From positions 186,001 to 250,000 of the forward strand of contig JAHBUB010000001.1 of the NCBI GenBank assembly GCA_019638285.1: DNA of 64,000 bases, in the 5' to 3' direction. The position numbers and the translations under genes were made by a program. Positions 1-64,000 of this stretch are shown in pieces (position 1 is the first letter of the stretch; each line of letters opens with the position of its first letter). The notes under the pieces were generated by a model. The model saw nothing but the letters and a program-made list of their open reading frames with translations. It searched no databases and had not been told where the DNA came from. This DNA comes from Cyclobacteriaceae bacterium. Its GTDB lineage: Bacteria > Bacteroidota > Bacteroidia > Cytophagales > Cyclobacteriaceae.

Positions 1-398
1 ATGGCCAGGTGCCGGCTGAACAATACGCATTTATCAATCGTGCTTTTGGACCTTATTGGTGGGCTTACTGGTCTATGATGACTTGTAATGTGATATCACC
101 TCAGCTTTTCTGGATTAAGAAAATTAGGACCAGCCTTGTGTCTACTTTTGTGTTGTCTATTATCGTAAATATTGGGATGTGGTTTGAGCGATTTGTGATC
201 ATTGTAACCTCTTTGCACAGAGATTATCTTCCTTCCAGCTGGGCAATGTTCTACCCTACTATGTACGATGTAGGGGTCTATGTAATGACATTTGGGTTTT
301 TCTTTACCGCGTTTCTGTTGTTTGCAAAATTTTTCCCGGTAGTCAACATGGCGGAGATAAAAAGTATTCTAAAGTCGTCATCTGAAAAAAAGCATTAA
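1..398 (+). CDS. actC: Alternative complex III subunit ActC (NrfD/PsrC-like), 3' part only
   Basis: This is the C-terminal end of the polytopic quinol-oxidising subunit of alternative complex III, an inner-membrane quinol:cytochrome c/oxidase electron-transfer complex. The reading frame is open to the left edge (codons from base 3 read [10 protein letters not shown]), so the GTG at base 9 is not a real start. The last ~130 residues contain the NrfD-family stretch with GPYWWAYW and about two membrane helices, then a short charged tail. It is followed 6 bases later by actD, the usual act gene order. Identity rests on motif and context; most of the protein is outside the window. Confidence 0.9.
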
Positions 399-404
399 TC
401 AATC

Positions 405-929
405 ATGGAAAGCAATAAGAATTTTGTGTTAGGTGTGTTTGATGATGAAGATGTTCTTCTTCATGCAGTAACAAAAGTAAAGGACAAAGGTGTTAAGATC
501 CACGAAGTGTACTCACCTTTTCCAGTACACGGTTTGGATGCGGCCCTTGGCTATAAAAGAACACGATTGCCAATTGCAGCTTTCTTGTTCGGAATGACAG
601 GCACTAGCTTGGCGCTAATTATGCAGATATGGATGTTGGGATATGACTGGCCAATGATCATAGGTGGAAAGAACCATGCAGCATTGCCTCCTTTTATTCC
701 CGTTACTTTTGAATTGACTGTTTTACTCTCCGCACTTGGAATGGTGGCTACTTTCTTGATCGCGAGCGATTTGAAGCCCTATAAGTGGCCACAACAGTTT
801 GATGTAAGAAGTACAGATGACAAACATATCATGGCTATTGATTTGGCAAAAAACAGACTGACAAAAGAAGATATTGGCGCTCTATTAAAAGACAGTGGAG
901 CCCAGGAAGTTAACGATAAGAATTTTTAA
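405..929 (+). CDS. actD: Alternative complex III subunit ActD (DUF3341)
   Basis: A 174-residue membrane protein matching the DUF3341/ActD family. The N-terminal ~60 residues form a soluble domain (FVLGVFDDEDVLLHAV). Two membrane helices follow, at about residues 64-88 and 104-124, with a short soluble tail. ActD is a structural subunit of alternative complex III and has no known cofactor. It lies between actC and actE with gaps of 6 and 5 bases, so it is clearly co-transcribed with them. Length and order fit the Bacteroidota operon. Confidence 0.93.
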   Translation: MESNKNFVLGVFDDEDVLLHAVTKVKDKGVKIHEVYSPFPVHGLDAALGYKRTRLPIAAFLFGMTGTSLALIMQIWMLGYDWPMIIGGKNHAALPPFIPVTFELTVLLSALGMVATFLIASDLKPYKWPQQFDVRSTDDKHIMAIDLAKNRLTKEDIGALLKDSGAQEVNDKNF

Positions 930-934
930 AGAGG

Positions 935-1591
935 ATGCGGAATATGCAACTATTAAAAACAGTTTTGATTGTGACAGCAGGAGCAGCCTTGTTGACAGGA
1001 TGCACAGCAGGTGGGGATTATCCAGGCCTTGAATATGCTCCCAACATGTATCACTCTGTCGCTTACGAACCACTTACACAAATTACTGATGAGAGTGCAG
1101 GAACTTGGGTAAACTCATTAGATAATGGAAGAGGAGAGTACTTTAACTCAAATAAGTATAATCCTAATATGATGAACATGAGAGCCCCAGCACCTTATAC
1201 CGTAAAGAGAAATAAGTATGGCTGGTTGCCTTACAGGATTGGTAAAGACAGTCTTGATTATGCTTCTACTATCAAGAGTCCGTTGGATAGTACTGCTGCC
1301 ATCATTGCAGATGGGAAAGCACTTTATGCGGTATACTGCAATCATTGTCATGGGCCAAAAGGAGAAGGAGATGGTAAGGTAGCTATGGGTGTTAAGGTAG
1401 ATGGGGTGGATAAGGGAATGGTTGCTGGTGTGGCTAACCTACAAGGCAATGCATATTTGAATATGACCGAAGGGCACATATTTCATGTGATTACATGGGG
1501 TAGAAACCTGATGCAGCCTCACGGCTCTCAAATAAGCCCTGAAGACCGCTGGAAGATTGCCAAATACGTGAAGACTTTACAAAAGAAGTAA
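935..1591 (+). CDS. actE: Alternative complex III monoheme cytochrome c lipoprotein ActE
   Basis: A 218-residue periplasmic c-type cytochrome anchored by lipid. A lipoprotein signal ends in the lipobox LTGC with Cys23. The heme-binding motif CNHCH is at residues 135-139 and the probable axial methionine is Met193 in NLMQPH. ActE carries electrons within alternative complex III toward the terminal oxidase encoded downstream. Starts at 935 or at the second ATG (944) are both possible; both leave a valid signal peptide. The gene sits 5 bases after actD and 31 before actF. Confidence 0.93.
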   Translation: MRNMQLLKTVLIVTAGAALLTGCTAGGDYPGLEYAPNMYHSVAYEPLTQITDESAGTWVNSLDNGRGEYFNSNKYNPNMMNMRAPAPYTVKRNKYGWLPYRIGKDSLDYASTIKSPLDSTAAIIADGKALYAVYCNHCHGPKGEGDGKVAMGVKVDGVDKGMVAGVANLQGNAYLNMTEGHIFHVITWGRNLMQPHGSQISPEDRWKIAKYVKTLQKK

Positions 1592-1622
1592 TAAGAAGTT
1601 TCAAATTTTTGAAGGAAAATAA

Positions 1623-2975
1623 ATGGTAGCCGAAGAGAATTACGAATTCAAGCCCGAAGTAAAGAAGAAGATTTTCATACTGGGTGCTATTGGTATTGTG
1701 CTTTTTATCCTTGGGGTAATCTTGGCCATGAACTCGGGTTCAGGGCATGAAGAGGAACATGCATCTGTTCAACAGACATCCACCCACCTGGTAGCAAGCA
1801 CAGAGCAGGCAGCTGCTGCTGAGGGTCAGCCGGTGGTTGCTGAAGAGCATCATGGCAGCCCTGTTTGGTTAAAGAGAATTTATACCTCTCTGTGGCAAAA
1901 CAATATATACTTTGCTGGACTAGGCGTCATTGGTTTATTCTTCGTGGCCATACAATATGCCGCACAGGCCGGATGGTCAGTGCCTGTGAATAGAATTGCC
2001 CTGGCTATGGGGCATTGGATTCCAATATCCGGTATTCTTATGTTGGGGCTATGGTTTTTAGTAAAATCTGACGTGTTTCATTGGACACACCAGAGCTTGT
2101 ATGTGGAGGGAGCAGGATTTGATGCCATTCTTAAAGGTAAGAGCGGTTATTTCTTTTGGCCATTAGACGCTGGTGGTTTCCCACTATTCTTCATTTTAAG
2201 AATGGTTGTTTTCTTTGGACTTTGGTATCTTTTTTTCATATGGATTAAACGAGAAATGCTGGCGGAAGACATCAATGGCGGTACTGCGCATTGGACCAAA
2301 GCACGTTCATTGTCAGCCATATTTTTGGTAATATTTGCGGTAAGTTCATCGATAGCAGCCTGGGATTGGGTGATGAGTATTGATACCCATTGGTACAGTA
2401 CAATGATGGGTTGGTATGTATTCTCCAGTTGGTTTGTAGCAGGTTTGGCAGCCATTACTTTGGTTGTAATATTCTTGAAAGAAAACGGATATCTAAAAAT
2501 TGTTAATGCCAACCATTTGCACAATCTTGGATTGTTTGTGTTTGCTTTCAGCATTTTTTGGACTTACATCTGGTTCAGTCAATTCTTACTAATTTATTAT
2601 GCCAATATTCCTGAGGAGACCATTTACTTCATCAATCAGATGAATAACAGCCCTTATAGTTGGGTGTTTTATGCAAGTATTATTATGAACTTTGTGTTGC
2701 CATTTCTGTTGTTTATGACAAGGGATTCGAAACGTCATATAGCGATGTTAAGGGTGGTTTGTACAATAGTAGTTGTAGGCCATTGGCTTGATTTTTACAA
2801 TATGATTACGCCAGGGGTAATGCAAAAGAATGGTGGACTTGGCTTTTTAGAAATTGGTTTGGCTATGGTATTTATGGCCGCATTCCTGTTTGTTACACTC
2901 AATGCGTTGTCTAAGGTGCCATTGATAGCAAAGAATCACCCGATGATGGGAGAGGCTTTGAACCACCATATTTAA
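1623..2975 (+). CDS. actF: Alternative complex III subunit ActF (second NrfD-like membrane subunit)
   Basis: A 450-residue polytopic inner-membrane protein with about ten hydrophobic helices. The first is at residues ~16-37, followed by a His/Glu/Ala-rich loop to ~80, then the WVMSIDTHWYSTMMGW segment typical of ActF. It is a smaller relative of ActC and forms the second membrane core subunit of alternative complex III. The next genes encode the aa3-type oxidase, consistent with an ACIII-oxidase supercomplex. The start at 1623 is the first ATG after actE and directly precedes the conserved N-terminal helix. Confidence 0.92.
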   Translation: MVAEENYEFKPEVKKKIFILGAIGIVLFILGVILAMNSGSGHEEEHASVQQTSTHLVASTEQAAAAEGQPVVAEEHHGSPVWLKRIYTSLWQNNIYFAGLGVIGLFFVAIQYAAQAGWSVPVNRIALAMGHWIPISGILMLGLWFLVKSDVFHWTHQSLYVEGAGFDAILKGKSGYFFWPLDAGGFPLFFILRMVVFFGLWYLFFIWIKREMLAEDINGGTAHWTKARSLSAIFLVIFAVSSSIAAWDWVMSIDTHWYSTMMGWYVFSSWFVAGLAAITLVVIFLKENGYLKIVNANHLHNLGLFVFAFSIFWTYIWFSQFLLIYYANIPEETIYFINQMNNSPYSWVFYASIIMNFVLPFLLFMTRDSKRHIAMLRVVCTIVVVGHWLDFYNMITPGVMQKNGGLGFLEIGLAMVFMAAFLFVTLNALSKVPLIAKNHPMMGEALNHHI

Positions 2976-3020
2976 ATGTTATAGAGAAGGATAATTATTG
3001 AAATTGCTTAATAAAATAGT

Positions 3021-4106
3021 ATGATGAGTCTGATTATTGGTCTGGGCGTAATACTTGTTCTGGGCATACTTTACATGATTTTCCGGATTGGCAGTCTGGT
3101 AAGTCTTGTTAAAGATTCGAAGGAAGGTGAACATCCTGGGAATGATACACATGGATTCCTTTTTTTGGTTTTCTTAGTGTTAGGGTTGGGGCTATTTGGT
3201 TGGTATTCCTATACCCATTACGATTCGTATGTTCTTCCCATTGCCTCTGAGCATGGTGTGCAAACAGATGATTTGTTTTGGATCACAATGTGGATCAGCG
3301 TAGTTGCTTTTGTAGCGCTTTCTATTGTTATGTTTTGGTTTGCATATAAATACAGATACAATGCAAATCGAAGAGCAACCTTCTTTCCTGACAGCGCAAA
3401 GTTAGAGATTGTTTGGACAGTAATTCCGGCTGTTGTATTGGCGTTACTGATTTTTAAAGGTTTGAGGGTGTGGGGTGAAATTACAAGTCCCGCCTCAGCG
3501 GATGCTGAAGTAATAGAAGTTATTGGGCAGCAATTTGCATGGACCGCAAGATACCCTGGAGTAAAGGACAAGCAATTGGGTGAGGTAAACTACAAATTGA
3601 TTGATGCGGTCAATGAGTTTGGTCTTGACCTCACGGATAAAAATTCGTTTGATGATTTTAAAGCACTTGAACTTCATATACCAAAAGGAAAAGAAGTTCA
3701 TCTCAAGATACGGGCAAAAGACGTGATACACAGTGTGTTCCTTCCTCACTTTAGGGTAAAGATGGATGCTGTGCCTGGAATGTATACCAATTTTAAATTT
3801 GTGCCCACCAAATCCACTCAGGATATGCGTAATGAAACTGGAAATCCTGATTTTAACTATGAAATGGCGTGTACGGAGGTATGTGGGGCGGGCCATTTTT
3901 CTATGCGTTTTTTAGTAGTAGTGGATGAGCCGGAAGATTTTGAAAAATGGAAGGCAGCGCAGGAACCGTGGCTGAAGCAAAACCCTGATTACCTGGCAAA
4001 AGTACCGGCTGCATTGAAGGAGGTGGCAATGATTAAATCGGGAATACCCATTGAAAGTGGAGCTGGTGTTGGAGCCACTTCACAAACTGTATCAATTAGT
4101 AATTAA
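3021..4106 (+). CDS. coxB: Cytochrome c oxidase subunit II (CuA protein)
   Basis: A 361-residue subunit II of the heme-copper oxidase. Two extra N-terminal helices (about residues 2-23 and 46-64) precede the usual helix hairpin (about 86-108 and 128-150), which is common in Bacteroidota. The periplasmic cupredoxin domain keeps the CuA ligands: His237, Cys284, Glu286, Cys288, His292 and Met295, in the CTEVCGAGHFSM motif. There is no fused cytochrome c domain, so electrons should arrive from ActE or a separate cytochrome. The C-terminal ~40 residues are an unconserved tail. It lies 45 bases after actF and 14 before coxA. Confidence 0.96.
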   Translation: MMSLIIGLGVILVLGILYMIFRIGSLVSLVKDSKEGEHPGNDTHGFLFLVFLVLGLGLFGWYSYTHYDSYVLPIASEHGVQTDDLFWITMWISVVAFVALSIVMFWFAYKYRYNANRRATFFPDSAKLEIVWTVIPAVVLALLIFKGLRVWGEITSPASADAEVIEVIGQQFAWTARYPGVKDKQLGEVNYKLIDAVNEFGLDLTDKNSFDDFKALELHIPKGKEVHLKIRAKDVIHSVFLPHFRVKMDAVPGMYTNFKFVPTKSTQDMRNETGNPDFNYEMACTEVCGAGHFSMRFLVVVDEPEDFEKWKAAQEPWLKQNPDYLAKVPAALKEVAMIKSGIPIESGAGVGATSQTVSISN

Positions 4107-4120
4107 AGACATCGCAGAGA

Positions 4121-6001
4121 ATGGCAACAGTAGATTTACACACCCAAGCAGATGTTCATCACCATGACGATCACGATCATGATCACGACCATGGTAATTT
4201 CTGGACAAATTATATTTTTAGTCAAGATCATAAAATAATTGCAAAGCAATTCCTGATCACTGGAATGATGTGGGCAATTATTGGAGGTAGCTTGTCAGTG
4301 ATTTTTCGTTTGCAATTAGGATTCCCTGATGCAAACCTGACTTGGCTTAAACCACTTTTGGGAGGATGGATAACTCCATCAGGGAAAATAGACACCGAGT
4401 TTTATCTTGCTTTGGTGACGATGCATGGTACCATCATGGTATTCTTTGTATTGACAGCCGGACTTAGCGGAACATTTAGTAACTTTTTGATTCCTCTTCA
4501 AATTGGTGCCAGGGATATGGCATCCGGCTTCATGAACATGCTTTCTTACTGGTTCTTTTTTATATCCAGTGTCATTATGTTTACCTCTCTGTTTCTTTCA
4601 ACAGGGCCCGCAAGTGGAGGATGGACGATTTATCCACCACTGAGTGCATTGCCTCAGGCCATGCCAGGATCGGGATTGGGAATGACCTTGTGGCTAGTAG
4701 CAATGGCGTTTTTTATAGTAAGTTCTTTGCTCGGAGGTATTAATTATATTTCCACGATCATTAACATGCGCACCAAGGGCATGTCATTTACAAGATTGCC
4801 GCTTACAATATGGGCATTCTTCTTTACGGCTATTATTGGATTGCTCTCTTTTCCCGTACTTTTTGCTGCCGTTTTGTTGCTTATTTTCGATCGAAGTATG
4901 GGCACCAGCTTCTATCTATCGGATATTTATATCAATGGGGAAGCCTTACCCAATCAAGGTGGTAGCCCCGTTTTATTTCAACACTTGTTCTGGTTCCTTG
5001 GGCACCCGGAAGTATATATTGTGATTTTACCTTCTCTAGGAATTACATCTGAGATTATTTCAACCAATTCCAGAAAACCAATCTTTGGTTACAAGGCAAT
5101 GGTGGGATCTCTATTATTTATTACCGTCCTTTCTTTTGTGGTATGGGCACACCATATGTTTGTAACGGGTATGAACCCATTTTTAGGTTCAATATTCACG
5201 TTGCTTACGTTAATCATTGCCGTACCGTCTGCGGTAAAGATTTTTAATTATGTGACCACGCTTTGGAAAGGCAACATCATTTTTACCACTGCAATGTTAT
5301 TTTCCATCGGACTGGTTTCGTTCTTCCTTTCAGGGGGGATCACTGGTATTTTCGTTGGTAATTCGGCAGTAGACATTCAATTGCACGACACTTATTTTGT
5401 GGTAGCACACTTTCACCTAGTAATGGGGGCAGCATCTTTCTTTGGTATGTTAGCAGGGGTTTACCATTGGTTCCCGAAAATGTTTGGACGGATGATGGAT
5501 GAAAGACTGGGCAAAGTTCACTTCTGGTTATCTTTTGTGGGTGTGTACCTTGTATTTTTTCCGATGCACTATATTGGTATCGCAGGATTTCCCCGCAGAT
5601 ATTACTCATGGACAAACTTTGAAACCTTCAGTTCGTTTTCTGATTTGAATACATTAGTAAGTGTGGCGGCTATACTCACATTTGCCGCCCAGTTTATATT
5701 TTTGTTTAACTTCTTCTATAGCATGTTCAGAGGCAAACTTGCGCCTGCTAACCCATGGAAGGAAAATACATTGGAGTGGACCACTCCTCGCCATCCTAAG
5801 CATGGAAACTGGCCTGGAGAAATACCCACCGTATATCGCTGGCCATATGACTATAGCAAGCCTGGTGCAAAGGATGATTACATCCCTCAAACAGTACCTT
5901 TTTCAGAGACACCCGAGTCTAATTTGCCGCATGAGAACGAGTTGATAAAACTGGAGATGGAAGGCAATGATGCCATTGTGGTAGAAAAGAAAAATCATTA
6001 A
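4121..6001 (+). CDS. coxA: Cytochrome c oxidase subunit I with His-rich N-terminus
   Basis: The 626-residue catalytic subunit I. Heme a ligands are His102 (MHGT) and His432; the heme a3 ligand is His430 (HFHLVMG). CuB is bound by His295 of HPEVY, cross-linkable to Tyr299, and by His344/His345. Tyr299 is the hallmark of A-type oxygen reductases. The first ~25 residues carry an unusual cytoplasmic-side stretch alternating His and Asp (residues ~13-24), which looks able to bind metal and is absent from classic CoxA. The C-terminal ~80 residues are a soluble tail. It is co-transcribed with coxB upstream and ctaA downstream. Confidence 0.97.
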   Translation: MATVDLHTQADVHHHDDHDHDHDHGNFWTNYIFSQDHKIIAKQFLITGMMWAIIGGSLSVIFRLQLGFPDANLTWLKPLLGGWITPSGKIDTEFYLALVTMHGTIMVFFVLTAGLSGTFSNFLIPLQIGARDMASGFMNMLSYWFFFISSVIMFTSLFLSTGPASGGWTIYPPLSALPQAMPGSGLGMTLWLVAMAFFIVSSLLGGINYISTIINMRTKGMSFTRLPLTIWAFFFTAIIGLLSFPVLFAAVLLLIFDRSMGTSFYLSDIYINGEALPNQGGSPVLFQHLFWFLGHPEVYIVILPSLGITSEIISTNSRKPIFGYKAMVGSLLFITVLSFVVWAHHMFVTGMNPFLGSIFTLLTLIIAVPSAVKIFNYVTTLWKGNIIFTTAMLFSIGLVSFFLSGGITGIFVGNSAVDIQLHDTYFVVAHFHLVMGAASFFGMLAGVYHWFPKMFGRMMDERLGKVHFWLSFVGVYLVFFPMHYIGIAGFPRRYYSWTNFETFSSFSDLNTLVSVAAILTFAAQFIFLFNFFYSMFRGKLAPANPWKENTLEWTTPRHPKHGNWPGEIPTVYRWPYDYSKPGAKDDYIPQTVPFSETPESNLPHENELIKLEMEGNDAIVVEKKNH

Positions 6002-6019
6002 CAGTATTTTCTTAATTAA

Positions 6020-7063
6020 TTGAATCAAACAGCAATCAAGGGATTTTATAAGCTTTGCTTATCAACCTTGATTGCTGTTTATTTTTTGATCCTGGTGGGT
6101 GGGGTAGTAAGAAGCACAGGCTCAGGAATGGGTTGCCCTGACTGGCCAACATGTTTCGGCCAATGGATTCCTCCTACATCGGTAGATCAATTGCCACCCA
6201 ACTATAAGACGGTTTATTCAGACTACCGACACAACAAAAACGTAAAGTTTGCCAGATATCTTTCTTTTTTTGGGATGGATCAAACGGCCCATCAATTGCT
6301 TAACGATGAGGATGTACGACAGGAGGCTGATTTCAACGCAGCAAAAACATGGGTAGAGTATATGAATAGATTGACGGGTGTGGCGATAGGACTTTTTATT
6401 ATTGCGTTATTTTGGCGTTCAATAAAATTTAGAAGAAGTCACCCTAAGATATTTTTACTTTCACTGATTACTTTACTTGCTGTTATTTTTCAGGGGTGGT
6501 TTGGTTCAATAGTTGTCTCCACCAATCTCACCACATGGACTATCACGCTTCATATGTTTATTGCTTTGGTGATTGTTGCCATACTTTTTTACTTGTTGGA
6601 TTTGAGCAAGTCAGATGAAAATGGAGGGATGGATGGCACTCCTCTGCTAAGATGGATTCTAGGAGCCTGTATGGTTACTCTTTTTGTTCAAATTTTTCTT
6701 GGAACCAATGTTAGAGAAATGATAGATCAAATTGCATCAACTCTACTTCCCAGAAATCAGTGGATTGACGAAGTGGGCCCCCCTTTTTTGATTCACCGTG
6801 CCTTTTCGTGGCTCGTGGTAATTTTACATCTTTTATTATTATACTTATTGAGGAAAACTAGAGGCAATAAAGCTTTACCACTGTTCTTAATAATTTTAAT
6901 TTTGGGTACCTTATTGACCGGTACAGGAATGGCCTATTTTAGTGTGCCGGCCTTTCTGCAACCCATCCATTTGGTGCTGGCCACCATTACCTTTGGACTT
7001 CAGTTGCATATGTACTTTAACCTAAACACTGAGGTAAAATTGGTATTTGATAACGTGAAATGA
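6020..7063 (+). CDS. ctaA: Heme A synthase CtaA (TTG start)
   Basis: A 347-residue integral membrane heme A synthase (COX15/CtaA), which converts heme O to heme A for the oxidase. The conserved early segment GGVVRSTGSGMGCPDWPTCFG is present as GGVVRSTGSG followed by MGCPDWP. Paired histidines in helix contexts (LHMFIALV, IHRAFSW, IHLVLA) are the expected heme ligands. An in-frame TAA (6017-6019) directly precedes the TTG at 6020, and the next methionine lies inside the conserved core, so TTG is very probably the start. Its stop overlaps the ctaB start by 4 bases (ATGA). Confidence 0.94.
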   Translation: MNQTAIKGFYKLCLSTLIAVYFLILVGGVVRSTGSGMGCPDWPTCFGQWIPPTSVDQLPPNYKTVYSDYRHNKNVKFARYLSFFGMDQTAHQLLNDEDVRQEADFNAAKTWVEYMNRLTGVAIGLFIIALFWRSIKFRRSHPKIFLLSLITLLAVIFQGWFGSIVVSTNLTTWTITLHMFIALVIVAILFYLLDLSKSDENGGMDGTPLLRWILGACMVTLFVQIFLGTNVREMIDQIASTLLPRNQWIDEVGPPFLIHRAFSWLVVILHLLLLYLLRKTRGNKALPLFLIILILGTLLTGTGMAYFSVPAFLQPIHLVLATITFGLQLHMYFNLNTEVKLVFDNVK

Positions 7064-7962
7064 TTACAGGACAAGCACATGAGTTGACACATTTTTCTAT
7101 GGCTATTGCCAAAGCGAAGTCATTTTTTGAATTGCTGAAGGCAAGACTTTCTTTGCTGGTGGCTTTTTCATGTGCTTTCGGTTATGGATTGGCTTCGAGA
7201 GGGGATATCAACTGGGGAGTTTTGCTCATGGTAACACTTGGTGGTTTCTTGCTATCAGGAGCATCAGTTTGCATCAATCAGATTTTGGAGCAGGATTTTG
7301 ATAAGTTGATGAAGCGTACCATGCAACGTCCGCTTCCTACAGGACGAGTCACTCCACACGAGGCAACCTTATTTGCAATACTGTGTATGGCATTGAGTGT
7401 ATGGATACTTTGGGTTTTTACCAATCCTTTTACTGTTCTTCTCTCGTTGGTTTCAATGGTACTTTACAGCTTTGTATATACACCATTAAAAAGGGTCGGC
7501 CCTATTGCAGTTTTTGTGGGTGCAATACCTGGTGCGTTACCACCCCTATTAGGATGGATTGCTGCTACCGGGCAAATAACCTATGAGGCACTTATCATTT
7601 TTGGAATTCAATTTATCTGGCAATTTCCTCACTTTTGGGCCATTGCATGGGTGGCGGATGAAGATTATCAAAAGGCAGGTTTTAAGTTATTGCCTTCCAG
7701 GGAAGGGAAGAGTCTCAACACCGCAATTCAAATTATGGTTTACACAATGTTTTTAATACCACTGGGTTTGTTGCCTGCTGTATTTGGAATAACAGGAATA
7801 TACTCCGCTATGGTAGCCACTGTTTGCGGTGTAGCTTTTTTTGCGCAAACCCTTGCCTTAATGAGAACAGGAAGTAGGCAATCGGCTTTGAGGATAATGT
7901 TTGGCTCGTTTTTATACCTGCCAATTGTTCAGATAGCTTTTTTATTGGATAAAGTGATTTAG
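7060..7962 (+). CDS. ctaB: Protoheme IX farnesyltransferase (heme O synthase) CtaB
   Basis: A 300-residue UbiA-family prenyltransferase that adds a farnesyl group to heme B, giving heme O, the substrate of CtaA. The first aspartate-rich motif is NQILEQDFDKLMKRT followed by RPLPTGR; the second is DEDYQKAGFKLLP. About nine membrane helices are visible. The ATG overlaps the ctaA stop by 4 bases, implying translational coupling. A later ATG at residue ~14 could also serve as the start without losing conserved sequence. Confidence 0.95.
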   Translation: MITGQAHELTHFSMAIAKAKSFFELLKARLSLLVAFSCAFGYGLASRGDINWGVLLMVTLGGFLLSGASVCINQILEQDFDKLMKRTMQRPLPTGRVTPHEATLFAILCMALSVWILWVFTNPFTVLLSLVSMVLYSFVYTPLKRVGPIAVFVGAIPGALPPLLGWIAATGQITYEALIIFGIQFIWQFPHFWAIAWVADEDYQKAGFKLLPSREGKSLNTAIQIMVYTMFLIPLGLLPAVFGITGIYSAMVATVCGVAFFAQTLALMRTGSRQSALRIMFGSFLYLPIVQIAFLLDKVI

Positions 7963-7965
7963 GAT

Positions 7966-8547
7966 ATGACAACGGAATTTAAAATCATAGAAGAGCCTAG
8001 AAAACCTTTGGCGATGCATCCAAAGAAATTTGGAATGTGGCTTTTCGTAGCGAGTGTTGGGATGCTATTTGCTTCCCTGACATCGGCTTATATTGTGAGG
8101 CAAGCAGAAGGCAATTGGTTATACTTTGATTTGCCCGCTACTTTATATTGGAGTACGGGTGTAATACTTTTAAGTAGTGTCACAATGCAAATGGCATTTT
8201 GGGCAGCAAAAAGGGATCTTATAGAACGCGTTAAATTACTTGTTTCCATAACAATGGGGCTTGGATTGGTATTTTTGATTGCACAGTTGGTGGCCTGGCG
8301 GGATTTAGTAGCCCAAAATGTTTATTTCGTAGGCAATCCTTCAGGCTCGTTTTTATATGTCATTACAGGTCTTCACGGGCTTCATATCATAAGTGCGCTG
8401 GTCTATCTGGTCATTGTGCTGATGTCCGCATATCGGCTTAAAATCCACTCCAGAAACCTCCCGCAGATAGAAATGTGTACTACTTATTGGCATTTTTTGG
8501 GTGGACTTTGGCTATATTTGTTCATCTTTCTATTATTGAATCGATAA
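7966..8547 (+). CDS. Heme-copper oxidase subunit III family protein (first copy)
   Basis: A 193-residue, five-helix member of the cytochrome c oxidase subunit III family. It begins with a short cytoplasmic leader containing MHPKKFGMWLF and keeps the family endings GLHGLHIISALVY and YWHFLGGLWLYLF. It starts 3 bases after ctaB. Two successive subunit III genes are usual in this lineage; the shorter one here may replace or pair with the longer one at 8561. Subunit III stabilises the oxidase and guides oxygen and proton access. Which copy enters the mature enzyme cannot be told from sequence. Confidence 0.9.
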   Translation: MTTEFKIIEEPRKPLAMHPKKFGMWLFVASVGMLFASLTSAYIVRQAEGNWLYFDLPATLYWSTGVILLSSVTMQMAFWAAKRDLIERVKLLVSITMGLGLVFLIAQLVAWRDLVAQNVYFVGNPSGSFLYVITGLHGLHIISALVYLVIVLMSAYRLKIHSRNLPQIEMCTTYWHFLGGLWLYLFIFLLLNR

Positions 8548-8560
8548 TCTAAAATTAACT

Positions 8561-9331
8561 ATGGCACATACTTCAGCCACCACGGTATCACCAGAAAGAA
8601 GCACTTGGGACGGAGGGGTTTCACCCATGGGCGCGAGTTATGGAAAACTTATGATGTGGTTTTTCCTTCTCTCGGATGCGTTCACATTTTCGTCTTTGCT
8701 GATCACTTACGGACTGATTCGTTCAGCACACAATGCCTACACAGGTACGGTAGAAGCATTTACTTTTTCAGCAGAATATTGGCCTATACCTGAGAAGGTA
8801 TTTGAAGCGGTACCCTTCTTACATGGTATATCACTGCCCCTCGTTTTTGTGGGTATAATGACTTTTGTTCTGATTATGAGCAGTGTGACTATGGTATTGG
8901 CAGTAGAGGCGGGTCATAGAATGGATAAGAAGGCCGTTGAGAAGTGGATGTTGTGGACTTTACTGGGAGGTATTATATTTTTGTCTTGCCAGGCTTGGGA
9001 GTGGGCACACTTTATTGCAGGAACGGATACACCTACATTGGTTAAAGACTTTGTGAATGGCACATGGGTGACCAAAGAGGTAACAGGTGCCAGCCTACGC
9101 ATAAATCAATATGGGCCCCAGGCTTTTGCGGATTTCTTCTTCTTTATCACAGGCTTTCATGGCTTCCACGTTTTCAGTGGGGTAATGTTTAACTTTTTGA
9201 TTTTCTATAATACATTTACCGGTGTATATGAAAGAAGAGGGAGTTACGAAATGGTAGAAAAAGTAGGACTCTACTGGCACTTTGTAGATTTGGTTTGGGT
9301 GTTTGTTTTCACCTTCTTTTATCTTGTATAA
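8561..9331 (+). CDS. ctaE: Cytochrome c oxidase subunit III (second copy)
   Basis: A 256-residue subunit III paralogue, longer than its neighbour because of an insert of about 60 residues in the outside loop between the first helices and another around residues 150-175. It has the family motifs GKLMMWFFLLSD, SCQAWEW, FITGFHGFHVFSG and YWHFVDLVWVFVF. The glutamate in CQAWEWAHF is at the position of the conserved subunit III carboxylate. It lies 13 bases after the first copy and 19 before the subunit IV gene, within one operon. Confidence 0.93.
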   Translation: MAHTSATTVSPERSTWDGGVSPMGASYGKLMMWFFLLSDAFTFSSLLITYGLIRSAHNAYTGTVEAFTFSAEYWPIPEKVFEAVPFLHGISLPLVFVGIMTFVLIMSSVTMVLAVEAGHRMDKKAVEKWMLWTLLGGIIFLSCQAWEWAHFIAGTDTPTLVKDFVNGTWVTKEVTGASLRINQYGPQAFADFFFFITGFHGFHVFSGVMFNFLIFYNTFTGVYERRGSYEMVEKVGLYWHFVDLVWVFVFTFFYLV

Positions 9332-9350
9332 TTAAATTAATATCGATCGC

Positions 9351-9677
9351 ATGGCTTATACGCAAGAACCTCAGATAACTGTACTTCCTCCGGATAAAGA
9401 GAAGATAAAAAAACTTTGGACCGTAGCCGGAATCCTTGGCATAATTACGGCATTTGAATTTTTAGTCGCATTCACGATGGGGCATGGCCCATTGAAAACG
9501 GCCATCTTTGTCGGAATGACTATTTTTAAAGCTGCCTACATTGTCGGGGAATTTATGCATCTAAGGTATGAGTCTAAGGTATTGCTTTGGGCCATACTCA
9601 TCCCACTGATTTTTATTGTTTGGATGCTGATCGCCTTTATATACGAAGGAATGAAGTTTTCAGAAGTAAATTTTTGA
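9351..9677 (+). CDS. Cytochrome c oxidase subunit IV family protein
   Basis: A 108-residue protein with three predicted helices and the bacterial COX4 (CtaF/CyoD-like) pattern, including FMHLRYESKVLLW near residues 66-78. It is a small accessory subunit of the heme-copper oxidase. It is the last gene before the strong terminator at 9696-9734, so it closes the act-cox operon. The symbol ctaF is used in some genomes; I leave it blank because the family is loosely named. Confidence 0.88.
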   Translation: MAYTQEPQITVLPPDKEKIKKLWTVAGILGIITAFEFLVAFTMGHGPLKTAIFVGMTIFKAAYIVGEFMHLRYESKVLLWAILIPLIFIVWMLIAFIYEGMKFSEVNF

Positions 9678-9695
9678 AACCTTTAAATGACTTTT

Positions 9696-9734
9696 AAGAA
9701 GGCTAAAGTGAGTAACTTTAGCCTTCTTTTTTTT
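9696..9734 (+). terminator. Rho-independent terminator ending the act-cox operon
   Basis: A perfect 13-base-pair stem: AAGAAGGCTAAAG at 9696-9708 pairs with CTTTAGCCTTCTT at 9716-9728 around a 7-base loop, followed directly by six T (9729-9734). The next gene starts only 10 bases downstream, so the element may also act as an attenuator for the block from 9745 onward. Confidence 0.92.
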
Positions 9735-9744
9735 GAATCTGCTT

Positions 9745-10272
9745 ATGATGCGTAAAGTGCTGTTGTTATTTCTTGCCTTGTTACTTCCGGGCGCCATCTT
9801 TCTTTTTTTACATTTTTTTGGTAAGAATGAATTTGAAGTCCCTGTTTTTTATCAGACTGCGGATGAATTGCCAGCAGAATGTGAAATTGAACAACAGTTG
9901 CCTTATAAGGTAAAATCAATAGATGTAAACGTCAGTGGAGATTATGTGGTGTTCTTTGCTTCAGGCCTTTCCACCAAAGTTTTTGATGGTGCATTATTTC
10001 AGGTGAGTAGATTAAATGAAGAGTTTGGAGAGAAGGCACCTCGCCTGATTGTTTTGAAAAAGACTGAGGATAAATTGCCTATGGCTAAAAATGAGGTAAT
10101 ACTGGATGCTGATAAATATATGAACGAGCAGAAGTGTGTTTTTCTAGCCAAGGCCAACCAACTTGTATTGGTTGATACGGAAGGTCATATCAGGGGATTG
10201 TATCCAAACGCTTCCTTAAAAGAAATTGATCGCCTAATTCTGGAATTAAAAATAATATTCAAGCAATATTAA
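9745..10272 (+). CDS. SCO/thioredoxin-like protein lacking copper ligands
   Basis: A membrane-anchored (one N-terminal helix) periplasmic protein of 175 residues. It resembles SCO1/SenC copper chaperones in layout: a short strand reading QQLPYKVKSI, then VVFFASGLSTKVF where SCO has its FF-x-S-CxxxC segment, and a final LVDTEGHIRGLY like the SCO LVD-x-x-G-x-IRG strand. The two copper cysteines are replaced (GLSTK) and no histidine sits before LVD. Copper delivery is therefore unlikely; a structural or assembly role is inferred from its neighbours. An upstream in-frame TTG (9733) lies inside the terminator, so ATG 9745 (or 9748) is preferred. Confidence 0.72.
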   Translation: MMRKVLLLFLALLLPGAIFLFLHFFGKNEFEVPVFYQTADELPAECEIEQQLPYKVKSIDVNVSGDYVVFFASGLSTKVFDGALFQVSRLNEEFGEKAPRLIVLKKTEDKLPMAKNEVILDADKYMNEQKCVFLAKANQLVLVDTEGHIRGLYPNASLKEIDRLILELKIIFKQY

Positions 10273-10274
10273 AA

Positions 10275-10793
10275 ATGAGTGAAGCCAAGGAGCCATACAA
10301 AAAATTGATCATTGCCCTTTCTATTATCATTCCCCTGGTAATCGCTTTGTTATTTGGTGTAAAGATTGAGGGGTATGATTTCACTTTTCTTCCACCCATT
10401 TATGCTTCTATTAATGGTATTACGGCAATACTTTTAGTATCCGGCTTTTGGGCAATAAGGAACAAGAAGATTATACTGCACCAAAGGATAATGAAGATTT
10501 GCCTTGGCTTGTCAGCTGCTTTTCTGGTGATGTATGTGATGTACCACATGACGTCTGAATCTACTTCGTATGGTGGGGAGGGATTTATAAAATATATATA
10601 CTTTTTTATACTGATTACGCACATTTTACTGTCAATTGCTGTTGTTCCAATGGTGCTTTTTACATTAAGTAGGGCCCTTGCAGGCAATTTTGAAAAGCAT
10701 AAGGCTTTAGCTAGATTTACGTTTCCAATCTGGCTCTATGTGGCTGTAACAGGGGTGGTCGTATACCTAATGATAAGTCCTTATTATCAATAG
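10275..10793 (+). CDS. DUF420 membrane protein (oxidase-associated)
   Basis: A 172-residue protein with about five membrane helices and the DUF420 histidine pattern (LHQRIMK, MYHMTSE, ITHILLS, KHKALAR). DUF420 proteins are distant relatives of heme-copper oxidase membrane subunits and are usually coded near oxidase and SCO genes; the exact function is unknown. It starts 2 bases after the SCO-like gene, so the two are co-transcribed. Confidence 0.88.
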   Translation: MSEAKEPYKKLIIALSIIIPLVIALLFGVKIEGYDFTFLPPIYASINGITAILLVSGFWAIRNKKIILHQRIMKICLGLSAAFLVMYVMYHMTSESTSYGGEGFIKYIYFFILITHILLSIAVVPMVLFTLSRALAGNFEKHKALARFTFPIWLYVAVTGVVVYLMISPYYQ

Positions 10794-10796
10794 AAA

Positions 10797-11054
10797 ATGA
10801 AAAGATTAATTACATTAGTAGTTCTGCTTCTTTCTTGCATTACAGGTGCTTATGCGCAATGTGCTATGTGTAGGGCTACCTTAGAGAATAATGTGAGTAA
10901 TGGAGAAACTGGAATAGCTGCTGGTATCAATTTCGGAATCATGTATTTATTTTTTGCTCCTTACCTGGCGGTGGGAGTGGTAGCTTATTTTTGGTACAAA
11001 ACCAGCAAATCAAATGCACGAAAAGAGTTTAGCGAGCGCTCTTTGCTCAGGTAA
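10797..11054 (+). CDS. Small signal-peptide membrane protein with CxxC
   Basis: An 85-residue protein: a signal peptide ending AYAQ, then at once CAMCRATLENN (a CxxC pair just after the cleavage site), a Gly-rich linker, one membrane helix (about residues 45-68) and a basic cytoplasmic tail. I recognise the CAMCRAT pattern as a conserved small protein next to SCO/DUF420 genes in Bacteroidota. No function is established; a redox or metal role for the CxxC is inference. It starts 3 bases after DUF420, and its end overlaps the next gene by 41 bases. Confidence 0.8.
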   Translation: MKRLITLVVLLLSCITGAYAQCAMCRATLENNVSNGETGIAAGINFGIMYLFFAPYLAVGVVAYFWYKTSKSNARKEFSERSLLR

Positions 11055-11394
11055 TTGCCCCAAGTGCCGAAAGGGAAATATTTTTAAAACCTCGATATTC
11101 AATTTATCAGGTTTTTCGAAGATGAATGCACATTGTTCTAATTGTGGGGTCACTTTTGAGCCAGAACCAGGGTTTTATACGGGTGCGATGTATGTGAGTT
11201 ATGTGCTCACTTTGGTATTGTTTGTAACAATTAGTGTGGTACTATACTTTCTATTTGACAATCCTTCAGATTGGGTTTATTTAACTGCCATAGTTGTGGG
11301 TGCAGTTTTGTTTACCCCCTTTTCTTTCAGATACTCACGAATCTTATACTTACATTCTTTCGGAGGCATTCACTACGACCCCACCGCAGTGTAA
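11014..11394 (+). CDS. DUF983 zinc-ribbon membrane protein
   Basis: A 126-residue DUF983 protein. A small zinc ribbon of two CxxC pairs (NCPKCRKG and HCSNCG) is followed by the FEPEPGFYTGAMY motif and two membrane helices. Function unknown; often linked to respiratory loci. The ATG at 11014 lies 41 bases inside the preceding gene in another frame. No other ATG, GTG or TTG is visible before the first zinc knuckle, so the long overlap seems real, or the protein starts at a weaker codon. Confidence 0.85.
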   Translation: MHEKSLASALCSGNCPKCRKGNIFKTSIFNLSGFSKMNAHCSNCGVTFEPEPGFYTGAMYVSYVLTLVLFVTISVVLYFLFDNPSDWVYLTAIVVGAVLFTPFSFRYSRILYLHSFGGIHYDPTAV

Positions 11395-11422
11395 GCAAAC
11401 TCACCTTGTTTTCGTTAATTTT

Positions 11423-11443
11423 ATTGATTACTAAATAATCAAT
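11423..11443. repeat. Perfect 8-bp dyad overlapping the histidine kinase start codon
   Basis: ATTGATTA (11423-11430) and TAATCAAT (11436-11443) are perfect inverted copies around CTAAA. The second arm includes the first two bases of the ATG at 11442. It could be an operator or an RNA hairpin that masks the start, but it is AT-only apart from one pair and may be chance. Confidence 0.35.
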
Positions 11444-14400
11444 GAAGATTAATAGGTCATTTTTTTACTTTATTCCTGGGTTCATTTTTGTGGCTATCGG
11501 CCTTCTTTTGAATAAGACATCACAAAATGATGGCCCGAAAATTATTGACCAAGTCACTTCTCGGTTAAATGAGCAAGTCAGTGCAATGGACAGGGAAGCT
11601 GCTTATTTGCTTCAGCAGGATCCAATGAAAATGACGAAAGTGACCCATTCCTTTTTTCTGATGGATAGCGTTGATGTACTGGATTGGAGCAGAAACGATT
11701 TCTTACCTGATCCACACACTGTGCAGGATGATTTCTCTGCCCGGTTGCTTCGATGGCCACGTGGGGTATTTCTGTTAAAAAAATGGAGGCTGGATGGAGG
11801 TAAATTTTTACTTGGTGTATTGCCTTTACAAAATCGATATAAAATTAATAATAGATACCTGGTATCAGGATGGAACAAGAAGATATTTCCCACTCAGGAC
11901 ATAGTGATAAATGACCCTTCCGGTGATGGGAAGCCATTTTTGATGGATGATAAGGAGATATTCAAATTAGGGCTTGCTGATCCTGACCCTTTTGTTTTTG
12001 GAGTGGACGGAAAGATTCTTTGGGCTTTTTCAGTAGGTATTTTGTTGTTGGTGCTTGGGATTTATCATGTTGTTATAGTCCTTCAGCAGAAGAGAAAACA
12101 TGAGATTTCCTTTTTGGTTTTGTTGATCTTCTTTATTGGCGGAAGGGTATTGATGTTGATTTTGTCATCATCACCGGAAGTGCCTCTTTTTGATCCGGCT
12201 TACTTCGCTTCCTCCAGTTACAATCGATCTGCTGGGGACCTCCTTATCAATACAATTTGTATAGCCCTGCCAATCATTTATCTATTTTTCAATTTTCAAA
12301 AATTGAGAATAGTAAAGCGCTTTTTGATTTTTCAGAAAGAGAAAAAAAACGCATTGATATTTGTGCTTCTACTTCTGTGTTATTTTTCAATTTTACTTCC
12401 GTACTTATTTTTGGAGACGATTTCACATAACTCTTCCATCTCCTTAGACATTACACGAACTATTGAGTTTAGCTCCATAAGGATATTCTTGTTCCTTTCA
12501 GTGATCATTGCCTCTGTATGCGGTTTTATGTTGGTGCATGTGTTTATCCGGGTAGTGATGGGTCTTTTAGATGCCAAGAAAAATAAATTTTATATTCTTC
12601 TGATACTCGTTTCTCTTTTATTTGCAGCATTTTCTATTTTGTCGCAACGAGATTATTTAATTCCACTGCTTATCTCAACTGGATATTTAATTCTTATCTG
12701 GGCACTTCAGCTACCCAGAAACCTGAGCCGCACATCCTATGCATCTTTTATTTACCTTTTTGTTGCGATTATTGCTTTCTCCTTACAAAGTTCGCTTTCT
12801 ATCAAAAAGTTTGTTCTAGAGGAAAAGATAAACGCACAGTTCAGATTTGCAAATAACTTCCTTTCAGATAGAGATTACTTGGGAGAATACTTATTAGGGG
12901 AGAGTGCACAACGTATTGCTTCAGACCCATTCATACAAACACGTCTGGGTAGTCCATTTCTTAGTAAGGCCGTAGTGCGTCAAAAAGTAAAGCAGGTTTA
13001 CCTTAATTCATATTTTGATCGATATGACATTCAGATTTATTTGTTTAACTCCACGGGTAAGTCCTATGACAACTCTACTTTATTAAACTTCACTGAGCTC
13101 ATTACAAAATTTCAACAGAATACAAGTAAGACGAGTTATGAGGGTGTTTTCTATCTTAAGAATGCCACACCAGAGTCAACAAAACGGTATCTCGTAGTAA
13201 TACCTGTTAGCAGATTTGGAATGGTAACTGGCTACGTGGCTTTAGATCTTTCACTTAAACGGGTTATTCCCAGAAATGTATTTCCTGAATTGTTATTGGA
13301 TGATCGCTTTATCCAATATTTCAAGAATAGAGATTTTAGCTATGCTTTTTATTCGAACGCTAGAATCACGAGTAGTTTTGGGGATTTTAATTTTGAAAGA
13401 GACTTTTCAATTAAAGAACTTTCTAACTCAGCATTGTTTTCAACTGGGGTTATAGAAAATGACTTTGTGCATGTGGGTATTGCAGATGAACAGGGAGATG
13501 TGACCGTGGTATCGTCTCCTGCTTATTCGAATTTTAACATCATTACTAATTTTTCATTCCTTTTTATTATAGGTCTCTGCATTATTCTATTAGGACTTTT
13601 GATATATGGAGCCAAGGCCTTATTTCAGCAGAGAGCACTTAATTACTCAGCGCGTATACAGTTGTATGTGTACCTGGCATTTATATTGCCATTGGTGATG
13701 GTAAGCGCCACTACTTTGGGATTGATAAATAATTCGGCCAAGACTCAATTAAACGAAGAATACATAGAGAAATCAAAAGCATTGGGAGAGCGTTTTACGC
13801 CTTTACTTGATTCGTTTAACAAGGATAGTTTGGTGTCAATCAATGATCTTGAGAATCAATTGATTGAACTTGCTAGGTTGGCCAATGTGGATGCTACGGT
13901 ATTTTCCACAACAGGAAAATTACTTGCTTCCAGCCAACCTCTCATTTATGAAGACAGGATATTATCCTCTTTGGTAAATAGAGATGCCCTGGATGCAATT
14001 GTTTATGATGCTGAGCAATCGTTTGTGAATATCGAACAAATAGGGACGCTTACCTACAACAGTTCTTACTATGGGATGCGGTCGCCAGAATCAGGGAAAC
14101 TTGTGGGGATATTAAGTCTTCCCTTTTTTGAATCGGCTTATTCTCTGGAGAAAACACAAATCAGGGTAATGGCCAATATTATTACCATTTTTTGCATCGT
14201 ATTTATGCTTTTTTTAGTTCTGTCATTCTTTGCAATGCGATGGTTAACATTTCCCTTGGAGCTTATCACAAAAATGTTGCGCAGTACAAGCTTGACGGCA
14301 TCAAATAAACCACTGGAATGGAGGTCAAATGACGAGATAGGCTTCATGGTAAATGAATACAATAAGATGGTACACAACCTTGAACAAAGCAAGATTGAAA

Positions 14401-15080
14401 TATCACGGATACAGAAAGAGTCAGCATGGAGGGAAATTGCCAAACAGGTAGCGCATGAGGTAAAAAATCCACTCACACCCATGAAGCTTATACTTCAGCA
14501 GATGGAAAGATCATTGCTTACGGGTGATCTTTCAAAAGAGAAGATGGAAAAATCGCTACAAACACTTTTGCAACAAGTAGAAATTCTCAATGATATTGCC
14601 GCATCTTTTAGTGCTTTTGCCCGAATGCCGGCACCCATACTTCAAAGAATAGATGTTACTTTATTGGTAAAGCGTGTAGTACAACTTCACGCTGATTATA
14701 AAGAAGGAGATATATCCCTTTCACTTCCTGATAATCCTGTTTATGTGATGGGAGATGCTCAGCTACTTAGCAGGGTATTTTCAAATATTATTTTGAATGC
14801 TTTACAATCGCGGGTAGATGATCAGAAAATACATATCCTTGTAAATATTAATATTACCCAACAGACCTGTATTGTAAGTTTCAGCGACAATGGTGCTGGT
14901 ATGAACAAGGAGCTTGGAGGTAAAATATTCTTACCCCATTTTAGCACAAAAAAATCAGGTTCAGGGCTTGGATTGGCAATTGCCAAACAGGGGATAGAAC
15001 AGAGTGGAGGAACAATCAAATTTGAGACCGCAGAGGGGAGTGGCACTACTTTTTATATTGAGTTACCTACGGTAGCGTAA
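11442..15080 (+). CDS. Large multi-pass sensor histidine kinase (NtrY-like)
   Basis: A 1212-residue membrane sensor kinase. The N-terminal half has one helix, a periplasmic region to ~190, then a cluster of about seven helices (~195-460), a second periplasmic sensor region, two more helices near 700-770, a further extracytoplasmic segment, and a last helix near 905-930. A HAMP linker leads to the HisKA domain with the phospho-acceptor His1005 in AHEVKNPLTPMK, then the HATPase domain (N-box NIILNALQS near 1116-1124, DNGAGM, GSGLGLAIAKQG). Kinase motifs are intact. No response regulator lies next to it. Its 3' end is 5 bases from the convergent mlaF-like gene. The signal sensed is not evident. 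Confidence 0.9.
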   Translation: MKINRSFFYFIPGFIFVAIGLLLNKTSQNDGPKIIDQVTSRLNEQVSAMDREAAYLLQQDPMKMTKVTHSFFLMDSVDVLDWSRNDFLPDPHTVQDDFSARLLRWPRGVFLLKKWRLDGGKFLLGVLPLQNRYKINNRYLVSGWNKKIFPTQDIVINDPSGDGKPFLMDDKEIFKLGLADPDPFVFGVDGKILWAFSVGILLLVLGIYHVVIVLQQKRKHEISFLVLLIFFIGGRVLMLILSSSPEVPLFDPAYFASSSYNRSAGDLLINTICIALPIIYLFFNFQKLRIVKRFLIFQKEKKNALIFVLLLLCYFSILLPYLFLETISHNSSISLDITRTIEFSSIRIFLFLSVIIASVCGFMLVHVFIRVVMGLLDAKKNKFYILLILVSLLFAAFSILSQRDYLIPLLISTGYLILIWALQLPRNLSRTSYASFIYLFVAIIAFSLQSSLSIKKFVLEEKINAQFRFANNFLSDRDYLGEYLLGESAQRIASDPFIQTRLGSPFLSKAVVRQKVKQVYLNSYFDRYDIQIYLFNSTGKSYDNSTLLNFTELITKFQQNTSKTSYEGVFYLKNATPESTKRYLVVIPVSRFGMVTGYVALDLSLKRVIPRNVFPELLLDDRFIQYFKNRDFSYAFYSNARITSSFGDFNFERDFSIKELSNSALFSTGVIENDFVHVGIADEQGDVTVVSSPAYSNFNIITNFSFLFIIGLCIILLGLLIYGAKALFQQRALNYSARIQLYVYLAFILPLVMVSATTLGLINNSAKTQLNEEYIEKSKALGERFTPLLDSFNKDSLVSINDLENQLIELARLANVDATVFSTTGKLLASSQPLIYEDRILSSLVNRDALDAIVYDAEQSFVNIEQIGTLTYNSSYYGMRSPESGKLVGILSLPFFESAYSLEKTQIRVMANIITIFCIVFMLFLVLSFFAMRWLTFPLELITKMLRSTSLTASNKPLEWRSNDEIGFMVNEYNKMVHNLEQSKIEISRIQKESAWREIAKQVAHEVKNPLTPMKLILQQMERSLLTGDLSKEKMEKSLQTLLQQVEILNDIAASFSAFARMPAPILQRIDVTLLVKRVVQLHADYKEGDISLSLPDNPVYVMGDAQLLSRVFSNIILNALQSRVDDQKIHILVNINITQQTCIVSFSDNGAGMNKELGGKIFLPHFSTKKSGSGLGLAIAKQGIEQSGGTIKFETAEGSGTTFYIELPTVA

Positions 15081-15085
15081 CTACT

Positions 15086-15835
15086 TTATTTCTTTTTCAA
15101 ACTTTGCATTACCTTGTTGGTAAAGACAAAATTATCCAACTCCTCTACCCCTGAATGAAATATTTCCTCTTTGGTTCCCTCCCAAAGTTTCCGACCTTGA
15201 AAAAGGAAAAGTATTTTTTCGCCTATTCCCATTACGGAATTCATGTCGTGTGTTACAACTACAGTGGTAATGCCAAACTCGTCTGTAATTTCCTTTATTA
15301 GCTCATCGATCAAAATAGAAGTTTGTGGGTCTAATCCGGAGTTGGGCTCATCGCAAAACAGGTAATTGGGATTATTAACGATTGCCCTGGCGATACCTAC
15401 TCTTTTTTTCATTCCTCCAGAAATTTCAGAGGGCATTTTGCTATTTACATTCTCCAGGCCAACGCGCTTCAGACAGAAATTTACCCGATCTATCTTTTCA
15501 GCCGGAGACATTTTCGTGAGGATATTGAGAGGAAACATTACGTTTTGCTCTACTGACTTGGAGTCGAAAAGTGCTCCACCCTGAAAGAGCATTCCAATCT
15601 CTCTTCGAATCTCAGCTTTCATTTCTTTGTCAGCATCGGTAAAATTTCGACCATCGTAAAAAACTGTTCCGGTGTCTGGATGGATCAATCCCACAATGCA
15701 TTTTAATAAAACACTTTTTCCGGTTCCACTGGCCCCAATGATTAAATTAGTTTTTCCTTTTTCGAAGACATCGCTTATATTATGGATAACTGCTTTACCC
15801 TCGAATGATTTGGATATGTTTTGGATTTCGATCAT
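15086..15835 (-). CDS. mlaF: MlaF-like ABC transporter ATPase
   Basis: A 249-residue ABC ATPase of the phospholipid-transport (Mla/Ttg2A) family. Walker A is GASGTGKS, the signature SGGMKKRVGIARA, Walker B FCDEPNSGLDP, and the switch histidine lies in VVTHDM. It should energise lipid movement between inner and outer membrane through the MlaE permease. Its ATG overlaps the mlaE stop by 4 bases. No MlaD-type substrate-binding gene is next to it; in Bacteroidota it may lie elsewhere. The assignment is to family; the transported lipid is unproven. Confidence 0.88.
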   Translation of the reverse strand: MIEIQNISKSFEGKAVIHNISDVFEKGKTNLIIGASGTGKSVLLKCIVGLIHPDTGTVFYDGRNFTDADKEMKAEIRREIGMLFQGGALFDSKSVEQNVMFPLNILTKMSPAEKIDRVNFCLKRVGLENVNSKMPSEISGGMKKRVGIARAIVNNPNYLFCDEPNSGLDPQTSILIDELIKEITDEFGITTVVVTHDMNSVMGIGEKILFLFQGRKLWEGTKEEIFHSGVEELDNFVFTNKVMQSLKKK

Positions 15836-16560
15836 AAAAGTAATTGCGCCAGTAGATAGTCTGCAATGAGCACTGCCATTACACTGGTAGTTACTGCTGC
15901 TGTACTTGCAACACCGACCTCAAACGCTCCCCCTTTGGTATAGTAGCCCTTAAAACAGGAAATACTGGAAATTAAAAGACCAAAAACAAGAGATTTTATG
16001 AGTGCAAATGTTACTGTGTATTCATTGAATGAAAAGCGCAGACCGTAGATATAGTCCGTAGGACTGATTATGCCAGTTACAGTGCCGACCAGAAACCCAC
16101 CGACCAGTGCGCAAACGCCCGAGAGTATTACAAGCATTGGATACATGAGGATGGATGCAATAACTTTTGGCAGTACCAAATAGGAGGCTGAATTAATGCC
16201 CATTACCTCCAGTGCATCAATTTGTTCAGTAATTCTCATTGTGCCCAGGTTGCCCGACATGCTGCTTCCTACTTTGCCTGCAAAGATGAGGGCCATAATG
16301 GTAGGGGCCAACTCAAGTATGGTCATTTCTCTTACTACATTAGAAATTATATATTTAGGAACGAGCGGGCTTACCAGATTATAAGCAGTTTGAACGGTAG
16401 TTACGGCTCCAACGAATGTAGACACCAAGGCAAACAGGAAAATTGACTTAACGCCTACTATTATACATTCTTCCAGCACTAATGTATAATAGGTTCCCAA
16501 TGATTCTCTTCGTACGAATAAGGATCCCAAAAAAATCATGTACCTCCCAAAACCCTTCAT
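15832..16560 (-). CDS. mlaE: MlaE-like lipid ABC transporter permease
   Basis: A 242-residue MlaE/YrbE permease with five to six helices and the family motifs LAPTIMALIFAGKVGSSM and ITEQIDALEVMGI (the glutamate-rich coupling segment). It pairs with the overlapping ATPase gene. The upstream 117-base divergent region carries a TATCTTTG -7 box on the minus strand. The protein should form the inner-membrane channel for phospholipid exchange needed for outer-membrane asymmetry. Confidence 0.89.
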   Translation of the reverse strand: MKGFGRYMIFLGSLFVRRESLGTYYTLVLEECIIVGVKSIFLFALVSTFVGAVTTVQTAYNLVSPLVPKYIISNVVREMTILELAPTIMALIFAGKVGSSMSGNLGTMRITEQIDALEVMGINSASYLVLPKVIASILMYPMLVILSGVCALVGGFLVGTVTGIISPTDYIYGLRFSFNEYTVTFALIKSLVFGLLISSISCFKGYYTKGGAFEVGVASTAAVTTSVMAVLIADYLLAQLLL

Positions 16561-16588
16561 TTAAACCTTATTAAATAGCTATCTTGCC

Positions 16589-16596
16589 CAAAGATA
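16589..16596 (-). promoter_or_regulatory. Candidate -7 box (TATCTTTG) for mlaEF
   Basis: Reads TATCTTTG on the minus strand, a full match to the Bacteroidota -7 consensus TAnnTTTG. It lies 28 bases upstream of the mlaE ATG. I see no clear TTG at the -33 distance. Confidence 0.45.
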
Positions 16597-16677
16597 AAAT
16601 AAATTATCCATGATCATATGCGTCAGAGTATGCTTATAAAAAGCAGGATTTCACACTCATTATTTTAATAAGGAAAC

Positions 16678-17382
16678 ATGAAGAAATTAATTGTTGTTTC
16701 TGGGGGCACAAAAGGAATTGGAAGGGCGATCATCGAGAAATTTGCCACAGAGGGGTTTGATGTTTTTACCTGTGCCAGAAATGAAAAGGATTTGATCCAG
16801 TTAAAGAGCACGGTGGAGAAGGATTATGGAATTAACTTATATTTTACTGTGGCCGATTTAAGTGAACGCTCCTCTCAGACAGCATTTGCGCACGCTATTT
16901 TGGAACTCAAGCGGCCAGTAGAGATATTGGTAAACAACGCTGGATATTTTGAGCCTGGGTTAATCACTGAGGAAAGGGAGGGGGCATTGGAAAAAATGAT
17001 TGATACCAATGTTTACAGTGCATATCACTTGACTCGTGCATTGGTAGCAGGCATGAAAGCGAGCAAAACCGGGCATATATTTTCTATTTGCTCAGTAGCC
17101 AGTTTATTTGCCTATCCCAACGGGGGGTCTTATTCCATTTCAAAGTTTGCTTTACTGGGTTTTTCGAAGGTATTACGGGAGGAATTAAAGCAATTTGGCA
17201 TCAGGGTAACTGCCGTGATTGCAGGAGCAACCTATACGGCCAGCTGGGAGAACTCAGGCCTGCCTCCAGAACGTTTTATGAGGCCTCAGGACGTTGCAGA
17301 GGCCATATTTGGGGCCTATTCCCTTTCTCTGCAAACGGTGGTGGAGGAGCTGATTATCAGGCCTCAATGGGGTGACATTTAG
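16678..17382 (+). CDS. Short-chain dehydrogenase/reductase
   Basis: A 234-residue classical SDR enzyme. The NAD(P) loop is GGTKGIGRAI at residues ~9-18, the NNAG motif is near residue 89, the catalytic Ser lies in CSVAS and Tyr-x3-Lys in YSISK (about residues 153-157). Length is normal. The substrate cannot be told; the closest feel is the FabG/YueD-like group that reduces small carbonyls. It is transcribed away from mlaE and followed by ispG after 61 bases that contain a candidate promoter. Confidence 0.9.
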   Translation: MKKLIVVSGGTKGIGRAIIEKFATEGFDVFTCARNEKDLIQLKSTVEKDYGINLYFTVADLSERSSQTAFAHAILELKRPVEILVNNAGYFEPGLITEEREGALEKMIDTNVYSAYHLTRALVAGMKASKTGHIFSICSVASLFAYPNGGSYSISKFALLGFSKVLREELKQFGIRVTAVIAGATYTASWENSGLPPERFMRPQDVAEAIFGAYSLSLQTVVEELIIRPQWGDI

Positions 17383-17419
17383 CATACAGAAAGCTGAACA
17401 ATTAATCCTGTTTTGGGGT

Positions 17420-17427
17420 TAACTTTG
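17420..17427 (+). promoter_or_regulatory. Candidate -7 box (TAACTTTG) for ispG
   Basis: A full TAnnTTTG match 16 bases before the ispG GTG codon, giving a leader of roughly 10 bases. No TTG is visible 16-19 bases upstream, which lowers confidence. Confidence 0.4.
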
Positions 17428-17443
17428 CATAAATAACTTATCC

Positions 17444-19405
17444 GTGAGGTCTGAAATTATCCAGTTTCAAAAGTATTGTAATAGTCTGGTATCGTACAGC
17501 AGAAGAAAGACGCGTGAGGTAAATATTGGAGGTGTACCCCTGGGGGGAGACAATCCGATTCGTATTCAGTCCATGACCACAATTGATACCATGGATACAA
17601 AGGGTTCTGTGGACCAGACCATCCGAATGGTGGATGCAGGCTGCGAGTATGTAAGGATTACAGCTCCGAGTATAAAAGAAGCGCAGAATTTACAGGAGAT
17701 TAAGAAGGAGCTAAAAACGCGCGGCTACACGGTTCCATTGATTGCTGATATTCACTTTACCCCGAATGCTGCGGAATTGGCGGCTAGGATCGTGGAGAAA
17801 GTGAGGGTAAATCCCGGAAACTACGCGGATAAGAAAAAGTTTCAAAATATTGAATATACCGATGCAGCCTATCAGGCTGAGCTGGTTCGCATTCGTAAAA
17901 AGTTTTCTCCCCTGGTAGCCATTTGTAAAGAATATGGCACTGCTATGCGCATCGGAACCAATCATGGTTCACTCTCAGATCGCATTATGAGCAGGTATGG
18001 AGACACTCCGATAGGAATGGTGGAGTCGGCATTAGAATTTGTAAGGATTTGTGAAGACCTCGACTATTACGATATTGTCCTCTCCATGAAGGCCAGTAAT
18101 CCACAGGTAATGATTCAGGCGTATCGATTGCTCGTGCAGAAATTGGATGAAGAAGGATTGCAACCTTATCCGCTGCATCTTGGGGTAACAGAAGCAGGAG
18201 ACGGTGAGGATGGAAGAATAAAGTCGTCTGTGGGAATTGGCACGTTACTGGAAGACGGTTTGGGGGACACGATTAGGGTATCCCTTACAGAGGAGCCAGA
18301 AGCGGAAGTTCCCGTAGCGCAGATGTTGGCCGATCGTTATGTAAATCGCAAAGGAACAGCTATTCCTGATTTCGATCATTATCCAATCAATCCGTTTGAA
18401 TACAATAAGAGAGTGACGCATGAGGTTGAGAATATTGGCGGCACAAACGTTCCAAGGGTGGTGGCAGACCTTTCAAGAAAAGAAAAAATTACTCCGGCAA
18501 CTTTGTTTGCATTTGGTTATCACTATTCTGTGCCACTGGATAAATGGACAATTACTGACATGGCCTGTGATTATCTATTTGTACGGGATAAGGCAGTTGA
18601 TTTTGAAATACCAGGAACACTGAGTGTTATTTGCAACTATGGCCAATGGTTGAAGGTAAGGAATAATGACAGAACCTATCCTGTCATGGATGCTGTCACT
18701 TATCTTAAAGGGGGAGAGCAATCTCCACAACTTAACTTTATTCAAATAAGCCTAAAGGATTTAACCTCGGAATTCGTTTTAAAAGTCAAAAAAGATTCAA
18801 CTGCAGTATTGATCATTGAAGCGGACAATGACCATGGGATGGCAGAAATGAGACGATTGATTGCAGGCTTAATGAGTGACGACTGCGCGGTGCCAGTAAT
18901 CATTAAAAGAACCTATTCAGATTTATCCCTTGATAAGTTGCAACTATATGCAGCTACGGACATGGGTGGATTATTAATTGATGGACTGGGGGATGGAGTA
19001 TATATCAAAGCTGAAAACTGTGGGCCTGATAAACGGATAAATGAGACAGCGTTTACTATCCTTCAAGCAACCCGTACTCGTATTTCTAAAACAGAATATA
19101 TTTCTTGTCCTTCATGTGGCAGAACATTGTTTGATTTGCAGGAAACAACAGCCATGATCCGCTCAAGAACGTTTCATCTTAAAGGGGTGAAAATTGGTAT
19201 TATGGGCTGTATTGTAAATGGTCCCGGAGAAATGGCAGATGCAGATTATGGATATGTGGGATCCGGTCCAGGAAAGATAACCCTCTATCGAGGGAAGGAA
19301 GTAGTAAAAAGAAATGTACCATCGGATAAAGCTGTGGATGAATTAATTGCTCTTATCCGCGAGGATGGTAAATGGGTTGAAATAGAATCGGTAAATATTA
19401 ATTGA
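17444..19405 (+). CDS. ispG: 4-hydroxy-3-methylbut-2-en-1-yl diphosphate synthase IspG (long form)
   Basis: A 653-residue IspG (GcpE), the penultimate enzyme of the non-mevalonate isoprenoid pathway, which reduces MEcPP to HMBPP with a [4Fe-4S] cluster. The N-terminal TIM barrel starts at NYSRRKT-like SYSRRKTREVNIG. The C-terminal domain holds the cluster cysteines in CPSCG (about 555/558) and GCIVNGPGE (~588). The ~250 residues between them form the extra domain seen in plants, Chlamydiae and Bacteroidota. An in-frame stop at 17420-17422 and no ATG before the core make GTG 17444 the start. It supplies precursors for the menaquinone side chain. Confidence 0.96.
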   Translation: MRSEIIQFQKYCNSLVSYSRRKTREVNIGGVPLGGDNPIRIQSMTTIDTMDTKGSVDQTIRMVDAGCEYVRITAPSIKEAQNLQEIKKELKTRGYTVPLIADIHFTPNAAELAARIVEKVRVNPGNYADKKKFQNIEYTDAAYQAELVRIRKKFSPLVAICKEYGTAMRIGTNHGSLSDRIMSRYGDTPIGMVESALEFVRICEDLDYYDIVLSMKASNPQVMIQAYRLLVQKLDEEGLQPYPLHLGVTEAGDGEDGRIKSSVGIGTLLEDGLGDTIRVSLTEEPEAEVPVAQMLADRYVNRKGTAIPDFDHYPINPFEYNKRVTHEVENIGGTNVPRVVADLSRKEKITPATLFAFGYHYSVPLDKWTITDMACDYLFVRDKAVDFEIPGTLSVICNYGQWLKVRNNDRTYPVMDAVTYLKGGEQSPQLNFIQISLKDLTSEFVLKVKKDSTAVLIIEADNDHGMAEMRRLIAGLMSDDCAVPVIIKRTYSDLSLDKLQLYAATDMGGLLIDGLGDGVYIKAENCGPDKRINETAFTILQATRTRISKTEYISCPSCGRTLFDLQETTAMIRSRTFHLKGVKIGIMGCIVNGPGEMADADYGYVGSGPGKITLYRGKEVVKRNVPSDKAVDELIALIREDGKWVEIESVNIN

Positions 19406-19412
19406 TATAAAG

Positions 19413-19625
19413 ATGGAAAAGGAAACACATGTATCTGAGCCAAAAAGAAAATTAACATTTAAAGAATTTTTCAGCTTGGGAGAAGTAGGTGGATATTTCT
19501 TTCGAGGAAAGGACGCCAGTAGACCCACCAACTTTAATCTTAAAATGATGCACGGCATCAATAAAATAAGCATTGTTATGTTTTTGCTTGGTGTTCTTTA
19601 TATTATTATAAAGAGAATATTGTAG
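19413..19625 (+). CDS. Small conserved membrane protein (DUF6728-like)
   Basis: A 70-residue protein with a soluble front containing FKEFFSLGEVGGYFFRGKD and one C-terminal helix after MMHGINKISI. I recognise the pattern as a small protein conserved in Cytophagales (I believe DUF6728); function unknown. It starts 7 bases after ispG and its stop overlaps the next start by one base, so it appears co-transcribed with both. Confidence 0.75.
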   Translation: MEKETHVSEPKRKLTFKEFFSLGEVGGYFFRGKDASRPTNFNLKMMHGINKISIVMFLLGVLYIIIKRIL

Positions 19626-19978
19626 TGAATATCGAGTCCTACAGAGATTTCTGTATAAGTATGAAGGGGGTAACTGAAGAATTCCCCTTCGATAAAAACA
19701 CATTGGTATATAAGGTAATGGGCAAAATGTTTGCTCTAACAGATTTGGATTTATTTACCAGTATCAACCTTAAATGCGTACCGGAGGTAGGTGTAGAACT
19801 GAGAGAGCGGTATCCTGCCGTACAAGAAGGTTATCATATGAATAAGAAACACTGGATTACGCTGCAAATGGACGGATCCATCCCTGACAACCTCATAAAA
19901 GCGTGGATTGAGGAGTCATATAATCTGGTCATACAATCTTTGACCAAAAGCCAGAAAACAACCCTTAATCGCTTTTAA
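19625..19978 (+). CDS. MmcQ/YjbR family protein
   Basis: A 117-residue protein with the MmcQ/YjbR fold pattern: an N-terminal YRDFCISMKGVTEEFPFD, then KVMGKMFAL and the ending HWITLQMDGSIPDNLIKAWIEESYNLV. Members are called DNA-binding-like on fold grounds, but the cellular role is unknown. GTG at 19625 shares one base with the preceding TAG; no ATG precedes the conserved start. It lacks the second domain of longer YjbR proteins, which is normal. Confidence 0.87.
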   Translation: MNIESYRDFCISMKGVTEEFPFDKNTLVYKVMGKMFALTDLDLFTSINLKCVPEVGVELRERYPAVQEGYHMNKKHWITLQMDGSIPDNLIKAWIEESYNLVIQSLTKSQKTTLNRF

Positions 19979-20047
19979 CCTGATAATCAGATAGTTATAA
20001 ATTAGATACAATTCGTAGCTACCCCAAATAACTTGAGGTTAATTCTT

Positions 20048-20055
20048 TATTTTTG
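20048..20055 (+). promoter_or_regulatory. Candidate -7 box (TATTTTTG) upstream of the 20079 gene
   Basis: A full TAnnTTTG match 23 bases before the ATG at 20079. The nearest upstream TTG (20033) is too close for a normal -33 element. Confidence 0.4.
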
Positions 20056-20078
20056 TTGATTAAGTAGGTCTGGGCTTA

Positions 20079-20819
20079 ATGATAAGAATAGCGTTTCTAT
20101 TGGTTGGCATAATAACGCTGCTGAGTGCCTGTACTCAGAGAATGATTTGCCCTGCCTTTCAGAGTGCCTATATCTATGATAAGGAAGAGCTTAGAAAGAA
20201 ATTCAGCTACTTTAAAGAAGACTCTACCCCCAAAATACTCACCGCCAGTAAAACCAAATATTTGATAGCTGTACCCGAATCTTATAGGAAGAAGATGAGG
20301 AGTCTGCAAACAGTGGAGATGAAACCCGTGTATCCGGTAATCCCCGATTCACTGAAGATGGAGGAAGGAGCTAACCTGACCATGGCGGAACGAGATGTGA
20401 TTGATAGCACAGCGGTTCAACAGGGTTTGGATCGTACCGATTCTGCCTATGCAATTACGAAAGCCAAAGAGAAATTCAATGTAGACCAGGATAACTACAT
20501 GTGGTATTTTAGAAACCAGCTCGTGTTGCCTGATGTACGGGCCGCACTCGAAGAAAAAAGCGGTAAAAATCTTGGCACTAATCCGGGTGGTGGAAAGACA
20601 AAGGAAAAGAAGGGCTTCTTTAAAAATCTGTTTAAAAAGAAAAACAGAAGTGACTCCAGTGCGGTGGATGCTCCCTCTTTGCCTTCTGACGCTACTACCA
20701 CCAAAGGCAAAGAAAAAAAGAAGAAAGCATCCAAGAAGAAGGAAAGGAAGGGAAAGAACAAGGAAGAAAATGACAAAGAAAACCCTGTAAAGAAAGAGGA
20801 GGGAGATGATGGGTTCTAG
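20079..20819 (+). CDS. Lipoprotein with lysine-rich C-terminal tail, function unknown
   Basis: A 246-residue predicted lipoprotein with lipobox LSAC (Cys18). The following CPAFQSAYIYD segment is a pattern I recognise in uncharacterised Cytophagales lipoproteins. The middle is charged; residues ~165-246 are extremely rich in Lys, Glu and Ser, low in complexity and probably disordered. A basic tail on a periplasm-facing lipoprotein could bind peptidoglycan, LPS or nucleic acid; this is inference. It ends 3 bases before the convergent SRAP gene. Confidence 0.78.
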   Translation: MIRIAFLLVGIITLLSACTQRMICPAFQSAYIYDKEELRKKFSYFKEDSTPKILTASKTKYLIAVPESYRKKMRSLQTVEMKPVYPVIPDSLKMEEGANLTMAERDVIDSTAVQQGLDRTDSAYAITKAKEKFNVDQDNYMWYFRNQLVLPDVRAALEEKSGKNLGTNPGGGKTKEKKGFFKNLFKKKNRSDSSAVDAPSLPSDATTTKGKEKKKKASKKKERKGKNKEENDKENPVKKEEGDDGF

Positions 20820-20822
20820 TCT

Positions 20823-21521
20823 TTAGTCGAACAAGGTGAGGTTGCCAAATTGATCTGCAGGAGCAGAGGGAAGCACCAATGTTGACTCATTGGCTGAGAG
20901 CAAGCCAATTCTCGGAGACACTGTGTAAGAATCCAGCATGATGGTGTTCTCAGTCTTTAACATTCCAAGCAATTCGTTTTCACTTGCATCTTTATTAAGC
21001 CATACTTTTTGGGTTTCTTTATTTAATAGCAGTGGCATCCGTTCATTCACGGGCTGAATTTGTTTGTTTGATTGTGTGGTGATAATGCTGAAGGTATGAT
21101 GTGTTTCTTCCTGCTCATCTTCAAACTCTTCCCACAATCCTGCTATTGATAAGGGCAACTTGTTCTTTGGAAAGAAGCGATAAGGGATGGCTGACTTCTT
21201 ACCAACTTTCTTCCAACAATAAAAACCATCGGAGGGGATAATGCATCGAAACCGCATCATCTTTTTCTTTAATACCGGTTTGTCTTTTATTGTTTCCGCC
21301 CTTACATTAATTAATTTTTCACTTATATTTTTATTTTTTATCCATTGTGGAATGGCGCCCCAATAAAAAAAGGATAATCCTTCGGGGTGGTGATGGGTGA
21401 TTATCGGAAGCAAATGGGTGGGGCCGGCATTATAGTACTTCTTGTAATGAGCGGGGACATCTACCGAAAAATGATCGATGAGCTGTTGTGCCGAAGCGGC
21501 AATAGAATAACGATCAAACAT
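20823..21521 (-). CDS. SRAP (YedK/HMCES) family protein with lost active site
   Basis: A 232-residue SRAP-family protein. Fold motifs are kept: YNAGPTHLLP, NVRAET (Asn72, matching YedK Asn75), IPSDGFYCW and ITTQSNK. Three key residues are changed: catalytic Cys2 is Phe (MFDRYS instead of MCGRYS), the Glu105 equivalent is Cys102 (GFYCW instead of GFYEW), and the His160 equivalent is Asn159 (VNERMP instead of IHDRMP). SRAP enzymes shield abasic sites in single-stranded DNA by a Cys2 cross-link, which this protein cannot make. It may be a non-catalytic DNA-binding paralogue. It overlaps the yheT-like gene by 8 bases. Confidence 0.85.
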   Translation of the reverse strand: MFDRYSIAASAQQLIDHFSVDVPAHYKKYYNAGPTHLLPIITHHHPEGLSFFYWGAIPQWIKNKNISEKLINVRAETIKDKPVLKKKMMRFRCIIPSDGFYCWKKVGKKSAIPYRFFPKNKLPLSIAGLWEEFEDEQEETHHTFSIITTQSNKQIQPVNERMPLLLNKETQKVWLNKDASENELLGMLKTENTIMLDSYTVSPRIGLLSANESTLVLPSAPADQFGNLTLFD

Positions 21522-22470
21522 CTCTCCTGTTAATAAAATCTAAAGCTCTTAATTCCGACCAATATAGTCCATTTTGATTGAAAAGAGTAAAACCCACGTG
21601 CCCGCCATACCTTGGATTTTCAAATTTAACAAACGGATTATTTGATAGAGCAGGGTGGAGGTGGGTATTGGCGGAAAGGAAGGGATCATTTTGAGCATTC
21701 ACGATAAGGGTTGGTGTTCTTATTTTCTCTACAAAATGTATGGAGCTACATTTTTCGTAATAGTCAATGGCATTATCAAAATGATGAAGTGGTGCGGTAA
21801 AAGCATCATCAAATTGAATCAGGCTTTTTATTTTATGAATACCATTCGTCTCCAGTTCGGGCCTTAGTTTGGCCTTATCAATTATTTTTCTTTTGAGGCT
21901 TTTAAGAAACCGTTGTGTATACAAAAAATGCTCAGAGATTACAATACAACTTGCATGTAGATCAAGCGGTACCGAGAAGGTCACACAGTTTTTGATACAC
22001 TTATTCAGATTTTCTTCCTTTTCACCCAGGTATTTTAAGGTAAGGTTTCCACCCAGGCTAAATCCAATCAGGGATACCGATTGGTAACTGTTTTTGTTAA
22101 TTGCATGTTGAACTACCACATCAAGATCATCGGTGGCACCACTATGATAGAATCGCAATTGCCAGTTTGTTTCTTCACTGCATCCACGATAATTCCAGGC
22201 GAGCACATCATACCCCATCTCATAGAATGCTTTGGCCATACCTTTGATGTAGGCACGTTGAGTATTCCCTTCAAGTCCATGAGACATAATGACCAGCTGT
22301 GGAGAATTTTGTTTGAGCCAGTCAAGGTCTAAAAAATCCTGATCAGGAGTCGTAATTCGCTCGCGCTCATAGTTCACCTGATTTACTTTTCTAATTAATG
22401 CAGGGTATATGGTTTCCAAATGATTGTTGAAAAGAATGCGCGGAGGAATGTATTTTCGTGTTGAGGACAT
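21514..22470 (-). CDS. YheT family alpha/beta hydrolase
   Basis: A 318-residue alpha/beta hydrolase of the YheT/embryogenesis-associated EMB8 family. The family opener NNHLETIYPALIR is present, then SHGLEGNTQRAYIKGM, the nucleophile elbow GFSLGG with Ser138, an acid in NAQNDPFLS and the histidine in YGGHVGF. Substrate unknown; an esterase acting on small esters or lipids is likely. It lies 10 bases after the DinB gene and overlaps the SRAP gene, within one minus-strand operon. Confidence 0.9.
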   Translation of the reverse strand: MSSTRKYIPPRILFNNHLETIYPALIRKVNQVNYERERITTPDQDFLDLDWLKQNSPQLVIMSHGLEGNTQRAYIKGMAKAFYEMGYDVLAWNYRGCSEETNWQLRFYHSGATDDLDVVVQHAINKNSYQSVSLIGFSLGGNLTLKYLGEKEENLNKCIKNCVTFSVPLDLHASCIVISEHFLYTQRFLKSLKRKIIDKAKLRPELETNGIHKIKSLIQFDDAFTAPLHHFDNAIDYYEKCSSIHFVEKIRTPTLIVNAQNDPFLSANTHLHPALSNNPFVKFENPRYGGHVGFTLFNQNGLYWSELRALDFINRRDV

Positions 22471-22480
22471 AATCAGCCAG

Positions 22481-23014
22481 TTAATTCCATCCCTTTCTTT
22501 GTTTTATAGAGGTGATGTGCGCTACGTGGTGATTGCCATGCCATGCATACAGGGCAATCATTTTTTCAAGGGATATATTTTTCTTTGTTTCAGGATGAAT
22601 GAACTCTCTCTTTAAATCAGCCGATGTGAAACTTTTCATTAGCGATACCCATTTAGCATGCAGGGCTTTTAATAACAAAAGGGAGTTTTGTGGATCAAAC
22701 TTTGTTTCTTCAGTTTCTGCCCATACTTTTTCATCGTAGGCTTTGATGATCGGAGAATTTTCTGTGAGGGTCCACTTCATCCGTATATAGGCGTTCATAT
22801 GGCTATCGGCCAGGTGATGGATTACCTGCCTGACGGTCCAGCCTCCATCACGATAGGGTGTGTCAAGCTGACGGACAATCATTCCATCTACCTCTTTTGT
22901 CAGCTGGTCTGGCAAAGTGGAAATCTGTTGGATAAACCCATCAAGTTCTTCTTTCTGATAAGTATCCTTACCTCGAAAGGGCCCTATTGGAAAACGGTGA
23001 TCATGGCTACTCAT
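22481..23014 (-). CDS. DinB-fold YfiT/BstA-like putative metal-dependent hydrolase
   Basis: A 177-residue four-helix DinB-superfamily protein closest in pattern to YfiT/BstA. It has GGWTVRQVIHHLADSHMN and the closing AWHGNHHVAHI, which together give the usual three-histidine metal site. YfiT-type proteins in Bacillus transfer bacillithiol; in Bacteroidota the substrate is unknown. The N-terminal FPIGPFRG is a family mark. It overlaps the terC-like gene by 8 bases. Confidence 0.87.
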   Translation of the reverse strand: MSSHDHRFPIGPFRGKDTYQKEELDGFIQQISTLPDQLTKEVDGMIVRQLDTPYRDGGWTVRQVIHHLADSHMNAYIRMKWTLTENSPIIKAYDEKVWAETEETKFDPQNSLLLLKALHAKWVSLMKSFTSADLKREFIHPETKKNISLEKMIALYAWHGNHHVAHITSIKQRKGWN

Positions 23015-23813
23015 TATTTGTAATTTTTATATCCTCTTCATTATACTTCTTGTGAAGCTTGACAGGCGCAGCCTTCTTTTTTTTCTTTTTCCTTACCCTG
23101 ATGTTGGTAAGCTCAATCATCATAGAGAATGCCACAGCAAAGTAAATATAGCCCTTCGGAATCACGTAGTGCAACGATTCTAAGAAAAGCATAAAGCCGA
23201 TAAGGATCAGGAAGCCTAGGGCGAGCACTTCCATAGAAGGATGTTCTTTGATAAACCGACTGATTCTGCCTGAGAAAATCAACATGACAATGATGGATAC
23301 GATTACAGCAATAATCATAATGCTCACATGATCCACTACACCGATGGCAGTAAGTACAGAGTCAAAAGAAAAAATTATGTCTAATAAAATAATCTGAACG
23401 ATAGTGCCAGAAACAGTAGCGGCTACTTTTTTAAAGTTTTCTTCTTCCTCTTCCTCTCCTTCCATTTCATGATTAATTTCCATGGTGCTTTTGGCGATCA
23501 GGAAGAGCCCGCCAAACCCTAAAATTAGATCTCTACCACTGAAAGATATGTCGTGGTTTAGTACAAAATTAGTGGGAATGGTAAACAGTGGTTCGGTAAA
23601 ACTGATGATCCAGGTGATACCCAGCAGGAAAAGGATGCGCACCCCCATGGCCAGCAGCAAACCAATGTTACGGGCCTTCCGCCTCTGACTTTCTTCCGGA
23701 AGCTTGTTAGATACAATGGAGATGAAAATAATGTTGTCGATACCAAGGATTATTTCCAGAAAGCATAAGGTGAGAAGGGCTATCCAGGTATCTGCTCTAA
23801 GGAACAATTCCAT
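23007..23813 (-). CDS. TerC family membrane protein
   Basis: A 268-residue TerC/Alx-type inner-membrane protein with seven to eight helices. Conserved aspartates lie in ILGIDNIIFI and FSFDSVLTAIG. Recent work connects TerC/Alx proteins with manganese export and metalation of exported proteins; tellurite resistance is the historical name. A run of Lys near the C-terminus (residues ~243-250) marks a basic cytoplasmic tail. It is the first gene of the operon that continues through DinB, YheT and SRAP. Confidence 0.92.
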   Translation of the reverse strand: MELFLRADTWIALLTLCFLEIILGIDNIIFISIVSNKLPEESQRRKARNIGLLLAMGVRILFLLGITWIISFTEPLFTIPTNFVLNHDISFSGRDLILGFGGLFLIAKSTMEINHEMEGEEEEEENFKKVAATVSGTIVQIILLDIIFSFDSVLTAIGVVDHVSIMIIAVIVSIIVMLIFSGRISRFIKEHPSMEVLALGFLILIGFMLFLESLHYVIPKGYIYFAVAFSMMIELTNIRVRKKKKKKAAPVKLHKKYNEEDIKITNNE

Positions 23814-23995
23814 ATATTAAAAGTATTTTTATTGGATAGGAAATTCACTTTCAAATTAAGCAATGCCCGTTATATTAGAAAAGGAAAGGGGATAAAAGGA
23901 AAGGGTGTTTTTGGCTGAAATGAGATTGTTCCATTTTTAGCATGATTAACTACAAAGTGCCTGAATCGCTGGTTCTGGCACCATGCATAATAAAG

Positions 23996-24023
23996 AAATG
24001 CCTCTCGCTTCCAAGAGGCATTT
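23996..24023 (-). terminator. Hairpin terminator of the giant surface-protein gene
   Basis: A perfect 10-bp stem, AAATGCCTCT (23996-24005) with AGAGGCATTT (24014-24023), loop of 8 bases. On the minus strand it lies about 30 bases past the stop at 24053 and is followed by TTTCTTTATTAT when the end of the arm is included. The rest of 23814-24052 shows no gene and should hold the terC promoter. Confidence 0.8.
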
Positions 24024-24052
24024 TTGAATTTCTAAATCTTAAAGTTATTAAA

Positions 24053-27000
24053 TTATTTATGCACTACCATCACCTTTTTACGGATGAAAGCTCCTTTATC
24101 CGATTCGATCTGGAGCAGATATATACCGCCTGCAAGATCTTGGGTGCTTAATGTTTTACTATTCTGACCAGCTGGAATAAAAGTATCATGGATAATTTTG
24201 CCTACTTGATCCAGCAGCTTTACCGGAGTTGCGTGTGATGCAGGTATTGGAAGTTGAACAGTAAGCTCCTTGTCAACAGGGTTAGGATAAATAGCTATCC
24301 TCTCTAGGTGATTTGAGGATTCTTCAATACCAGTAACCACATCAGGCTCGGGCGGATTCGTGACTATCATTGATTGATACACCGCTTTTGAAGTGATGGT
24401 ATCTTGTTGCACAAATACTACGATGGCTCCTCCACCGGGAGTTGTAAAATTTTGACTATCCCAAATTACTTCAGGCACATTATAGGTTTCACCGGCCGTT
24501 AGTGGTGTGGTTATCTTATGGCCAACAGGAGAGGGTAACATTTTTCTTACCACATATAAAAATTTCGTATCACCATTTTGACCCAGTAACGAGGCGTCCG
24601 TAATTTCTTTCTCAACGATGAGCGTGTGCACAAATAGGTTTTTAGGGATGGGACCTGTGGCTAATAATTTTGTGTTTATCTTCACTACTCCATCTACTTT
24701 CTGAGCGTTAACTGATTCTATTCGCAGGAATGTAGGATCAAGCACGCGATCGTCATAAAAAGATTCTCCCCATGTGGTAAACGGACCATCTCTGAACAAT
24801 CCATCCAATCGTGCGGCTGGGGCAGAAGTAAGCCCGTAAAATGCGGAACGTGCATCGTAGATGTCTTGGCTTTGCTTGTTGATTGGATCCTCCCCCGGAA
24901 AGCTGGTGTGGTATTGAATTTTTACCAATTCAGTGGAACTATTCTTAAAAGTATTGTACTTCTCATTTTGTAACCTTGCTGCCTGGCCTGCTTTGCTGGA
25001 ACTGTTGGTAAAGTTTTCAATCAGTACCGTGCGTGTTCGTTCTCCAATAAGGAAATTATCAAAGGCAAATCCTTCTCCACCGGAAACAGTTGCTGCGAAC
25101 GCGACACGAAAATTCACTTGAGGTTGTCCTACTATGGCATCCAATGAGAAGGTGGCTCGTTTCCAGCTCTTATATTTTGTTGTTGAATTATCATCGCCTG
25201 TCCAGCCAGCATCAATGGATGATTGATTTCCTGGTTTACTGGAAATATTATTCTGATCATACCAGTTGATCCCTGATCCAACTTGTCCAACTACAATCCA
25301 ATTTGATTCTTTCTCCAAATTACCAGATGTATTGTATTGAAGAACGGCACCATCCACTCCTCTTGGGGTATTGGACCAGATATCCAAAGATATAACAGGC
25401 CGAGATGCCCCCGAAAAATCAAAGCAAGGACTAATTACATAGGACCGTTCATTCGCATTATTGTTTCCTGAGAGATTTGTTTTCCAAGCTCCGCCAGTTC
25501 CTGTTGCAGAAGAATCTCTATTAATGGTTATGCTTGAAGGCGTGCCATATTGCCAGGATGAATTAGTGCCTCCAGCGCTCCACCCACCATTATTTGAATT
25601 GAAGTTTTCTGAATATGGAGTATTGGCAGTAATTGCAGGGGCCACCTGAACTACAACAACCTGCTTTTGAATGGTGTCCTTACAATTAGCAGCTGATTTC
25701 ACAATTAACTCTACGATATCAGTTCCGGTAATATCATAATTTACATTGGGACTGCTGCCGGTACCAGCAGCACCAAATGTTAGTTGGTTATTTTTGGCAA
25801 AGTCCCAAGTGAAATTTCCAGCAGGAATTGCCACCCCATTAGTGACATCGGCTGCAAACTCCATGGAACCACCCAAGCATGCGTTTCTCCAACTAAAGTT
25901 AATTTGAGGAACCTCACTTACCTGAACATTTTGATTGCCTACAACCACACAACCATCCGATGTGGTCATGGTGTAGGTGACTGGAAAGAGACCAATATTG
26001 GAGTACTTGTGTTGAGGGTTGTCATAAGTGCCTTTGGTTTTGCCGCCATCAGAACCATCAGGAATTACACCTGAGCCGGGAGGGATACTTCCATTATCTC
26101 CAAATTGATATCCAATTTGATCAATGGTAGCACCACCGGGAACAACGACCGAAGTATTTTTAATATCCACGAATGTTCCTGCACAAGCGTCCCCAATGAC
26201 TAGGGAAGGATTTACACTCGGTAAAATGGTAACTAGCTTGGTATCTGAGTTTGAACAGCCACCACTGGAAGTATAAGTTAGATTATAGCTTTGCCCTGGT
26301 GACAGATTATTATTACTTGGATCAAGTTCCGCGGTACTAGGGGTGCCCACTGCAGGGGCAGGAGGATTCGTTCCTGCAACTATATTGATAAGACCAGCAG
26401 CAGCTGGCCCACTCCACACACCGCCTCCTGGAATTGCTTTTAGCTTTGTTACAACACCAGTTTTACAAACAGCACTTAGGCTTTGACCACCTTCGATGGA
26501 AATGCTCACACTTGCTAAGTCATTAATTGTAACTGTGACTATTGTGGCTATACTTTCGCAACTACTAACGGCTTGTGTGATGTAAAAGTTGGTTATGCTG
26601 GGTATGGAGGAATCAAGCCCTAACTCATTGGATGTGGCAGCAAACTGATTTGCAATTGGAGTGATTTGATTACTAAGGCCTGCATCACGATACCACTTAA
26701 TATTAGTACCAGATGTTACTGTAATAGGAGGACTGGAATCAATATCCTGATCTTTACAGAACGAGGGCGTGTTGTTTATAACCGGTGGCTCCAAAGGTAT
26801 CGGATTGATCGTAAATGTTACAGTAAAGGGATCGCTAGTGCATCCATTGATTGTTTGGGTGACATACCTATCGAATGAAATGGTGTTTGATGTAAAGTTG
26901 GTGCTAGGTACACTTAGGTCTGTTGTAGCAGAAACGGCCAGTGGATTAGCAGGATTTATTGGATTAGTAGGGTAAACCGTATACCATTGAACAGCAGTTC

Positions 27001-30000
27001 CAGTTACGTTAACAATTGCAAAGTCACCACCAGAACAAATGGCTGGGGGCGATGCAGTAGTTGGTACTGCTGGTTTTGCATATACATTTATAGTGACCAA
27101 CCTTGGAGCACTTTGACATCCATTTGTAGTTTGAGTAACATACCTTAGTGTAGTTGCCGGAGAGGCATCACTCACCCCTAACTCAAGTAGAGTGGGGGCA
27201 GCATTTCCTGATAAAGACACCCGCTCACTGGAAAGCCCTGAATCATTATACCATCTAAACAACGCTCCAGTTTGTCCTGTAACGGCTACCTGTTCTGTCA
27301 AAATACTTGGCCCCCCAAGGCAATATCCGCTTGAATAAATTGCTATTGGTTGAGGTGGAGTTTGATAAAAGTTTACATTCTGAGTTCTAGTAATTGTGGC
27401 GCTAGTTAGGTTATCCTTATAGACGGCATAAAATGTTACGATCTTGTTACCAGTTGATGTTATAAGACTAGGACTTATATGTATTGGAGAGCTTGTAATA
27501 ATAAAACCTTTGAACCAATTAATTTCATTCGCTGCTGTTACCTCTTGATACACTCCAGGAAGTCCGTTTTCAGCTTTAACGGACCCAAATGGTAGCAAAT
27601 TGGATGAATAATTACTTAATGGCAATATGTAAAGAAAGGTTGTGCCAGGAATACTATTGTTAGCTACGTCCATTGTAAAATTTGCATCCGAGCTACAATA
27701 GGCTGTAGCTAACCCTAATATTGATGTTGTTCCGTCATACACCTCAAAAATTCTTGTTTTAGTATCGGTGCATCCATTAGTAGTTACTGTGTAGGTAATG
27801 GTGTGCTGTCCTATAGGTACTCCAGAAGGATAAAAATTACTTCCAACAATCCCTGCTCCACTAAAGACTCCTCCTGCAGGCGTTCCAGTTAAATTTACTG
27901 GAGGTTCTTGATTTGAAAATGTTGAAATGGTGTTGGGTGTATTTGGCGGAGGCGTGGTTACAACAAAATCAGCAGTTGAGGTGGCTGTATTCTTCGTCAT
28001 TACAATAGAATTGGAAGTTGAAGGACAGCTTCCGGCTACTGTTACTATTACATCCACCATATCTCCATTGGTAAAATTGCTGGCATTTCTATTCAAAACC
28101 CTGCTGGCGGTATTTTGCGTAGTGGCTCCATTAATGCGGAAATTGTAGGTTGCTGCTCCAGATGGGGATGCGGTAAACTGAACGGTTTCATAGCTTGGAG
28201 ATCCATTTACAAAATTTGTGCATAGGGTTGAGCTACCACCTGTTATTGTAATATCCGCAACAGGTTTGGGCTGTACTGTAACTGTAACGGCCGTACCTGC
28301 ACTCTTACATGTACCAGGCTGTTGGGTAACATATCTTGTAATTGTTCCGCTTCCCGAAGTGACGAAACCCAGTTGAGTTAGAAGCGTAGGGCTATTGATA
28401 TTGGTAACTCCAGCGAGAGAAACAATCTCGTTAGTCAATGCAGCATCGGTATACCATTTTACTGCAGTATTGTTAGAAGTAACATTTGGGCCAGGAGATA
28501 TAACATCTCCCTGACAATATGCGGTGGGTGAGAACGAAACAACCGGTGCTGGTGCAGGGCTTCCTGAATTAATTGTGCCTAAATCGGTTGACCCAATTCC
28601 ATTAATTGTAGCTGTCCCGCCCGTTCTTTCAATTTGTGCATTAGGGGCCACGCTACCATCATAGGTTATTTTTATTCCACTTAAAGTAATTGATTCCTTT
28701 TTATTATTATTTCCATCAAGTGCGAATGTGATTGTAATTCTAGATGCGTTAACCACCATGCTTATTGAGGTAATATCTGTGCTAGCCCCTATACTTGGAC
28801 TCGTGGATATAGTTCCTTGCGCTGGAACAAAGCTGAAAGCCAAATCATTTAATTCGTAAAACACAGTTCCTCCAGAAGTAAAATCTGCTTTACCCACTTC
28901 AGCTATAGTGATATCGGTTAGCGTTACCTGACTACCGGAACAAACAGATGTAGAAGTCGATTGCGTAATATTTACACCATTGGATGGTGTGTCAAAATCG
29001 GTAAGTATAGTTGGGGCGGTGAAGTAATTATAAGTTGAACTATTAGAGCCATTCCAATTGTAAGGTATAATTGCATAGTTATATTGAGTGCCTACCGAAA
29101 GCCCTGTATTGTTTGAAGTAGTTGCACTGGTGTTTGTAATTGTAGCAACCAACGTAGTTCCTCCAGGCAATGAAAGAGAACCCGGGGCCACACCGTCAGC
29201 AACTCCTGAAGCATTAGGATTAGTGCCATCTGTACGTCTGAGGATAATATAGCCGGCTGCATTTGTAATTGTATTTGCAGCTGAAAAAGTGAGATTTATT
29301 TGTGTAGAACTACTTGCTTTTGCTGAAAAACTTGCTGGATGAGAGCTGGGTTCGGGTGATAATGTTCTGCCTGAAACAGCAGGAATAGTTCCATTGGTTT
29401 TGAAGTTAATAGCCGATCCAGATCCTCGATACGGATAAATTTCAAAGAAGTAATTGGTGGCTGCAGATAAATTAAATGTAACTGATTGAACACCTTGGGC
29501 TACATTCAACGCCCCATTGTTGTTACCAAAGTTTGTGTCATCGGCCACAGCCGTTCCGTCATTTATACTTGCGAAAGTTCCTGAAGAATTCCGTGCCACA
29601 ACTACGTAACTGGTCGGAAGGATAGCTCCTGTAGCATCATTCCATGTGAGTTCTATGGAGTTATCTGTTGTTGCATTTATCGCAAACCCAGTCACATGAT
29701 TAGTTGGTTCTGTGGCAAGAATGGTAGCGGATGTATTTGGGACGGTGGCAGCAGTTTTAAAGTTAACCGATGCTCCGGTTCCACGGTAAGAGTATATTTC
29801 AAAGAAATAGGTATCCTGTGTTAATGAGCTGAATGTTACCTGCTCTACCCCTGGTCCTACATTTAAAGCACCATTATCATCACTGAAGTCCGTATCATCA
29901 GGAACAAACGTTCCATCTGCAACAGAAGTAAATGTTCCTGAAGAATTTCTTGCTACTATAAGGTAATTGCTGGCTGAAGGGCTTCCTGTTGCATCATTCC

Positions 30001-31147
30001 ATGTTAGTTTTATGGAAGAGCTTGTTACTGTGTTTACAACAAAACTGGTGACATGGTTGGCGGGCTCAGAGGCGAGTATGGTGGCAGAGGCAGTTGGAAC
30101 TGTACCATCTGTTTTAAAATTTATAAATGAAGCAGCGCCATTATAGGGATAGATTTCAAACGAATAGGTATCTGGTGTAAGTGATGAAAAAGTTACTGAT
30201 TCAGCTCCCTGTGCAATGTTTTTGGCGCCATCATTATCTCCAAAATTGGTATCATCGGTTACGGGTGTGCCATCGGCTACTCCTGCAAAGGTTCCTGCTG
30301 AATTTCGGGCAACAATTAAATAATTTGATGGAGTAGTGCCTCCGGTTGCATCAGTCCATGTAAGCTGAATTGAATTGGAGGTAACACTACTTACAGCAAA
30401 TACAGTTGCATGATTAGTAGGCTCTGGAGCAAAAATGGTTGAACTAGCATTTGGAACGGTTGGTGCTGTATGGTAGTTAATAGTAGTTAAGGAACCTGTA
30501 TATGGATAAATCTCAAAAGTATATGTTTCAGGAGCTAAGGACGAAAAAGTTACGGTACCTACACCCTGAGCAATATTCTTTGCTCCATTGTTATTGGTGA
30601 AATCAGTGTCATCTGCAACTGGTGCCCCATCTGCAATGGAAGCAAAAGTGCCTGAAGAATTACGAGCAACAATCAGGTAATTGGTAGGAGGGGTTGCTCC
30701 GGCTGCATCGGTCCAAGTGAGTTGAACGGAATTTGAGGTTACTGAGCTCACCATGAAGTTCGTTACATGATTGGATGGTTCTGTAGCGAGGGTGAAAAAG
30801 AAAACCGATCCATCATCAGGAGTTGTTCCAGTTCCTGATCCATTAGTTGCAAACGCTGTATAATAAATCTTACTTCCGGGTGTTATTGATGATATTGAAT
30901 GAGAAAACACACCTGTTGTCGTGCCTCCTTCATCAATGGAGTTGGATGTTCCGACTGGTGTTGATGTACTCCATCGGGTTCCTCGGGCAGTAATTCCTGC
31001 ACCGGTTGTAACATTGCCACCCAAGGTTGCTGAGTTATTTGTAATGGAGGTGACAGTTGGTGTGGTTACCGTTGGAATCTGACCAAATGCAAAACTCGCA
31101 GAAATAAAAAAATAGAGTAGTGTTATACCTTTGATAATGATTTTCAT
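24053..31147 (-). CDS. Giant FN3/Ig-like T9SS surface protein
   Basis: A 2364-residue secreted protein. After a signal peptide (ending FAFGQ) comes a fibronectin-like lead domain, then four copies of a 119-residue FN3-type unit starting at residues 123, 242, 361 and 480 and a diverged fifth at 599. Each unit has a TW-x-DA strand, an Asp/Asn-rich loop (DDT-x-F) and an FEIYPY strand. Several Ig-like SprB/HYR-style repeats with YCQGD or CSGG-type openings follow, then a PKD-like region, a jelly-roll-like domain near 1905-2050, and an Omp28-like thioredoxin-fold domain (VLIENFTN) lacking the usual Cys pair. The last ~75 residues (IAIYPNPVDKELTV to the end) are a type A T9SS sorting domain. It is probably an adhesin or surface sensor, last in its operon. 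Confidence 0.87.
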   Translation of the reverse strand: MKIIIKGITLLYFFISASFAFGQIPTVTTPTVTSITNNSATLGGNVTTGAGITARGTRWSTSTPVGTSNSIDEGGTTTGVFSHSISSITPGSKIYYTAFATNGSGTGTTPDDGSVFFFTLATEPSNHVTNFMVSSVTSNSVQLTWTDAAGATPPTNYLIVARNSSGTFASIADGAPVADDTDFTNNNGAKNIAQGVGTVTFSSLAPETYTFEIYPYTGSLTTINYHTAPTVPNASSTIFAPEPTNHATVFAVSSVTSNSIQLTWTDATGGTTPSNYLIVARNSAGTFAGVADGTPVTDDTNFGDNDGAKNIAQGAESVTFSSLTPDTYSFEIYPYNGAASFINFKTDGTVPTASATILASEPANHVTSFVVNTVTSSSIKLTWNDATGSPSASNYLIVARNSSGTFTSVADGTFVPDDTDFSDDNGALNVGPGVEQVTFSSLTQDTYFFEIYSYRGTGASVNFKTAATVPNTSATILATEPTNHVTGFAINATTDNSIELTWNDATGAILPTSYVVVARNSSGTFASINDGTAVADDTNFGNNNGALNVAQGVQSVTFNLSAATNYFFEIYPYRGSGSAINFKTNGTIPAVSGRTLSPEPSSHPASFSAKASSSTQINLTFSAANTITNAAGYIILRRTDGTNPNASGVADGVAPGSLSLPGGTTLVATITNTSATTSNNTGLSVGTQYNYAIIPYNWNGSNSSTYNYFTAPTILTDFDTPSNGVNITQSTSTSVCSGSQVTLTDITIAEVGKADFTSGGTVFYELNDLAFSFVPAQGTISTSPSIGASTDITSISMVVNASRITITFALDGNNNKKESITLSGIKITYDGSVAPNAQIERTGGTATINGIGSTDLGTINSGSPAPAPVVSFSPTAYCQGDVISPGPNVTSNNTAVKWYTDAALTNEIVSLAGVTNINSPTLLTQLGFVTSGSGTITRYVTQQPGTCKSAGTAVTVTVQPKPVADITITGGSSTLCTNFVNGSPSYETVQFTASPSGAATYNFRINGATTQNTASRVLNRNASNFTNGDMVDVIVTVAGSCPSTSNSIVMTKNTATSTADFVVTTPPPNTPNTISTFSNQEPPVNLTGTPAGGVFSGAGIVGSNFYPSGVPIGQHTITYTVTTNGCTDTKTRIFEVYDGTTSILGLATAYCSSDANFTMDVANNSIPGTTFLYILPLSNYSSNLLPFGSVKAENGLPGVYQEVTAANEINWFKGFIITSSPIHISPSLITSTGNKIVTFYAVYKDNLTSATITRTQNVNFYQTPPQPIAIYSSGYCLGGPSILTEQVAVTGQTGALFRWYNDSGLSSERVSLSGNAAPTLLELGVSDASPATTLRYVTQTTNGCQSAPRLVTINVYAKPAVPTTASPPAICSGGDFAIVNVTGTAVQWYTVYPTNPINPANPLAVSATTDLSVPSTNFTSNTISFDRYVTQTINGCTSDPFTVTFTINPIPLEPPVINNTPSFCKDQDIDSSPPITVTSGTNIKWYRDAGLSNQITPIANQFAATSNELGLDSSIPSITNFYITQAVSSCESIATIVTVTINDLASVSISIEGGQSLSAVCKTGVVTKLKAIPGGGVWSGPAAAGLINIVAGTNPPAPAVGTPSTAELDPSNNNLSPGQSYNLTYTSSGGCSNSDTKLVTILPSVNPSLVIGDACAGTFVDIKNTSVVVPGGATIDQIGYQFGDNGSIPPGSGVIPDGSDGGKTKGTYDNPQHKYSNIGLFPVTYTMTTSDGCVVVGNQNVQVSEVPQINFSWRNACLGGSMEFAADVTNGVAIPAGNFTWDFAKNNQLTFGAAGTGSSPNVNYDITGTDIVELIVKSAANCKDTIQKQVVVVQVAPAITANTPYSENFNSNNGGWSAGGTNSSWQYGTPSSITINRDSSATGTGGAWKTNLSGNNNANERSYVISPCFDFSGASRPVISLDIWSNTPRGVDGAVLQYNTSGNLEKESNWIVVGQVGSGINWYDQNNISSKPGNQSSIDAGWTGDDNSTTKYKSWKRATFSLDAIVGQPQVNFRVAFAATVSGGEGFAFDNFLIGERTRTVLIENFTNSSSKAGQAARLQNEKYNTFKNSSTELVKIQYHTSFPGEDPINKQSQDIYDARSAFYGLTSAPAARLDGLFRDGPFTTWGESFYDDRVLDPTFLRIESVNAQKVDGVVKINTKLLATGPIPKNLFVHTLIVEKEITDASLLGQNGDTKFLYVVRKMLPSPVGHKITTPLTAGETYNVPEVIWDSQNFTTPGGGAIVVFVQQDTITSKAVYQSMIVTNPPEPDVVTGIEESSNHLERIAIYPNPVDKELTVQLPIPASHATPVKLLDQVGKIIHDTFIPAGQNSKTLSTQDLAGGIYLLQIESDKGAFIRKKVMVVHK
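29354..30781 (-). repeat. Four tandem 357-bp units inside the giant gene
   Basis: Four successive coding units of exactly 119 codons (357 bp) without indels, covering residues 123-598. The units start EPSNH, EPTNH, EPANH and EPTNH. A fifth unit starts EPSSH at residue 599 and then diverges. The equal length suggests duplication within the gene and possible copy-number change by recombination. Confidence 0.85.
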
Positions 31148-31170
31148 ATTCTTAAATGAATAATAGCCAA

Positions 31171-32442
31171 TTATTTAACCTCTCCTTTTTTATCCGTTTT
31201 TATCAGGAATACAGAACTAAGACCCCCAATAGTTAAGGTTCCGCATATTAAAAATCCACCGTCATCTGTAAGTCTAACGGTACTTGGAGTTTCATCACCG
31301 CTTCCACCAATTGTTTTATTCCAAAGCATATTTCCAAAGGGATCCAGTCTGATTAAAAGAATATCGATTCCTCCATTGCCACGGGTTGTGGTTGTTGCCA
31401 TTGTACCCACCAACAGATAGCCGCCATCTTTGGTCGATACCAATGCATTTCCAGTATCCCCTGTTTCGGAATTTGTTGGAATTGTTAATGAGGTGTTATC
31501 CGCAGACAAAATTCCGTCAAAAAACTTTTGACTGTCCTGCATTATATTGCCCGATGGATCGGTTCTGACAAAATAAATATTTTGGTTTTGACCTTGAATA
31601 TTTGAGAATGTGCCTATAATTCCAAATCCTGTTCCGGAAGGCTGAATATCCGCTGCGCTGTAATAGAGGTCTTCATTTTGTCCAAATAATCCACTATTTA
31701 CAAATGTAGAGTTAGGTGAAATAAATGGAACTGAAAGATAAGCACGCTTGGTACTTGATTGTTCATCCAATGCAGAGCTTGCCCAAATTATCTTTTGAGT
31801 AGCGGTAAAATGAATACTCCTTGAATTGATAAAATCCCTATTTACATATCCATATGTCTGAGACCAAACTACTTTCAAAGAAATAGGGTCATGAGCTGAT
31901 ACAAATGACCTTGTTGGGCTATTTGGGGCATCAATTTCCCCAAGTGTAATTACGTTGCCCGTGTCATCAAGAGTAATTGCACCACCATGAAAATACACAT
32001 TAGTAGCGGAGGAACCCCAACTATAGTCATTTACAGTATTACCAGAATCATCTATTTTTATAAGCCGGGCTTTGGCTTTTACAATGTCTGTAACCTGCGC
32101 TGCGAGGGGATCCACCGCTATACTATCTCCCAGAACTAAATAACCATCAGTTGTTACCTTAATGGCTCTCATTGCAGAATTTGGAATCTCTCTTTCCCAA
32201 ATCACTTTGCCGGCTAAATCTGTTCTGCTAACAATCGAACTAAACTTCAAATCTTGATTAAGATTCCCTAAGAGAATAAAACCATCTTGTAAAGGCTCTG
32301 CAACGGCTCCGCTATAGTTTGCAGATTTCTCATAAAAATGAATAAAGGTATTCCTGTTCGTTAGCTCAACGTCTTCTAAGTTTTTACATCCCGCAAACTC
32401 CAAAAGCACAATACTCAAAATAATGAATTTACCTAGCCTCAT
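31171..32442 (-). CDS. Lipoprotein with beta-propeller-like repeats, function unknown
   Basis: A 423-residue predicted lipoprotein with lipobox EFAGC (Cys19). Several degenerate repeats of the form DGGYLLVG and DGGFLICG, each followed by a strand such as LLIRLDPFGN or FLIKTDKKG, indicate a beta-propeller-like fold. No catalytic motif is visible. It sits 1 base after the outer-membrane barrel gene and 23 bases before the giant surface protein, so it may form part of a surface complex with them. This is inferred from order only. Confidence 0.78.
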   Translation of the reverse strand: MRLGKFIILSIVLLEFAGCKNLEDVELTNRNTFIHFYEKSANYSGAVAEPLQDGFILLGNLNQDLKFSSIVSRTDLAGKVIWEREIPNSAMRAIKVTTDGYLVLGDSIAVDPLAAQVTDIVKAKARLIKIDDSGNTVNDYSWGSSATNVYFHGGAITLDDTGNVITLGEIDAPNSPTRSFVSAHDPISLKVVWSQTYGYVNRDFINSRSIHFTATQKIIWASSALDEQSSTKRAYLSVPFISPNSTFVNSGLFGQNEDLYYSAADIQPSGTGFGIIGTFSNIQGQNQNIYFVRTDPSGNIMQDSQKFFDGILSADNTSLTIPTNSETGDTGNALVSTKDGGYLLVGTMATTTTRGNGGIDILLIRLDPFGNMLWNKTIGGSGDETPSTVRLTDDGGFLICGTLTIGGLSSVFLIKTDKKGEVK

Positions 32443-32443
32443 C

Positions 32444-33478
32444 TTATTTCAATGTTATTTTTTTCGGTTTGAAAATATTGTGCACATAACCGAGCGTAAG
32501 TGAAAGTGAGTTGATTTTAAAAATTCCATCTATGGCTTGATAATTAAAAACGAGTTCATCATTGTTATAAGTATCCTTTTTATTATTCGCATTTAAAAGG
32601 CCATAATTATAACGAACCTCAATCACACCGTAACCTCCTCCCAGACGATACTTTATGCCTGCACCGAGTATTAAACTTAAATTGAATTTTTCTCGGTCGT
32701 TGGTGATAGAGAATGTTTTGGATTCAATTGGGGAGAAGCCGATTCTTTTTCGTTCTGCATTTAAACTCCCATTCACCAAGTAATCCACAGAAACACCGCC
32801 CAATGCATAAGGGTTTAGTTTGTGGTCTAATAAATGATACTGCACGGCAAGAGGTAGTGATATATATGTTAATGTTTGATTAGCGATCAATGCAAAATCT
32901 CCATCTGTAACGGGCAAGGTATTAGTATTTTTAAATGCCTTTTGCTGAAAATATAATTCTGGATTTAATGTTATCTTTTTAGTAAATGGAATCTCAACGG
33001 AAATACCAGCAAGAAATGAAAATCGGTTATCATATTTACCCACACCCTCATTCGCAATATCCGAAGTAGAGACATTAGGTTGTGCAGTTACTGCCCCCGC
33101 TTTAAGCCCTACTCTGTAAATGGGAGTAGTTCTATACGTTTTGTACAGCGCAACAAATTCAGCAGGGTCAATCGCTTCATTAATTTCGAAGTAATTATCG
33201 GTTTGCAGTAAAAGCAACATAGACTCATCGGCCTTCTTAGGATCATTCAAATAGATATAGGCTTGGGTAAGAAGCTTTAATGCATCTACTTTTTCTTGAG
33301 TTGTAAATCCATTTTTTAAACAGCCGTCAAGCAAGAGTGGTAATTCGTGCAATCTTCCCAGTTCATAGGTAGATCTTGCAAGACGCAAAGTCTGAGCGCA
33401 GGAGGAGGTTGGGATTTGTGCATACCCACTAACTAAACAGCAGATTGAAAGACAAAAGCCAAATAGAATTTTCTTCAT
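32444..33478 (-). CDS. Outer-membrane beta-barrel protein with N-terminal helical repeat domain
   Basis: A 344-residue protein. The ATG at 33478 begins a clean signal peptide (MKKILFGF to GYAQ), so the longer frame reaching into the upstream gene is rejected. Residues ~25-125 look helical and TPR-like (AYIYLNDPKKADESMLLLL). From ~130 on, alternating strands (VGLKAGAV, FSFLAGISVEIPF, LNPELYFQQKAF, LSLTLGYVHNIF) form a PorT/OmpA-like barrel. It lies 4 bases after the STAND NTPase gene and 1 before the lipoprotein gene. It may anchor the module at the outer membrane; that is inference. Confidence 0.82.
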   Translation of the reverse strand: MKKILFGFCLSICCLVSGYAQIPTSSCAQTLRLARSTYELGRLHELPLLLDGCLKNGFTTQEKVDALKLLTQAYIYLNDPKKADESMLLLLQTDNYFEINEAIDPAEFVALYKTYRTTPIYRVGLKAGAVTAQPNVSTSDIANEGVGKYDNRFSFLAGISVEIPFTKKITLNPELYFQQKAFKNTNTLPVTDGDFALIANQTLTYISLPLAVQYHLLDHKLNPYALGGVSVDYLVNGSLNAERKRIGFSPIESKTFSITNDREKFNLSLILGAGIKYRLGGGYGVIEVRYNYGLLNANNKKDTYNNDELVFNYQAIDGIFKINSLSLTLGYVHNIFKPKKITLK

Positions 33479-33482
33479 AATA

Positions 33483-36400
33483 TCAATTGTCGTTGGCAGG
33501 AAGATTAGGACAGGTTTTTTCATATCTTAAATCTTCCCCTACATTATAGGTCCACTCCTCATTGCTCATGTTTCTAGTTGTATATCCACATAAAAGTGCC
33601 GACATGGTTTTTATTTTTGTAGGATATGCATGGATAGTCTGGTCTAATTGGCCCACCACGGTTTCTTGTACACTATGAATACCTGCCATCAACTGCTCGT
33701 CATCAGGAGAAAAAGCCACGCTCCACACCCAATCATGTTCGCTCAACAGGGTAGGAGCTTCTGCGAGACGTTTTATATTCCACATACGAATGGTGTAATC
33801 TTTGCTGGCAGTAGCCATAAAATTTCCTGCATGATTGAACTTGATATCCTCTATGGCGGAAGTGTGACCAGTAAGCTCCCTTATCAGTATTCCATTACTA
33901 TAAATCCATACCCTTCCTCTTTCGTTTCCAACGATTAGTTGTGAGCCATTGGGATTGAAAGTGATGGCTGTCAACCGGGTATCCGGCATCTTATAAGTTA
34001 CTACGGAATAATTATTTTTAGTATCCCACACGTACACATTCCCTGCGTCACCGGCTCCGGCAATTTTACTTCCATCGCGACTCACGCTTATTGCCGTAAT
34101 TTTCTCTTTTGAGGTAATTATTTCTTTTACCGTTTGCATGTCGGAGTATTCAATACTATAGCCGGCATTGTCTCGTGCATAAAATCCTTTCCCATCAGGA
34201 GTAAAGGTTAAATTTTCTGCCGCTTGCCTAAAACCCTTAATCAGCCTTGGTGCTGCTTTTGGATTTCTGAGGTCGTATACTTCTACGTAATTATTATTTG
34301 CATTTGCAAAATACAAACCTCCGGCAATGAGGGTATTGCCATCCGGACTGAGGTCCATTGAATATATCTGGTAACCGCTTGTCTTGCTTCGATCAGGTAC
34401 GATTTCATTGGCTATCCAATTACCATCTGAATAACTCCATTGAATAATCTTACCATCACTACCTCCAGAATAAATGTAATTGACGTTTGGTTTTGTTACT
34501 AAAGCCCTAGCTGCACCCTTTGTGTGTGCTTTTAAACTCTTGGTAAGCGGGTGTGGCTCTGGCTGATTTTTTAGTGCATAATACAACCCGCGATAAATGT
34601 CATTGTCAAATTCATATCCACCATAAGTAGAATTAAAATTAAAGGCTTGTTGTGCTATTAAGGCCTCTTGCTCGGGGTCGTTACTCAAATCCATCGATTT
34701 AATAGCCATGGATTTGGCAATAGAAAGGTATCGTCTTCGTCTCGCTTCTTCTTCTTGTCGTTTGGCCTCTGCCTCAGCAGTCCTTGCTTGTTGTTCATTT
34801 TCCTTGGCCAGTTGCTCATTTTCTAATGCCTTTATTTTTTGCCTTTGCGCTTCGGCTTCAGCAGCCTCAGCCTGAAGCCTGCGCTGCTCTGCTGCTGTTC
34901 TTTGTATAGCCTCTGCTTCTCTTGCTGCAATGGCTGCTTCAGTTGCTTTTTCTGCAGTTTCCTTTTGTTTAATCGCTTCTTCTTTTTGTTTCTCAGCTTC
35001 TAGTTGTGCTGTTGTGGCTGCTTTTGCATTCTCTACCGCTAACGCCTCCTGCCTCTTTGCTTCTGTTTGCTGATAGATCGCATACACCAGAAACATCAAG
35101 GCTACGACCATCAATGAGCCAAATACAATGGCTGTAACACGTGCCCGTTGTAGTTTGCGCTTCTGCTCAAGTTCTTTTATCCGTTGCTCTGTCTCAAACT
35201 CTTTTCTTGAGTACTCAAGAAAGACCATCGTACGCTCAAAGGCGGGATGGTAGCGTTGCCCCCATACCAGCGTGGGTTTGTGTTTGGCTTGCCAGTTGAG
35301 TGCCAGTTGCAAATCAGGTGGTCTCCACAGACCTGCCTTACCTACCTGATACATGGCGGCAGCTTCGGCTAAACGCAAATACATTTGTACTGCCTCTGCT
35401 TCGTCATCTACCCAATTCTTTAATCGTATCCATATCCGCATAAGACTCTCATGCGAAATATCAATCATGGATTTTGATCCCAACTCCATGCCATGCGCAG
35501 GTGTGAGTAATGACCTTCCAGGCTCACGGAATTTTTCAATTACCTCAGCTACATCATTCTCGGAAACATCCGCTATGGCAGCTATTTCGTTGAGCCTTGT
35601 GGGTCTTCTGATGCCAAAATTCTCACCTCTTTTTTCCGTGATGGCCTTAAAGAGGATTTCACAAATGCGTTTCTGTTCTTCATCCAACTCCTCGTAAGCT
35701 TCATTGGCATGCTGCGACAACGCTTCTGACATGGTGCCGATCGCCTCATAATGTTTAAGGTCAACGGGCTCATCTTCATAATCCCTATAGTTTGCCCAAT
35801 AAGACCAAGTACGCATGAGCGCATGTTGAAGGATCGGAAGCTGATCAGGATTATCTCCCAGATCATTCAATAGCTGTTGCACCAATCGTGATGATATGTT
35901 GGCGCCACCTACTGCCACAGGTCCTTCTACCGCTCTCCGCTTTTGATCGCGTGTCATTTGCGGAATTAGGTAGTGACTATCATTCAACTTTCTGGTTAAT
36001 TCAGGGAACTGGGCACAATCCCCGATAAAGTCGGAACGCATGGTAATGCCGACATAAATAGGAGAGTCCTCATAGTTGACAGCCTCCATCAGCAAATTTA
36101 CAAAGGCAAGGGTTTCGTCTACTGATCCCGGGTCGGTGCTGTCTTTGAATCGGAAAAGCTCTTCAAACTGGTCAACAAGAATGAGGTAGTTGGTGTTTGA
36201 GGATCCTCGTGATTGCTGCACAGCCTCCACTAAACCCAAAGAGCTACTCCTTAGTAGCGTAGATACAATGGTGCGTTTTATTTTTTGATCTTCAATGTTT
36301 GCATTTGCATAATCATCAGATGATTTTAAAAGTGCCTCGGCCAGGTTATCGATGGGCCCCGCACCAGGTCTTGTTACTACTACCTCCCAGTTGGGACTCA

Positions 36401-36647
36401 CGTCAGTAAGAAAACCACCATACAGTATGGGCAATACGCCACAATACACAAAAGATGATTTACCACTTCCTGAGGGACCAATTACACCCACGAAACGATT
36501 TTTGGAAAGCTTAAGGAGTACTTCATCACTTTGGCCCTCCCGTCCAAAGAAGAGATGACTCTCTTCAATTTTAAAGGGTCGCAAGCCAGGGAATGGATTT
36601 GCTAAACCTGTTTTTACTCCTTGATTTTCGTCAACTGTCTGACTCAT
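33483..36647 (-). CDS. Membrane-anchored STAND NTPase with coiled coil and WD40 propeller
   Basis: A 1054-residue protein of the nSTAND1 type. It opens with NPFPGLRPF and FFGRE, then Walker A GPSGSGKS (57-64), Walker B LILVDQFEE (155-163) and RSDFIGD (204-210). A winged-helix-like region follows to ~480. One membrane helix lies at about 503-524, then a long Ala/Glu/Gln-rich coiled coil (~525-640), and a C-terminal WD40 propeller (~700-1040). STAND NTPases are ATP-driven switches that oligomerise on sensing a ligand. With one helix, the NTPase and the WD40 part should be on opposite sides of the membrane. The TIR-like gene lies 5 bases upstream. Confidence 0.9.
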   Translation of the reverse strand: MSQTVDENQGVKTGLANPFPGLRPFKIEESHLFFGREGQSDEVLLKLSKNRFVGVIGPSGSGKSSFVYCGVLPILYGGFLTDVSPNWEVVVTRPGAGPIDNLAEALLKSSDDYANANIEDQKIKRTIVSTLLRSSSLGLVEAVQQSRGSSNTNYLILVDQFEELFRFKDSTDPGSVDETLAFVNLLMEAVNYEDSPIYVGITMRSDFIGDCAQFPELTRKLNDSHYLIPQMTRDQKRRAVEGPVAVGGANISSRLVQQLLNDLGDNPDQLPILQHALMRTWSYWANYRDYEDEPVDLKHYEAIGTMSEALSQHANEAYEELDEEQKRICEILFKAITEKRGENFGIRRPTRLNEIAAIADVSENDVAEVIEKFREPGRSLLTPAHGMELGSKSMIDISHESLMRIWIRLKNWVDDEAEAVQMYLRLAEAAAMYQVGKAGLWRPPDLQLALNWQAKHKPTLVWGQRYHPAFERTMVFLEYSRKEFETEQRIKELEQKRKLQRARVTAIVFGSLMVVALMFLVYAIYQQTEAKRQEALAVENAKAATTAQLEAEKQKEEAIKQKETAEKATEAAIAAREAEAIQRTAAEQRRLQAEAAEAEAQRQKIKALENEQLAKENEQQARTAEAEAKRQEEEARRRRYLSIAKSMAIKSMDLSNDPEQEALIAQQAFNFNSTYGGYEFDNDIYRGLYYALKNQPEPHPLTKSLKAHTKGAARALVTKPNVNYIYSGGSDGKIIQWSYSDGNWIANEIVPDRSKTSGYQIYSMDLSPDGNTLIAGGLYFANANNNYVEVYDLRNPKAAPRLIKGFRQAAENLTFTPDGKGFYARDNAGYSIEYSDMQTVKEIITSKEKITAISVSRDGSKIAGAGDAGNVYVWDTKNNYSVVTYKMPDTRLTAITFNPNGSQLIVGNERGRVWIYSNGILIRELTGHTSAIEDIKFNHAGNFMATASKDYTIRMWNIKRLAEAPTLLSEHDWVWSVAFSPDDEQLMAGIHSVQETVVGQLDQTIHAYPTKIKTMSALLCGYTTRNMSNEEWTYNVGEDLRYEKTCPNLPANDN

Positions 36648-36652
36648 GATGA

Positions 36653-38095
36653 TTATGATTTAATGTCTGACAAAAATGATTTTAAGGACTCCAATGCCTT
36701 ATTTTGATCACCGGATATTAAAGTCAAATTTTGACTCTTAAAGGCCTCCAAATGAGAGGGTGATTCATTTGATGAAATGATGGCTTTACCAAGTATGGGT
36801 TTTTTCCGACCAAAGCCAGGTGCCTTCAATAAATCAAGCACTTTCATCCGCACCCACTGGTCGTTTACCTTGTCTTTAAAAATAATGGCACCATCAAGAT
36901 TGCGCAAATTGTCAATGTGATTTTTTCTCACTGCTAAAAGATCTCCTTCAAAGGCGGGTTCTACCACATGGAAGCCATTCTTTTTGATGACTTCGCGATA
37001 AGGTTTCACCGCTTGTTCGTCTACGCGATCGTGTACCAAATAGATTGATTTACCACGACTTTCATCGTGCATAACACGTTCGTGTGATTCCAATAACTCT
37101 TCCCGCATGATATTTTTAAAATCTTCTAATGGATTTTGAAGAATTTCGGCTCCTTCCTGGGCATCTACATCGCGTTTGATAGTATCGATAAATGCTTTTT
37201 GGCGGTCGCTTGCATTTTTAAGATTGGGTGAGATCCAGATAAGGCGGGTGAAATCTTCGCTTTTGCTTTTCTTTGCCAGGCTTTGTTCTGCAGCCAATTG
37301 GTTTTGAATATCCACAATGGATTGACTGGCGCCATCGGGTATCTCACCATAAGCACTCCCTACCAGATGGATTGATAAACTGCAATTTTCAAGATCCTTT
37401 TTTACCATGGCTTCCAATGCTGAGAATTGGGTAGGCAATGTTTTCTTGGGGAGTACAATGTATCCGTGACGCTGAAGCTCGCGTTTGATAATATTTCTTT
37501 GTACAGATAGGTCGTGGCCGGTCTCAGCTAAATAAATAGTCTTTCTTTTAAAGATATTTTTAACTTCAGTATTCGTTTCGCCCTCTCTCAGGAAGATGAG
37601 CGTTTCGTGGATATCATAGGCCAGGTCCACCATTTTCATCCAATATTGCCTTTCTGCTTCCTCGCTAAAAAAATCCACATACTCTTTCATGAGCCCAGTC
37701 TCTGTATCCAATTGATACATGTCATACCCAATCAAATCCCTTAGGCGTGGAGGTTGCTCGGAATTGGTAAGAGGTGTTTTCATCACTTTGAAAACCCTAT
37801 TGGCTTGCGTGTCGGTGGTGGCCTTATAGAATGCTTCTACGGCATCTAGACATCTGCCAGACTCAATAAATCCTTTCGACAGAACCGCAACTAAAACAGC
37901 TGCGTTGTCCATTGTAGAAGCAGTAATGGAATCAAACTCTGCTTTCAATACGATGTTAGGCTTTTGACCTAATACCTGAAAGAGCATTAACTCAAGGAAT
38001 TTTTTGAATTGAGTCACCCAACCTAAATCTTTGTTGGATGCTGATTCATTGTCCTTTTCCGCAAATGCGATAATTACATCAATATCTAAAGCCAT
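36653..38095 (-). CDS. Triple TIR-like domain protein
   Basis: A 480-residue soluble protein of three TIR/flavodoxin-like domains. Domain 1 (~5-150) has VIIAFAEKD and VLSKGFIESGRCLDAVEAFY, similar to the TIR alphaC region; the catalytic Glu expected three residues after Cys82 is Ala85, with Glu87 nearby. Domain 2 (~183-325) has IYLAETGHDLSVQRN and LSIHLVGSAYGEIPDG. Domain 3 (~348-475) has IYLVHDRVDEQAV, VEPAFEGD and LLKAPGFGRKKP. I recognise domains 2 and 3 from uncharacterised proteins coded next to STAND NTPases. It lies directly before the STAND gene. An NADase or signalling role is possible; catalytic competence is uncertain. Confidence 0.8.
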   Translation of the reverse strand: MALDIDVIIAFAEKDNESASNKDLGWVTQFKKFLELMLFQVLGQKPNIVLKAEFDSITASTMDNAAVLVAVLSKGFIESGRCLDAVEAFYKATTDTQANRVFKVMKTPLTNSEQPPRLRDLIGYDMYQLDTETGLMKEYVDFFSEEAERQYWMKMVDLAYDIHETLIFLREGETNTEVKNIFKRKTIYLAETGHDLSVQRNIIKRELQRHGYIVLPKKTLPTQFSALEAMVKKDLENCSLSIHLVGSAYGEIPDGASQSIVDIQNQLAAEQSLAKKSKSEDFTRLIWISPNLKNASDRQKAFIDTIKRDVDAQEGAEILQNPLEDFKNIMREELLESHERVMHDESRGKSIYLVHDRVDEQAVKPYREVIKKNGFHVVEPAFEGDLLAVRKNHIDNLRNLDGAIIFKDKVNDQWVRMKVLDLLKAPGFGRKKPILGKAIISSNESPSHLEAFKSQNLTLISGDQNKALESLKSFLSDIKS

Positions 38096-38110
38096 TGTAG
38101 ACGTATTATT

Positions 38111-41100
38111 TTATATCTGTGTATACTGTAATTCTTTCTTTGTAATGTTTTTTATTAGTTTTTGTACCAGCTCATGGTGATTAGCGAGCACGAAGTAGAA
38201 ATCAGGCACACTGATCCTGAAAACCACACTGTATTCGGAAGCTGTTGCTTCTTTTATTACTGGAACAACTCCATTTTGAAATAGATCTCCAAAAGCGGAT
38301 CCGCGAGGCATCACTATTTTTTTTTCGTTATCTTCCTGTAGTGCAATCTCTCCGTGTGCAACTATTAAAATCGGGTTCGGCTCATTTTCATCAAAGACTA
38401 TTTTGCTTCCCGGATGAAGTGTAATAGGAACTATCTTGTCTGCCAAATCGCTCAACATGTTGCCTTCAATACCTTGAAAGATTTTGAGTTCTTTAATAAA
38501 CATGACCATCTCTATGCCCAAAAAGAATCCATCTTCTAAGCCATCTAATAATTGATTGTTTTCTATGGATGAATCGAGAAATTTTTTGTCTTTAAAGGGG
38601 AGTCGCTCTGCAATGGTTTCATACATGGCTTTGTCTTTATTATAGATCACCCATGCTGCTGTTTCTTGAAGTAACTTGTCCTGGTTAAACATTTGTGCAA
38701 TCAAACCTCGGCTTATTCTGAAGTCCTTCATGAAGGCTGTAGCATGAACTGCACATAGTTTTGTCCAACGATTATTAAAATTGAAATCACGATTGAGTAT
38801 GTAATTGATTACTTGAATCGGGTCATAGCTTTCTCTGGGGAAGTAAATTTGAAGCTTTTCTAATTTGTCACGGGTGGTATCATCATCCAAAAGAGGAATG
38901 AGTTTTGGCTTTAGATCAGGATCTAAAAAGAGATCCAGTAGCTCTAGCGCGTATGCGGTGCCATCTGTCGAGTCTGATTCAATATTCTCTTTTACCAATT
39001 GTATTGAATTGGGGTCATAGATAAGTGACAAAAGCAGTGTAATCTGATCGTAGTTGTCGATTACTTCTTCCCTTAATGCTTCTCTCAAAAACTTGAAATG
39101 ATTTTCATTAGGTAGCTCCTCCAATGCTGCGAGGTTCCATAAAGTTTTGCCCATCTCTACATCTAGCAGATCTTTTACAATTGTGGCCTCTCTACCCACC
39201 GCCTGGTAGGTCATGAAACGCAATGAAAACAGAATCTGTTTTACAATTCTTTTATCTGGATAGTCCGCCTTTGCCCACAGCAGTGCAATACCTTTTGACC
39301 CACCGATATGTCCAATAATTTGAACGATCTTCAGCATCACCAGATCACGTTGTCCTGACTTGTGAAATGCTGCCTCCAGTGCCTCCAAGGCTGGTTCACC
39401 CGCCTCCTTTAGTGCTGCAGCGGCCTGATGTGCATAGGAAGGAGAAGAGAGCAATTCGATTAATACGTTCCATGTCTCTGGCCTTCTTACTTTACGGGCG
39501 GTTAGCAATGCCTCTTCTCTCACCTTAGGATCACCATCGCGTAAAAGTTCTAGTAAAATAAAGATTGTTTTTTGACTTACCATTTTGCGTAGCAGCTTCG
39601 CTGCCAGCATTCTGTCAGATTGTTTTACTGACTTACTTAGTTTCATCAAGCGCTCTATAGAAATAGAAAGCAGATCGCTGTCCTCGGCTTCCCCAGCCGC
39701 TTGCCTGGCAAGTCCTTTTATCTCAGTACCCTCATCCTGACCGATCCCCAATTCAGAGATTTTGTTTTTGGCAAATTCTCTTACCTTCTTTAAGTCGCTA
39801 TTTGCTAACTGGATAATGGAGATTTCAAATAAAGCAGGCTCGAGCTTTTCCATCAACTTTAAACCATATATTACTTTTTCTTCTATGGTACCATTTACCT
39901 CTATCCACAGTACACTGTCCAGTGTATATTCTTTTACAATGTTTTTTTCGGTTTCAGATTTATTCTTGACCAACGAACTTTGAAGCGTCTCTCGATAGCC
40001 TTTGTGCATACGATTGGTTACCCAATACCATACCACCAAGACAGGAATGGTAAACAGTGTAATGGACAATAAATTGGTTATCTCGAATGAGTTGATTAAC
40101 ACGATAAGTCCACCCGCAAGGGTACTTCCAATCCCCATGACGATCCCTTCAATTTTGGTTTGCGCATCTATTTTAATTGACTTTTCCATGGGTACATAAT
40201 AGTACTTGAAAGTAGGCTCATCAATCGCATCTTGCATCGAGTTGATAAAGAGCTTACTCATGGCGATCATAATAAAGAAGAAGATAACGGTATTGCCTAC
40301 AGAGTTGTTGAAACCGAAAAACGCACCCAATGCAAATGCACCTCCGGTAAAAATGAGGAGTAGTAATGGATTGATCAGGAGTGATACACGAAGTCCATAC
40401 TCTTTGTTGATCTTGTCGGTGACGAAAGTGGTAAACAAAAAACTGAATACCACAATGGTTGCTTCAAAGTAACTGAGGAAGTAGGGCAGGTCCTTATCAT
40501 TGAATTGGTTGGTGGTTACGTTGAAGAAAGAATAATCAACGAATTGCATGGCGATCATAGATACTACTATAAACAAAGACATTGACATGATGTATTTGTT
40601 TCCAAGAAACTGTCGGGCACTCAGTTTTATGTTCTCTGATTCTTTTATTGCTGTGTCAACATCCTTCTTTAAGTAGTTGTTGGTAAGAATAATGTAGAGC
40701 ACCAGATAGGTAATAATGCTAAACAACCCGATTGTAAAAAGAGATTCGGGCTCTACGCCAAAATTGAGGAGTACGGGTATGGCAAAGAAAGCCAGAATGG
40801 CTGCGATATCCATTCCCACATCCACACTTCCCACTATTCTTTTTACCTGCCTCAGGTTAAAAAGACGATTAAATGTACCCCAGAAAATGAGGAGGGAGAG
40901 AAAGGTAAAGGGTAGAATTAATGTAAACCCGAAGTAGTAGAGTAGATTCTCATCTTCAATCCACCGATCACCGTATTCGATAAAGGCAGTTAGGCCAATA
41001 ATGACGCAAAGACTTCCAATGGCCAAATGGGTGAACCTGACCCTACCCTGAAAGAAATTATAAACACCAGTCGCAAAAATTGAAAACACCCCGGAGAACA

Positions 41101-41275
41101 TAAGTGCTTTTGGAAGATCTGTTTCTTCATCATAAAGATTAAGAAAAAGGGTCTGTGAGGCTACAGTTACCGTAGCGAGAAACAAGCCCATACAGAAACT
41201 GATCGCGAGAAGTAGGAATACCTTTCCGGATTCTTCCGGCTCCACATCCAGCATTTTCAGCAACCGTGATTTCAT
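38111..41275 (-). CDS. NTT/Npt-like nucleotide transporter fused to HEAT repeats and cNMP-binding-like domain
   Basis: A 1054-residue protein, first in its operon. Residues ~15-440 have about twelve helices in the pattern of the ATP:ADP antiporter-like (Npt1/Npt2, TLC) family, found in rickettsiae, Chlamydiae, plastids and as fusions in free-living bacteria. Residues ~480-900 are helical HEAT-like repeats (DGDPKVREEALLTARKVRRPE). Residues ~930-1045 form a CRP-like cyclic-nucleotide-binding fold (IFQGIEGN, GSAFGDL). The phosphate-binding cassette is altered (GD for GE, Lys for Arg before EATAS), so cNMP binding is doubtful. The 197 bases upstream (41276-41472) hold no gene and no clear TAnnTTTG box. 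Transport substrate is unknown. Confidence 0.85.
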   Translation of the reverse strand: MKSRLLKMLDVEPEESGKVFLLLAISFCMGLFLATVTVASQTLFLNLYDEETDLPKALMFSGVFSIFATGVYNFFQGRVRFTHLAIGSLCVIIGLTAFIEYGDRWIEDENLLYYFGFTLILPFTFLSLLIFWGTFNRLFNLRQVKRIVGSVDVGMDIAAILAFFAIPVLLNFGVEPESLFTIGLFSIITYLVLYIILTNNYLKKDVDTAIKESENIKLSARQFLGNKYIMSMSLFIVVSMIAMQFVDYSFFNVTTNQFNDKDLPYFLSYFEATIVVFSFLFTTFVTDKINKEYGLRVSLLINPLLLLIFTGGAFALGAFFGFNNSVGNTVIFFFIMIAMSKLFINSMQDAIDEPTFKYYYVPMEKSIKIDAQTKIEGIVMGIGSTLAGGLIVLINSFEITNLLSITLFTIPVLVVWYWVTNRMHKGYRETLQSSLVKNKSETEKNIVKEYTLDSVLWIEVNGTIEEKVIYGLKLMEKLEPALFEISIIQLANSDLKKVREFAKNKISELGIGQDEGTEIKGLARQAAGEAEDSDLLSISIERLMKLSKSVKQSDRMLAAKLLRKMVSQKTIFILLELLRDGDPKVREEALLTARKVRRPETWNVLIELLSSPSYAHQAAAALKEAGEPALEALEAAFHKSGQRDLVMLKIVQIIGHIGGSKGIALLWAKADYPDKRIVKQILFSLRFMTYQAVGREATIVKDLLDVEMGKTLWNLAALEELPNENHFKFLREALREEVIDNYDQITLLLSLIYDPNSIQLVKENIESDSTDGTAYALELLDLFLDPDLKPKLIPLLDDDTTRDKLEKLQIYFPRESYDPIQVINYILNRDFNFNNRWTKLCAVHATAFMKDFRISRGLIAQMFNQDKLLQETAAWVIYNKDKAMYETIAERLPFKDKKFLDSSIENNQLLDGLEDGFFLGIEMVMFIKELKIFQGIEGNMLSDLADKIVPITLHPGSKIVFDENEPNPILIVAHGEIALQEDNEKKIVMPRGSAFGDLFQNGVVPVIKEATASEYSVVFRISVPDFYFVLANHHELVQKLIKNITKKELQYTQI

Positions 41276-41472
41276 AGTTTTGGGGACAATTGACCCATTT
41301 CGCTTTTAAAACCTTGAATTTCATAAGATTCAGTGAGATTTCCTATTACAATAACATCAGATTAATGAAGCTATTAACTTCTGGCTACTAGCTGTTTATG
41401 ACAATTGAGTAAAGTGTTCCTGTCGATAGGAAGGGATTGATCATCGTTTTCAAATACAACGAGGCCAGTTGG

Positions 41473-42669
41473 TTATTTTTCGGGTAAGAGCAGAGAGCTA
41501 TCCCCATAACTTAGAAAACGATAGTTTGCTTCAAGGGCTTCTCTATATATATGTCTCCAATGCTCACCCACAAATGCAGCTACCAGCAGCATAAGGGTGG
41601 AACCAGGCTGGTGAAAATTAGTAATAAGCCCTTCGCAAACCCTGAATTGATAACCAGGAACCATAAAAATGGAAGTATGGCCCACGAGATAGTCTTGTGA
41701 ATTGATGTGTTTTAGTACCTCTTTGAAGGCAGATTCGCAGGAAGGCAGAATTCCATAATTCTCGTTATAGGGGTCATTTTGCAGGATATGAAAGGGCTGT
41801 GATCCGCCTTGGATCAGTTTTACTCCATACCAGTAGAGGCTTTCGAGGGTGCGCATAGAAGTGGTGCCTACCGCAATTATTTTCCGGTTTGGAAGAAGCA
41901 ATGTCTCTAGGTTTTTTCTGGTTACAATGATTTGCTCTGAATGCATGGGATGATCCAGGGCATTTTCAGTTTTAATGGGCTGAAATGTTCCCGCACTGAC
42001 GTGTAGGGTTAAAAAATCCGTGAGTATACCTTCTAGTTTAATTTTTTGGAGCACCTCCTTGGTAAAGTGAAGCCCTGCGGTCGGTGCGGCTACTGCTCCT
42101 TCAAAATGTGAATACACAGTTTGATACCGGGTTTTGTCATTTTCGTTTGCATCCCTGTGCAAGTAGGGTGGCAGGGGAGTATTCCCGAAATGATTGATTA
42201 CTTCCGCAAAGGTCAATCCAGTGGGCTCCCAACTGAACGCTACCTGACCTGATTGAGCATCTTTTAATTTGGCGTTAAGAGTAATTTCTCCTTTGCCAAG
42301 GGAGAGTAGGCTTCCTTCTTTCCATTTTTTCAGATTGCCGATGGTGCAAAGCCATTGTGTACTTTGTTGGGATTGCATGGCCAATTGCACGGGAGTATCT
42401 CCATCCAGCGGTTGGAGGAGAAATACCTCAATGTGCGCTCCCGTTTCTTTGCGAAACAATATTCTGGCAGGAATTACCTTGGTATCATTAAAAAATAAGG
42501 TAGCGTTGGAGGGCAAAAGTTGGGGCAAGTCATAAAAATGTTGATGTGAAATTTCCCCATTCTGATAAAGTAGCAATTTTGCATGGTCTCTTGGCTCCAA
42601 CGGATGGATGGCAATCTTAGCCTCGGGCAAGGGGTAAATGTAGTCGCTGCTTTTAATTTCCTTCTGCAT
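41473..42669 (-). CDS. queA: S-adenosylmethionine:tRNA ribosyltransferase-isomerase QueA
   Basis: A 398-residue QueA, which moves the ribosyl part of SAM onto 7-aminomethyl-7-deazaguanine in tRNA to make epoxyqueuosine. Motifs seen are DYIYPLPEAKIA, HHF-type HQHFYDLPQLLP, NDTKVIPARI, APTAGLHFT, TTSMRTLESLYW and the ending NFHQPGSTLMLLVAAF. The open frame extends 26 codons upstream, but the ATG at 42669 begins the conserved MQKEIKSSDYIYPLP, so it is the start. It is divergent from menC with 61 bases between, which contain a near-consensus TAACTTTA on the minus strand. Confidence 0.95.
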   Translation of the reverse strand: MQKEIKSSDYIYPLPEAKIAIHPLEPRDHAKLLLYQNGEISHQHFYDLPQLLPSNATLFFNDTKVIPARILFRKETGAHIEVFLLQPLDGDTPVQLAMQSQQSTQWLCTIGNLKKWKEGSLLSLGKGEITLNAKLKDAQSGQVAFSWEPTGLTFAEVINHFGNTPLPPYLHRDANENDKTRYQTVYSHFEGAVAAPTAGLHFTKEVLQKIKLEGILTDFLTLHVSAGTFQPIKTENALDHPMHSEQIIVTRKNLETLLLPNRKIIAVGTTSMRTLESLYWYGVKLIQGGSQPFHILQNDPYNENYGILPSCESAFKEVLKHINSQDYLVGHTSIFMVPGYQFRVCEGLITNFHQPGSTLMLLVAAFVGEHWRHIYREALEANYRFLSYGDSSLLLPEK

Positions 42670-42730
42670 AAAAAAATAGAGATGTAAAGTTAATGTTGTA
42701 ATTGTATTTCCGAGGGCCCATATTAGCAGC

Positions 42731-43828
42731 ATGTCTTTAACCGCCACCTTTGTAAAAAAAACCTTTCATTTTGGCTTTAGGGCCAAAACATCAAGGGGTG
42801 TGATGAGGGAGAGGGATTCTTGGTTTATAAGAATTCAAGAGGAGGGTAATGATGAAATCTTCGGATTGGGTGAGGCGGCTCCGTTGCCAGGATTAAGTAG
42901 GGAGTTGGATGAAGGCTTTGAATCAAATCTGAGTCGCCTGGTTGAACAATTTAATATTGAAAAACTCGATTTACCCGATAAAGGCAGCCTATCGCTAATA
43001 AGTAAAACCATTACTGAAAGAATTCCTGAGCTACTTCAATTTTCATCTGTCTTATTTGCCTTTGAGATGGCCTTGTTGGATCTGAGTAGTGGGGGTAAAC
43101 GAATAATTTTTAAGAATCGCTTTATCGAAGGAAGACCTATCCCTATCAATGGATTGATATGGATGAGTGGGATGGATCAGATGTTACAGCAAATTGAAAT
43201 TAAGGTCCAGGAAGGGTTCGATTGTTTAAAACTAAAAGTGGGTGGCCTTGATTTTGAAAAGGAGTGCGATATTTTACAATACATTCGCAGGAAGTACTTT
43301 AAGATGAACCTTACCCTCCGGTTGGATGCCAATGGAGCATTCAAAGAGGAGGAGGTGATGTACAAACTTCACGAATTATCGAAATTTAATATTCACTCTA
43401 TAGAACAACCCATAAAGCCCGGGCTTGATTTAATGAGTGATTTATGTAAAAACTCACCGATACCCATTGCCCTTGACGAAGCGCTCATTGGGATAGGAGG
43501 TGAAGAGGAAAGGGCTGCCTTGTTGTATAAAATCAAACCCCAATTTATTATTCTTAAACCCACGCTTCATGGGGGCCTTACTGGTTGCCAGCAATGGATT
43601 GCATTGGCTGATAAACTAAATGTTGGCTGGTGGATGACCTCTGCTTTAGAATCTAATATTGGGCTCAATGCGATTGCCCAGTTTACAGCTGAATATAATA
43701 ATGGCCTACCACAAGGGCTGGGTACAGGTAAGATTTATGATGACAATATTGATTCTCCACTTCTCGTAAAAAAAGGAAATTTGAGCCATACAGGGCCAGA
43801 TAGTTGGGATTCGATAAGTTTTAACTAA
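42731..43828 (+). CDS. menC: o-Succinylbenzoate synthase MenC (enolase superfamily)
   Basis: A 365-residue enolase-superfamily enzyme. Catalytic and metal residues are in order: KLKVGG (Lys base), LDANGAF (Asp), SIEQP (Glu), ALDEAL (Asp) and ILKPTLHGG (Lys). The ending WWMTSALESNIGLNAIAQ and PQGLGTG is typical of Bacteroidota MenC. It dehydrates SHCHC to o-succinylbenzoate in menaquinone synthesis; the neighbouring menE, menB, menD and menF support this over a dipeptide epimerase. It is on the plus strand, apart from the other men genes. Confidence 0.92.
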   Translation: MSLTATFVKKTFHFGFRAKTSRGVMRERDSWFIRIQEEGNDEIFGLGEAAPLPGLSRELDEGFESNLSRLVEQFNIEKLDLPDKGSLSLISKTITERIPELLQFSSVLFAFEMALLDLSSGGKRIIFKNRFIEGRPIPINGLIWMSGMDQMLQQIEIKVQEGFDCLKLKVGGLDFEKECDILQYIRRKYFKMNLTLRLDANGAFKEEEVMYKLHELSKFNIHSIEQPIKPGLDLMSDLCKNSPIPIALDEALIGIGGEEERAALLYKIKPQFIILKPTLHGGLTGCQQWIALADKLNVGWWMTSALESNIGLNAIAQFTAEYNNGLPQGLGTGKIYDDNIDSPLLVKKGNLSHTGPDSWDSISFN

Positions 43829-43846
43829 ATTTTTTAGTTAAAACTT
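43816..43846. repeat. Perfect 14-bp inverted repeat at the menC stop codon
   Basis: AAGTTTTAACTAAA (43816-43829) and TTTAGTTAAAACTT (43833-43846) are exact inverse copies with a 3-base spacer; the menC TAA lies in the left arm. The stem is AT-rich and has no U-tract after it, so an operator is as likely as a terminator. Confidence 0.7.
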
Positions 43847-43873
43847 GCAATTGTGTCCGATTACCCATTAATT

Positions 43874-43890
43874 AGCTAAAATTATTAGCT
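43874..43890. promoter_or_regulatory. Operator-like dyad AGCTAA-N5-TTAGCT
   Basis: A perfect 6-N5-6 inverted repeat ending 5 bases before the ATG at 43896, just upstream of an XRE/S24 repressor gene. The geometry fits a homodimeric helix-turn-helix repressor, so autoregulation is a reasonable guess. Confidence 0.5.
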
Positions 43891-43895
43891 GACCT

Positions 43896-44153
43896 ATGAG
43901 TTCTAAACTTAGACTTTCAAGCAAAAAACTGAAATCCGGGAAATTCCAGGTGCATTTTTCAACGGTTGGGGTGGCACAGGAGTGCTATGGGTACATGCTT
44001 GCCGAGGCAAAGACCTCAGTGAACGATATAATTGCTAAAATCAATCGTCATGTTCAGGCGATGCAAACATCGGATCTCTACCACCAAAGAAATCTATTTT
44101 CACTCAGAAAGAAAGAAATCAACTCAGGAAGGATTTTAATTTATAAACGATAA
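43896..44153 (+). CDS. Small basic protein upstream of the repressor, function unknown
   Basis: An 85-residue basic protein (many Lys, Arg, Ser) that I do not recognise. It has no signal peptide, helix or metal motif. It is preceded by a clear dyad and starts 47 bases after it clears the menC-end repeat. It ends 4 bases before the XRE/S24 gene, so the two should be co-transcribed and controlled together. The basic character would fit nucleic-acid binding, but this is speculation. Confidence 0.6.
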   Translation: MSSKLRLSSKKLKSGKFQVHFSTVGVAQECYGYMLAEAKTSVNDIIAKINRHVQAMQTSDLYHQRNLFSLRKKEINSGRILIYKR

Positions 44154-44157
44154 GTCA

Positions 44158-44946
44158 ATGCCTGCCATCAACGAGAACATAAGATTTATTCGTAAGCAGC
44201 TTAAGCTTACTCAAGACCAATTTGGTCAACAGTTAGGTATCAAAAGGTCTTTGGTCGGTGCCTACGAAGAGGGCAGGGCAGAACCAAGGCTAGAGTTATT
44301 ATACAAAATGGCCAGCTTAGCAGGGCTTTCGGTGGATGACCTTATTAGTTCGGACCTAAATAAATCTGATGCTCCTCAGTATGAAAGGAAGGATTTTTTA
44401 AGGGGTAAGGAAGTGTTGGTAGTTTCCATGGACTCTCATAAGAGAGACAATATTGAACTAGTACCACAAAAGGCTGCAGCTGGCTATATGAATGGCTACG
44501 CAGACCCAGACTATGTAAAGGAATTACCTAAATTCAATTTGCCCAATCTAAGTACGGGTACCTATCGTGCCTTTGAAATAAGTGGAGATTCTATGTTGCC
44601 CATTTTACCCGGTACAATTATCGTAGGGGAGTATGTAGAAAACCTCAATAACATTAAAAACGGAAAAACATATATCCTGGTCACCAGCAGAGAAGGAATT
44701 GTCTACAAGAGAGTGTTTAATTATCTGGATGAAAACGGGAAACTTTTTTTAGTCTCAGATAACCGACATTATACACCTTTTCAAATTGATGGAGAAGAGG
44801 TGTTGGAGGCATGGTCTGCCAAGGCCTACATCAGTGTCCAGTTTCCTGATGTAGAATCTCAAAAAGACATGTCAATTGAAAACTTAGCAGGAGTAGTGCT
44901 TGACCTGCAAAAGGAAATCCTTGATCTCAAAACAAAAAAGAAATAG
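44158..44946 (+). CDS. XRE helix-turn-helix/S24 (LexA/CI-like) repressor
   Basis: A 262-residue repressor. The N-terminal XRE domain (residues ~5-60) reads IRKQLKLTQDQFGQQLGIKRSLVGAYEEG. The C-terminal S24 domain has a likely Ala-Gly cleavage site in AAAGYM (residues ~109-114), the Ser nucleophile in SGDSMLP and the Lys in VYKRVF. Self-cleavage on DNA damage or another signal, as in LexA/CI, is expected of the family but not shown. No phage gene is nearby. Similar regulators occur alone in Bacteroidota chromosomes. The dyad at 43874-43890 is a candidate operator. Confidence 0.9.
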   Translation: MPAINENIRFIRKQLKLTQDQFGQQLGIKRSLVGAYEEGRAEPRLELLYKMASLAGLSVDDLISSDLNKSDAPQYERKDFLRGKEVLVVSMDSHKRDNIELVPQKAAAGYMNGYADPDYVKELPKFNLPNLSTGTYRAFEISGDSMLPILPGTIIVGEYVENLNNIKNGKTYILVTSREGIVYKRVFNYLDENGKLFLVSDNRHYTPFQIDGEEVLEAWSAKAYISVQFPDVESQKDMSIENLAGVVLDLQKEILDLKTKKK

Positions 44947-44960
44947 CCTAGCGATTCTAT

Positions 44961-44993
44961 CCCCGTCTGTTCCTGTATTGGAATTAGACGGGG
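44961..44993. terminator. Inverted repeat between the convergent repressor and menE genes
   Basis: CCCCGTCT (44961-44968) pairs with AGACGGGG (44986-44993); CTAT/ATAG extends the stem with a one-base bulge. It lies just after the repressor stop and overlaps the last menE codons. It could end both transcripts, but has no clear U-tract on either side. Confidence 0.55.
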
Positions 44994-46066
44994 AATAGAT
45001 TAATTGTCTTTGGCCTGTTAATCTTTCCTGATTCGGTTTGTTCAAATCTATCAAGGAATTTGATTTCTTTAGGAACTTCATATTTGGACAACTCCGCTCT
45101 CATTTCAGATTGAAGTTGATGCATTGCTCCTTCATCAAAAGGAGGGGATTCTATTAGTAAACAGACTTTTTGACCCAGGCTTGAATCCGGAAATCCGGTG
45201 ATAAAGAACCTATTGGTAATTCCGTTTGCCTGAAATATTTCTTCCAACTGTCTTTCAATTTTTTCAGGCATCACTTTAACACCTCCGCTATTAATAATAT
45301 TATCCCATCGCCCCAACCATTTGAATTGGTTAGAATCCCTAATATCCACCAGGTCGTTAGTGATCAAGGATTTATCTAAAAAGTTTGTTTTAATCACCAG
45401 GCAGCCACGATCATCATTATCAATTCTTACTCCAGGAAGCACACTAAAGTAATCGCTTGCATTCTTTCCGTTTAATTTCATCAAGCCGATATGGGATAAT
45501 GTTTCAGTCATGCCATAGGTAGCATAAATTTCACACTCTAGTCCACGCAATTTGTTTTTTAATGATGAGTCAATGGGTGCCCCTCCAATAATAGCAACCC
45601 TGACTTTGTTCAATAGCTCGGGATTTGTTGAAACTATATTTTGTAACTGGTAGGGGACGAGCGCGGTAAAATCAATTTTTTGAGTGATTTCAATTGAGGT
45701 GAAAGGATTGGAAGAAGGTTCCGTTGCAATGATGTTCATTCCTACAACAAAACTTCTTACGAGCATCATTTGCCCGGCAATATATTTTGTGTCCAAACAA
45801 ATTAGTGCAGTGTCATCTTCCTTCAAGTTGAGTGCAGCTTGCGTCATCGATGCACTGGCAATCATCTGATCTCTAGAAAAATTAATTTCCTTGGGAGTTC
45901 CAGTTGAACCGGATGTTTGCAGCGTAAACTGTTTCTTCCCTGTTAACCAATCATGGCAGAATACAAGTGTACTGCGTTCAAAAGCGGTGGTGGTATCGAA
46001 CGAATTGCTAATTATTTGGTCCCTAGTAAAACGCTTGCCATTAATTACAACATTCGACTTGTTCAT
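44984..46066 (-). CDS. menE: o-Succinylbenzoate-CoA ligase MenE
   Basis: A 360-residue acyl-CoA synthetase, short as in other Bacteroidota MenE proteins. The AMP-binding loop is TSGSTGTPKEI, then ATYGMTETLSHIG, and RWDNIINSGGVKV with the family Asp; the final ESGKINR carries the catalytic Lys. It activates o-succinylbenzoate (from MenC) with ATP and CoA for MenB. It lies 5 bases after menB, last in the minus-strand men operon. Confidence 0.93.
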   Translation of the reverse strand: MNKSNVVINGKRFTRDQIISNSFDTTTAFERSTLVFCHDWLTGKKQFTLQTSGSTGTPKEINFSRDQMIASASMTQAALNLKEDDTALICLDTKYIAGQMMLVRSFVVGMNIIATEPSSNPFTSIEITQKIDFTALVPYQLQNIVSTNPELLNKVRVAIIGGAPIDSSLKNKLRGLECEIYATYGMTETLSHIGLMKLNGKNASDYFSVLPGVRIDNDDRGCLVIKTNFLDKSLITNDLVDIRDSNQFKWLGRWDNIINSGGVKVMPEKIERQLEEIFQANGITNRFFITGFPDSSLGQKVCLLIESPPFDEGAMHQLQSEMRAELSKYEVPKEIKFLDRFEQTESGKINRPKTINLFPV

Positions 46067-46071
46067 ACACT

Positions 46072-46896
46072 TTAAGGGAACTTTGGAAACTTGGAGAAGT
46101 CTGGTTCTCTTTTTTCCATGAATGAGTTCTTTCCTTCCTTAGCTTCATCGCTCAGGTAATATAAAAGGGTTGCATTACCTGCCAATTCTTGTATACCTGC
46201 CTGCCCATCTAATTCTGCATTGAATGAACACTTTAACATTCTAATGGCAAGTGGACTTTTCTTAAGTATTTTTCGTGCCCACGCTACATAGGTCTCTTCT
46301 AGTTTTTCCAAAGGGACTACTTTGTTTACCAGTCCCATTTCTTTGGCTTCAGTAGCATCGTATTGATCACACAGAAACCAAATCTCTCTTGCTTTTTTTT
46401 GACCGACAATTCTAGCCAGATAAGAAGCACCAAAGCCACCATCAAAGCTTCCTACTTTGGGGCCTGTTTGACCGAATTTTGCATTCTCTGCCGCAATGGT
46501 GAGATCACAAACCACATGAAGTACATGACCACCACCGATGGCCCAGCCTGCAACGGCTGCAATTACTGGCTTTGAGATAGATCGTATTAATTTTTGAAGA
46601 TCAAGCACGTTAAGTCTTGGTACTTTGTCGCCACCTACATACCCTCCATGGCCGCGCACACTTTGATCACCTCCGCTACAGAAAGCTTTATCACCTTCTC
46701 CTGTTAATATGATTACTCCGATTTCCGGATCTTCACGGCAAATCATTACCGCATCAATCATCTCCTGAACAGTAAGTGGTGTGAATGCGTTGTGAACCTC
46801 TGGTCTATTAATACTTATACGGGCGATTCCTTCAAATTTTTGAAAAAGAATTTCTTTATATTCTTTTATGGGTTGCCATTGAAAATTAAGCTTCAT
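46072..46896 (-). CDS. menB: 1,4-Dihydroxy-2-naphthoyl-CoA synthase MenB
   Basis: A 274-residue crotonase-fold enzyme that closes the second ring of the naphthoquinone. Diagnostic pieces are [21 protein letters not shown], the oxyanion loop [11 protein letters not shown], and [14 protein letters not shown], which matches the bicarbonate-binding type I form. The ending [18 protein letters not shown] is typical. The start overlaps the menD end by 11 bases, suggesting coupled translation. Confidence 0.96.
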
Positions 46897-48613
46897 AATT
46901 ACTCTTTATTTGTTTTTTAAAATTGTCTAAAATTATTTTGGCGTCTTTTGCTGTTGATTCTATTTCCAGAATTTTAGTGCGACCATCAAAATCAAAAAAA
47001 TCCTTTAGCATGTTTTTTAGCTTTTTTAGGCTATCCAATTTAAGATAATCGAAACCATATTCCAGCGCCACATTGCGAGCAGATAATTTTTGTTGTGTTA
47101 TAAAATATTCGTCCGCCTCCTGCAGTTGATCGGGGCCGTCAATCATACCGAAAATGGCACCTCCGTGATTGTTAAGCACAACAATTCTTAGATGAGATAA
47201 TTTATAATTATGCCAAAAAGCATTTCTGTCGTAAAAAAAGGCCATGTCGCCAGTAATCAATAGCGTGGGTGTGTTAGCAACAAGAGCATGTCCAACGGCA
47301 GTACTTGTACAACCATCGATACCACTTGTGCCTCGATTGGCGAAAACCTCCGTATCATTTTTCCCATCACCTAATCCTATGAAATTGGCATACCTCACAG
47401 GCATGCTGTTAGAAAGGTGCAGATGAGAAGGTTGAGGCAAATTTTTAAGAATTTCATTGACCAAAGAGAACTCATTTAATTGGGGAGTAGCAAAAAAGGC
47501 TTTGATCGCGCGAACTGTGCGGTGCTCTTCGGCCTCCCAAAGTCTGTAGTAGTTTTCCCTCCTTTGACCTTCAAATCCAGTTTTGGCAACAACTTCTGAA
47601 AATTGTTGTAAAAATGACATGGGTGTAGAAGAGATCACGGATGTTAACCCCTGAAATGTGTCAGCTATTTCCCCACGGGGTTGAATGTGCCAGTGAATGG
47701 TTGGTTTATAGTTTCTTAAAAAGATTTTCAGGTTTTTTGAAATAACCGAATTTCCAAAAGTGATTAGTAACTCCGGTTGCAGTGCTTTCTTATTATCGGG
47801 TTTACAATGCCCCAACATCGCATCTGCATGTGTGATGCCGTGGGATAGGCCATGCAGGTTGGAAATTACATCTGCGATCACAGGTACATGATGTTGTTTT
47901 GAAAAGGTGTCAAGACCAGAGGAGAATGCGGAATCAAATGGTTGTTGCCCAACAACTATGAGCACCTTATTACTTGTAATAAAGTTGGATTTCAATTTAC
48001 TTAAAAAATCCGGTGGTAATTGCGTGACGGATTCCGGTGATTCTATGATTCTTAAGTGAGTGGTAAATTGAATGGTTTCGCCTTGTAGTGGGTACAGTGG
48101 TTCGCGCAGGGGGATATTAATGTGAACCGGCCCTTTAGGATATTGATTGGAAAGATTAATAGCCTCGTTAACACAACGATTGATATGCCATTGCGTGTCA
48201 GCGTGTTCATAATCCTGAGGCAGTTCATAGTACTTTTTTACATGAGTTCCATATATTTTTTCCTGCCTTATGGTTTGCCCATCGAGCTGATCTATCCATT
48301 CTTTTGGTCTATCAGCAGTAAGTACTACTATGGGAATCTGCTGATAGAAGGCTTCAGCAATTGCGGGTGCGAAATTATATGCCGCTGAACCAGATGTACA
48401 AACCAATACCACTGGTAAGGGATTCACCTGGGCGATACCATTCGCAACGAAACCTGCACTTCGTTCATCACTGAAAGTGCGTGTGTTAATTTTTGGATGC
48501 GTAACAAATGCACTGATAAGAGGCGCACAACGTGAACCCGGACATAAGACCGCTTCATTAATACCCTTTTGAGCGCAAATTTCTGCTATGTCATAGATAG
48601 GTTGTAGGCGCAC
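46886..48613 (-). CDS. menD: SEPHCHC synthase MenD (GTG start)
   Basis: A 575-residue thiamine-diphosphate enzyme that joins isochorismate and 2-oxoglutarate. The N-terminal PYR domain has [14 protein letters not shown] and the catalytic Glu in SDERSAGF; the C-terminal PP domain has [16 protein letters not shown] and [14 protein letters not shown] for ThDP/Mg binding. The GTG at 48613 starts the conserved [12 protein letters not shown]; no ATG precedes it. It is 6 bases after menF. Confidence 0.95.
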
Positions 48614-48619
48614 TTTGTA

Positions 48620-49801
48620 TCAGGATTGGATAACGTCAAGAAGTGTGTTCATTTTCAATTCTGTTTCTTCCCACTCTTTTTCGGGGATGGAATCGAGAGT
48701 GACTCCAGCTCCAGCATAAAGAACAGCTTTGTTGTTACTCCACTGCATACAACGGAGGTTTACAAATAGTGAAGTTTCGTTTTCATAGTTGATGGGCCCC
48801 AGATACCCGCTGTAAAAACTCCTATCAAAAGACTCATTTGCTTTAAGAAAGGCAATCGATTCCTCTCTGGGCATTCCACATACTGCTGAGGTGGGGTGCA
48901 AAAGTTTTAACATTGTAGAACCCAGTTGTGGGAAGTTCGTAGCGGTCATATCTACTTCAAATTCTGTTTTTAAGTGAACCAGATTTCCAGCTTGCCAGGT
49001 CTTTGGACCAAGCTCCACATATTCACGTAATCTAATTTTTTTAAAACAATTAATGATGTATCGACTTACCAATGCCTGTTCTTCTATTTCTTTTTGTGTC
49101 CATGCCAAATGCTTCAGATTTGTTTGTGGATGAAGCACCTGGGTACCCGCTACAGCTACTGTTTTAAAACGCATTTGTTCATTGACAGAAACCAATAATT
49201 CAGGAGATGCCCCAATCCATGTGCCCACCTCCGGAGCAGATACGAGAGATACAAAAGCATTGGGGTATTTTTCACAAAGTGTGTTGAAGGTGTCCAATAA
49301 ATTAAAAGTTGCTGATAATTCAATTTGTTTGCAACGGGAAGGAACTAATTTTTCAAAATTCCCAAACTCGACCTGTTGAATGGCATTCTTAACAAGACTG
49401 GTGAAGTCACTTTGAATGGAGTTTTCCCCTTTGTGAGGCGCAGCAGCGTAAAAACCAACTGGATCTTTTGTATTCTTTTTATCCTTTGTGCTAAAATGAG
49501 AATCGGAGATATTTGAATTTGCCTCACCATTTTCAATCGAATAGCTCTTATTTGCTTTAAGGAATATTTTTTTCTTTTTGCTGTCGAATGGAGCAAAGAC
49601 AAAACCGGTACCTAAATCTTCTATGGGTAATTCATCCAGAAGCTGTGTGCCTTCTGTGCAAACGATTAAATTTTTTTTACTGTTGTTAGGCAATCGCCAT
49701 AATCCAATGGCGCTGCCATCTGTCAGATACTCATGAAGTAGACCTTCAATAATTTCCTTTTCAGCACGTTGAACTTTCCGTTCATCAGAGACTTCTGCCA
49801 T
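48620..49801 (-). CDS. menF: Isochorismate synthase MenF
   Basis: A 393-residue chorismate-utilising enzyme that isomerises chorismate to isochorismate, the first step of the menaquinone branch. The C-terminal catalytic half has KLVPSRCKQ, WIGASPELLVS, TVAVAGTQ, HPTSAVCGMPRE and the SFYSGYLGP motif with the acid Mg ligands nearby. The N-terminal third is poorly conserved, as usual. The context of menD, menB and menE supports MenF over salicylate or enterobactin-type isochorismate synthases. It follows the thioesterase gene by 4 bases. Confidence 0.93.
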   Translation of the reverse strand: MAEVSDERKVQRAEKEIIEGLLHEYLTDGSAIGLWRLPNNSKKNLIVCTEGTQLLDELPIEDLGTGFVFAPFDSKKKKIFLKANKSYSIENGEANSNISDSHFSTKDKKNTKDPVGFYAAAPHKGENSIQSDFTSLVKNAIQQVEFGNFEKLVPSRCKQIELSATFNLLDTFNTLCEKYPNAFVSLVSAPEVGTWIGASPELLVSVNEQMRFKTVAVAGTQVLHPQTNLKHLAWTQKEIEEQALVSRYIINCFKKIRLREYVELGPKTWQAGNLVHLKTEFEVDMTATNFPQLGSTMLKLLHPTSAVCGMPREESIAFLKANESFDRSFYSGYLGPINYENETSLFVNLRCMQWSNNKAVLYAGAGVTLDSIPEKEWEETELKMNTLLDVIQS

Positions 49802-49805
49802 TTCC

Positions 49806-50255
49806 TTAATTTCTTTTGTCCATTGTAGCCATTGTTATTCTGCTAATGCAGATTAATTCGTTTTGTGGATTTACAATTTTAATTTCCCATACCTGTGTTC
49901 GTTTACCTATATGTATAGGTCGCGCGGTTCCTGTTACAAAACCCTCTCTGACACTTTTAATGTGATTTGCATTAATTTCTAATCCCACACAGTATTGCTT
50001 GTCCTGATCTACACACAATGTTGCAGCCACGCTTCCCAATGTTTCAGCAAGGGTGACAGAGGCTCCACCATGTAACAATCCAAGGGGCTGATGTGTTCGC
50101 TTGTCAACTGGAAGTGTGGCAGAAATGTAGTCTTCTCCCACCTCAGTGAAGACAATACCCAGATGCTCCAACATGTTATTATGAGAGAATTGGTTTAAGC
50201 GGGCAGTGGTAATACCTCGGGAGGCAAATGATGGACTTTTTGATTGTGTTGACAA
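49806..50255 (-). CDS. Hotdog thioesterase, probable DHNA-CoA thioesterase (MenI-like)
   Basis: A 149-residue PaaI-type hotdog thioesterase with QPLGLLHGGASVTLAETLGS, which holds the catalytic Glu region. Being first in the men operon, it probably hydrolyses 1,4-dihydroxy-2-naphthoyl-CoA after MenB. TTG at 50255 is chosen because an in-frame stop lies 5 codons upstream and no other start precedes ARLNQF; ATG at residue 24 would cut the first helix. Function is from family plus context. The next gene starts 40 bases away on the other strand. Confidence 0.82.
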   Translation of the reverse strand: MSTQSKSPSFASRGITTARLNQFSHNNMLEHLGIVFTEVGEDYISATLPVDKRTHQPLGLLHGGASVTLAETLGSVAATLCVDQDKQYCVGLEINANHIKSVREGFVTGTARPIHIGKRTQVWEIKIVNPQNELICISRITMATMDKRN

Positions 50256-50276
50256 TGGTCTAATTCCTTATTTTTG
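50249..50276 (+). promoter_or_regulatory. Promoter for the histidine phosphatase gene
   Basis: TTG (50249-50251), 17 bases, then TATTTTTG (50269-50276): a complete match to the Bacteroidota TTG-N17-TAnnTTTG pattern. Transcription should start near 50282, about 14 bases before the TTG start codon at 50296. The -33 part overlaps the 5' end of the divergent thioesterase gene. Confidence 0.6.
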
Positions 50277-50295
50277 TTCCCAAATTAGATGAAAA

Positions 50296-50949
50296 TTGAC
50301 CAGTAAAAAAATATACTTGATCCGACATGGACAGACGGAGTTTAATCTTAGCGGCATTGTGCAGGGCAGTGGAATAGACTCCTCTCTCAATGAGTTGGGC
50401 ATGGCCCAGGCCAGTTCATTCTATGCATCCTACAAGCATGTTTCATTTGATAGGGTTTATACGTCCACTTTGATGAGGAGCGTGCAATCGGTTTCTTCAT
50501 TTATTGAAGAGGGCATTGCGCATGAACGCCTTGCCGGACTGAATGAGATTAATTGGGGTAACAGAGAAGGGACCAAAATTACCTCCGAAGAGAATGATTA
50601 TTATCGTTGGCTTTTGAAGGAATGGCAGAATAACCGAATTTCATTGCGCATAGAGGGAGGGGAGAGCCCTGAAGATGTGGCAGAAAGACAAAGGCCTGTG
50701 ATTGAAAATATTTTGAACAAGGAAGAAGAGCGAACGGTACTGGTATGCATGCACGGCCGGGCCATTCGGATATTTTTATGTCAACTTCTGAATTATCCGC
50801 TTTCAGCAATGGATATGTTTGAACATACTAACTTGGGCCTTTATGTATTAAACTATACTGGGTCGATGTGTTCCGTAGAGTTGTTTAACAATTTGGACCA
50901 TCTTACAGATGCAGCCCCAACTGCTCGGAAAAGTCCTGTTAATCTTTGA
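50296..50949 (+). CDS. Histidine phosphatase family protein (TTG start)
   Basis: A 217-residue phosphoglycerate-mutase-like phosphatase. The catalytic phosphohistidine is in LIRHGQTEFN (residues ~8-17), the supporting Arg in STLMRSVQS, the acid in EINWGNREG and the second His in CMHGRAIRI. Substrate unknown; the group includes sugar-phosphate and cofactor (alpha-ribazole-like) phosphatases. TTG 50296 is the only start in frame before the RHG motif. Its 3' end overlaps the convergent TPR gene by 11 bases. Confidence 0.88.
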   Translation: MTSKKIYLIRHGQTEFNLSGIVQGSGIDSSLNELGMAQASSFYASYKHVSFDRVYTSTLMRSVQSVSSFIEEGIAHERLAGLNEINWGNREGTKITSEENDYYRWLLKEWQNNRISLRIEGGESPEDVAERQRPVIENILNKEEERTVLVCMHGRAIRIFLCQLLNYPLSAMDMFEHTNLGLYVLNYTGSMCSVELFNNLDHLTDAAPTARKSPVNL

Positions 50950-52417
50950 GTCTGTCAAGAGCAGATTTTGCCTTGCTATCAATGCTATTTTTGTAGGCGT
51001 GATTTTTATAGCTTAAAGCAAGTTCAAAATATTTTTTTGCTGCGGGAATGTCATTGTTAGCCCTAGCGATATATCCAAGTTGCAAAGCAGCGTTTGGGGC
51101 AAAATACCACGGATTGGAGCCTGCTAAAGTTACTGTTTTGGTGTAGTATAGTTTGGCAGTAGCCTGATCTCCCATTTTATCGATCAGTCGTGCTTTGCGA
51201 TAACTAAACTCCGTTTTTTCTTTATCCGATTTCAGGTTACTTTCATCAATGCTTTTAAGGACATGGAGCGCATCTTGATAATAGCCTCCATCTGTGTACA
51301 ACCGCACCTTTAATAATTTAGTATTTGGGAGGATGTTTTCCCTCAGCTGAAAACTAGCATATCGGTCAGGCTCAGCTACCTCCTTGCCAGTTTTCTTGGC
51401 AATTTCAAAATTCTTGTAGGCCTCTTCTTTTTTATTTTGTAGCCAATAGCACAATGCGATCTTATAGTAAGAATCTTTTTTAAAATTTACACTTTTGTAG
51501 TGGGCTATGAATTTTTTGTAAGCATTAATTGCACTGGCGTATTCACCTTTTTGCAATAGAATCTCTCCCTTCAAATAATCCATGTAATACATGGGAAGGC
51601 CTTCCGTATGTTCGTCCAGGGTTCTGATCAACTGCAAAGCCTTTTCGCTTTGTGCATTCTTCATTAGCATATTCACACCAAGGAAGAGTGCAAGTCGGTT
51701 ATAGGGCTGATCTTCAAGCACCTTTAGAATACCATTTGTTGCTTCTTCGTGTTGTTGATTGATAAGGCCTTTAATGGTGAAGTACAATAGGGTTGCTTCT
51801 ATACTTAAGGATGATTGAGAGTTGCGCAATGCTTGTAGTTGTTCCTGCCCCTTGGCAACTGATCCTTTCATTCCCAGTAAAGACATAAACCAACTGTACT
51901 TATCTGGTACGGACCCAACCATTACCTGAATTACCCCACTCGTTTTTTTTATGGGAATAAAGTCAGGATATTTTTTCAGGCATTCGTCTGCATGACTGTA
52001 GGCAGTGCGGATGGCCCACACCGCATTCAGATCCTGACCAAGATTCAGAAAATTGAATCCACGTTGTAAATTAAGTTCTGCTTTGAGGAAAAGAGTTTCC
52101 GCGGATTCTTTTTGTGAATTCAGAAACTTAAAACGCGCCTTGAAGTTGACTTCGATCTTTTGAAATTTGATTTCATCTTCTGAAATAAGAACATCCAGTG
52201 TCTCACAAAAACTTTCTACATATATCTTGTGATATGGATTAATCTTAGAACCCATAGCGGCAAGTTCTGCATACGCTTTGTCAGTCTCCAGATTGAGCAC
52301 AAACTGATAGGCTTTCTGAAGTTGCGGTTCAAATTTCCAGATGGGGTTGCTGGCAAATGAAGGAGTAAAAGAAAACAAAAAAAGACAGGCGATGTGGCCT
52401 GCCTTTTTTAGGTACAC
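50939..52417 (-). CDS. Secreted tetratricopeptide-repeat protein (GTG start)
   Basis: A 492-residue periplasmic helical-repeat protein. GTG at 52417 gives a signal peptide (core HIACLFLFSFTPSFA); the longer frame would run through the upstream zinc-ribbon gene and is rejected. Several TPR-like units follow, clearest at YYMDYLKGEILLQKGEYASAI, KIALCYWLQNKKEEAY, and FAPNAALQLGYIARANNDIP. No enzymatic motif is visible; a scaffold role in the envelope is likely. A terminator-like hairpin lies inside its signal-peptide codons, so expression may be attenuated. Confidence 0.83.
   Translation of the reverse strand: MYLKKAGHIACLFLFSFTPSFASNPIWKFEPQLQKAYQFVLNLETDKAYAELAAMGSKINPYHKIYVESFCETLDVLISEDEIKFQKIEVNFKARFKFLNSQKESAETLFLKAELNLQRGFNFLNLGQDLNAVWAIRTAYSHADECLKKYPDFIPIKKTSGVIQVMVGSVPDKYSWFMSLLGMKGSVAKGQEQLQALRNSQSSLSIEATLLYFTIKGLINQQHEEATNGILKVLEDQPYNRLALFLGVNMLMKNAQSEKALQLIRTLDEHTEGLPMYYMDYLKGEILLQKGEYASAINAYKKFIAHYKSVNFKKDSYYKIALCYWLQNKKEEAYKNFEIAKKTGKEVAEPDRYASFQLRENILPNTKLLKVRLYTDGGYYQDALHVLKSIDESNLKSDKEKTEFSYRKARLIDKMGDQATAKLYYTKTVTLAGSNPWYFAPNAALQLGYIARANNDIPAAKKYFELALSYKNHAYKNSIDSKAKSALDRLKD
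52378..52409 (-). terminator. Terminator-like hairpin inside the TPR gene's first codons
   Basis: On the minus strand a 13-bp stem with one G-U pair (arms 52409-52397 and 52390-52378, loop CACATC), with A-run, GGCAGGC/GCCTGTC and T-run, followed by further T. It lies 21 bases after the zinc-ribbon gene's stop and spans the codons for KKAGHIACLF of the TPR protein. Confidence 0.85.
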
Positions 52418-52430
52418 TATTTTATTGCTA

Positions 52431-53219
52431 TTAGCCAACTTTCTTTTTTCTAGGCGCAGCCTTTTTCTTCGGCTTTTTCTCCTCTTCCATTGATTCCATA
52501 TCCACATCGGCAAGAATGCGTCCGGAGTGTTCGTCAATTACGATTTTCTTTTTTTCACGAATCTCTGCAATTTTTTGTGGAGGGATAATAATGTTACACC
52601 CTTCAGCAGCTCCTCGTACTACACTCACCACTGCAAGCCCGTTGGACAAGCTGGTGCGTAGCCGCTCGTAATACTTCAATAGTTTCTCTTCTATCTTTTT
52701 GGCGGCTTTTTCACGATTTGCCAAGAGGTCAGCTTCTTCTTCCTGGCTTTCGTTCAGAATCTCTTCTAATTCTTTTTTCTTGTTGGTCAGGTCTTCGTTG
52801 CGTTCACTGATAAGGGCCTCAATTCCGGCAATTTCCTTCTTCTTTAATTCAATCTTATCTTTTGCTTCATGGATGCGCTTTTCACAGATTTGGACTTCCA
52901 ATTCCTGAAGTTCCACTTCTTTTGTGATGGCATCGTATTCGCGGTTATTTTTAACGTTTTTCTGTTGTTCGTTGTATTTTTTTACCAGTTTTTCGGCCTC
53001 TTTTATTCCTTCTTTGTTGCGTTTTATAGACTCATCCAGTTCTTCCAGATCGGCCTCAAAACGCCCCATTCTTGTTCTGTACCCCTCCATTTCGTCCTCC
53101 AGGTCCTGTACTTCGTCTGGTAGATCGCCCCTTAATTTCTTAAGTTGGTCAATTTTTGTGTCTATCGCTTGGAGTTTTACTAAGGCTTCGAGTTTTTGGG
53201 CAACTGTTTGATTTTCCAT
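52431..53219 (-). CDS. Coiled-coil protein of the C4 zinc-ribbon family, cysteines lost
   Basis: A 262-residue protein: a long antiparallel coiled coil (residues ~5-185) followed by the C-terminal domain where family members have a C4 zinc ribbon. Here the IPPQ and GRIL core is present (NIIIPPQKIAEI and DEHSGRILAD), but only one of the four cysteines remains (EGC), with DEHSG in place of CEHCG. I recall Bacteroidota versions often showing this change. A Lys-rich tail (KKPKKKAAPRKKK) ends the protein. It starts on the last base of the nif3 stop, a common gene pair. Function unknown; some family members act in flagellar or surface export. Confidence 0.85.
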   Translation of the reverse strand: MENQTVAQKLEALVKLQAIDTKIDQLKKLRGDLPDEVQDLEDEMEGYRTRMGRFEADLEELDESIKRNKEGIKEAEKLVKKYNEQQKNVKNNREYDAITKEVELQELEVQICEKRIHEAKDKIELKKKEIAGIEALISERNEDLTNKKKELEEILNESQEEEADLLANREKAAKKIEEKLLKYYERLRTSLSNGLAVVSVVRGAAEGCNIIIPPQKIAEIREKKKIVIDEHSGRILADVDMESMEEEKKPKKKAAPRKKKVG

Positions 53220-54328
53220 TACTTACAAAGATAACTTATTGGATTTGTGACCGATTTCGAAAAATAGACTGCAAAACTACTAAATTTTTCTTCCAAAACC
53301 TCTTTAAGGAGGTCTTTAGTGAATTGTTCGCTTTCGTAGTGTCCTATGTCGGCAATGAGGATTTGTCCTTCCGCATCAAAGAACTCATGATATTTGAAAT
53401 CGGCTGAGACAAAGGCATCAGCACCCTGCGCTTTGGCAATTGATAGAAGGAAACTGCCCGCTCCCCCACAAATTGCTACCCTATTTATGGGTTTCTTGGG
53501 GAGGGCCGTAAACCTTATACAGGCGGTGTTCATCACAACTTTTAAACGTTCCAAAAAAGCCTTTGGTTCGATGGGGGTCGCTAAGGTTCCAATTATACCT
53601 GAACCTACCTCCTGATTATCATTGTTAAGGGGGGTAAGGTAGTAGGCGACTTCCTCATAGGGATGTGATTTTTTTAATGCTGTGATTATTTTGTTCTCTA
53701 ATACAGAGGGAAATATCAATTCGGCCCGTATTTCCTCGACTTGCTCCAGTTTCCCTGCTTTTCCAATATGTGGATTTGCTTTGTCTGTGGGTTGAAAAGA
53801 GCCAGTGCCGGTAATTCTAAAGCTGCAATTCTTGTAGTTACCAATGTTTCCGGCCCCTGCCTCATGCAATGCTTCCAATACAGTTGATGCGGCATCTTTT
53901 GGAATAAATGTGACCAATTTGGCAAGTGTATTGGGTTTTGGAGCAAGTATTTTTAGGTCGGAAAGTCCAATTTTTTCTGCGATTTTATAATTCACTCCGG
54001 TGAGTACATTGTCCAAATTAGTATGAATTGCATAGATGGCAATGTCGTTTTTAATGGCTTTTATGATGGTCCGCTCTACGTAATTCTTACCAGTGAGTCG
54101 TTTAAGTCCCTTGAAAACGATGGGGTGGTGGGCAATTATGAGATTGCATTTTTGCTGGATTGCTTCCTCTACTACTATTTCTATACAATCCAGGGTAACC
54201 AATACTCCCTTCACCTCCCACTCAGGGTTACCAGTAATCAGGCCACTGTTGTCGTAACTTTCCTGATAGGCACCTGGAGCGATCCCATCAAGATGAGAAG
54301 TAACGTCTTTTATCTTTATGATTTCCAT
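53219..54328 (-). CDS. Nif3-like dinuclear metal centre protein
   Basis: A 369-residue Nif3/YbgI family protein, the long type with an inserted PII/CutA-like domain in the middle (~130-235). Metal ligands are in IAHHPIVF, HTNLDNV, and the C-terminal DIGHYESEQF. The family is sometimes named GTP cyclohydrolase I type 2, but its true reaction is unsettled. It is followed by the coiled-coil gene with a one-base overlap and has a good minus-strand promoter at 54346-54372. Confidence 0.92.
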   Translation of the reverse strand: MEIIKIKDVTSHLDGIAPGAYQESYDNSGLITGNPEWEVKGVLVTLDCIEIVVEEAIQQKCNLIIAHHPIVFKGLKRLTGKNYVERTIIKAIKNDIAIYAIHTNLDNVLTGVNYKIAEKIGLSDLKILAPKPNTLAKLVTFIPKDAASTVLEALHEAGAGNIGNYKNCSFRITGTGSFQPTDKANPHIGKAGKLEQVEEIRAELIFPSVLENKIITALKKSHPYEEVAYYLTPLNNDNQEVGSGIIGTLATPIEPKAFLERLKVVMNTACIRFTALPKKPINRVAICGGAGSFLLSIAKAQGADAFVSADFKYHEFFDAEGQILIADIGHYESEQFTKDLLKEVLEEKFSSFAVYFSKSVTNPISYLCK

Positions 54329-54336
54329 CGAATGCT

Positions 54337-54344
54337 TAGTTTTG
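54337..54344 (+). promoter_or_regulatory. Candidate -7 box (TAGTTTTG) for lpxK
   Basis: A full TAnnTTTG match giving a start of transcription near 54350 and a leader of about 27 bases to the lpxK ATG at 54377. It nearly touches the opposing nif3 -7 box. No clear -33 TTG. Confidence 0.45.
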
Positions 54345-54345
54345 G

Positions 54346-54372
54346 CAAAAATACGAAGATATATGTCTCCAA
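54346..54372 (-). promoter_or_regulatory. Promoter for the nif3 operon
   Basis: On the minus strand TTG (54372-54370), 16 bases, then TATTTTTG (54353-54346). Transcription should begin near 54340, about 12 bases before the ATG at 54328. Confidence 0.55.
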
Positions 54373-54376
54373 TGAG

Positions 54377-55444
54377 ATGAGTGGACTAAGCGTGCTGTTG
54401 TTTCCTTTTGCGGTGATCTTTAGGATTGCCACAGGTATTAGAAATCATCTTTATTCCGTAGGACATAAAAAGTCTTTTCAATTTGAAGTTCCGGTGGTGA
54501 ATGTGGGGAATCTGAACATTGGAGGTTCAGGTAAAACACCCACAATAGAGTATTTGATCAGGCTACTTAAGAAGGAATATGCCATCGCCACGTTGAGCCG
54601 GGGGTATGGAAGGCGAACCAGCGGCCTCCGATTCGCCACCCCTAATGACAATGCAGCTACGCTGGGTGATGAACCCTACCAGTTTTATAGAAATTTTAAT
54701 ACAGAAGTGAAGGTGGTTGTGGGTGAGGATAGGGCTTTCGCTATTCCCAACATACTTCATGAGTACCCTTCTACCTCTTTAATATTACTTGATGACGCGT
54801 ATCAACATCGAAGGGTAAATCCACATTTGAATATTTTGCTCACGGATTTTGAAAAACCGTTTTATAAAGATTTTCTTTTGCCGATGGGGAGATTGCGGGA
54901 GGGAAGAAAGGGCGTAAAAAGGGCTGATATTATAATTGTGACAAAGTGCACCGAACTGATTGACAAGGAGGTGCAGAACGGTATGAAAAAGGAAATCGAA
55001 CGATATGCGGGCACCAAACCTGTATTCTTCTCTTTCATACGCTATGGAAGTCCACAGCCATTTCAACGAACCAATGTTCCAATAACTCCTCATGTAGTTT
55101 TGTTGTCAGGAATCGCAAAGCCCCAACCTTTAGAAGATTTTGTAAGCACTAACTTTGTATTGGTTAAACATTTTAGATTTAAAGACCATTATTTATATAC
55201 ATTAAAAGACATTGTTCAACTTAGGAATTTTATCAATAACCAGGCAGAAAAACCATCTATTCTTACGACCGAGAAGGATATGGTACGCTTGCTAGATCCT
55301 AAATTCAGTGAATTGCTTCTTGATCTCAATTGCTTTTTCTTGCCAATAGAAATGGATTTTGTGGAAAATGGTGTAGAATTTGATAGGTTGGTGCGTTATA
55401 CCATTGAAAAGGCTGCTGTCAAGTCGAATCCTGAGGATGAGTAA
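54377..55444 (+). CDS. lpxK: Tetraacyldisaccharide 4'-kinase LpxK
   Basis: A 355-residue LpxK, which phosphorylates the 4' position of the lipid A disaccharide at the inner membrane. An N-terminal helix (LLFPFAVIFRIATGIRN) is followed by the P-loop NIGGSGKTP, then LSRGYGRRTSG, GDEPYQF, and DDAYQHRRV with the catalytic Asp. The open frame extends far upstream over nif3 on the other strand; ATG 54377 matches the usual start. LPS synthesis is consistent with the outer-membrane proteins elsewhere in the window. Confidence 0.94.
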   Translation: MSGLSVLLFPFAVIFRIATGIRNHLYSVGHKKSFQFEVPVVNVGNLNIGGSGKTPTIEYLIRLLKKEYAIATLSRGYGRRTSGLRFATPNDNAATLGDEPYQFYRNFNTEVKVVVGEDRAFAIPNILHEYPSTSLILLDDAYQHRRVNPHLNILLTDFEKPFYKDFLLPMGRLREGRKGVKRADIIIVTKCTELIDKEVQNGMKKEIERYAGTKPVFFSFIRYGSPQPFQRTNVPITPHVVLLSGIAKPQPLEDFVSTNFVLVKHFRFKDHYLYTLKDIVQLRNFINNQAEKPSILTTEKDMVRLLDPKFSELLLDLNCFFLPIEMDFVENGVEFDRLVRYTIEKAAVKSNPEDE

Positions 55445-55446
55445 AT

Positions 55447-55454
55447 TATCTTTG
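55447..55454 (+). promoter_or_regulatory. Candidate -7 box (TATCTTTG) just before the porin start
   Basis: A full TAnnTTTG match whose last base is 6 bases before the GTG at 55460. If used, the transcript would be leaderless or nearly so. No TTG at the -33 distance is seen, so the porin may instead be read from the lpxK transcript. Confidence 0.3.
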
Positions 55455-55459
55455 CGCCT

Positions 55460-57361
55460 GTGTTTCTAAGAACCTCAATAGTTTTATTTTTTGTCTTTTT
55501 CTTTTGCACCGTGGCAGTTGCGCAAAGGAGAGGGTCTCAGGTGGTGGATGACTCTACCCGAAACGTATATGGACCCAATACAACCAAATGGATTACTGAA
55601 AAGGACTTATTCTATGACAGAAACAACTACCAACCAATCGACACCTCTATTCTTAATTATCACCGATGGAATTATGTAAACAGATTGAACAATACCTATA
55701 AAGATTTAGGAAATGTAGGCACCCCCCTGTTCCCTGTTTTTCCTTCCTTAGAGGGATCCATTGGCGTGTCTACTGGATTCCGTGTGTATGACCCCTATTT
55801 TCTAACAGAAGAACCGAAGTACTTCGACACTAAATCTCCTTACACAAGAATGCGACTGATATGGGGTGGTCAAGGTAGGGCCATGACACGTGTTGAGTTC
55901 AGTAGAAACATTAACGAACGATGGAACTTTGGTTTTAATTACCGCCCTATTTTAGTAGATAAACAAATACTGCGCAACGGAAAGGGAGACCGACAAACAG
56001 TAAGCCATTACTATGACATTTATACAGCATACCGAAGCGAAAACAACAAGTACCAGGTCTTATTTAACTATAGGAGAATCCGACACAGTGTTGTTGAAAT
56101 GGGAGGCATCAACATAATTGCCACAACTGCAGATTCCACCTATCAATCACTTTTCAATCCAAATAACTCACCCAAGTTAACGGCCGCGAAAAGCGTACAA
56201 CTTCAGAATCAAGCGCACCTTTTTCAGCAGTATAGGATTACCAACGGTTTGCAACTCTATCACCTATCTGATATAGGTAAGAAAGTAAATACTTACAAAG
56301 ACAATCTGGATACGGATCCTGCTTCCTATTACGATAATGCCATTCATGTGGATGAGACTCCCAATGAGGCCAGCGACAGTACGCGCTTTTCTTATTGGAC
56401 CAATGAATTGGGAGTGAAAGGAAAAATCAGAAAGATATTTTATAATGGATATGTTAAAAATCGGGCCTACAAATTCCGTTATAAGTACATCACAGAAGAT
56501 ACATTGGATATTCCGCTTACAGATAATGAATACTACATTGGAGGCCGACTTTCCTATGAGCATGATTCACTCACTCATATCACTGCATGGCTGGAATATT
56601 TGGATGGAGGCAATTACAGGGCGGAGGCTACGCTGAAGTCCCGATGGCTTGACGCGAGTGCCATTCAATTATTGTCAAAACCTCCCTTTGTATACAATGC
56701 TTATCGGGGCTCTTTTGATTTATGGAACAATCGTTTTAAAAATACTTTTTCTACACAACTGGAGGCCTTTGGCAAATTTCAGTTTGGAAGGCTGTTTGTT
56801 TCCCCAGGCGTAAAATTTACCTCGTTGAGAGATTATATTTATTTCAGAAAGGATGTTTATCCAGGGACTTCTCAGAAAGTACTTCCCATTCAGTCTTCCG
56901 GAAAGCAGGAATTGTTATCTCCAGAACTTAGGTTGGAAGTTAAGTTTTTTAGAAACATGCATTTGAGGCCTCAAGTGATTTACTCTTCTTTTCTGTCCAA
57001 TGATGATGATGCACTGCGTGTGCCTGAGTTATTTGTAAACACACAACTGGCCTATGAAAACCAAATTTTTAACAAGCATCTGGAAGTACAAATCGGAATT
57101 GATTTTCATTGGAAATCTGCCTACTACGATTATGCATATGATCCGGCCATGCAGCAGTTTTATACCCAGGACCAGGTAAAATCTCCCTCTTTTCCATTGA
57201 CGGATGTTTTTTTTAACGGCAAAATGAAGCGTGGTCGATTTTTCTTTAAGTACAATAATCTGGTGCAGGCCTTTACGCAATCCGGATACTTATCTACACC
57301 TGTTTACCCGGGCCAACGCAACATAATGGATTTTGGTTTTGAACTTCTGTTATTTGATTGA
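55460..57361 (+). CDS. Putative porin (outer-membrane beta-barrel)
   Basis: A 633-residue outer-membrane protein of the Bacteroidota putative-porin family. A signal peptide (ending AVAQ) is followed by a ~100-residue plug-like front (YHRWNYVNRLNNTYKDLG), then amphipathic strands rich in Tyr, Phe, Arg and Asn through to the end, closing with FGFELLLFD, whose terminal aromatic-Asp fits barrel assembly. Substrate unknown. GTG 55460 is the only start after the in-frame lpxK stop. It overlaps nothing and ends 2 bases before miaE. Confidence 0.85.
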   Translation: MFLRTSIVLFFVFFFCTVAVAQRRGSQVVDDSTRNVYGPNTTKWITEKDLFYDRNNYQPIDTSILNYHRWNYVNRLNNTYKDLGNVGTPLFPVFPSLEGSIGVSTGFRVYDPYFLTEEPKYFDTKSPYTRMRLIWGGQGRAMTRVEFSRNINERWNFGFNYRPILVDKQILRNGKGDRQTVSHYYDIYTAYRSENNKYQVLFNYRRIRHSVVEMGGINIIATTADSTYQSLFNPNNSPKLTAAKSVQLQNQAHLFQQYRITNGLQLYHLSDIGKKVNTYKDNLDTDPASYYDNAIHVDETPNEASDSTRFSYWTNELGVKGKIRKIFYNGYVKNRAYKFRYKYITEDTLDIPLTDNEYYIGGRLSYEHDSLTHITAWLEYLDGGNYRAEATLKSRWLDASAIQLLSKPPFVYNAYRGSFDLWNNRFKNTFSTQLEAFGKFQFGRLFVSPGVKFTSLRDYIYFRKDVYPGTSQKVLPIQSSGKQELLSPELRLEVKFFRNMHLRPQVIYSSFLSNDDDALRVPELFVNTQLAYENQIFNKHLEVQIGIDFHWKSAYYDYAYDPAMQQFYTQDQVKSPSFPLTDVFFNGKMKRGRFFFKYNNLVQAFTQSGYLSTPVYPGQRNIMDFGFELLLFD

Positions 57362-57363
57362 TC

Positions 57364-57957
57364 ATGGAAAAACATATTTTGGGACTAAACTTACCCACCG
57401 ATCCGAGGTGGGTAAATATTGCTGAAAAAAATATTCATGACATCCTTATTGATCATGCCTATTGTGAACAGAAGGCGGCTTCATCCTGCATTTCTCTAAT
57501 TATCCAATACCCTGAAATGGAAAAAATGGTGGAAACACTCACGCCCATTGTAGCGGAAGAGTGGGGTCACTTTGAAAGGGTGATGGACGAACTTAAAAAA
57601 AGAGGAATGCCCTTTGGGATGCCTCGTAAAGATGAGTACGTGGATCAGTTACAAAAGCTTATTAAAAAAGGAGGAAATCGGGAAGATCAACTGGTAGAGC
57701 GATTGCTCATGAACGCATTGATAGAAGCGCGCAGTTGCGAGCGATTTCGTCTGTTGTGGAAGGAAATTGGCGATGCAGATCTTAGCAAATTCTATTATGA
57801 ATTGATGGTGAGTGAAGCGGGACATTATAAAACATTCTTATCCTTGGCCAGAGAATACAAACATCCCGACTGGGTGGAGAATCGTTGGCGAGAATTGTTA
57901 AAAGAGGAAGCTGAGATAGTATCCAAACTTGAAGTACGAGCCGACAGGATGCACTAG
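57364..57957 (+). CDS. miaE: tRNA-(ms2io6A)-hydroxylase MiaE
   Basis: A 197-residue non-heme di-iron hydroxylase that oxidises ms2i6A at tRNA position 37. Ferritin-like iron ligands are visible: Glu in DHAYCEQKAAS, the ExxH in EEWGHFE, Glu in EARSCERF and the ExxH in EAGHYKTF. ATG 57364 is chosen over an in-frame TTG two codons earlier. It needs MiaA/MiaB products made elsewhere and oxygen, in line with an aerobic lifestyle. Confidence 0.93.
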   Translation: MEKHILGLNLPTDPRWVNIAEKNIHDILIDHAYCEQKAASSCISLIIQYPEMEKMVETLTPIVAEEWGHFERVMDELKKRGMPFGMPRKDEYVDQLQKLIKKGGNREDQLVERLLMNALIEARSCERFRLLWKEIGDADLSKFYYELMVSEAGHYKTFLSLAREYKHPDWVENRWRELLKEEAEIVSKLEVRADRMH

Positions 57958-57965
57958 TTTATTGC

Positions 57966-59222
57966 CTAGGTTTTTTGCTTTTTCTTTTTAGCAGCCGGAA
58001 ACAGAATATTGTTAAGAATTAATCTGTACCCCGGTGAGTTGGGATGTAGACTCAAATCAGTAGGCTCTTCGCCTACCGTATGTTGGTAATCTTCAGGATC
58101 ATGGCCTCCATAAAAAGTATAAAAGCCTTTGCCCAGTACGCCATGCAAGTATTTGACTTCCCTGATGTCCCTGTTCTCACCCATAATCACCACATCCGGT
58201 TTTACCAAATGCTTTTTAAATCCGGTAGTTTGGCCATAAAATCCTTTAATCACCCTGGTGTGGTTTTGTGTCAGCATTGTTGGAATGGGATCCCATTTTG
58301 CTGAGAACTCGAACAGATTGAAGTAGTCATTGTCCTGACGCAGGCCTCTCTCGGGAGGATTGTTATCTATATCCGAAAACTCGTATTGATAGGGATCTCT
58401 TGAAATTCGGAAGTCTGTAAAGGCAAGGGTTTTTTCATAATCGAGTTTTTCCTGTGCTTGGGGGTCGGCAGGGTCACCGTCATACATACGTTCGCAAATG
58501 TCCACCCCCTCTGCAGCCAATGCGATATCAAATGAGTCAGTCGCTGAGCACATAGCAAAAAGAAATCCACCTCCGGCAACAAACTCTTTGATGCGTTTTG
58601 CTACGGCCAGTTTGAGTTGAGAGACCTTGCGAAAGCCATTTTCCTGAGCCAATTCTTCGGCTTCTTTTTGGGCTTCTATGTACCAGGGCATATTGGCATA
58701 ACTTCCATAAAATTTTCCGTATTGGCCTGTAAAGTCTTCATGATGAAGGTGTATCCAATCGTATTTTGGCAGATCCCCATTCATTATCTCATTATCATAA
58801 ATGACATCATATGGGATTTCAGCATAGGTGAGCACCAGTGTTACAGCATCATCCCAGGGTAGTTTACTCTTAGGTGAGTAAACGGCAATTTTTGGGTATT
58901 TCTCCAGCTTCATGAGGTCATAATTCACGGCCGGGCTTGCTATCTCAGTGATGATTCCATTGGCTTGCGCATCAGAAATAATTTCGAAACTTACTCCGCG
59001 CACTACCAACTCGTTTTGTATCGAGGGTTGATATTTACACATAAAGCTGCCACCACGGTAATTGAGCAGCCAATCTACCTCGATGTCGTTTTTGAGTACC
59101 CAATAGGCGATTCCATACGCTTTTAGGTGATTTGCCTGTTTTGTATCCATAGGAATAAACACATAATTGGCGAAAGCCAGCCTGCTGATGGATAAAAAGA
59201 AGAACAAAATTAGTGACCTCAT
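57966..59222 (-). CDS. Secreted glutamine-amidotransferase-like protein (often labelled asparagine synthetase B)
   Basis: A 418-residue secreted protein. ATG 59222 begins a signal peptide (LILFFFLSISRLAFA); two in-frame starts lie 5 and 7 codons upstream. Residues ~90-300 look like a class I amidotransferase/ThuA-type fold, with GGGFLFAMCSATDSFD at the nucleophile-elbow position (Cys) and HLHHEDFTG nearby. Homologues in Cytophagales often carry the name asparagine synthetase B, but I see no ATP-dependent synthetase domain, so that name looks unsafe. A Lys-rich end (AAKKKKQK) follows. Function unknown. Confidence 0.75.
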   Translation of the reverse strand: MRSLILFFFLSISRLAFANYVFIPMDTKQANHLKAYGIAYWVLKNDIEVDWLLNYRGGSFMCKYQPSIQNELVVRGVSFEIISDAQANGIITEIASPAVNYDLMKLEKYPKIAVYSPKSKLPWDDAVTLVLTYAEIPYDVIYDNEIMNGDLPKYDWIHLHHEDFTGQYGKFYGSYANMPWYIEAQKEAEELAQENGFRKVSQLKLAVAKRIKEFVAGGGFLFAMCSATDSFDIALAAEGVDICERMYDGDPADPQAQEKLDYEKTLAFTDFRISRDPYQYEFSDIDNNPPERGLRQDNDYFNLFEFSAKWDPIPTMLTQNHTRVIKGFYGQTTGFKKHLVKPDVVIMGENRDIREVKYLHGVLGKGFYTFYGGHDPEDYQHTVGEEPTDLSLHPNSPGYRLILNNILFPAAKKKKQKT

Positions 59223-59298
59223 CGTTAGTTCTCTCATTGGCAATATGAATGTAACAATATTAGGTGCTTAATAGTCTTATACTATAACGTCCATTCCC

Positions 59299-59306
59299 TA
59301 CTTTTG
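59299..59306 (+). promoter_or_regulatory. Candidate -7 box (TACTTTTG) for the permease gene
   Basis: A full TAnnTTTG match 25 bases before the ATG at 59332, giving a leader of about 20 bases. No clear -33 TTG. Confidence 0.45.
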
Positions 59307-59331
59307 ATTTTGTAATCTATATGATTTTTGA

Positions 59332-60567
59332 ATGAATTTGCTTGAAAATTTTAAGGAAGGTTTAAGATCGGTTCAGGCCAACCTTCTGAGGTCTGTGCTT
59401 ACGGCACTTATTGTTGCCATTGGCATTACTTCTCTGGTGGGAATTCTTACCGCAATTGACGGTATTGAGTACTCTGTGTCTGAGAGCTTGTCCTCACTGG
59501 GAGTAAATACTTTTGACATTTATTCAAAGAGAAACAGAAACCGAAGCCAACAGGGGATGAAAGAGGATGCTGTGCGTCCTGTTTATTTGCAGGACATGGA
59601 AAAGTTTATCAATCGTTATGCCATACCCTCTTCAATCAGTCTTTCAGCGAGCCTTACACAGATAGCTGAGGTGAAACATAATTCCAGTAAAACAAATCCT
59701 AACATTGGAGTAATGGGGGTCAATGAAGAGTACCTGGCGTTAAAAGGTCTTAACATTGATAAAGGAAGAAGCTTTTCTTCCGTAGAAATTGGTTATGGAA
59801 GTAAGGTGGTGGTTTTGGGTTCCAAGGTAGTGGCTGCCATTTTTAAGGACAATGAGGATCCAATCAATTCTGAAGTGTCTTTTAAAGGAACGAGATTCAG
59901 AGTAATAGGAGTGTTGGTTGAGAAAGGACAGCTTTCTGAAGACAATTACGACAATATGGTTTTTATCCCTGTGATTGTCGCTAATCAATTGGCCAGCGGA
60001 AGAGGTTTGGAATACAACCTGACCGTTGGAATTAAAGACCCCTCTCAGTTGGAGTTGGCCATGGGAGAGGCTACGGGGCTAATGCGCACCATCCGACAGG
60101 ACAGAGTGGGAGAACCCAACTCTTTTGAGTTGGAACAAAGTGAAACATTGGCAGAGAACCTTGAAAATATAACAGGAATGCTTCGTATCGGTGGCTTTGG
60201 AATTGGATTTATCACTTTACTGGGTGCATCTATTGCCTTGATGAATATAATGATGGTGTCAGTCACAGAACGGACCCGGGAAGTGGGTGTACGAAAAGCA
60301 CTTGGCGCTACTCCTCTGCGCATTCGTCAACAGTTTGTTATTGAGGCCATTGTCGTTTGTATATTGGGGGGGATAGCAGGCATCATTATGGGCATTGGAA
60401 TTGGCAACCTCATTTCGAGCGCCATAGGGATAGATAGTTTTGTGATACCTTGGCTCTGGATGTTTATGGGGCTCGTCATTTGTATTGCGGTAGGGCTTTT
60501 ATCAGGATACTATCCCGCCTATAAGGCATCAAAACTTGATCCTATTGAATCCCTAAGGTTCGAATAA
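59332..60567 (+). CDS. MacB/FtsX-type ABC transporter permease
   Basis: A 411-residue permease with the type VII (MacB) layout: helix 1 near residues 20-45, a large periplasmic domain (~46-285), then three helices near 285-405. The signature TERTREVGVRKALGA lies in the coupling segment and the ending YPAYKASKLDPIESLR is diagnostic. The MacB_PCD domain is recognisable (VNTFDIYSKR, VIGVLVEKGQ). No ATPase gene is adjacent, so its partner is elsewhere. Such systems move lipoproteins, peptides or signals across the envelope. Confidence 0.91.
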   Translation: MNLLENFKEGLRSVQANLLRSVLTALIVAIGITSLVGILTAIDGIEYSVSESLSSLGVNTFDIYSKRNRNRSQQGMKEDAVRPVYLQDMEKFINRYAIPSSISLSASLTQIAEVKHNSSKTNPNIGVMGVNEEYLALKGLNIDKGRSFSSVEIGYGSKVVVLGSKVVAAIFKDNEDPINSEVSFKGTRFRVIGVLVEKGQLSEDNYDNMVFIPVIVANQLASGRGLEYNLTVGIKDPSQLELAMGEATGLMRTIRQDRVGEPNSFELEQSETLAENLENITGMLRIGGFGIGFITLLGASIALMNIMMVSVTERTREVGVRKALGATPLRIRQQFVIEAIVVCILGGIAGIIMGIGIGNLISSAIGIDSFVIPWLWMFMGLVICIAVGLLSGYYPAYKASKLDPIESLRFE

Positions 60568-60634
60568 CCTACTCATTAACTTTTATTGTACGGGAAGTAA
60601 AAAGTTTTCTAATTTGGGGGTAAATGTGATCCCT

Positions 60635-62638
60635 ATGAAATCCTTTATTGCAATTCTTTTTTTAGTAATCCTGGCGTTGCCTTCATTCTCTCAAAGAGTC
60701 ATTCAGCCCTCTGATGTCTACCGACTCAAGTCTGTAAGTGATCCACAGATTTCGCCAGACGGCAAATGGATTGCTTATACTGTAAGCTCACCTGATTCTG
60801 CGAAGGATAAATATGATTCAGATATATGGATGATCAGTTGGGATGGAAAAGAAACCATTCAACTCACGTCCAGCCCTGAAAGTGAGAGCGCCCCCAGGTG
60901 GTCTCCTGACGGCAAGTACCTCACCTTTTTATCCTCCCGGTATGAATCGAAAGCCAGCCAGATTTGGAAAATGGATAGGAGAGGAGGCGAAGCCTTAAAG
61001 CTTACCACTCTCAAAGTTGGAATAGATGAATATGAGTGGAGTCCGGATTCTAAAAAAATAGCATTGATCATTAAAGACCAGGAGCCAGCAGATGAGGCAG
61101 AAAAGAAAAAAACAAAGAAACCAATCGTGATGGACCGCCATCATTTCAAGGCTGACGGACAAGGGTATTTGGAGAGAAAAAGAAACCACATCTATGTTTA
61201 TGATGTGGCCACAGAAAAATTAGATACGATTACAACAGGAGATTTCGATAACTCAGACCCGGTATGGTCACCAGATTCAAAACAACTTGCTTACGTAAGT
61301 AATAGAACCAAAGATCCTGACCGCAATGGCAATACGGACATCTGGATTGTGGATGCCAGGCAGGGCGCTAAAGCGTTGCAACTTACCAAGTGGGAAGATT
61401 CTGATACCTCTCCCGCCTGGAGTCCCGATGGGAAGTCAATTGCTTATTTAAAGTCAAGAACCCCCGAGTATGATATTTACGATCAGGCACAAATTGCTAT
61501 CGTACCGGTTGCTGGCGGCAATCCTAAAATTATTTCTGCCAAGGTAGATAGGGATGTGAGTAGCCCCATTTGGTCACTGGATGGCAAATCAATTTATACA
61601 ACAATAGATGATGATCGAAGATCGTATGTGGCTTCATTTGATCTTTCATCCAACGAGATGAAAAAATTAACCAGTGGAGACAGGGTGTTTGGGTCGCTAA
61701 GACGTGGACCGAATAACAAATGGGCCTCTATGAGTGGTGATCCATATACACCCAATGAAGTGTATGCCATTGAGGGGACTGCTGTAACAAGATTAACTCA
61801 TGTACATGATGAATTCCTGAAACCCCTTGCGCTGGCAACGGTGGAAGGTTTTAATTCTACCAGCAAAGATGGAACAGTGGTAGGCAGTTTGTTGTATACG
61901 CCTGCAGGAACATTGAAAAACAAAAAACTTCCCCTTATTCTTTGGATACACGGTGGCCCAACTTCACAAGATGATTTTTCATTCGATCTTGCTTCGCAAT
62001 TGCACGCAGCCAATGGGTATGCAGTCGCTAATGTAAATTATAGAGGTAGCAGTGGAAGAGGCATGGATTACAGCAGGGCCATTTATGCTGATTGGGGAAA
62101 CAAAGAAGTAATGGATTTGATTGGTGCTGTTGATTACTTGATTAAGGAAGGTAAAGTAGATGCCAATCAGATGGGAGTAGGTGGTTGGAGCTACGGAGGG
62201 ATTTTAACGGATTACATTACTGCCTCTGACACCCGTTTTAAAGTCGCTGCCAGTGGTGCAGGGAGTGCGTTATGGTTTTCTTTGTATGGATCAGATCAGT
62301 ATACGACACAATACGAAGCTGAATTGGGGGTGCCTTGGAAAAATGCAGACAAATGGATGAAACTGTCTTATCCGTTCTTCAATATTGAAAAAATGAAAAC
62401 GCCAACTTTGTTCATGGTGGGAGAAAAAGATTTTAATGTACCACCCGTTGGAGGTGAGCAAATGTACCAGGCGCTAAAAACCCTGGGTGTGCCTACGGAA
62501 TTTGTGGTTTATCCAAACCAGTTTCATGGCATTCGCACCCCCAGTTATCAGGTGGATCGCTATGTGCGCTATAAAGATTGGTTTGGAAAATATTTGGACA
62601 GCCCCAAAATGTCTGGATCCATTGAACCCAAGAAATAG
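60635..62638 (+). CDS. S9 family prolyl-oligopeptidase-like serine peptidase
   Basis: A 667-residue secreted peptidase with a signal peptide (ALPSFSQ). The N-terminal TolB/beta-propeller half has repeated SPDGKWIAY-type units (residues ~30-390). The C-terminal alpha/beta hydrolase has the oxyanion WIHGGP, nucleophile GGWSYGG, the acid in GEKDFNVP and the His in NQFHGI. The family cleaves short peptides after proline or acts as acylaminoacyl-peptidase. ATG 60635 is preferred to the TTG at 60614 because it opens the signal peptide. It is followed by the SGNH gene after 2 bases. Confidence 0.93.
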   Translation: MKSFIAILFLVILALPSFSQRVIQPSDVYRLKSVSDPQISPDGKWIAYTVSSPDSAKDKYDSDIWMISWDGKETIQLTSSPESESAPRWSPDGKYLTFLSSRYESKASQIWKMDRRGGEALKLTTLKVGIDEYEWSPDSKKIALIIKDQEPADEAEKKKTKKPIVMDRHHFKADGQGYLERKRNHIYVYDVATEKLDTITTGDFDNSDPVWSPDSKQLAYVSNRTKDPDRNGNTDIWIVDARQGAKALQLTKWEDSDTSPAWSPDGKSIAYLKSRTPEYDIYDQAQIAIVPVAGGNPKIISAKVDRDVSSPIWSLDGKSIYTTIDDDRRSYVASFDLSSNEMKKLTSGDRVFGSLRRGPNNKWASMSGDPYTPNEVYAIEGTAVTRLTHVHDEFLKPLALATVEGFNSTSKDGTVVGSLLYTPAGTLKNKKLPLILWIHGGPTSQDDFSFDLASQLHAANGYAVANVNYRGSSGRGMDYSRAIYADWGNKEVMDLIGAVDYLIKEGKVDANQMGVGGWSYGGILTDYITASDTRFKVAASGAGSALWFSLYGSDQYTTQYEAELGVPWKNADKWMKLSYPFFNIEKMKTPTLFMVGEKDFNVPPVGGEQMYQALKTLGVPTEFVVYPNQFHGIRTPSYQVDRYVRYKDWFGKYLDSPKMSGSIEPKK

Positions 62639-62640
62639 CA

Positions 62641-63312
62641 ATGCGCCTGAGTTTGAAAATATTTCTTGCGCTAATTATTTTAGTTTCTAATTCAATGTGT
62701 GCACAAACGAAAAAAGAACCGCTTCGGTATTTGGCATTAGGAGATTCTTATACGATTGGAGAAAGTGTTGCTGAAAATGAAAGATGGCCTGTGCAATTAG
62801 CAAAGGCACTTTCTGAAAGTGGGACGCCTGTGGGTACACCTAAAATAATTGCAGTGACCGGATGGCGAACTGACAATTTGAGGAATGGAATTGAAATTGC
62901 TCAAATCAAGGAAAAGTATGATTTGGTTTCGTTGCTTATAGGAGTGAATAACCAGTATCAAGGAAAGCCAGCGGATGCATCATATGCAACAGAGTATGAA
63001 GGCTTACTAAAAATGGCCATTCAATTAGCCGGTGGAGACAAGTCAAGTGTGTTTGTGGTCTCCATTCCCGACTATGGATTTACGCCTTATGGCAAACCCA
63101 AACAGGAAAAGATATCAAAAGAGTTGGATGAATTTAATGCCATCAACAAACGTATCACGGAATCGTATGGCGTCACTTACATTAACATTACCGACATTTC
63201 CAGGGGCGGATTGGATGATCCTGAGTTGGTGGCAGGGGATGGGTTACACCCCTCAGGGAAACAGTATACACTTTGGGCGGAGTGTATAATGAAAAGCCTG
63301 AAGCTAAAGTAG
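62641..63312 (+). CDS. SGNH/GDSL hydrolase (secreted esterase)
   Basis: A 223-residue secreted SGNH esterase: signal peptide to about SMCAQ, block I ALGDSYTIGE with the catalytic Ser, block III GVNNQYQG with Asn, and block V DGLHPSG with the Asp-x2-His. Substrates may be acyl or acetyl esters of sugars or lipids. It begins 2 bases after the S9 peptidase stop and is very probably co-transcribed with it. The 146 bases after it (63313-63458) hold no gene that I can support. Confidence 0.92.
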   Translation: MRLSLKIFLALIILVSNSMCAQTKKEPLRYLALGDSYTIGESVAENERWPVQLAKALSESGTPVGTPKIIAVTGWRTDNLRNGIEIAQIKEKYDLVSLLIGVNNQYQGKPADASYATEYEGLLKMAIQLAGGDKSSVFVVSIPDYGFTPYGKPKQEKISKELDEFNAINKRITESYGVTYINITDISRGGLDDPELVAGDGLHPSGKQYTLWAECIMKSLKLK

Positions 63313-63458
63313 TTCTGTTTTGTAACTACTTAACCTATGTGTCCAGGTGGTTAGAAAAGACAACCACACGGGTATATAGGAAATGTAGAAATTCTGTGGG
63401 TGTTACTTTGATGGAATGGTTTTAGGCCATGATTAAACGTGTTCCGTGGAATTAGACA

Positions 63459-64000
63459 CTATTTATATTTATCGTTGAGGCCAATCCCATTGAGGATCAT
63501 GGGTAGGATTTTCTCTATTCTTCTGACTTTGGTTTCAGGTTTAGCGGCTTCGGCAATGTATTCAGCATATTCGCGCTGTTTGAATGCGGCTAGCTGCTTA
63601 AAGGCATTACTTGCTGCTGCATTTTTTTTTAAGATCGCAGCGAGCTCTTTGGGAACGGTTAACTTTTTCTTTGGACTGGGTTTTATTCCGTTGCCATCCT
63701 CTATGTGTTGGATGGCTTCTTTAACAAAGACTTTAATCGTTTTTTGATCAATTTCCTTTTCGGATGCAATTCGCCATTGTCGCTGTGCTTTAGTAACACC
63801 TTCCTGCGCATTCATTAATTTCTTTTTCGGATCTTTTAACAAGGCGCCTTGGTGAAACCACAACCCAACGTAGGACTTGAAGCCAGCCATACCCACTACA
63901 TTTTTTCCTTTATAGGTGTAAATGGGGGCGCCCCATTTTACTTCTTCCGTTAGCTCGGTGTCCAAAAGGATTTCGCGCAGTTGAATGAGTTCATCTTTCC
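63459..64000 (-). CDS. DUF1801/YdeI (OmdA-like) family protein, 5' end outside window
   Basis: A protein of at least 180 residues whose frame stays open to the right edge (preceding residues KDELIQLREILL), so the TTG at 63965 is not the start. The front is the DUF1801 fold (LTEEVKWGAPIYTYKGKNV, GFKSYVGLWFHQGALL). The C-terminal part is the YdeI/OmpD-associated domain (VPKELAAILKKN, FKQLAAFKQREYAEYI, KRR-type ending). YdeI-like proteins are linked to stress and antimicrobial-peptide resistance in enterics, but this does not fix a role here. Confidence 0.85.
   Translation of the reverse strand, partial: KDELIQLREILLDTELTEEVKWGAPIYTYKGKNVVGMAGFKSYVGLWFHQGALLKDPKKKLMNAQEGVTKAQRQWRIASEKEIDQKTIKVFVKEAIQHIEDGNGIKPSPKKKLTVPKELAAILKKNAAASNAFKQLAAFKQREYAEYIAEAAKPETKVRRIEKILPMILNGIGLNDKYK

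What the first reader, a model, noticed from the sequence alone, without database searches (positions are those of the whole stretch)
24053..41275. Six-gene NTT transporter, TIR-like, STAND-WD40, OMP, lipoprotein and giant T9SS protein operon
Seen: six minus-strand genes with gaps of 15, 5, 4, 1 and 23 bases and a terminator after the last. Known: TIR-like proteins and STAND NTPases are switch and effector parts in bacterial immunity and signalling; the NTT family moves nucleotides or NAD across membranes; T9SS carries the giant protein to the surface. Inference: the operon may link a surface sensor/adhesin, through an outer-membrane protein and lipoprotein, to a membrane-anchored STAND switch with TIR-like and nucleotide-transport partners. 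I know of no described system with this composition. It could be defence, self-recognition, or contact sensing.
Basis: partly seen in the sequence, partly recalled or inferred. Interest (0 to 1): 0.78.

Follow-up and report, generated by a model that had tools for sequence, protein, structure and literature searches.

The report
STAND switch with swappable outer half
A six-gene operon of environmental Cytophagales bacteria appears to link a huge surface protein, through the outer membrane, to a molecular switch inside the cell; its inner half stays constant while its outer half is exchanged as a unit between relatives, as if a receptor were being swapped on a fixed chassis.

Summary
In detail: six minus-strand genes, tight gaps, terminator. 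The operon is real and old: its order recurs in nearly every one of the 80 loci kept from a search with gene 2, and in nine other families of the order, though not everywhere. Gene 3 is a STAND ATPase predicted to face the cytoplasm, one transmembrane helix, and a WD40 domain predicted in the periplasm. Gene 4 has a periplasmic domain plus a barrel; in related modules the same domain sits on a TonB-type barrel. The unexpected result: WD40, barrel and lipoprotein are replaced together while genes 1, 2 and the STAND domain stay. Breakpoints lie at the membrane in gene 3 or between the two domains of gene 4 (one pair: 92% DNA identity over 10.6 kb ending at gene 3 residue ~532, no match beyond). 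Two cassette types need 9 changes on the inner-half tree (AU p 6e-7 against one origin). The TIR protein lacks the catalytic glutamate in both recognisable TIR-like domains (80 of 89 homologues lack both), so a NADase effector is unlikely. I read it as a trans-envelope recognition relay with an exchangeable receptor half. The function is inferred, not shown.

The parts
38111..41275 (-). gene 1: NTT-like membrane part (about res. 1-440; 39956-41275), HEAT (about 450-900; 38576-39928), cNBD-like C-terminus (about 917-1050; 38126-38527)
   Evidence: NTT structures E 5e-16; PKG cNBD E 5e-9; hydrophobic segments only in the first 420 residues
36653..38095 (-). gene 2: TIR (20-129; 37709-38038), DUF4062 (187-261; 37313-37537) and a third conserved domain (about 345-478; 36662-37063); catalytic Glu positions are A85 and Q264
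33483..36647 (-). gene 3: nSTAND1 ATPase (18-434; 35346-36596), one TM helix (506-524; 35076-35132), variable linker, WD40 domain (about 640-1040; 33528-34730)
   Evidence: single TM in 84 of 88 rows; more K+R before than after it in 84 of 84; Walker A and B conserved
32444..33523 (-). gene 4: signal peptide, conserved N-domain P4N (37-136; 33116-33415), OMP_b-brl_2 barrel (about 137-355; 32459-33115)
31171..32442 (-). gene 5: predicted lipoprotein, fast-evolving, exchanged together with the barrel
   Evidence: (weak SBBP beta-propeller lipoprotein match, E 0.0013)
24053..31147 (-). gene 6: giant T9SS-exported surface protein: variable fn3/Ig-like part, conserved C-terminal part (about 1707-2364; 24056-26029) with type A sorting domain (2286-2361; 24065-24292)
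23996..24023 (-). intrinsic terminator after gene 6
41473..42747 (-). queA (queuosine biosynthesis), upstream neighbour; control gene, not part of the system
   Evidence: (found in 54 of 61 loci)
23007..23813 (-). terC-like gene, downstream neighbour; not part of the system
   Evidence: (8 of 9 stretches)

Best explanation
A trans-envelope recognition and signalling relay built on a STAND ATPase. SHOWN by sequence: conserved operon; STAND domain with intact ATP-binding motifs followed by one TM helix; an outer-membrane barrel with a conserved N-domain; a surface giant with a T9SS signal; an outer half (WD40, barrel, lipoprotein) exchanged between relatives on a constant inner half (gene 1, gene 2, STAND domain), with breakpoints at the membrane or at the P4N/barrel boundary. 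INFERRED: the giant protein and the lipoprotein/barrel meet an external ligand (another cell's surface, a polymer or a particle). The barrel's periplasmic N-domain P4N passes the state to the periplasmic WD40 domain. Through the TM helix this lets the STAND domain exchange ADP for ATP and oligomerise. The cytoplasmic partners, a TIR-like protein without catalytic Glu acting as scaffold and the NTT-HEAT-cNBD membrane protein, form the output complex. In some lineages output may run into SpoIIE/RsbW-type partner switching. Exchange of the outer half changes what is recognised without touching the switch.
For: Order conserved in the clade and as 1-2-3-4-5 in nine other families, two of them with an extra HAMP-SpoIIE gene. 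In 192 genomes of the order, 49 of 77 STAND places have an NTT-like gene within 8 kb and 44 of 77 the TIR protein. Topology: one TM in 84 of 88, more positive charge before it in 84 of 84. P4N is found on TonB-type barrels beside STAND and NTT in six loci. Mean p-distance: STAND 0.14, DUF4062 0.28, queA 0.45, WD40 0.48, barrel 0.68, lipoprotein 0.70. Barrel and lipoprotein types agree in 67 of 67 loci of the clade. Given inner distance, WD40~barrel r 0.61 and P4N~WD40 r 0.66 (p 0.001), STAND~barrel 0.03 (p 0.31). Type I/II: 9 changes on the inner tree, 8 forced by starred branches; AU p 6.4e-7 against one origin of type II. L054/L055: 92.2% DNA identity over 10,566 b ending at window-numbered gene 3 residue 532. 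Change-points fall at gene 3 524-693 (6 pairs) or gene 4 133-144 (5 pairs) in 11 of 13 pairs with a large drop. At inner identity 70-80%, flanking genes do not depend on cassette type (queA 58 v 59%, next gene 63 v 58, LexA-like 77 v 73), the barrel does (45 v 26).
Against: No function was tested. The NTT is not always linked: in nine g38 genomes and seven f15 genomes STAND and NTT-like genes lie apart, and 28 of 77 STAND places have no listed NTT within 8 kb, at least two of them (G060, G122) because the contig breaks. The own-genome second copy lacks gene 2. A lipobox-like motif was found by a crude pattern in only 60 of 88 gene 5 rows. Distance correlation with queA is only moderately better for inner parts (r 0.43-0.51) than for P4N, barrel and gene 5 (0.33-0.34), and queA~barrel given inner distance is weakly positive (0.14, p 0.03). 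The types are clustered on the inner tree (9 changes; 17.3 in shuffles), so exchange is recurrent, not free. A small change at the P4N/barrel boundary also shows in two control pairs (L066/L074, L092/L094), so rate difference contributes there. L055, in the most extreme pair, is one 15.2-kb MAG scaffold that could be misassembled. Three loci of the clade (L056, L060, L061) have Glu at the DUF4062 position. The periplasmic place of WD40 rests on hydropathy and charge; no structure could be predicted.
Confidence: 0.55

Rival explanations
1. The outer half is exchanged because phages, contractile particles or predators use the barrel and surface protein as docking sites; diversity is escape, and the operon's job is something ordinary such as envelope or nutrient sensing.
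For: Barrel and lipoprotein are the fastest-evolving parts measured; surface-exposed envelope parts are common phage targets (general knowledge).
Against: The exchanged unit often includes the predicted periplasmic WD40 domain and co-varies with P4N, which phages would not touch directly; co-adaptation to a new barrel could still explain that.
Confidence: 0.25
2. An anti-phage or abortive-infection system of the STAND/TIR kind, with NAD depletion as output.
For: nSTAND1 and TIR occur in conflict systems (PMC8195603, PMC10907252, passages); DUF4062 in Swarozyc (PMC13174449); gene 2 has TIR and DUF4062 above cut-off; a few homologues keep one catalytic Glu (9 of 89).
Against: 80 of 89 homologues, the window's included, lack both Glu; only weak PADLOC matches; intact full-length gene 2 in 30 of 36 same-genus genomes, with queA in 54 of 61 loci, unlike patchy defence genes.
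Confidence: 0.1
3. A nutrient or polymer uptake and sensing locus: the giant protein and barrel bind a substrate and the NTT-HEAT protein imports nucleotides, with STAND/TIR as regulators.
For: NTT-like part with K374 and E376 invariant in 36 close rows and kept in 76 and 79 of 85 wider rows; six related modules carry a TonB-type receptor in place of the simple barrel.
Against: Pfam shows no hydrolase or TonB receptor in the window's six genes; its barrel is a small OMP_b-brl_2; replacement of WD40 with the barrel points to signalling.
Confidence: 0.15

Closest known systems
nSTAND1 NTPase conflict systems (PMC8195603, PMC7159879, PMC10907252; passages only)
   Same: nSTAND1 domain; TIR-family partners occur; modular sensor end
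   Different: the words 'TonB' and 'outer membrane' occur nowhere in the main text of PMC7159879 or PMC8195603, and the one 'outer membrane' in PMC10907252 concerns lipoprotein targets of retroelements; here a TM, WD40, OMP, lipoprotein and T9SS protein form one operon
DUF4062 TIR-like NADases: Swarozyc and TEP1 (PMC13174449, preprint; abstract, parts 1-2 of 6 and figure legends read)
   Same: DUF4062 next to a STAND-class ATPase and WD40 repeats, as in TEP1 (DUF4062-NACHT, WD40); here split over two genes
   Different: Gln in place of the catalytic Glu in 84 of 89; membrane-spanning; stable chromosomal place
NTT-HEAT-cNBD fusion proteins (Major et al. 2017, PMC5381601; passages)
   Same: gene 1 has this three-part architecture; function unknown there too
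   Different: the passages I saw propose ATP uptake or exchange and name no STAND, TIR or outer-membrane partner
TraA polymorphic kin recognition of myxobacteria (PMC6626042, PMC5562445; search listing with start of abstract only)
   Same: variable outer part on a constant system, surface recognition
   Different: as far as I recall no STAND and no operon of this kind; homotypic recognition not tested here
FecA-FecR-FecI type trans-envelope signalling (recalled)
   Same: outer-membrane receptor with periplasmic signalling domain talks to a single-TM inner-membrane protein
   Different: STAND ATPase in place of anti-sigma/sigma factor

Membership tests
STAND NTPase (nSTAND1) | nSTAND1 domain with Walker A and B | tested here: met
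   325 bits; in 88 rows the G, K and S of GPSGSGKS and DQFEE of the Walker B stretch are 100%
TIR/DUF4062 NADase | catalytic glutamate | tested here: not met
   window A85 and Q264; E in 4 of 89 and 5 of 89, neither in 80 of 89; the five canonical DUF4062 alignments I could read show E opposite Q264
TIR/DUF4062 NADase | NAD hydrolysis | not testable with these tools
   needs protein
NTT-HEAT-cNBD | NTT, HEAT and cNBD parts in one chain | tested here: met
   PDB profile hits E 5e-16 and 5e-9, HEAT_2 above cut-off
NTT-HEAT-cNBD | cyclic-nucleotide-binding Arg (recalled motif) | tested here: inconclusive
   window has no Arg at the expected motif end (E1009, T1011); alignment there is loose
NTT nucleotide transporter | transport of nucleotides or NAD | not testable with these tools
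   needs a transport assay
T9SS cargo (gene 6) | type A C-terminal sorting domain | tested here: met
   Por_Secre_tail 45.9 bits, TIGR04183 33.6 bits, cut-off 23
Anti-phage defence system | match to a known defence family, or patchy distribution in islands | tested here: not met
   best PADLOC match E 6e-4 on short motifs; 30 of 36 same-genus genomes, stable place. Unknown systems are not excluded
Polymorphic recognition locus | variable outer part exchanged on a constant part | tested here: met
Polymorphic recognition locus | same-type partners recognise each other | not testable with these tools
   needs strain mixing

The most novel reading that the evidence does not exclude
A bacterial allorecognition (self/non-self contact) system that uses a STAND switch, the protein class of animal and plant innate immunity, wired through the whole cell envelope to a giant surface protein, with specificity changed by exchanging the whole outer half at the membrane.
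Probability: 0.3. Interest if true: 0.92.

Novelty: categorically new. Interest (0 to 1): 0.74.

Why it matters
STAND ATPases are best known as cytoplasmic sensors (general knowledge). A STAND switch whose sensor end appears to lie in the periplasm, tied to an outer-membrane protein, would be a new way to bring signals across two membranes. The natural exchange of its outer half gives ready-made chimaeras: strains with nearly identical inner machinery and different receptors, which makes the question of what it senses directly testable. It also gives the uncharacterised NTT-HEAT-cNBD proteins a conserved partner.

Tried and rejected
Rejected: chance clustering (conserved order); defence island; active TIR NADase in the window; simple rate difference as the whole cause of the inner/outer contrast (four concordant control pairs gain 19-46 log units at the best change-point, the 13 drop pairs 248-741; flank controls); the own-genome paralogue as donor of the second cassette (its barrel and lipoprotein fall in separate clusters).

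Led nowhere: PDB search with the gene 2 alignment (no hit up to E 1) and with two stretches of the L127 protein (two hits at E 0.14 and 0.46; none); the L178 TIR found one plant TIR at E 0.003. Bacteroidetes promoter pattern: one match in the window, at 821-850, fewer than the 4.07 expected by chance, none at the operon. The sigma-70 scan was no better than shuffles. My first DUF4062 comparison sliced the wrong part of the L127, L128 and L130 proteins and was redone.

Limits: cluster cut-offs (0.74 for gene 5, 0.70 for the barrel) were chosen by me; outside the clade the two do not always agree (L157; L114 against L115 and others). The pairs were picked after seeing the distances and share loci, so they are not independent. 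The change-point search leaves out the hypervariable linker (gene 3 residues 528-640) and the gene 4 signal region, so a membrane breakpoint is placed only between the TM helix and about residue 643-693, except L054/L055, where DNA places it at 532. Two of 13 drop pairs fall elsewhere (L056/L060 at gene 4 residue 66, L056/L061 at gene 3 residue 1033). Trees are quick ones (SH-aLRT only). Rows dropped before counts: one search kept 80 of 93; one search kept 89 gene 2 rows (at least 440 aa, no X, L126 and later left out); one search used 47 of 80 loci plus the window; one search used 58 of the 65 type I/II rows; one search used 60 of 67. The NTT list was cut at about E 1e-10, and I entered 123 of its places (second pieces of one gene left out), so 'no NTT within 8 kb' is an upper bound. 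In one search I read the five alignments printed before the output was cut, of 24 loci. Only 17 + 20 + 20 + 20 + 12 stretches were fetched from genomes, chosen by me.
Full report
WHAT IS THERE. Gene 1 is an NTT-HEAT-cNBD-like protein: Pfam sees HEAT and only a sub-threshold MFS, but a profile of 36 homologues finds solved NTT carriers at E 5e-16 and cGMP-kinase cNBDs at 5e-9. This architecture was described in 2017 with unknown function (PMC5381601, passages). Gene 2 has TIR_2 and DUF4062 just above cut-off, plus a third conserved stretch. Gene 3 is nSTAND1, one TM, a variable linker and WD40. Gene 4 is a small barrel after a conserved N-domain for which Pfam has no match. Gene 5 is a predicted lipoprotein. 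Gene 6 is a T9SS giant.

HOW OLD AND HOW LINKED. A search with gene 2 gave 93 relatives, of which 80 loci were kept. Adjacent pairs are kept in 74 of 77, 77 of 77, 69 of 71 and 66 of 68 cases where the stretch allows. The sixth slot holds an ORF of more than 150 aa in 66 of 69 loci, most running off the stretch, although only 41 of 64 are BLAST-recognisable as gene 6. In the same genus, 30 of 36 genomes, the window's included, have an intact full-length gene 2 and one more (G013) a broken copy; of the five without, four are under 90% complete. The order 1-2-3-4-5 is also found in nine other families of the order: f5, f7, f14, f15, f16, f20, f22, and with an extra HAMP-SpoIIE gene f10 and f12. 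In 192 genomes of the order, 49 of 77 STAND places have a listed NTT-like gene within 8 kb, 44 the TIR protein, 33 both and 17 neither. In a genome of about 5 Mb a random place would be that near in about 0.3% of cases (my arithmetic). Against: STAND and NTT lie apart in nine g38 and seven f15 genomes (L134 and L135 for one g38 genome). Outside the order this STAND type is rare: six further genomes among 197 of the class.

VARIANTS. The own genome has a second operon without gene 2 (L129), also in five relatives (L154-L158). In families f11 and f13 (L148, L149, L150, L184, L185) the STAND gene is followed by a TonB-dependent receptor (Pfam barrel and plug in five of five) that carries the gene 4 N-domain, then a small gene and an NTT-HEAT gene. 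Around them in L149 and L150 are an RsbW-like HATPase_c_2, a Reg_prop/Y_Y_Y sensor with HATPase_c and a response regulator-SpoIIE. L119 is a similar form that keeps the TIR protein. In five genomes (G080, G089, G120, G131, G154) the STAND gene stands in or beside an extracellular contractile injection cluster with Pfam-confirmed sheath, tube, Pvc16 or CIS_tube genes; in G089 the NTT-TIR-STAND-OMP-lipoprotein genes run into it on one strand.

TIR CATALYSIS. In 89 homologues the TIR catalytic position (C82+3, residue 85) is mostly N, L, T, H or A, and Glu in four distant ones; E87, two residues on, is conserved in 80, and without a structure I cannot exclude that it serves. The DUF4062 position is Gln in 84 and Glu in five, three of them (L056, L060, L061) within the clade. 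80 of 89 have neither Glu. The five canonical DUF4062 proteins whose alignments I read have Glu opposite Q264; PMC13174449 reports that such a Glu is required for NADase activity. The third stretch has Lys at 418 in 88 of 89; that it is a TIR-like domain and this its corresponding position is my guess. I read gene 2 as a scaffold.

THE OUTER HALF IS EXCHANGED. In 47 loci plus the window the mean distance is 0.14 for the STAND domain, 0.28 for DUF4062, 0.45 for the neighbour queA, 0.48 for WD40, 0.68 for the barrel and 0.70 for gene 5. Barrel and lipoprotein fall into types that agree in 67 of 67 loci of the clade (41 type I with the window, 24 type II, 2 type III). On a quick tree of the inner half (58 loci), types I and II need 9 changes, 8 forced by starred branches; shuffled labels need 17.3, so the types are partly inherited. 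One origin of type II is rejected (AU p 6.4e-7). L054 and L055 are 92.2% identical over 10,566 bases, from upstream genes to window-numbered gene 3 residue 532 just after the TM helix, with no blastn match beyond; their proteins are 96, 97, 73, 34 and 26% identical for genes 1 to 5, and their flanking genes 94-98%. L068/L070 keep WD40 at 81% and change at gene 4 residue 133, the domain boundary. Drops occur within type I too: L043/L046 have inner 90, STAND 98, WD40 54, barrel 48, gene 5 39%, with flanking genes at 69, 82 and 91%. At equal inner identity (70-80%) flanking genes are alike in same-type and different-type pairs, the barrel is not (45 against 26%; 114 and 92 pairs). Given inner distance, WD40 co-varies with the barrel (0.61) and P4N with WD40 (0.66), the STAND domain does not (0.03); queA does weakly (0.14). 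Plain correlation with queA differs little between inner (0.43-0.51) and outer parts (0.33-0.39). In 26 of 60 loci the nearest inner relative is not the nearest outer relative. The place is stable: queA in 54 of 61 loci, terC downstream in 8 of the 9 stretches that reach well past gene 6 (five of type I, one of type II, two untyped; the ninth, L235, type II, has another gene, types). All 11 giants in L231-L241 match the C-terminal part of gene 6, with lengths of 1936 to over 4900 aa where whole (one, L240, is broken).

HOW IT MAY WORK. The gene 3 topology puts STAND inside and WD40 in the periplasm, where gene 4's N-domain lies. The two breakpoints cut the chain where a contact would have to be kept: either WD40 and P4N travel together, or both stay and barrel plus lipoprotein change. 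This suggests contacts WD40-P4N and barrel-lipoprotein. The rest (ligand, oligomerisation, output through genes 1 and 2) is inference from the families.

LITERATURE. Nine searches listed no paper on this combination; only openly licensed PMC papers are held there. 'nSTAND1' occurs in two papers of the library.

VERDICT. Real, conserved, and not described in what I could search. The exchange of the outer half at the membrane is the main new result. The function is not shown. I call it categorically new as a system (STAND switch joined to an outer-membrane receptor set), although every component family but the gene 4 N-domain and gene 5 is a known one.

Noticed in passing
L138/L186, L136/L187, L182, L181, L189: STAND genes of the gene 3 family lie in or next to extracellular contractile injection clusters in five genomes; in one (G089) the five-gene module runs straight into the cluster.
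   Followed up: partly
L148, L149, L150, L184, L185: Related modules: STAND, TonB receptor with the gene 4 N-domain, small gene, NTT-HEAT; in L149 and L150 with RsbW-like HATPase_c_2 and response regulator-SpoIIE: a possible output route through partner switching.
   Followed up: partly
L119:2247-15037: Variant with TrkA_N protein (weak RyR match), TIR-DUF4062 protein (with the TIR Glu present), STAND, TonB-type barrel, formyltransferase-like protein and NTT.
   Followed up: no
L127, L128: DUF4062 protein followed by two long nSTAND1-like proteins, a separate arrangement in the same genus.
   Followed up: no
L129 (own genome C62), L154-L158: Second operon without the TIR gene: NTT, STAND, OMP, lipoprotein, then a further ORF (giant where the stretch is long enough).
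   Followed up: partly
window gene 3 residues 528-640 (about 34728-35066): Linker between TM and WD40 is hypervariable even between relatives whose WD40 domains are alike.
   Followed up: no
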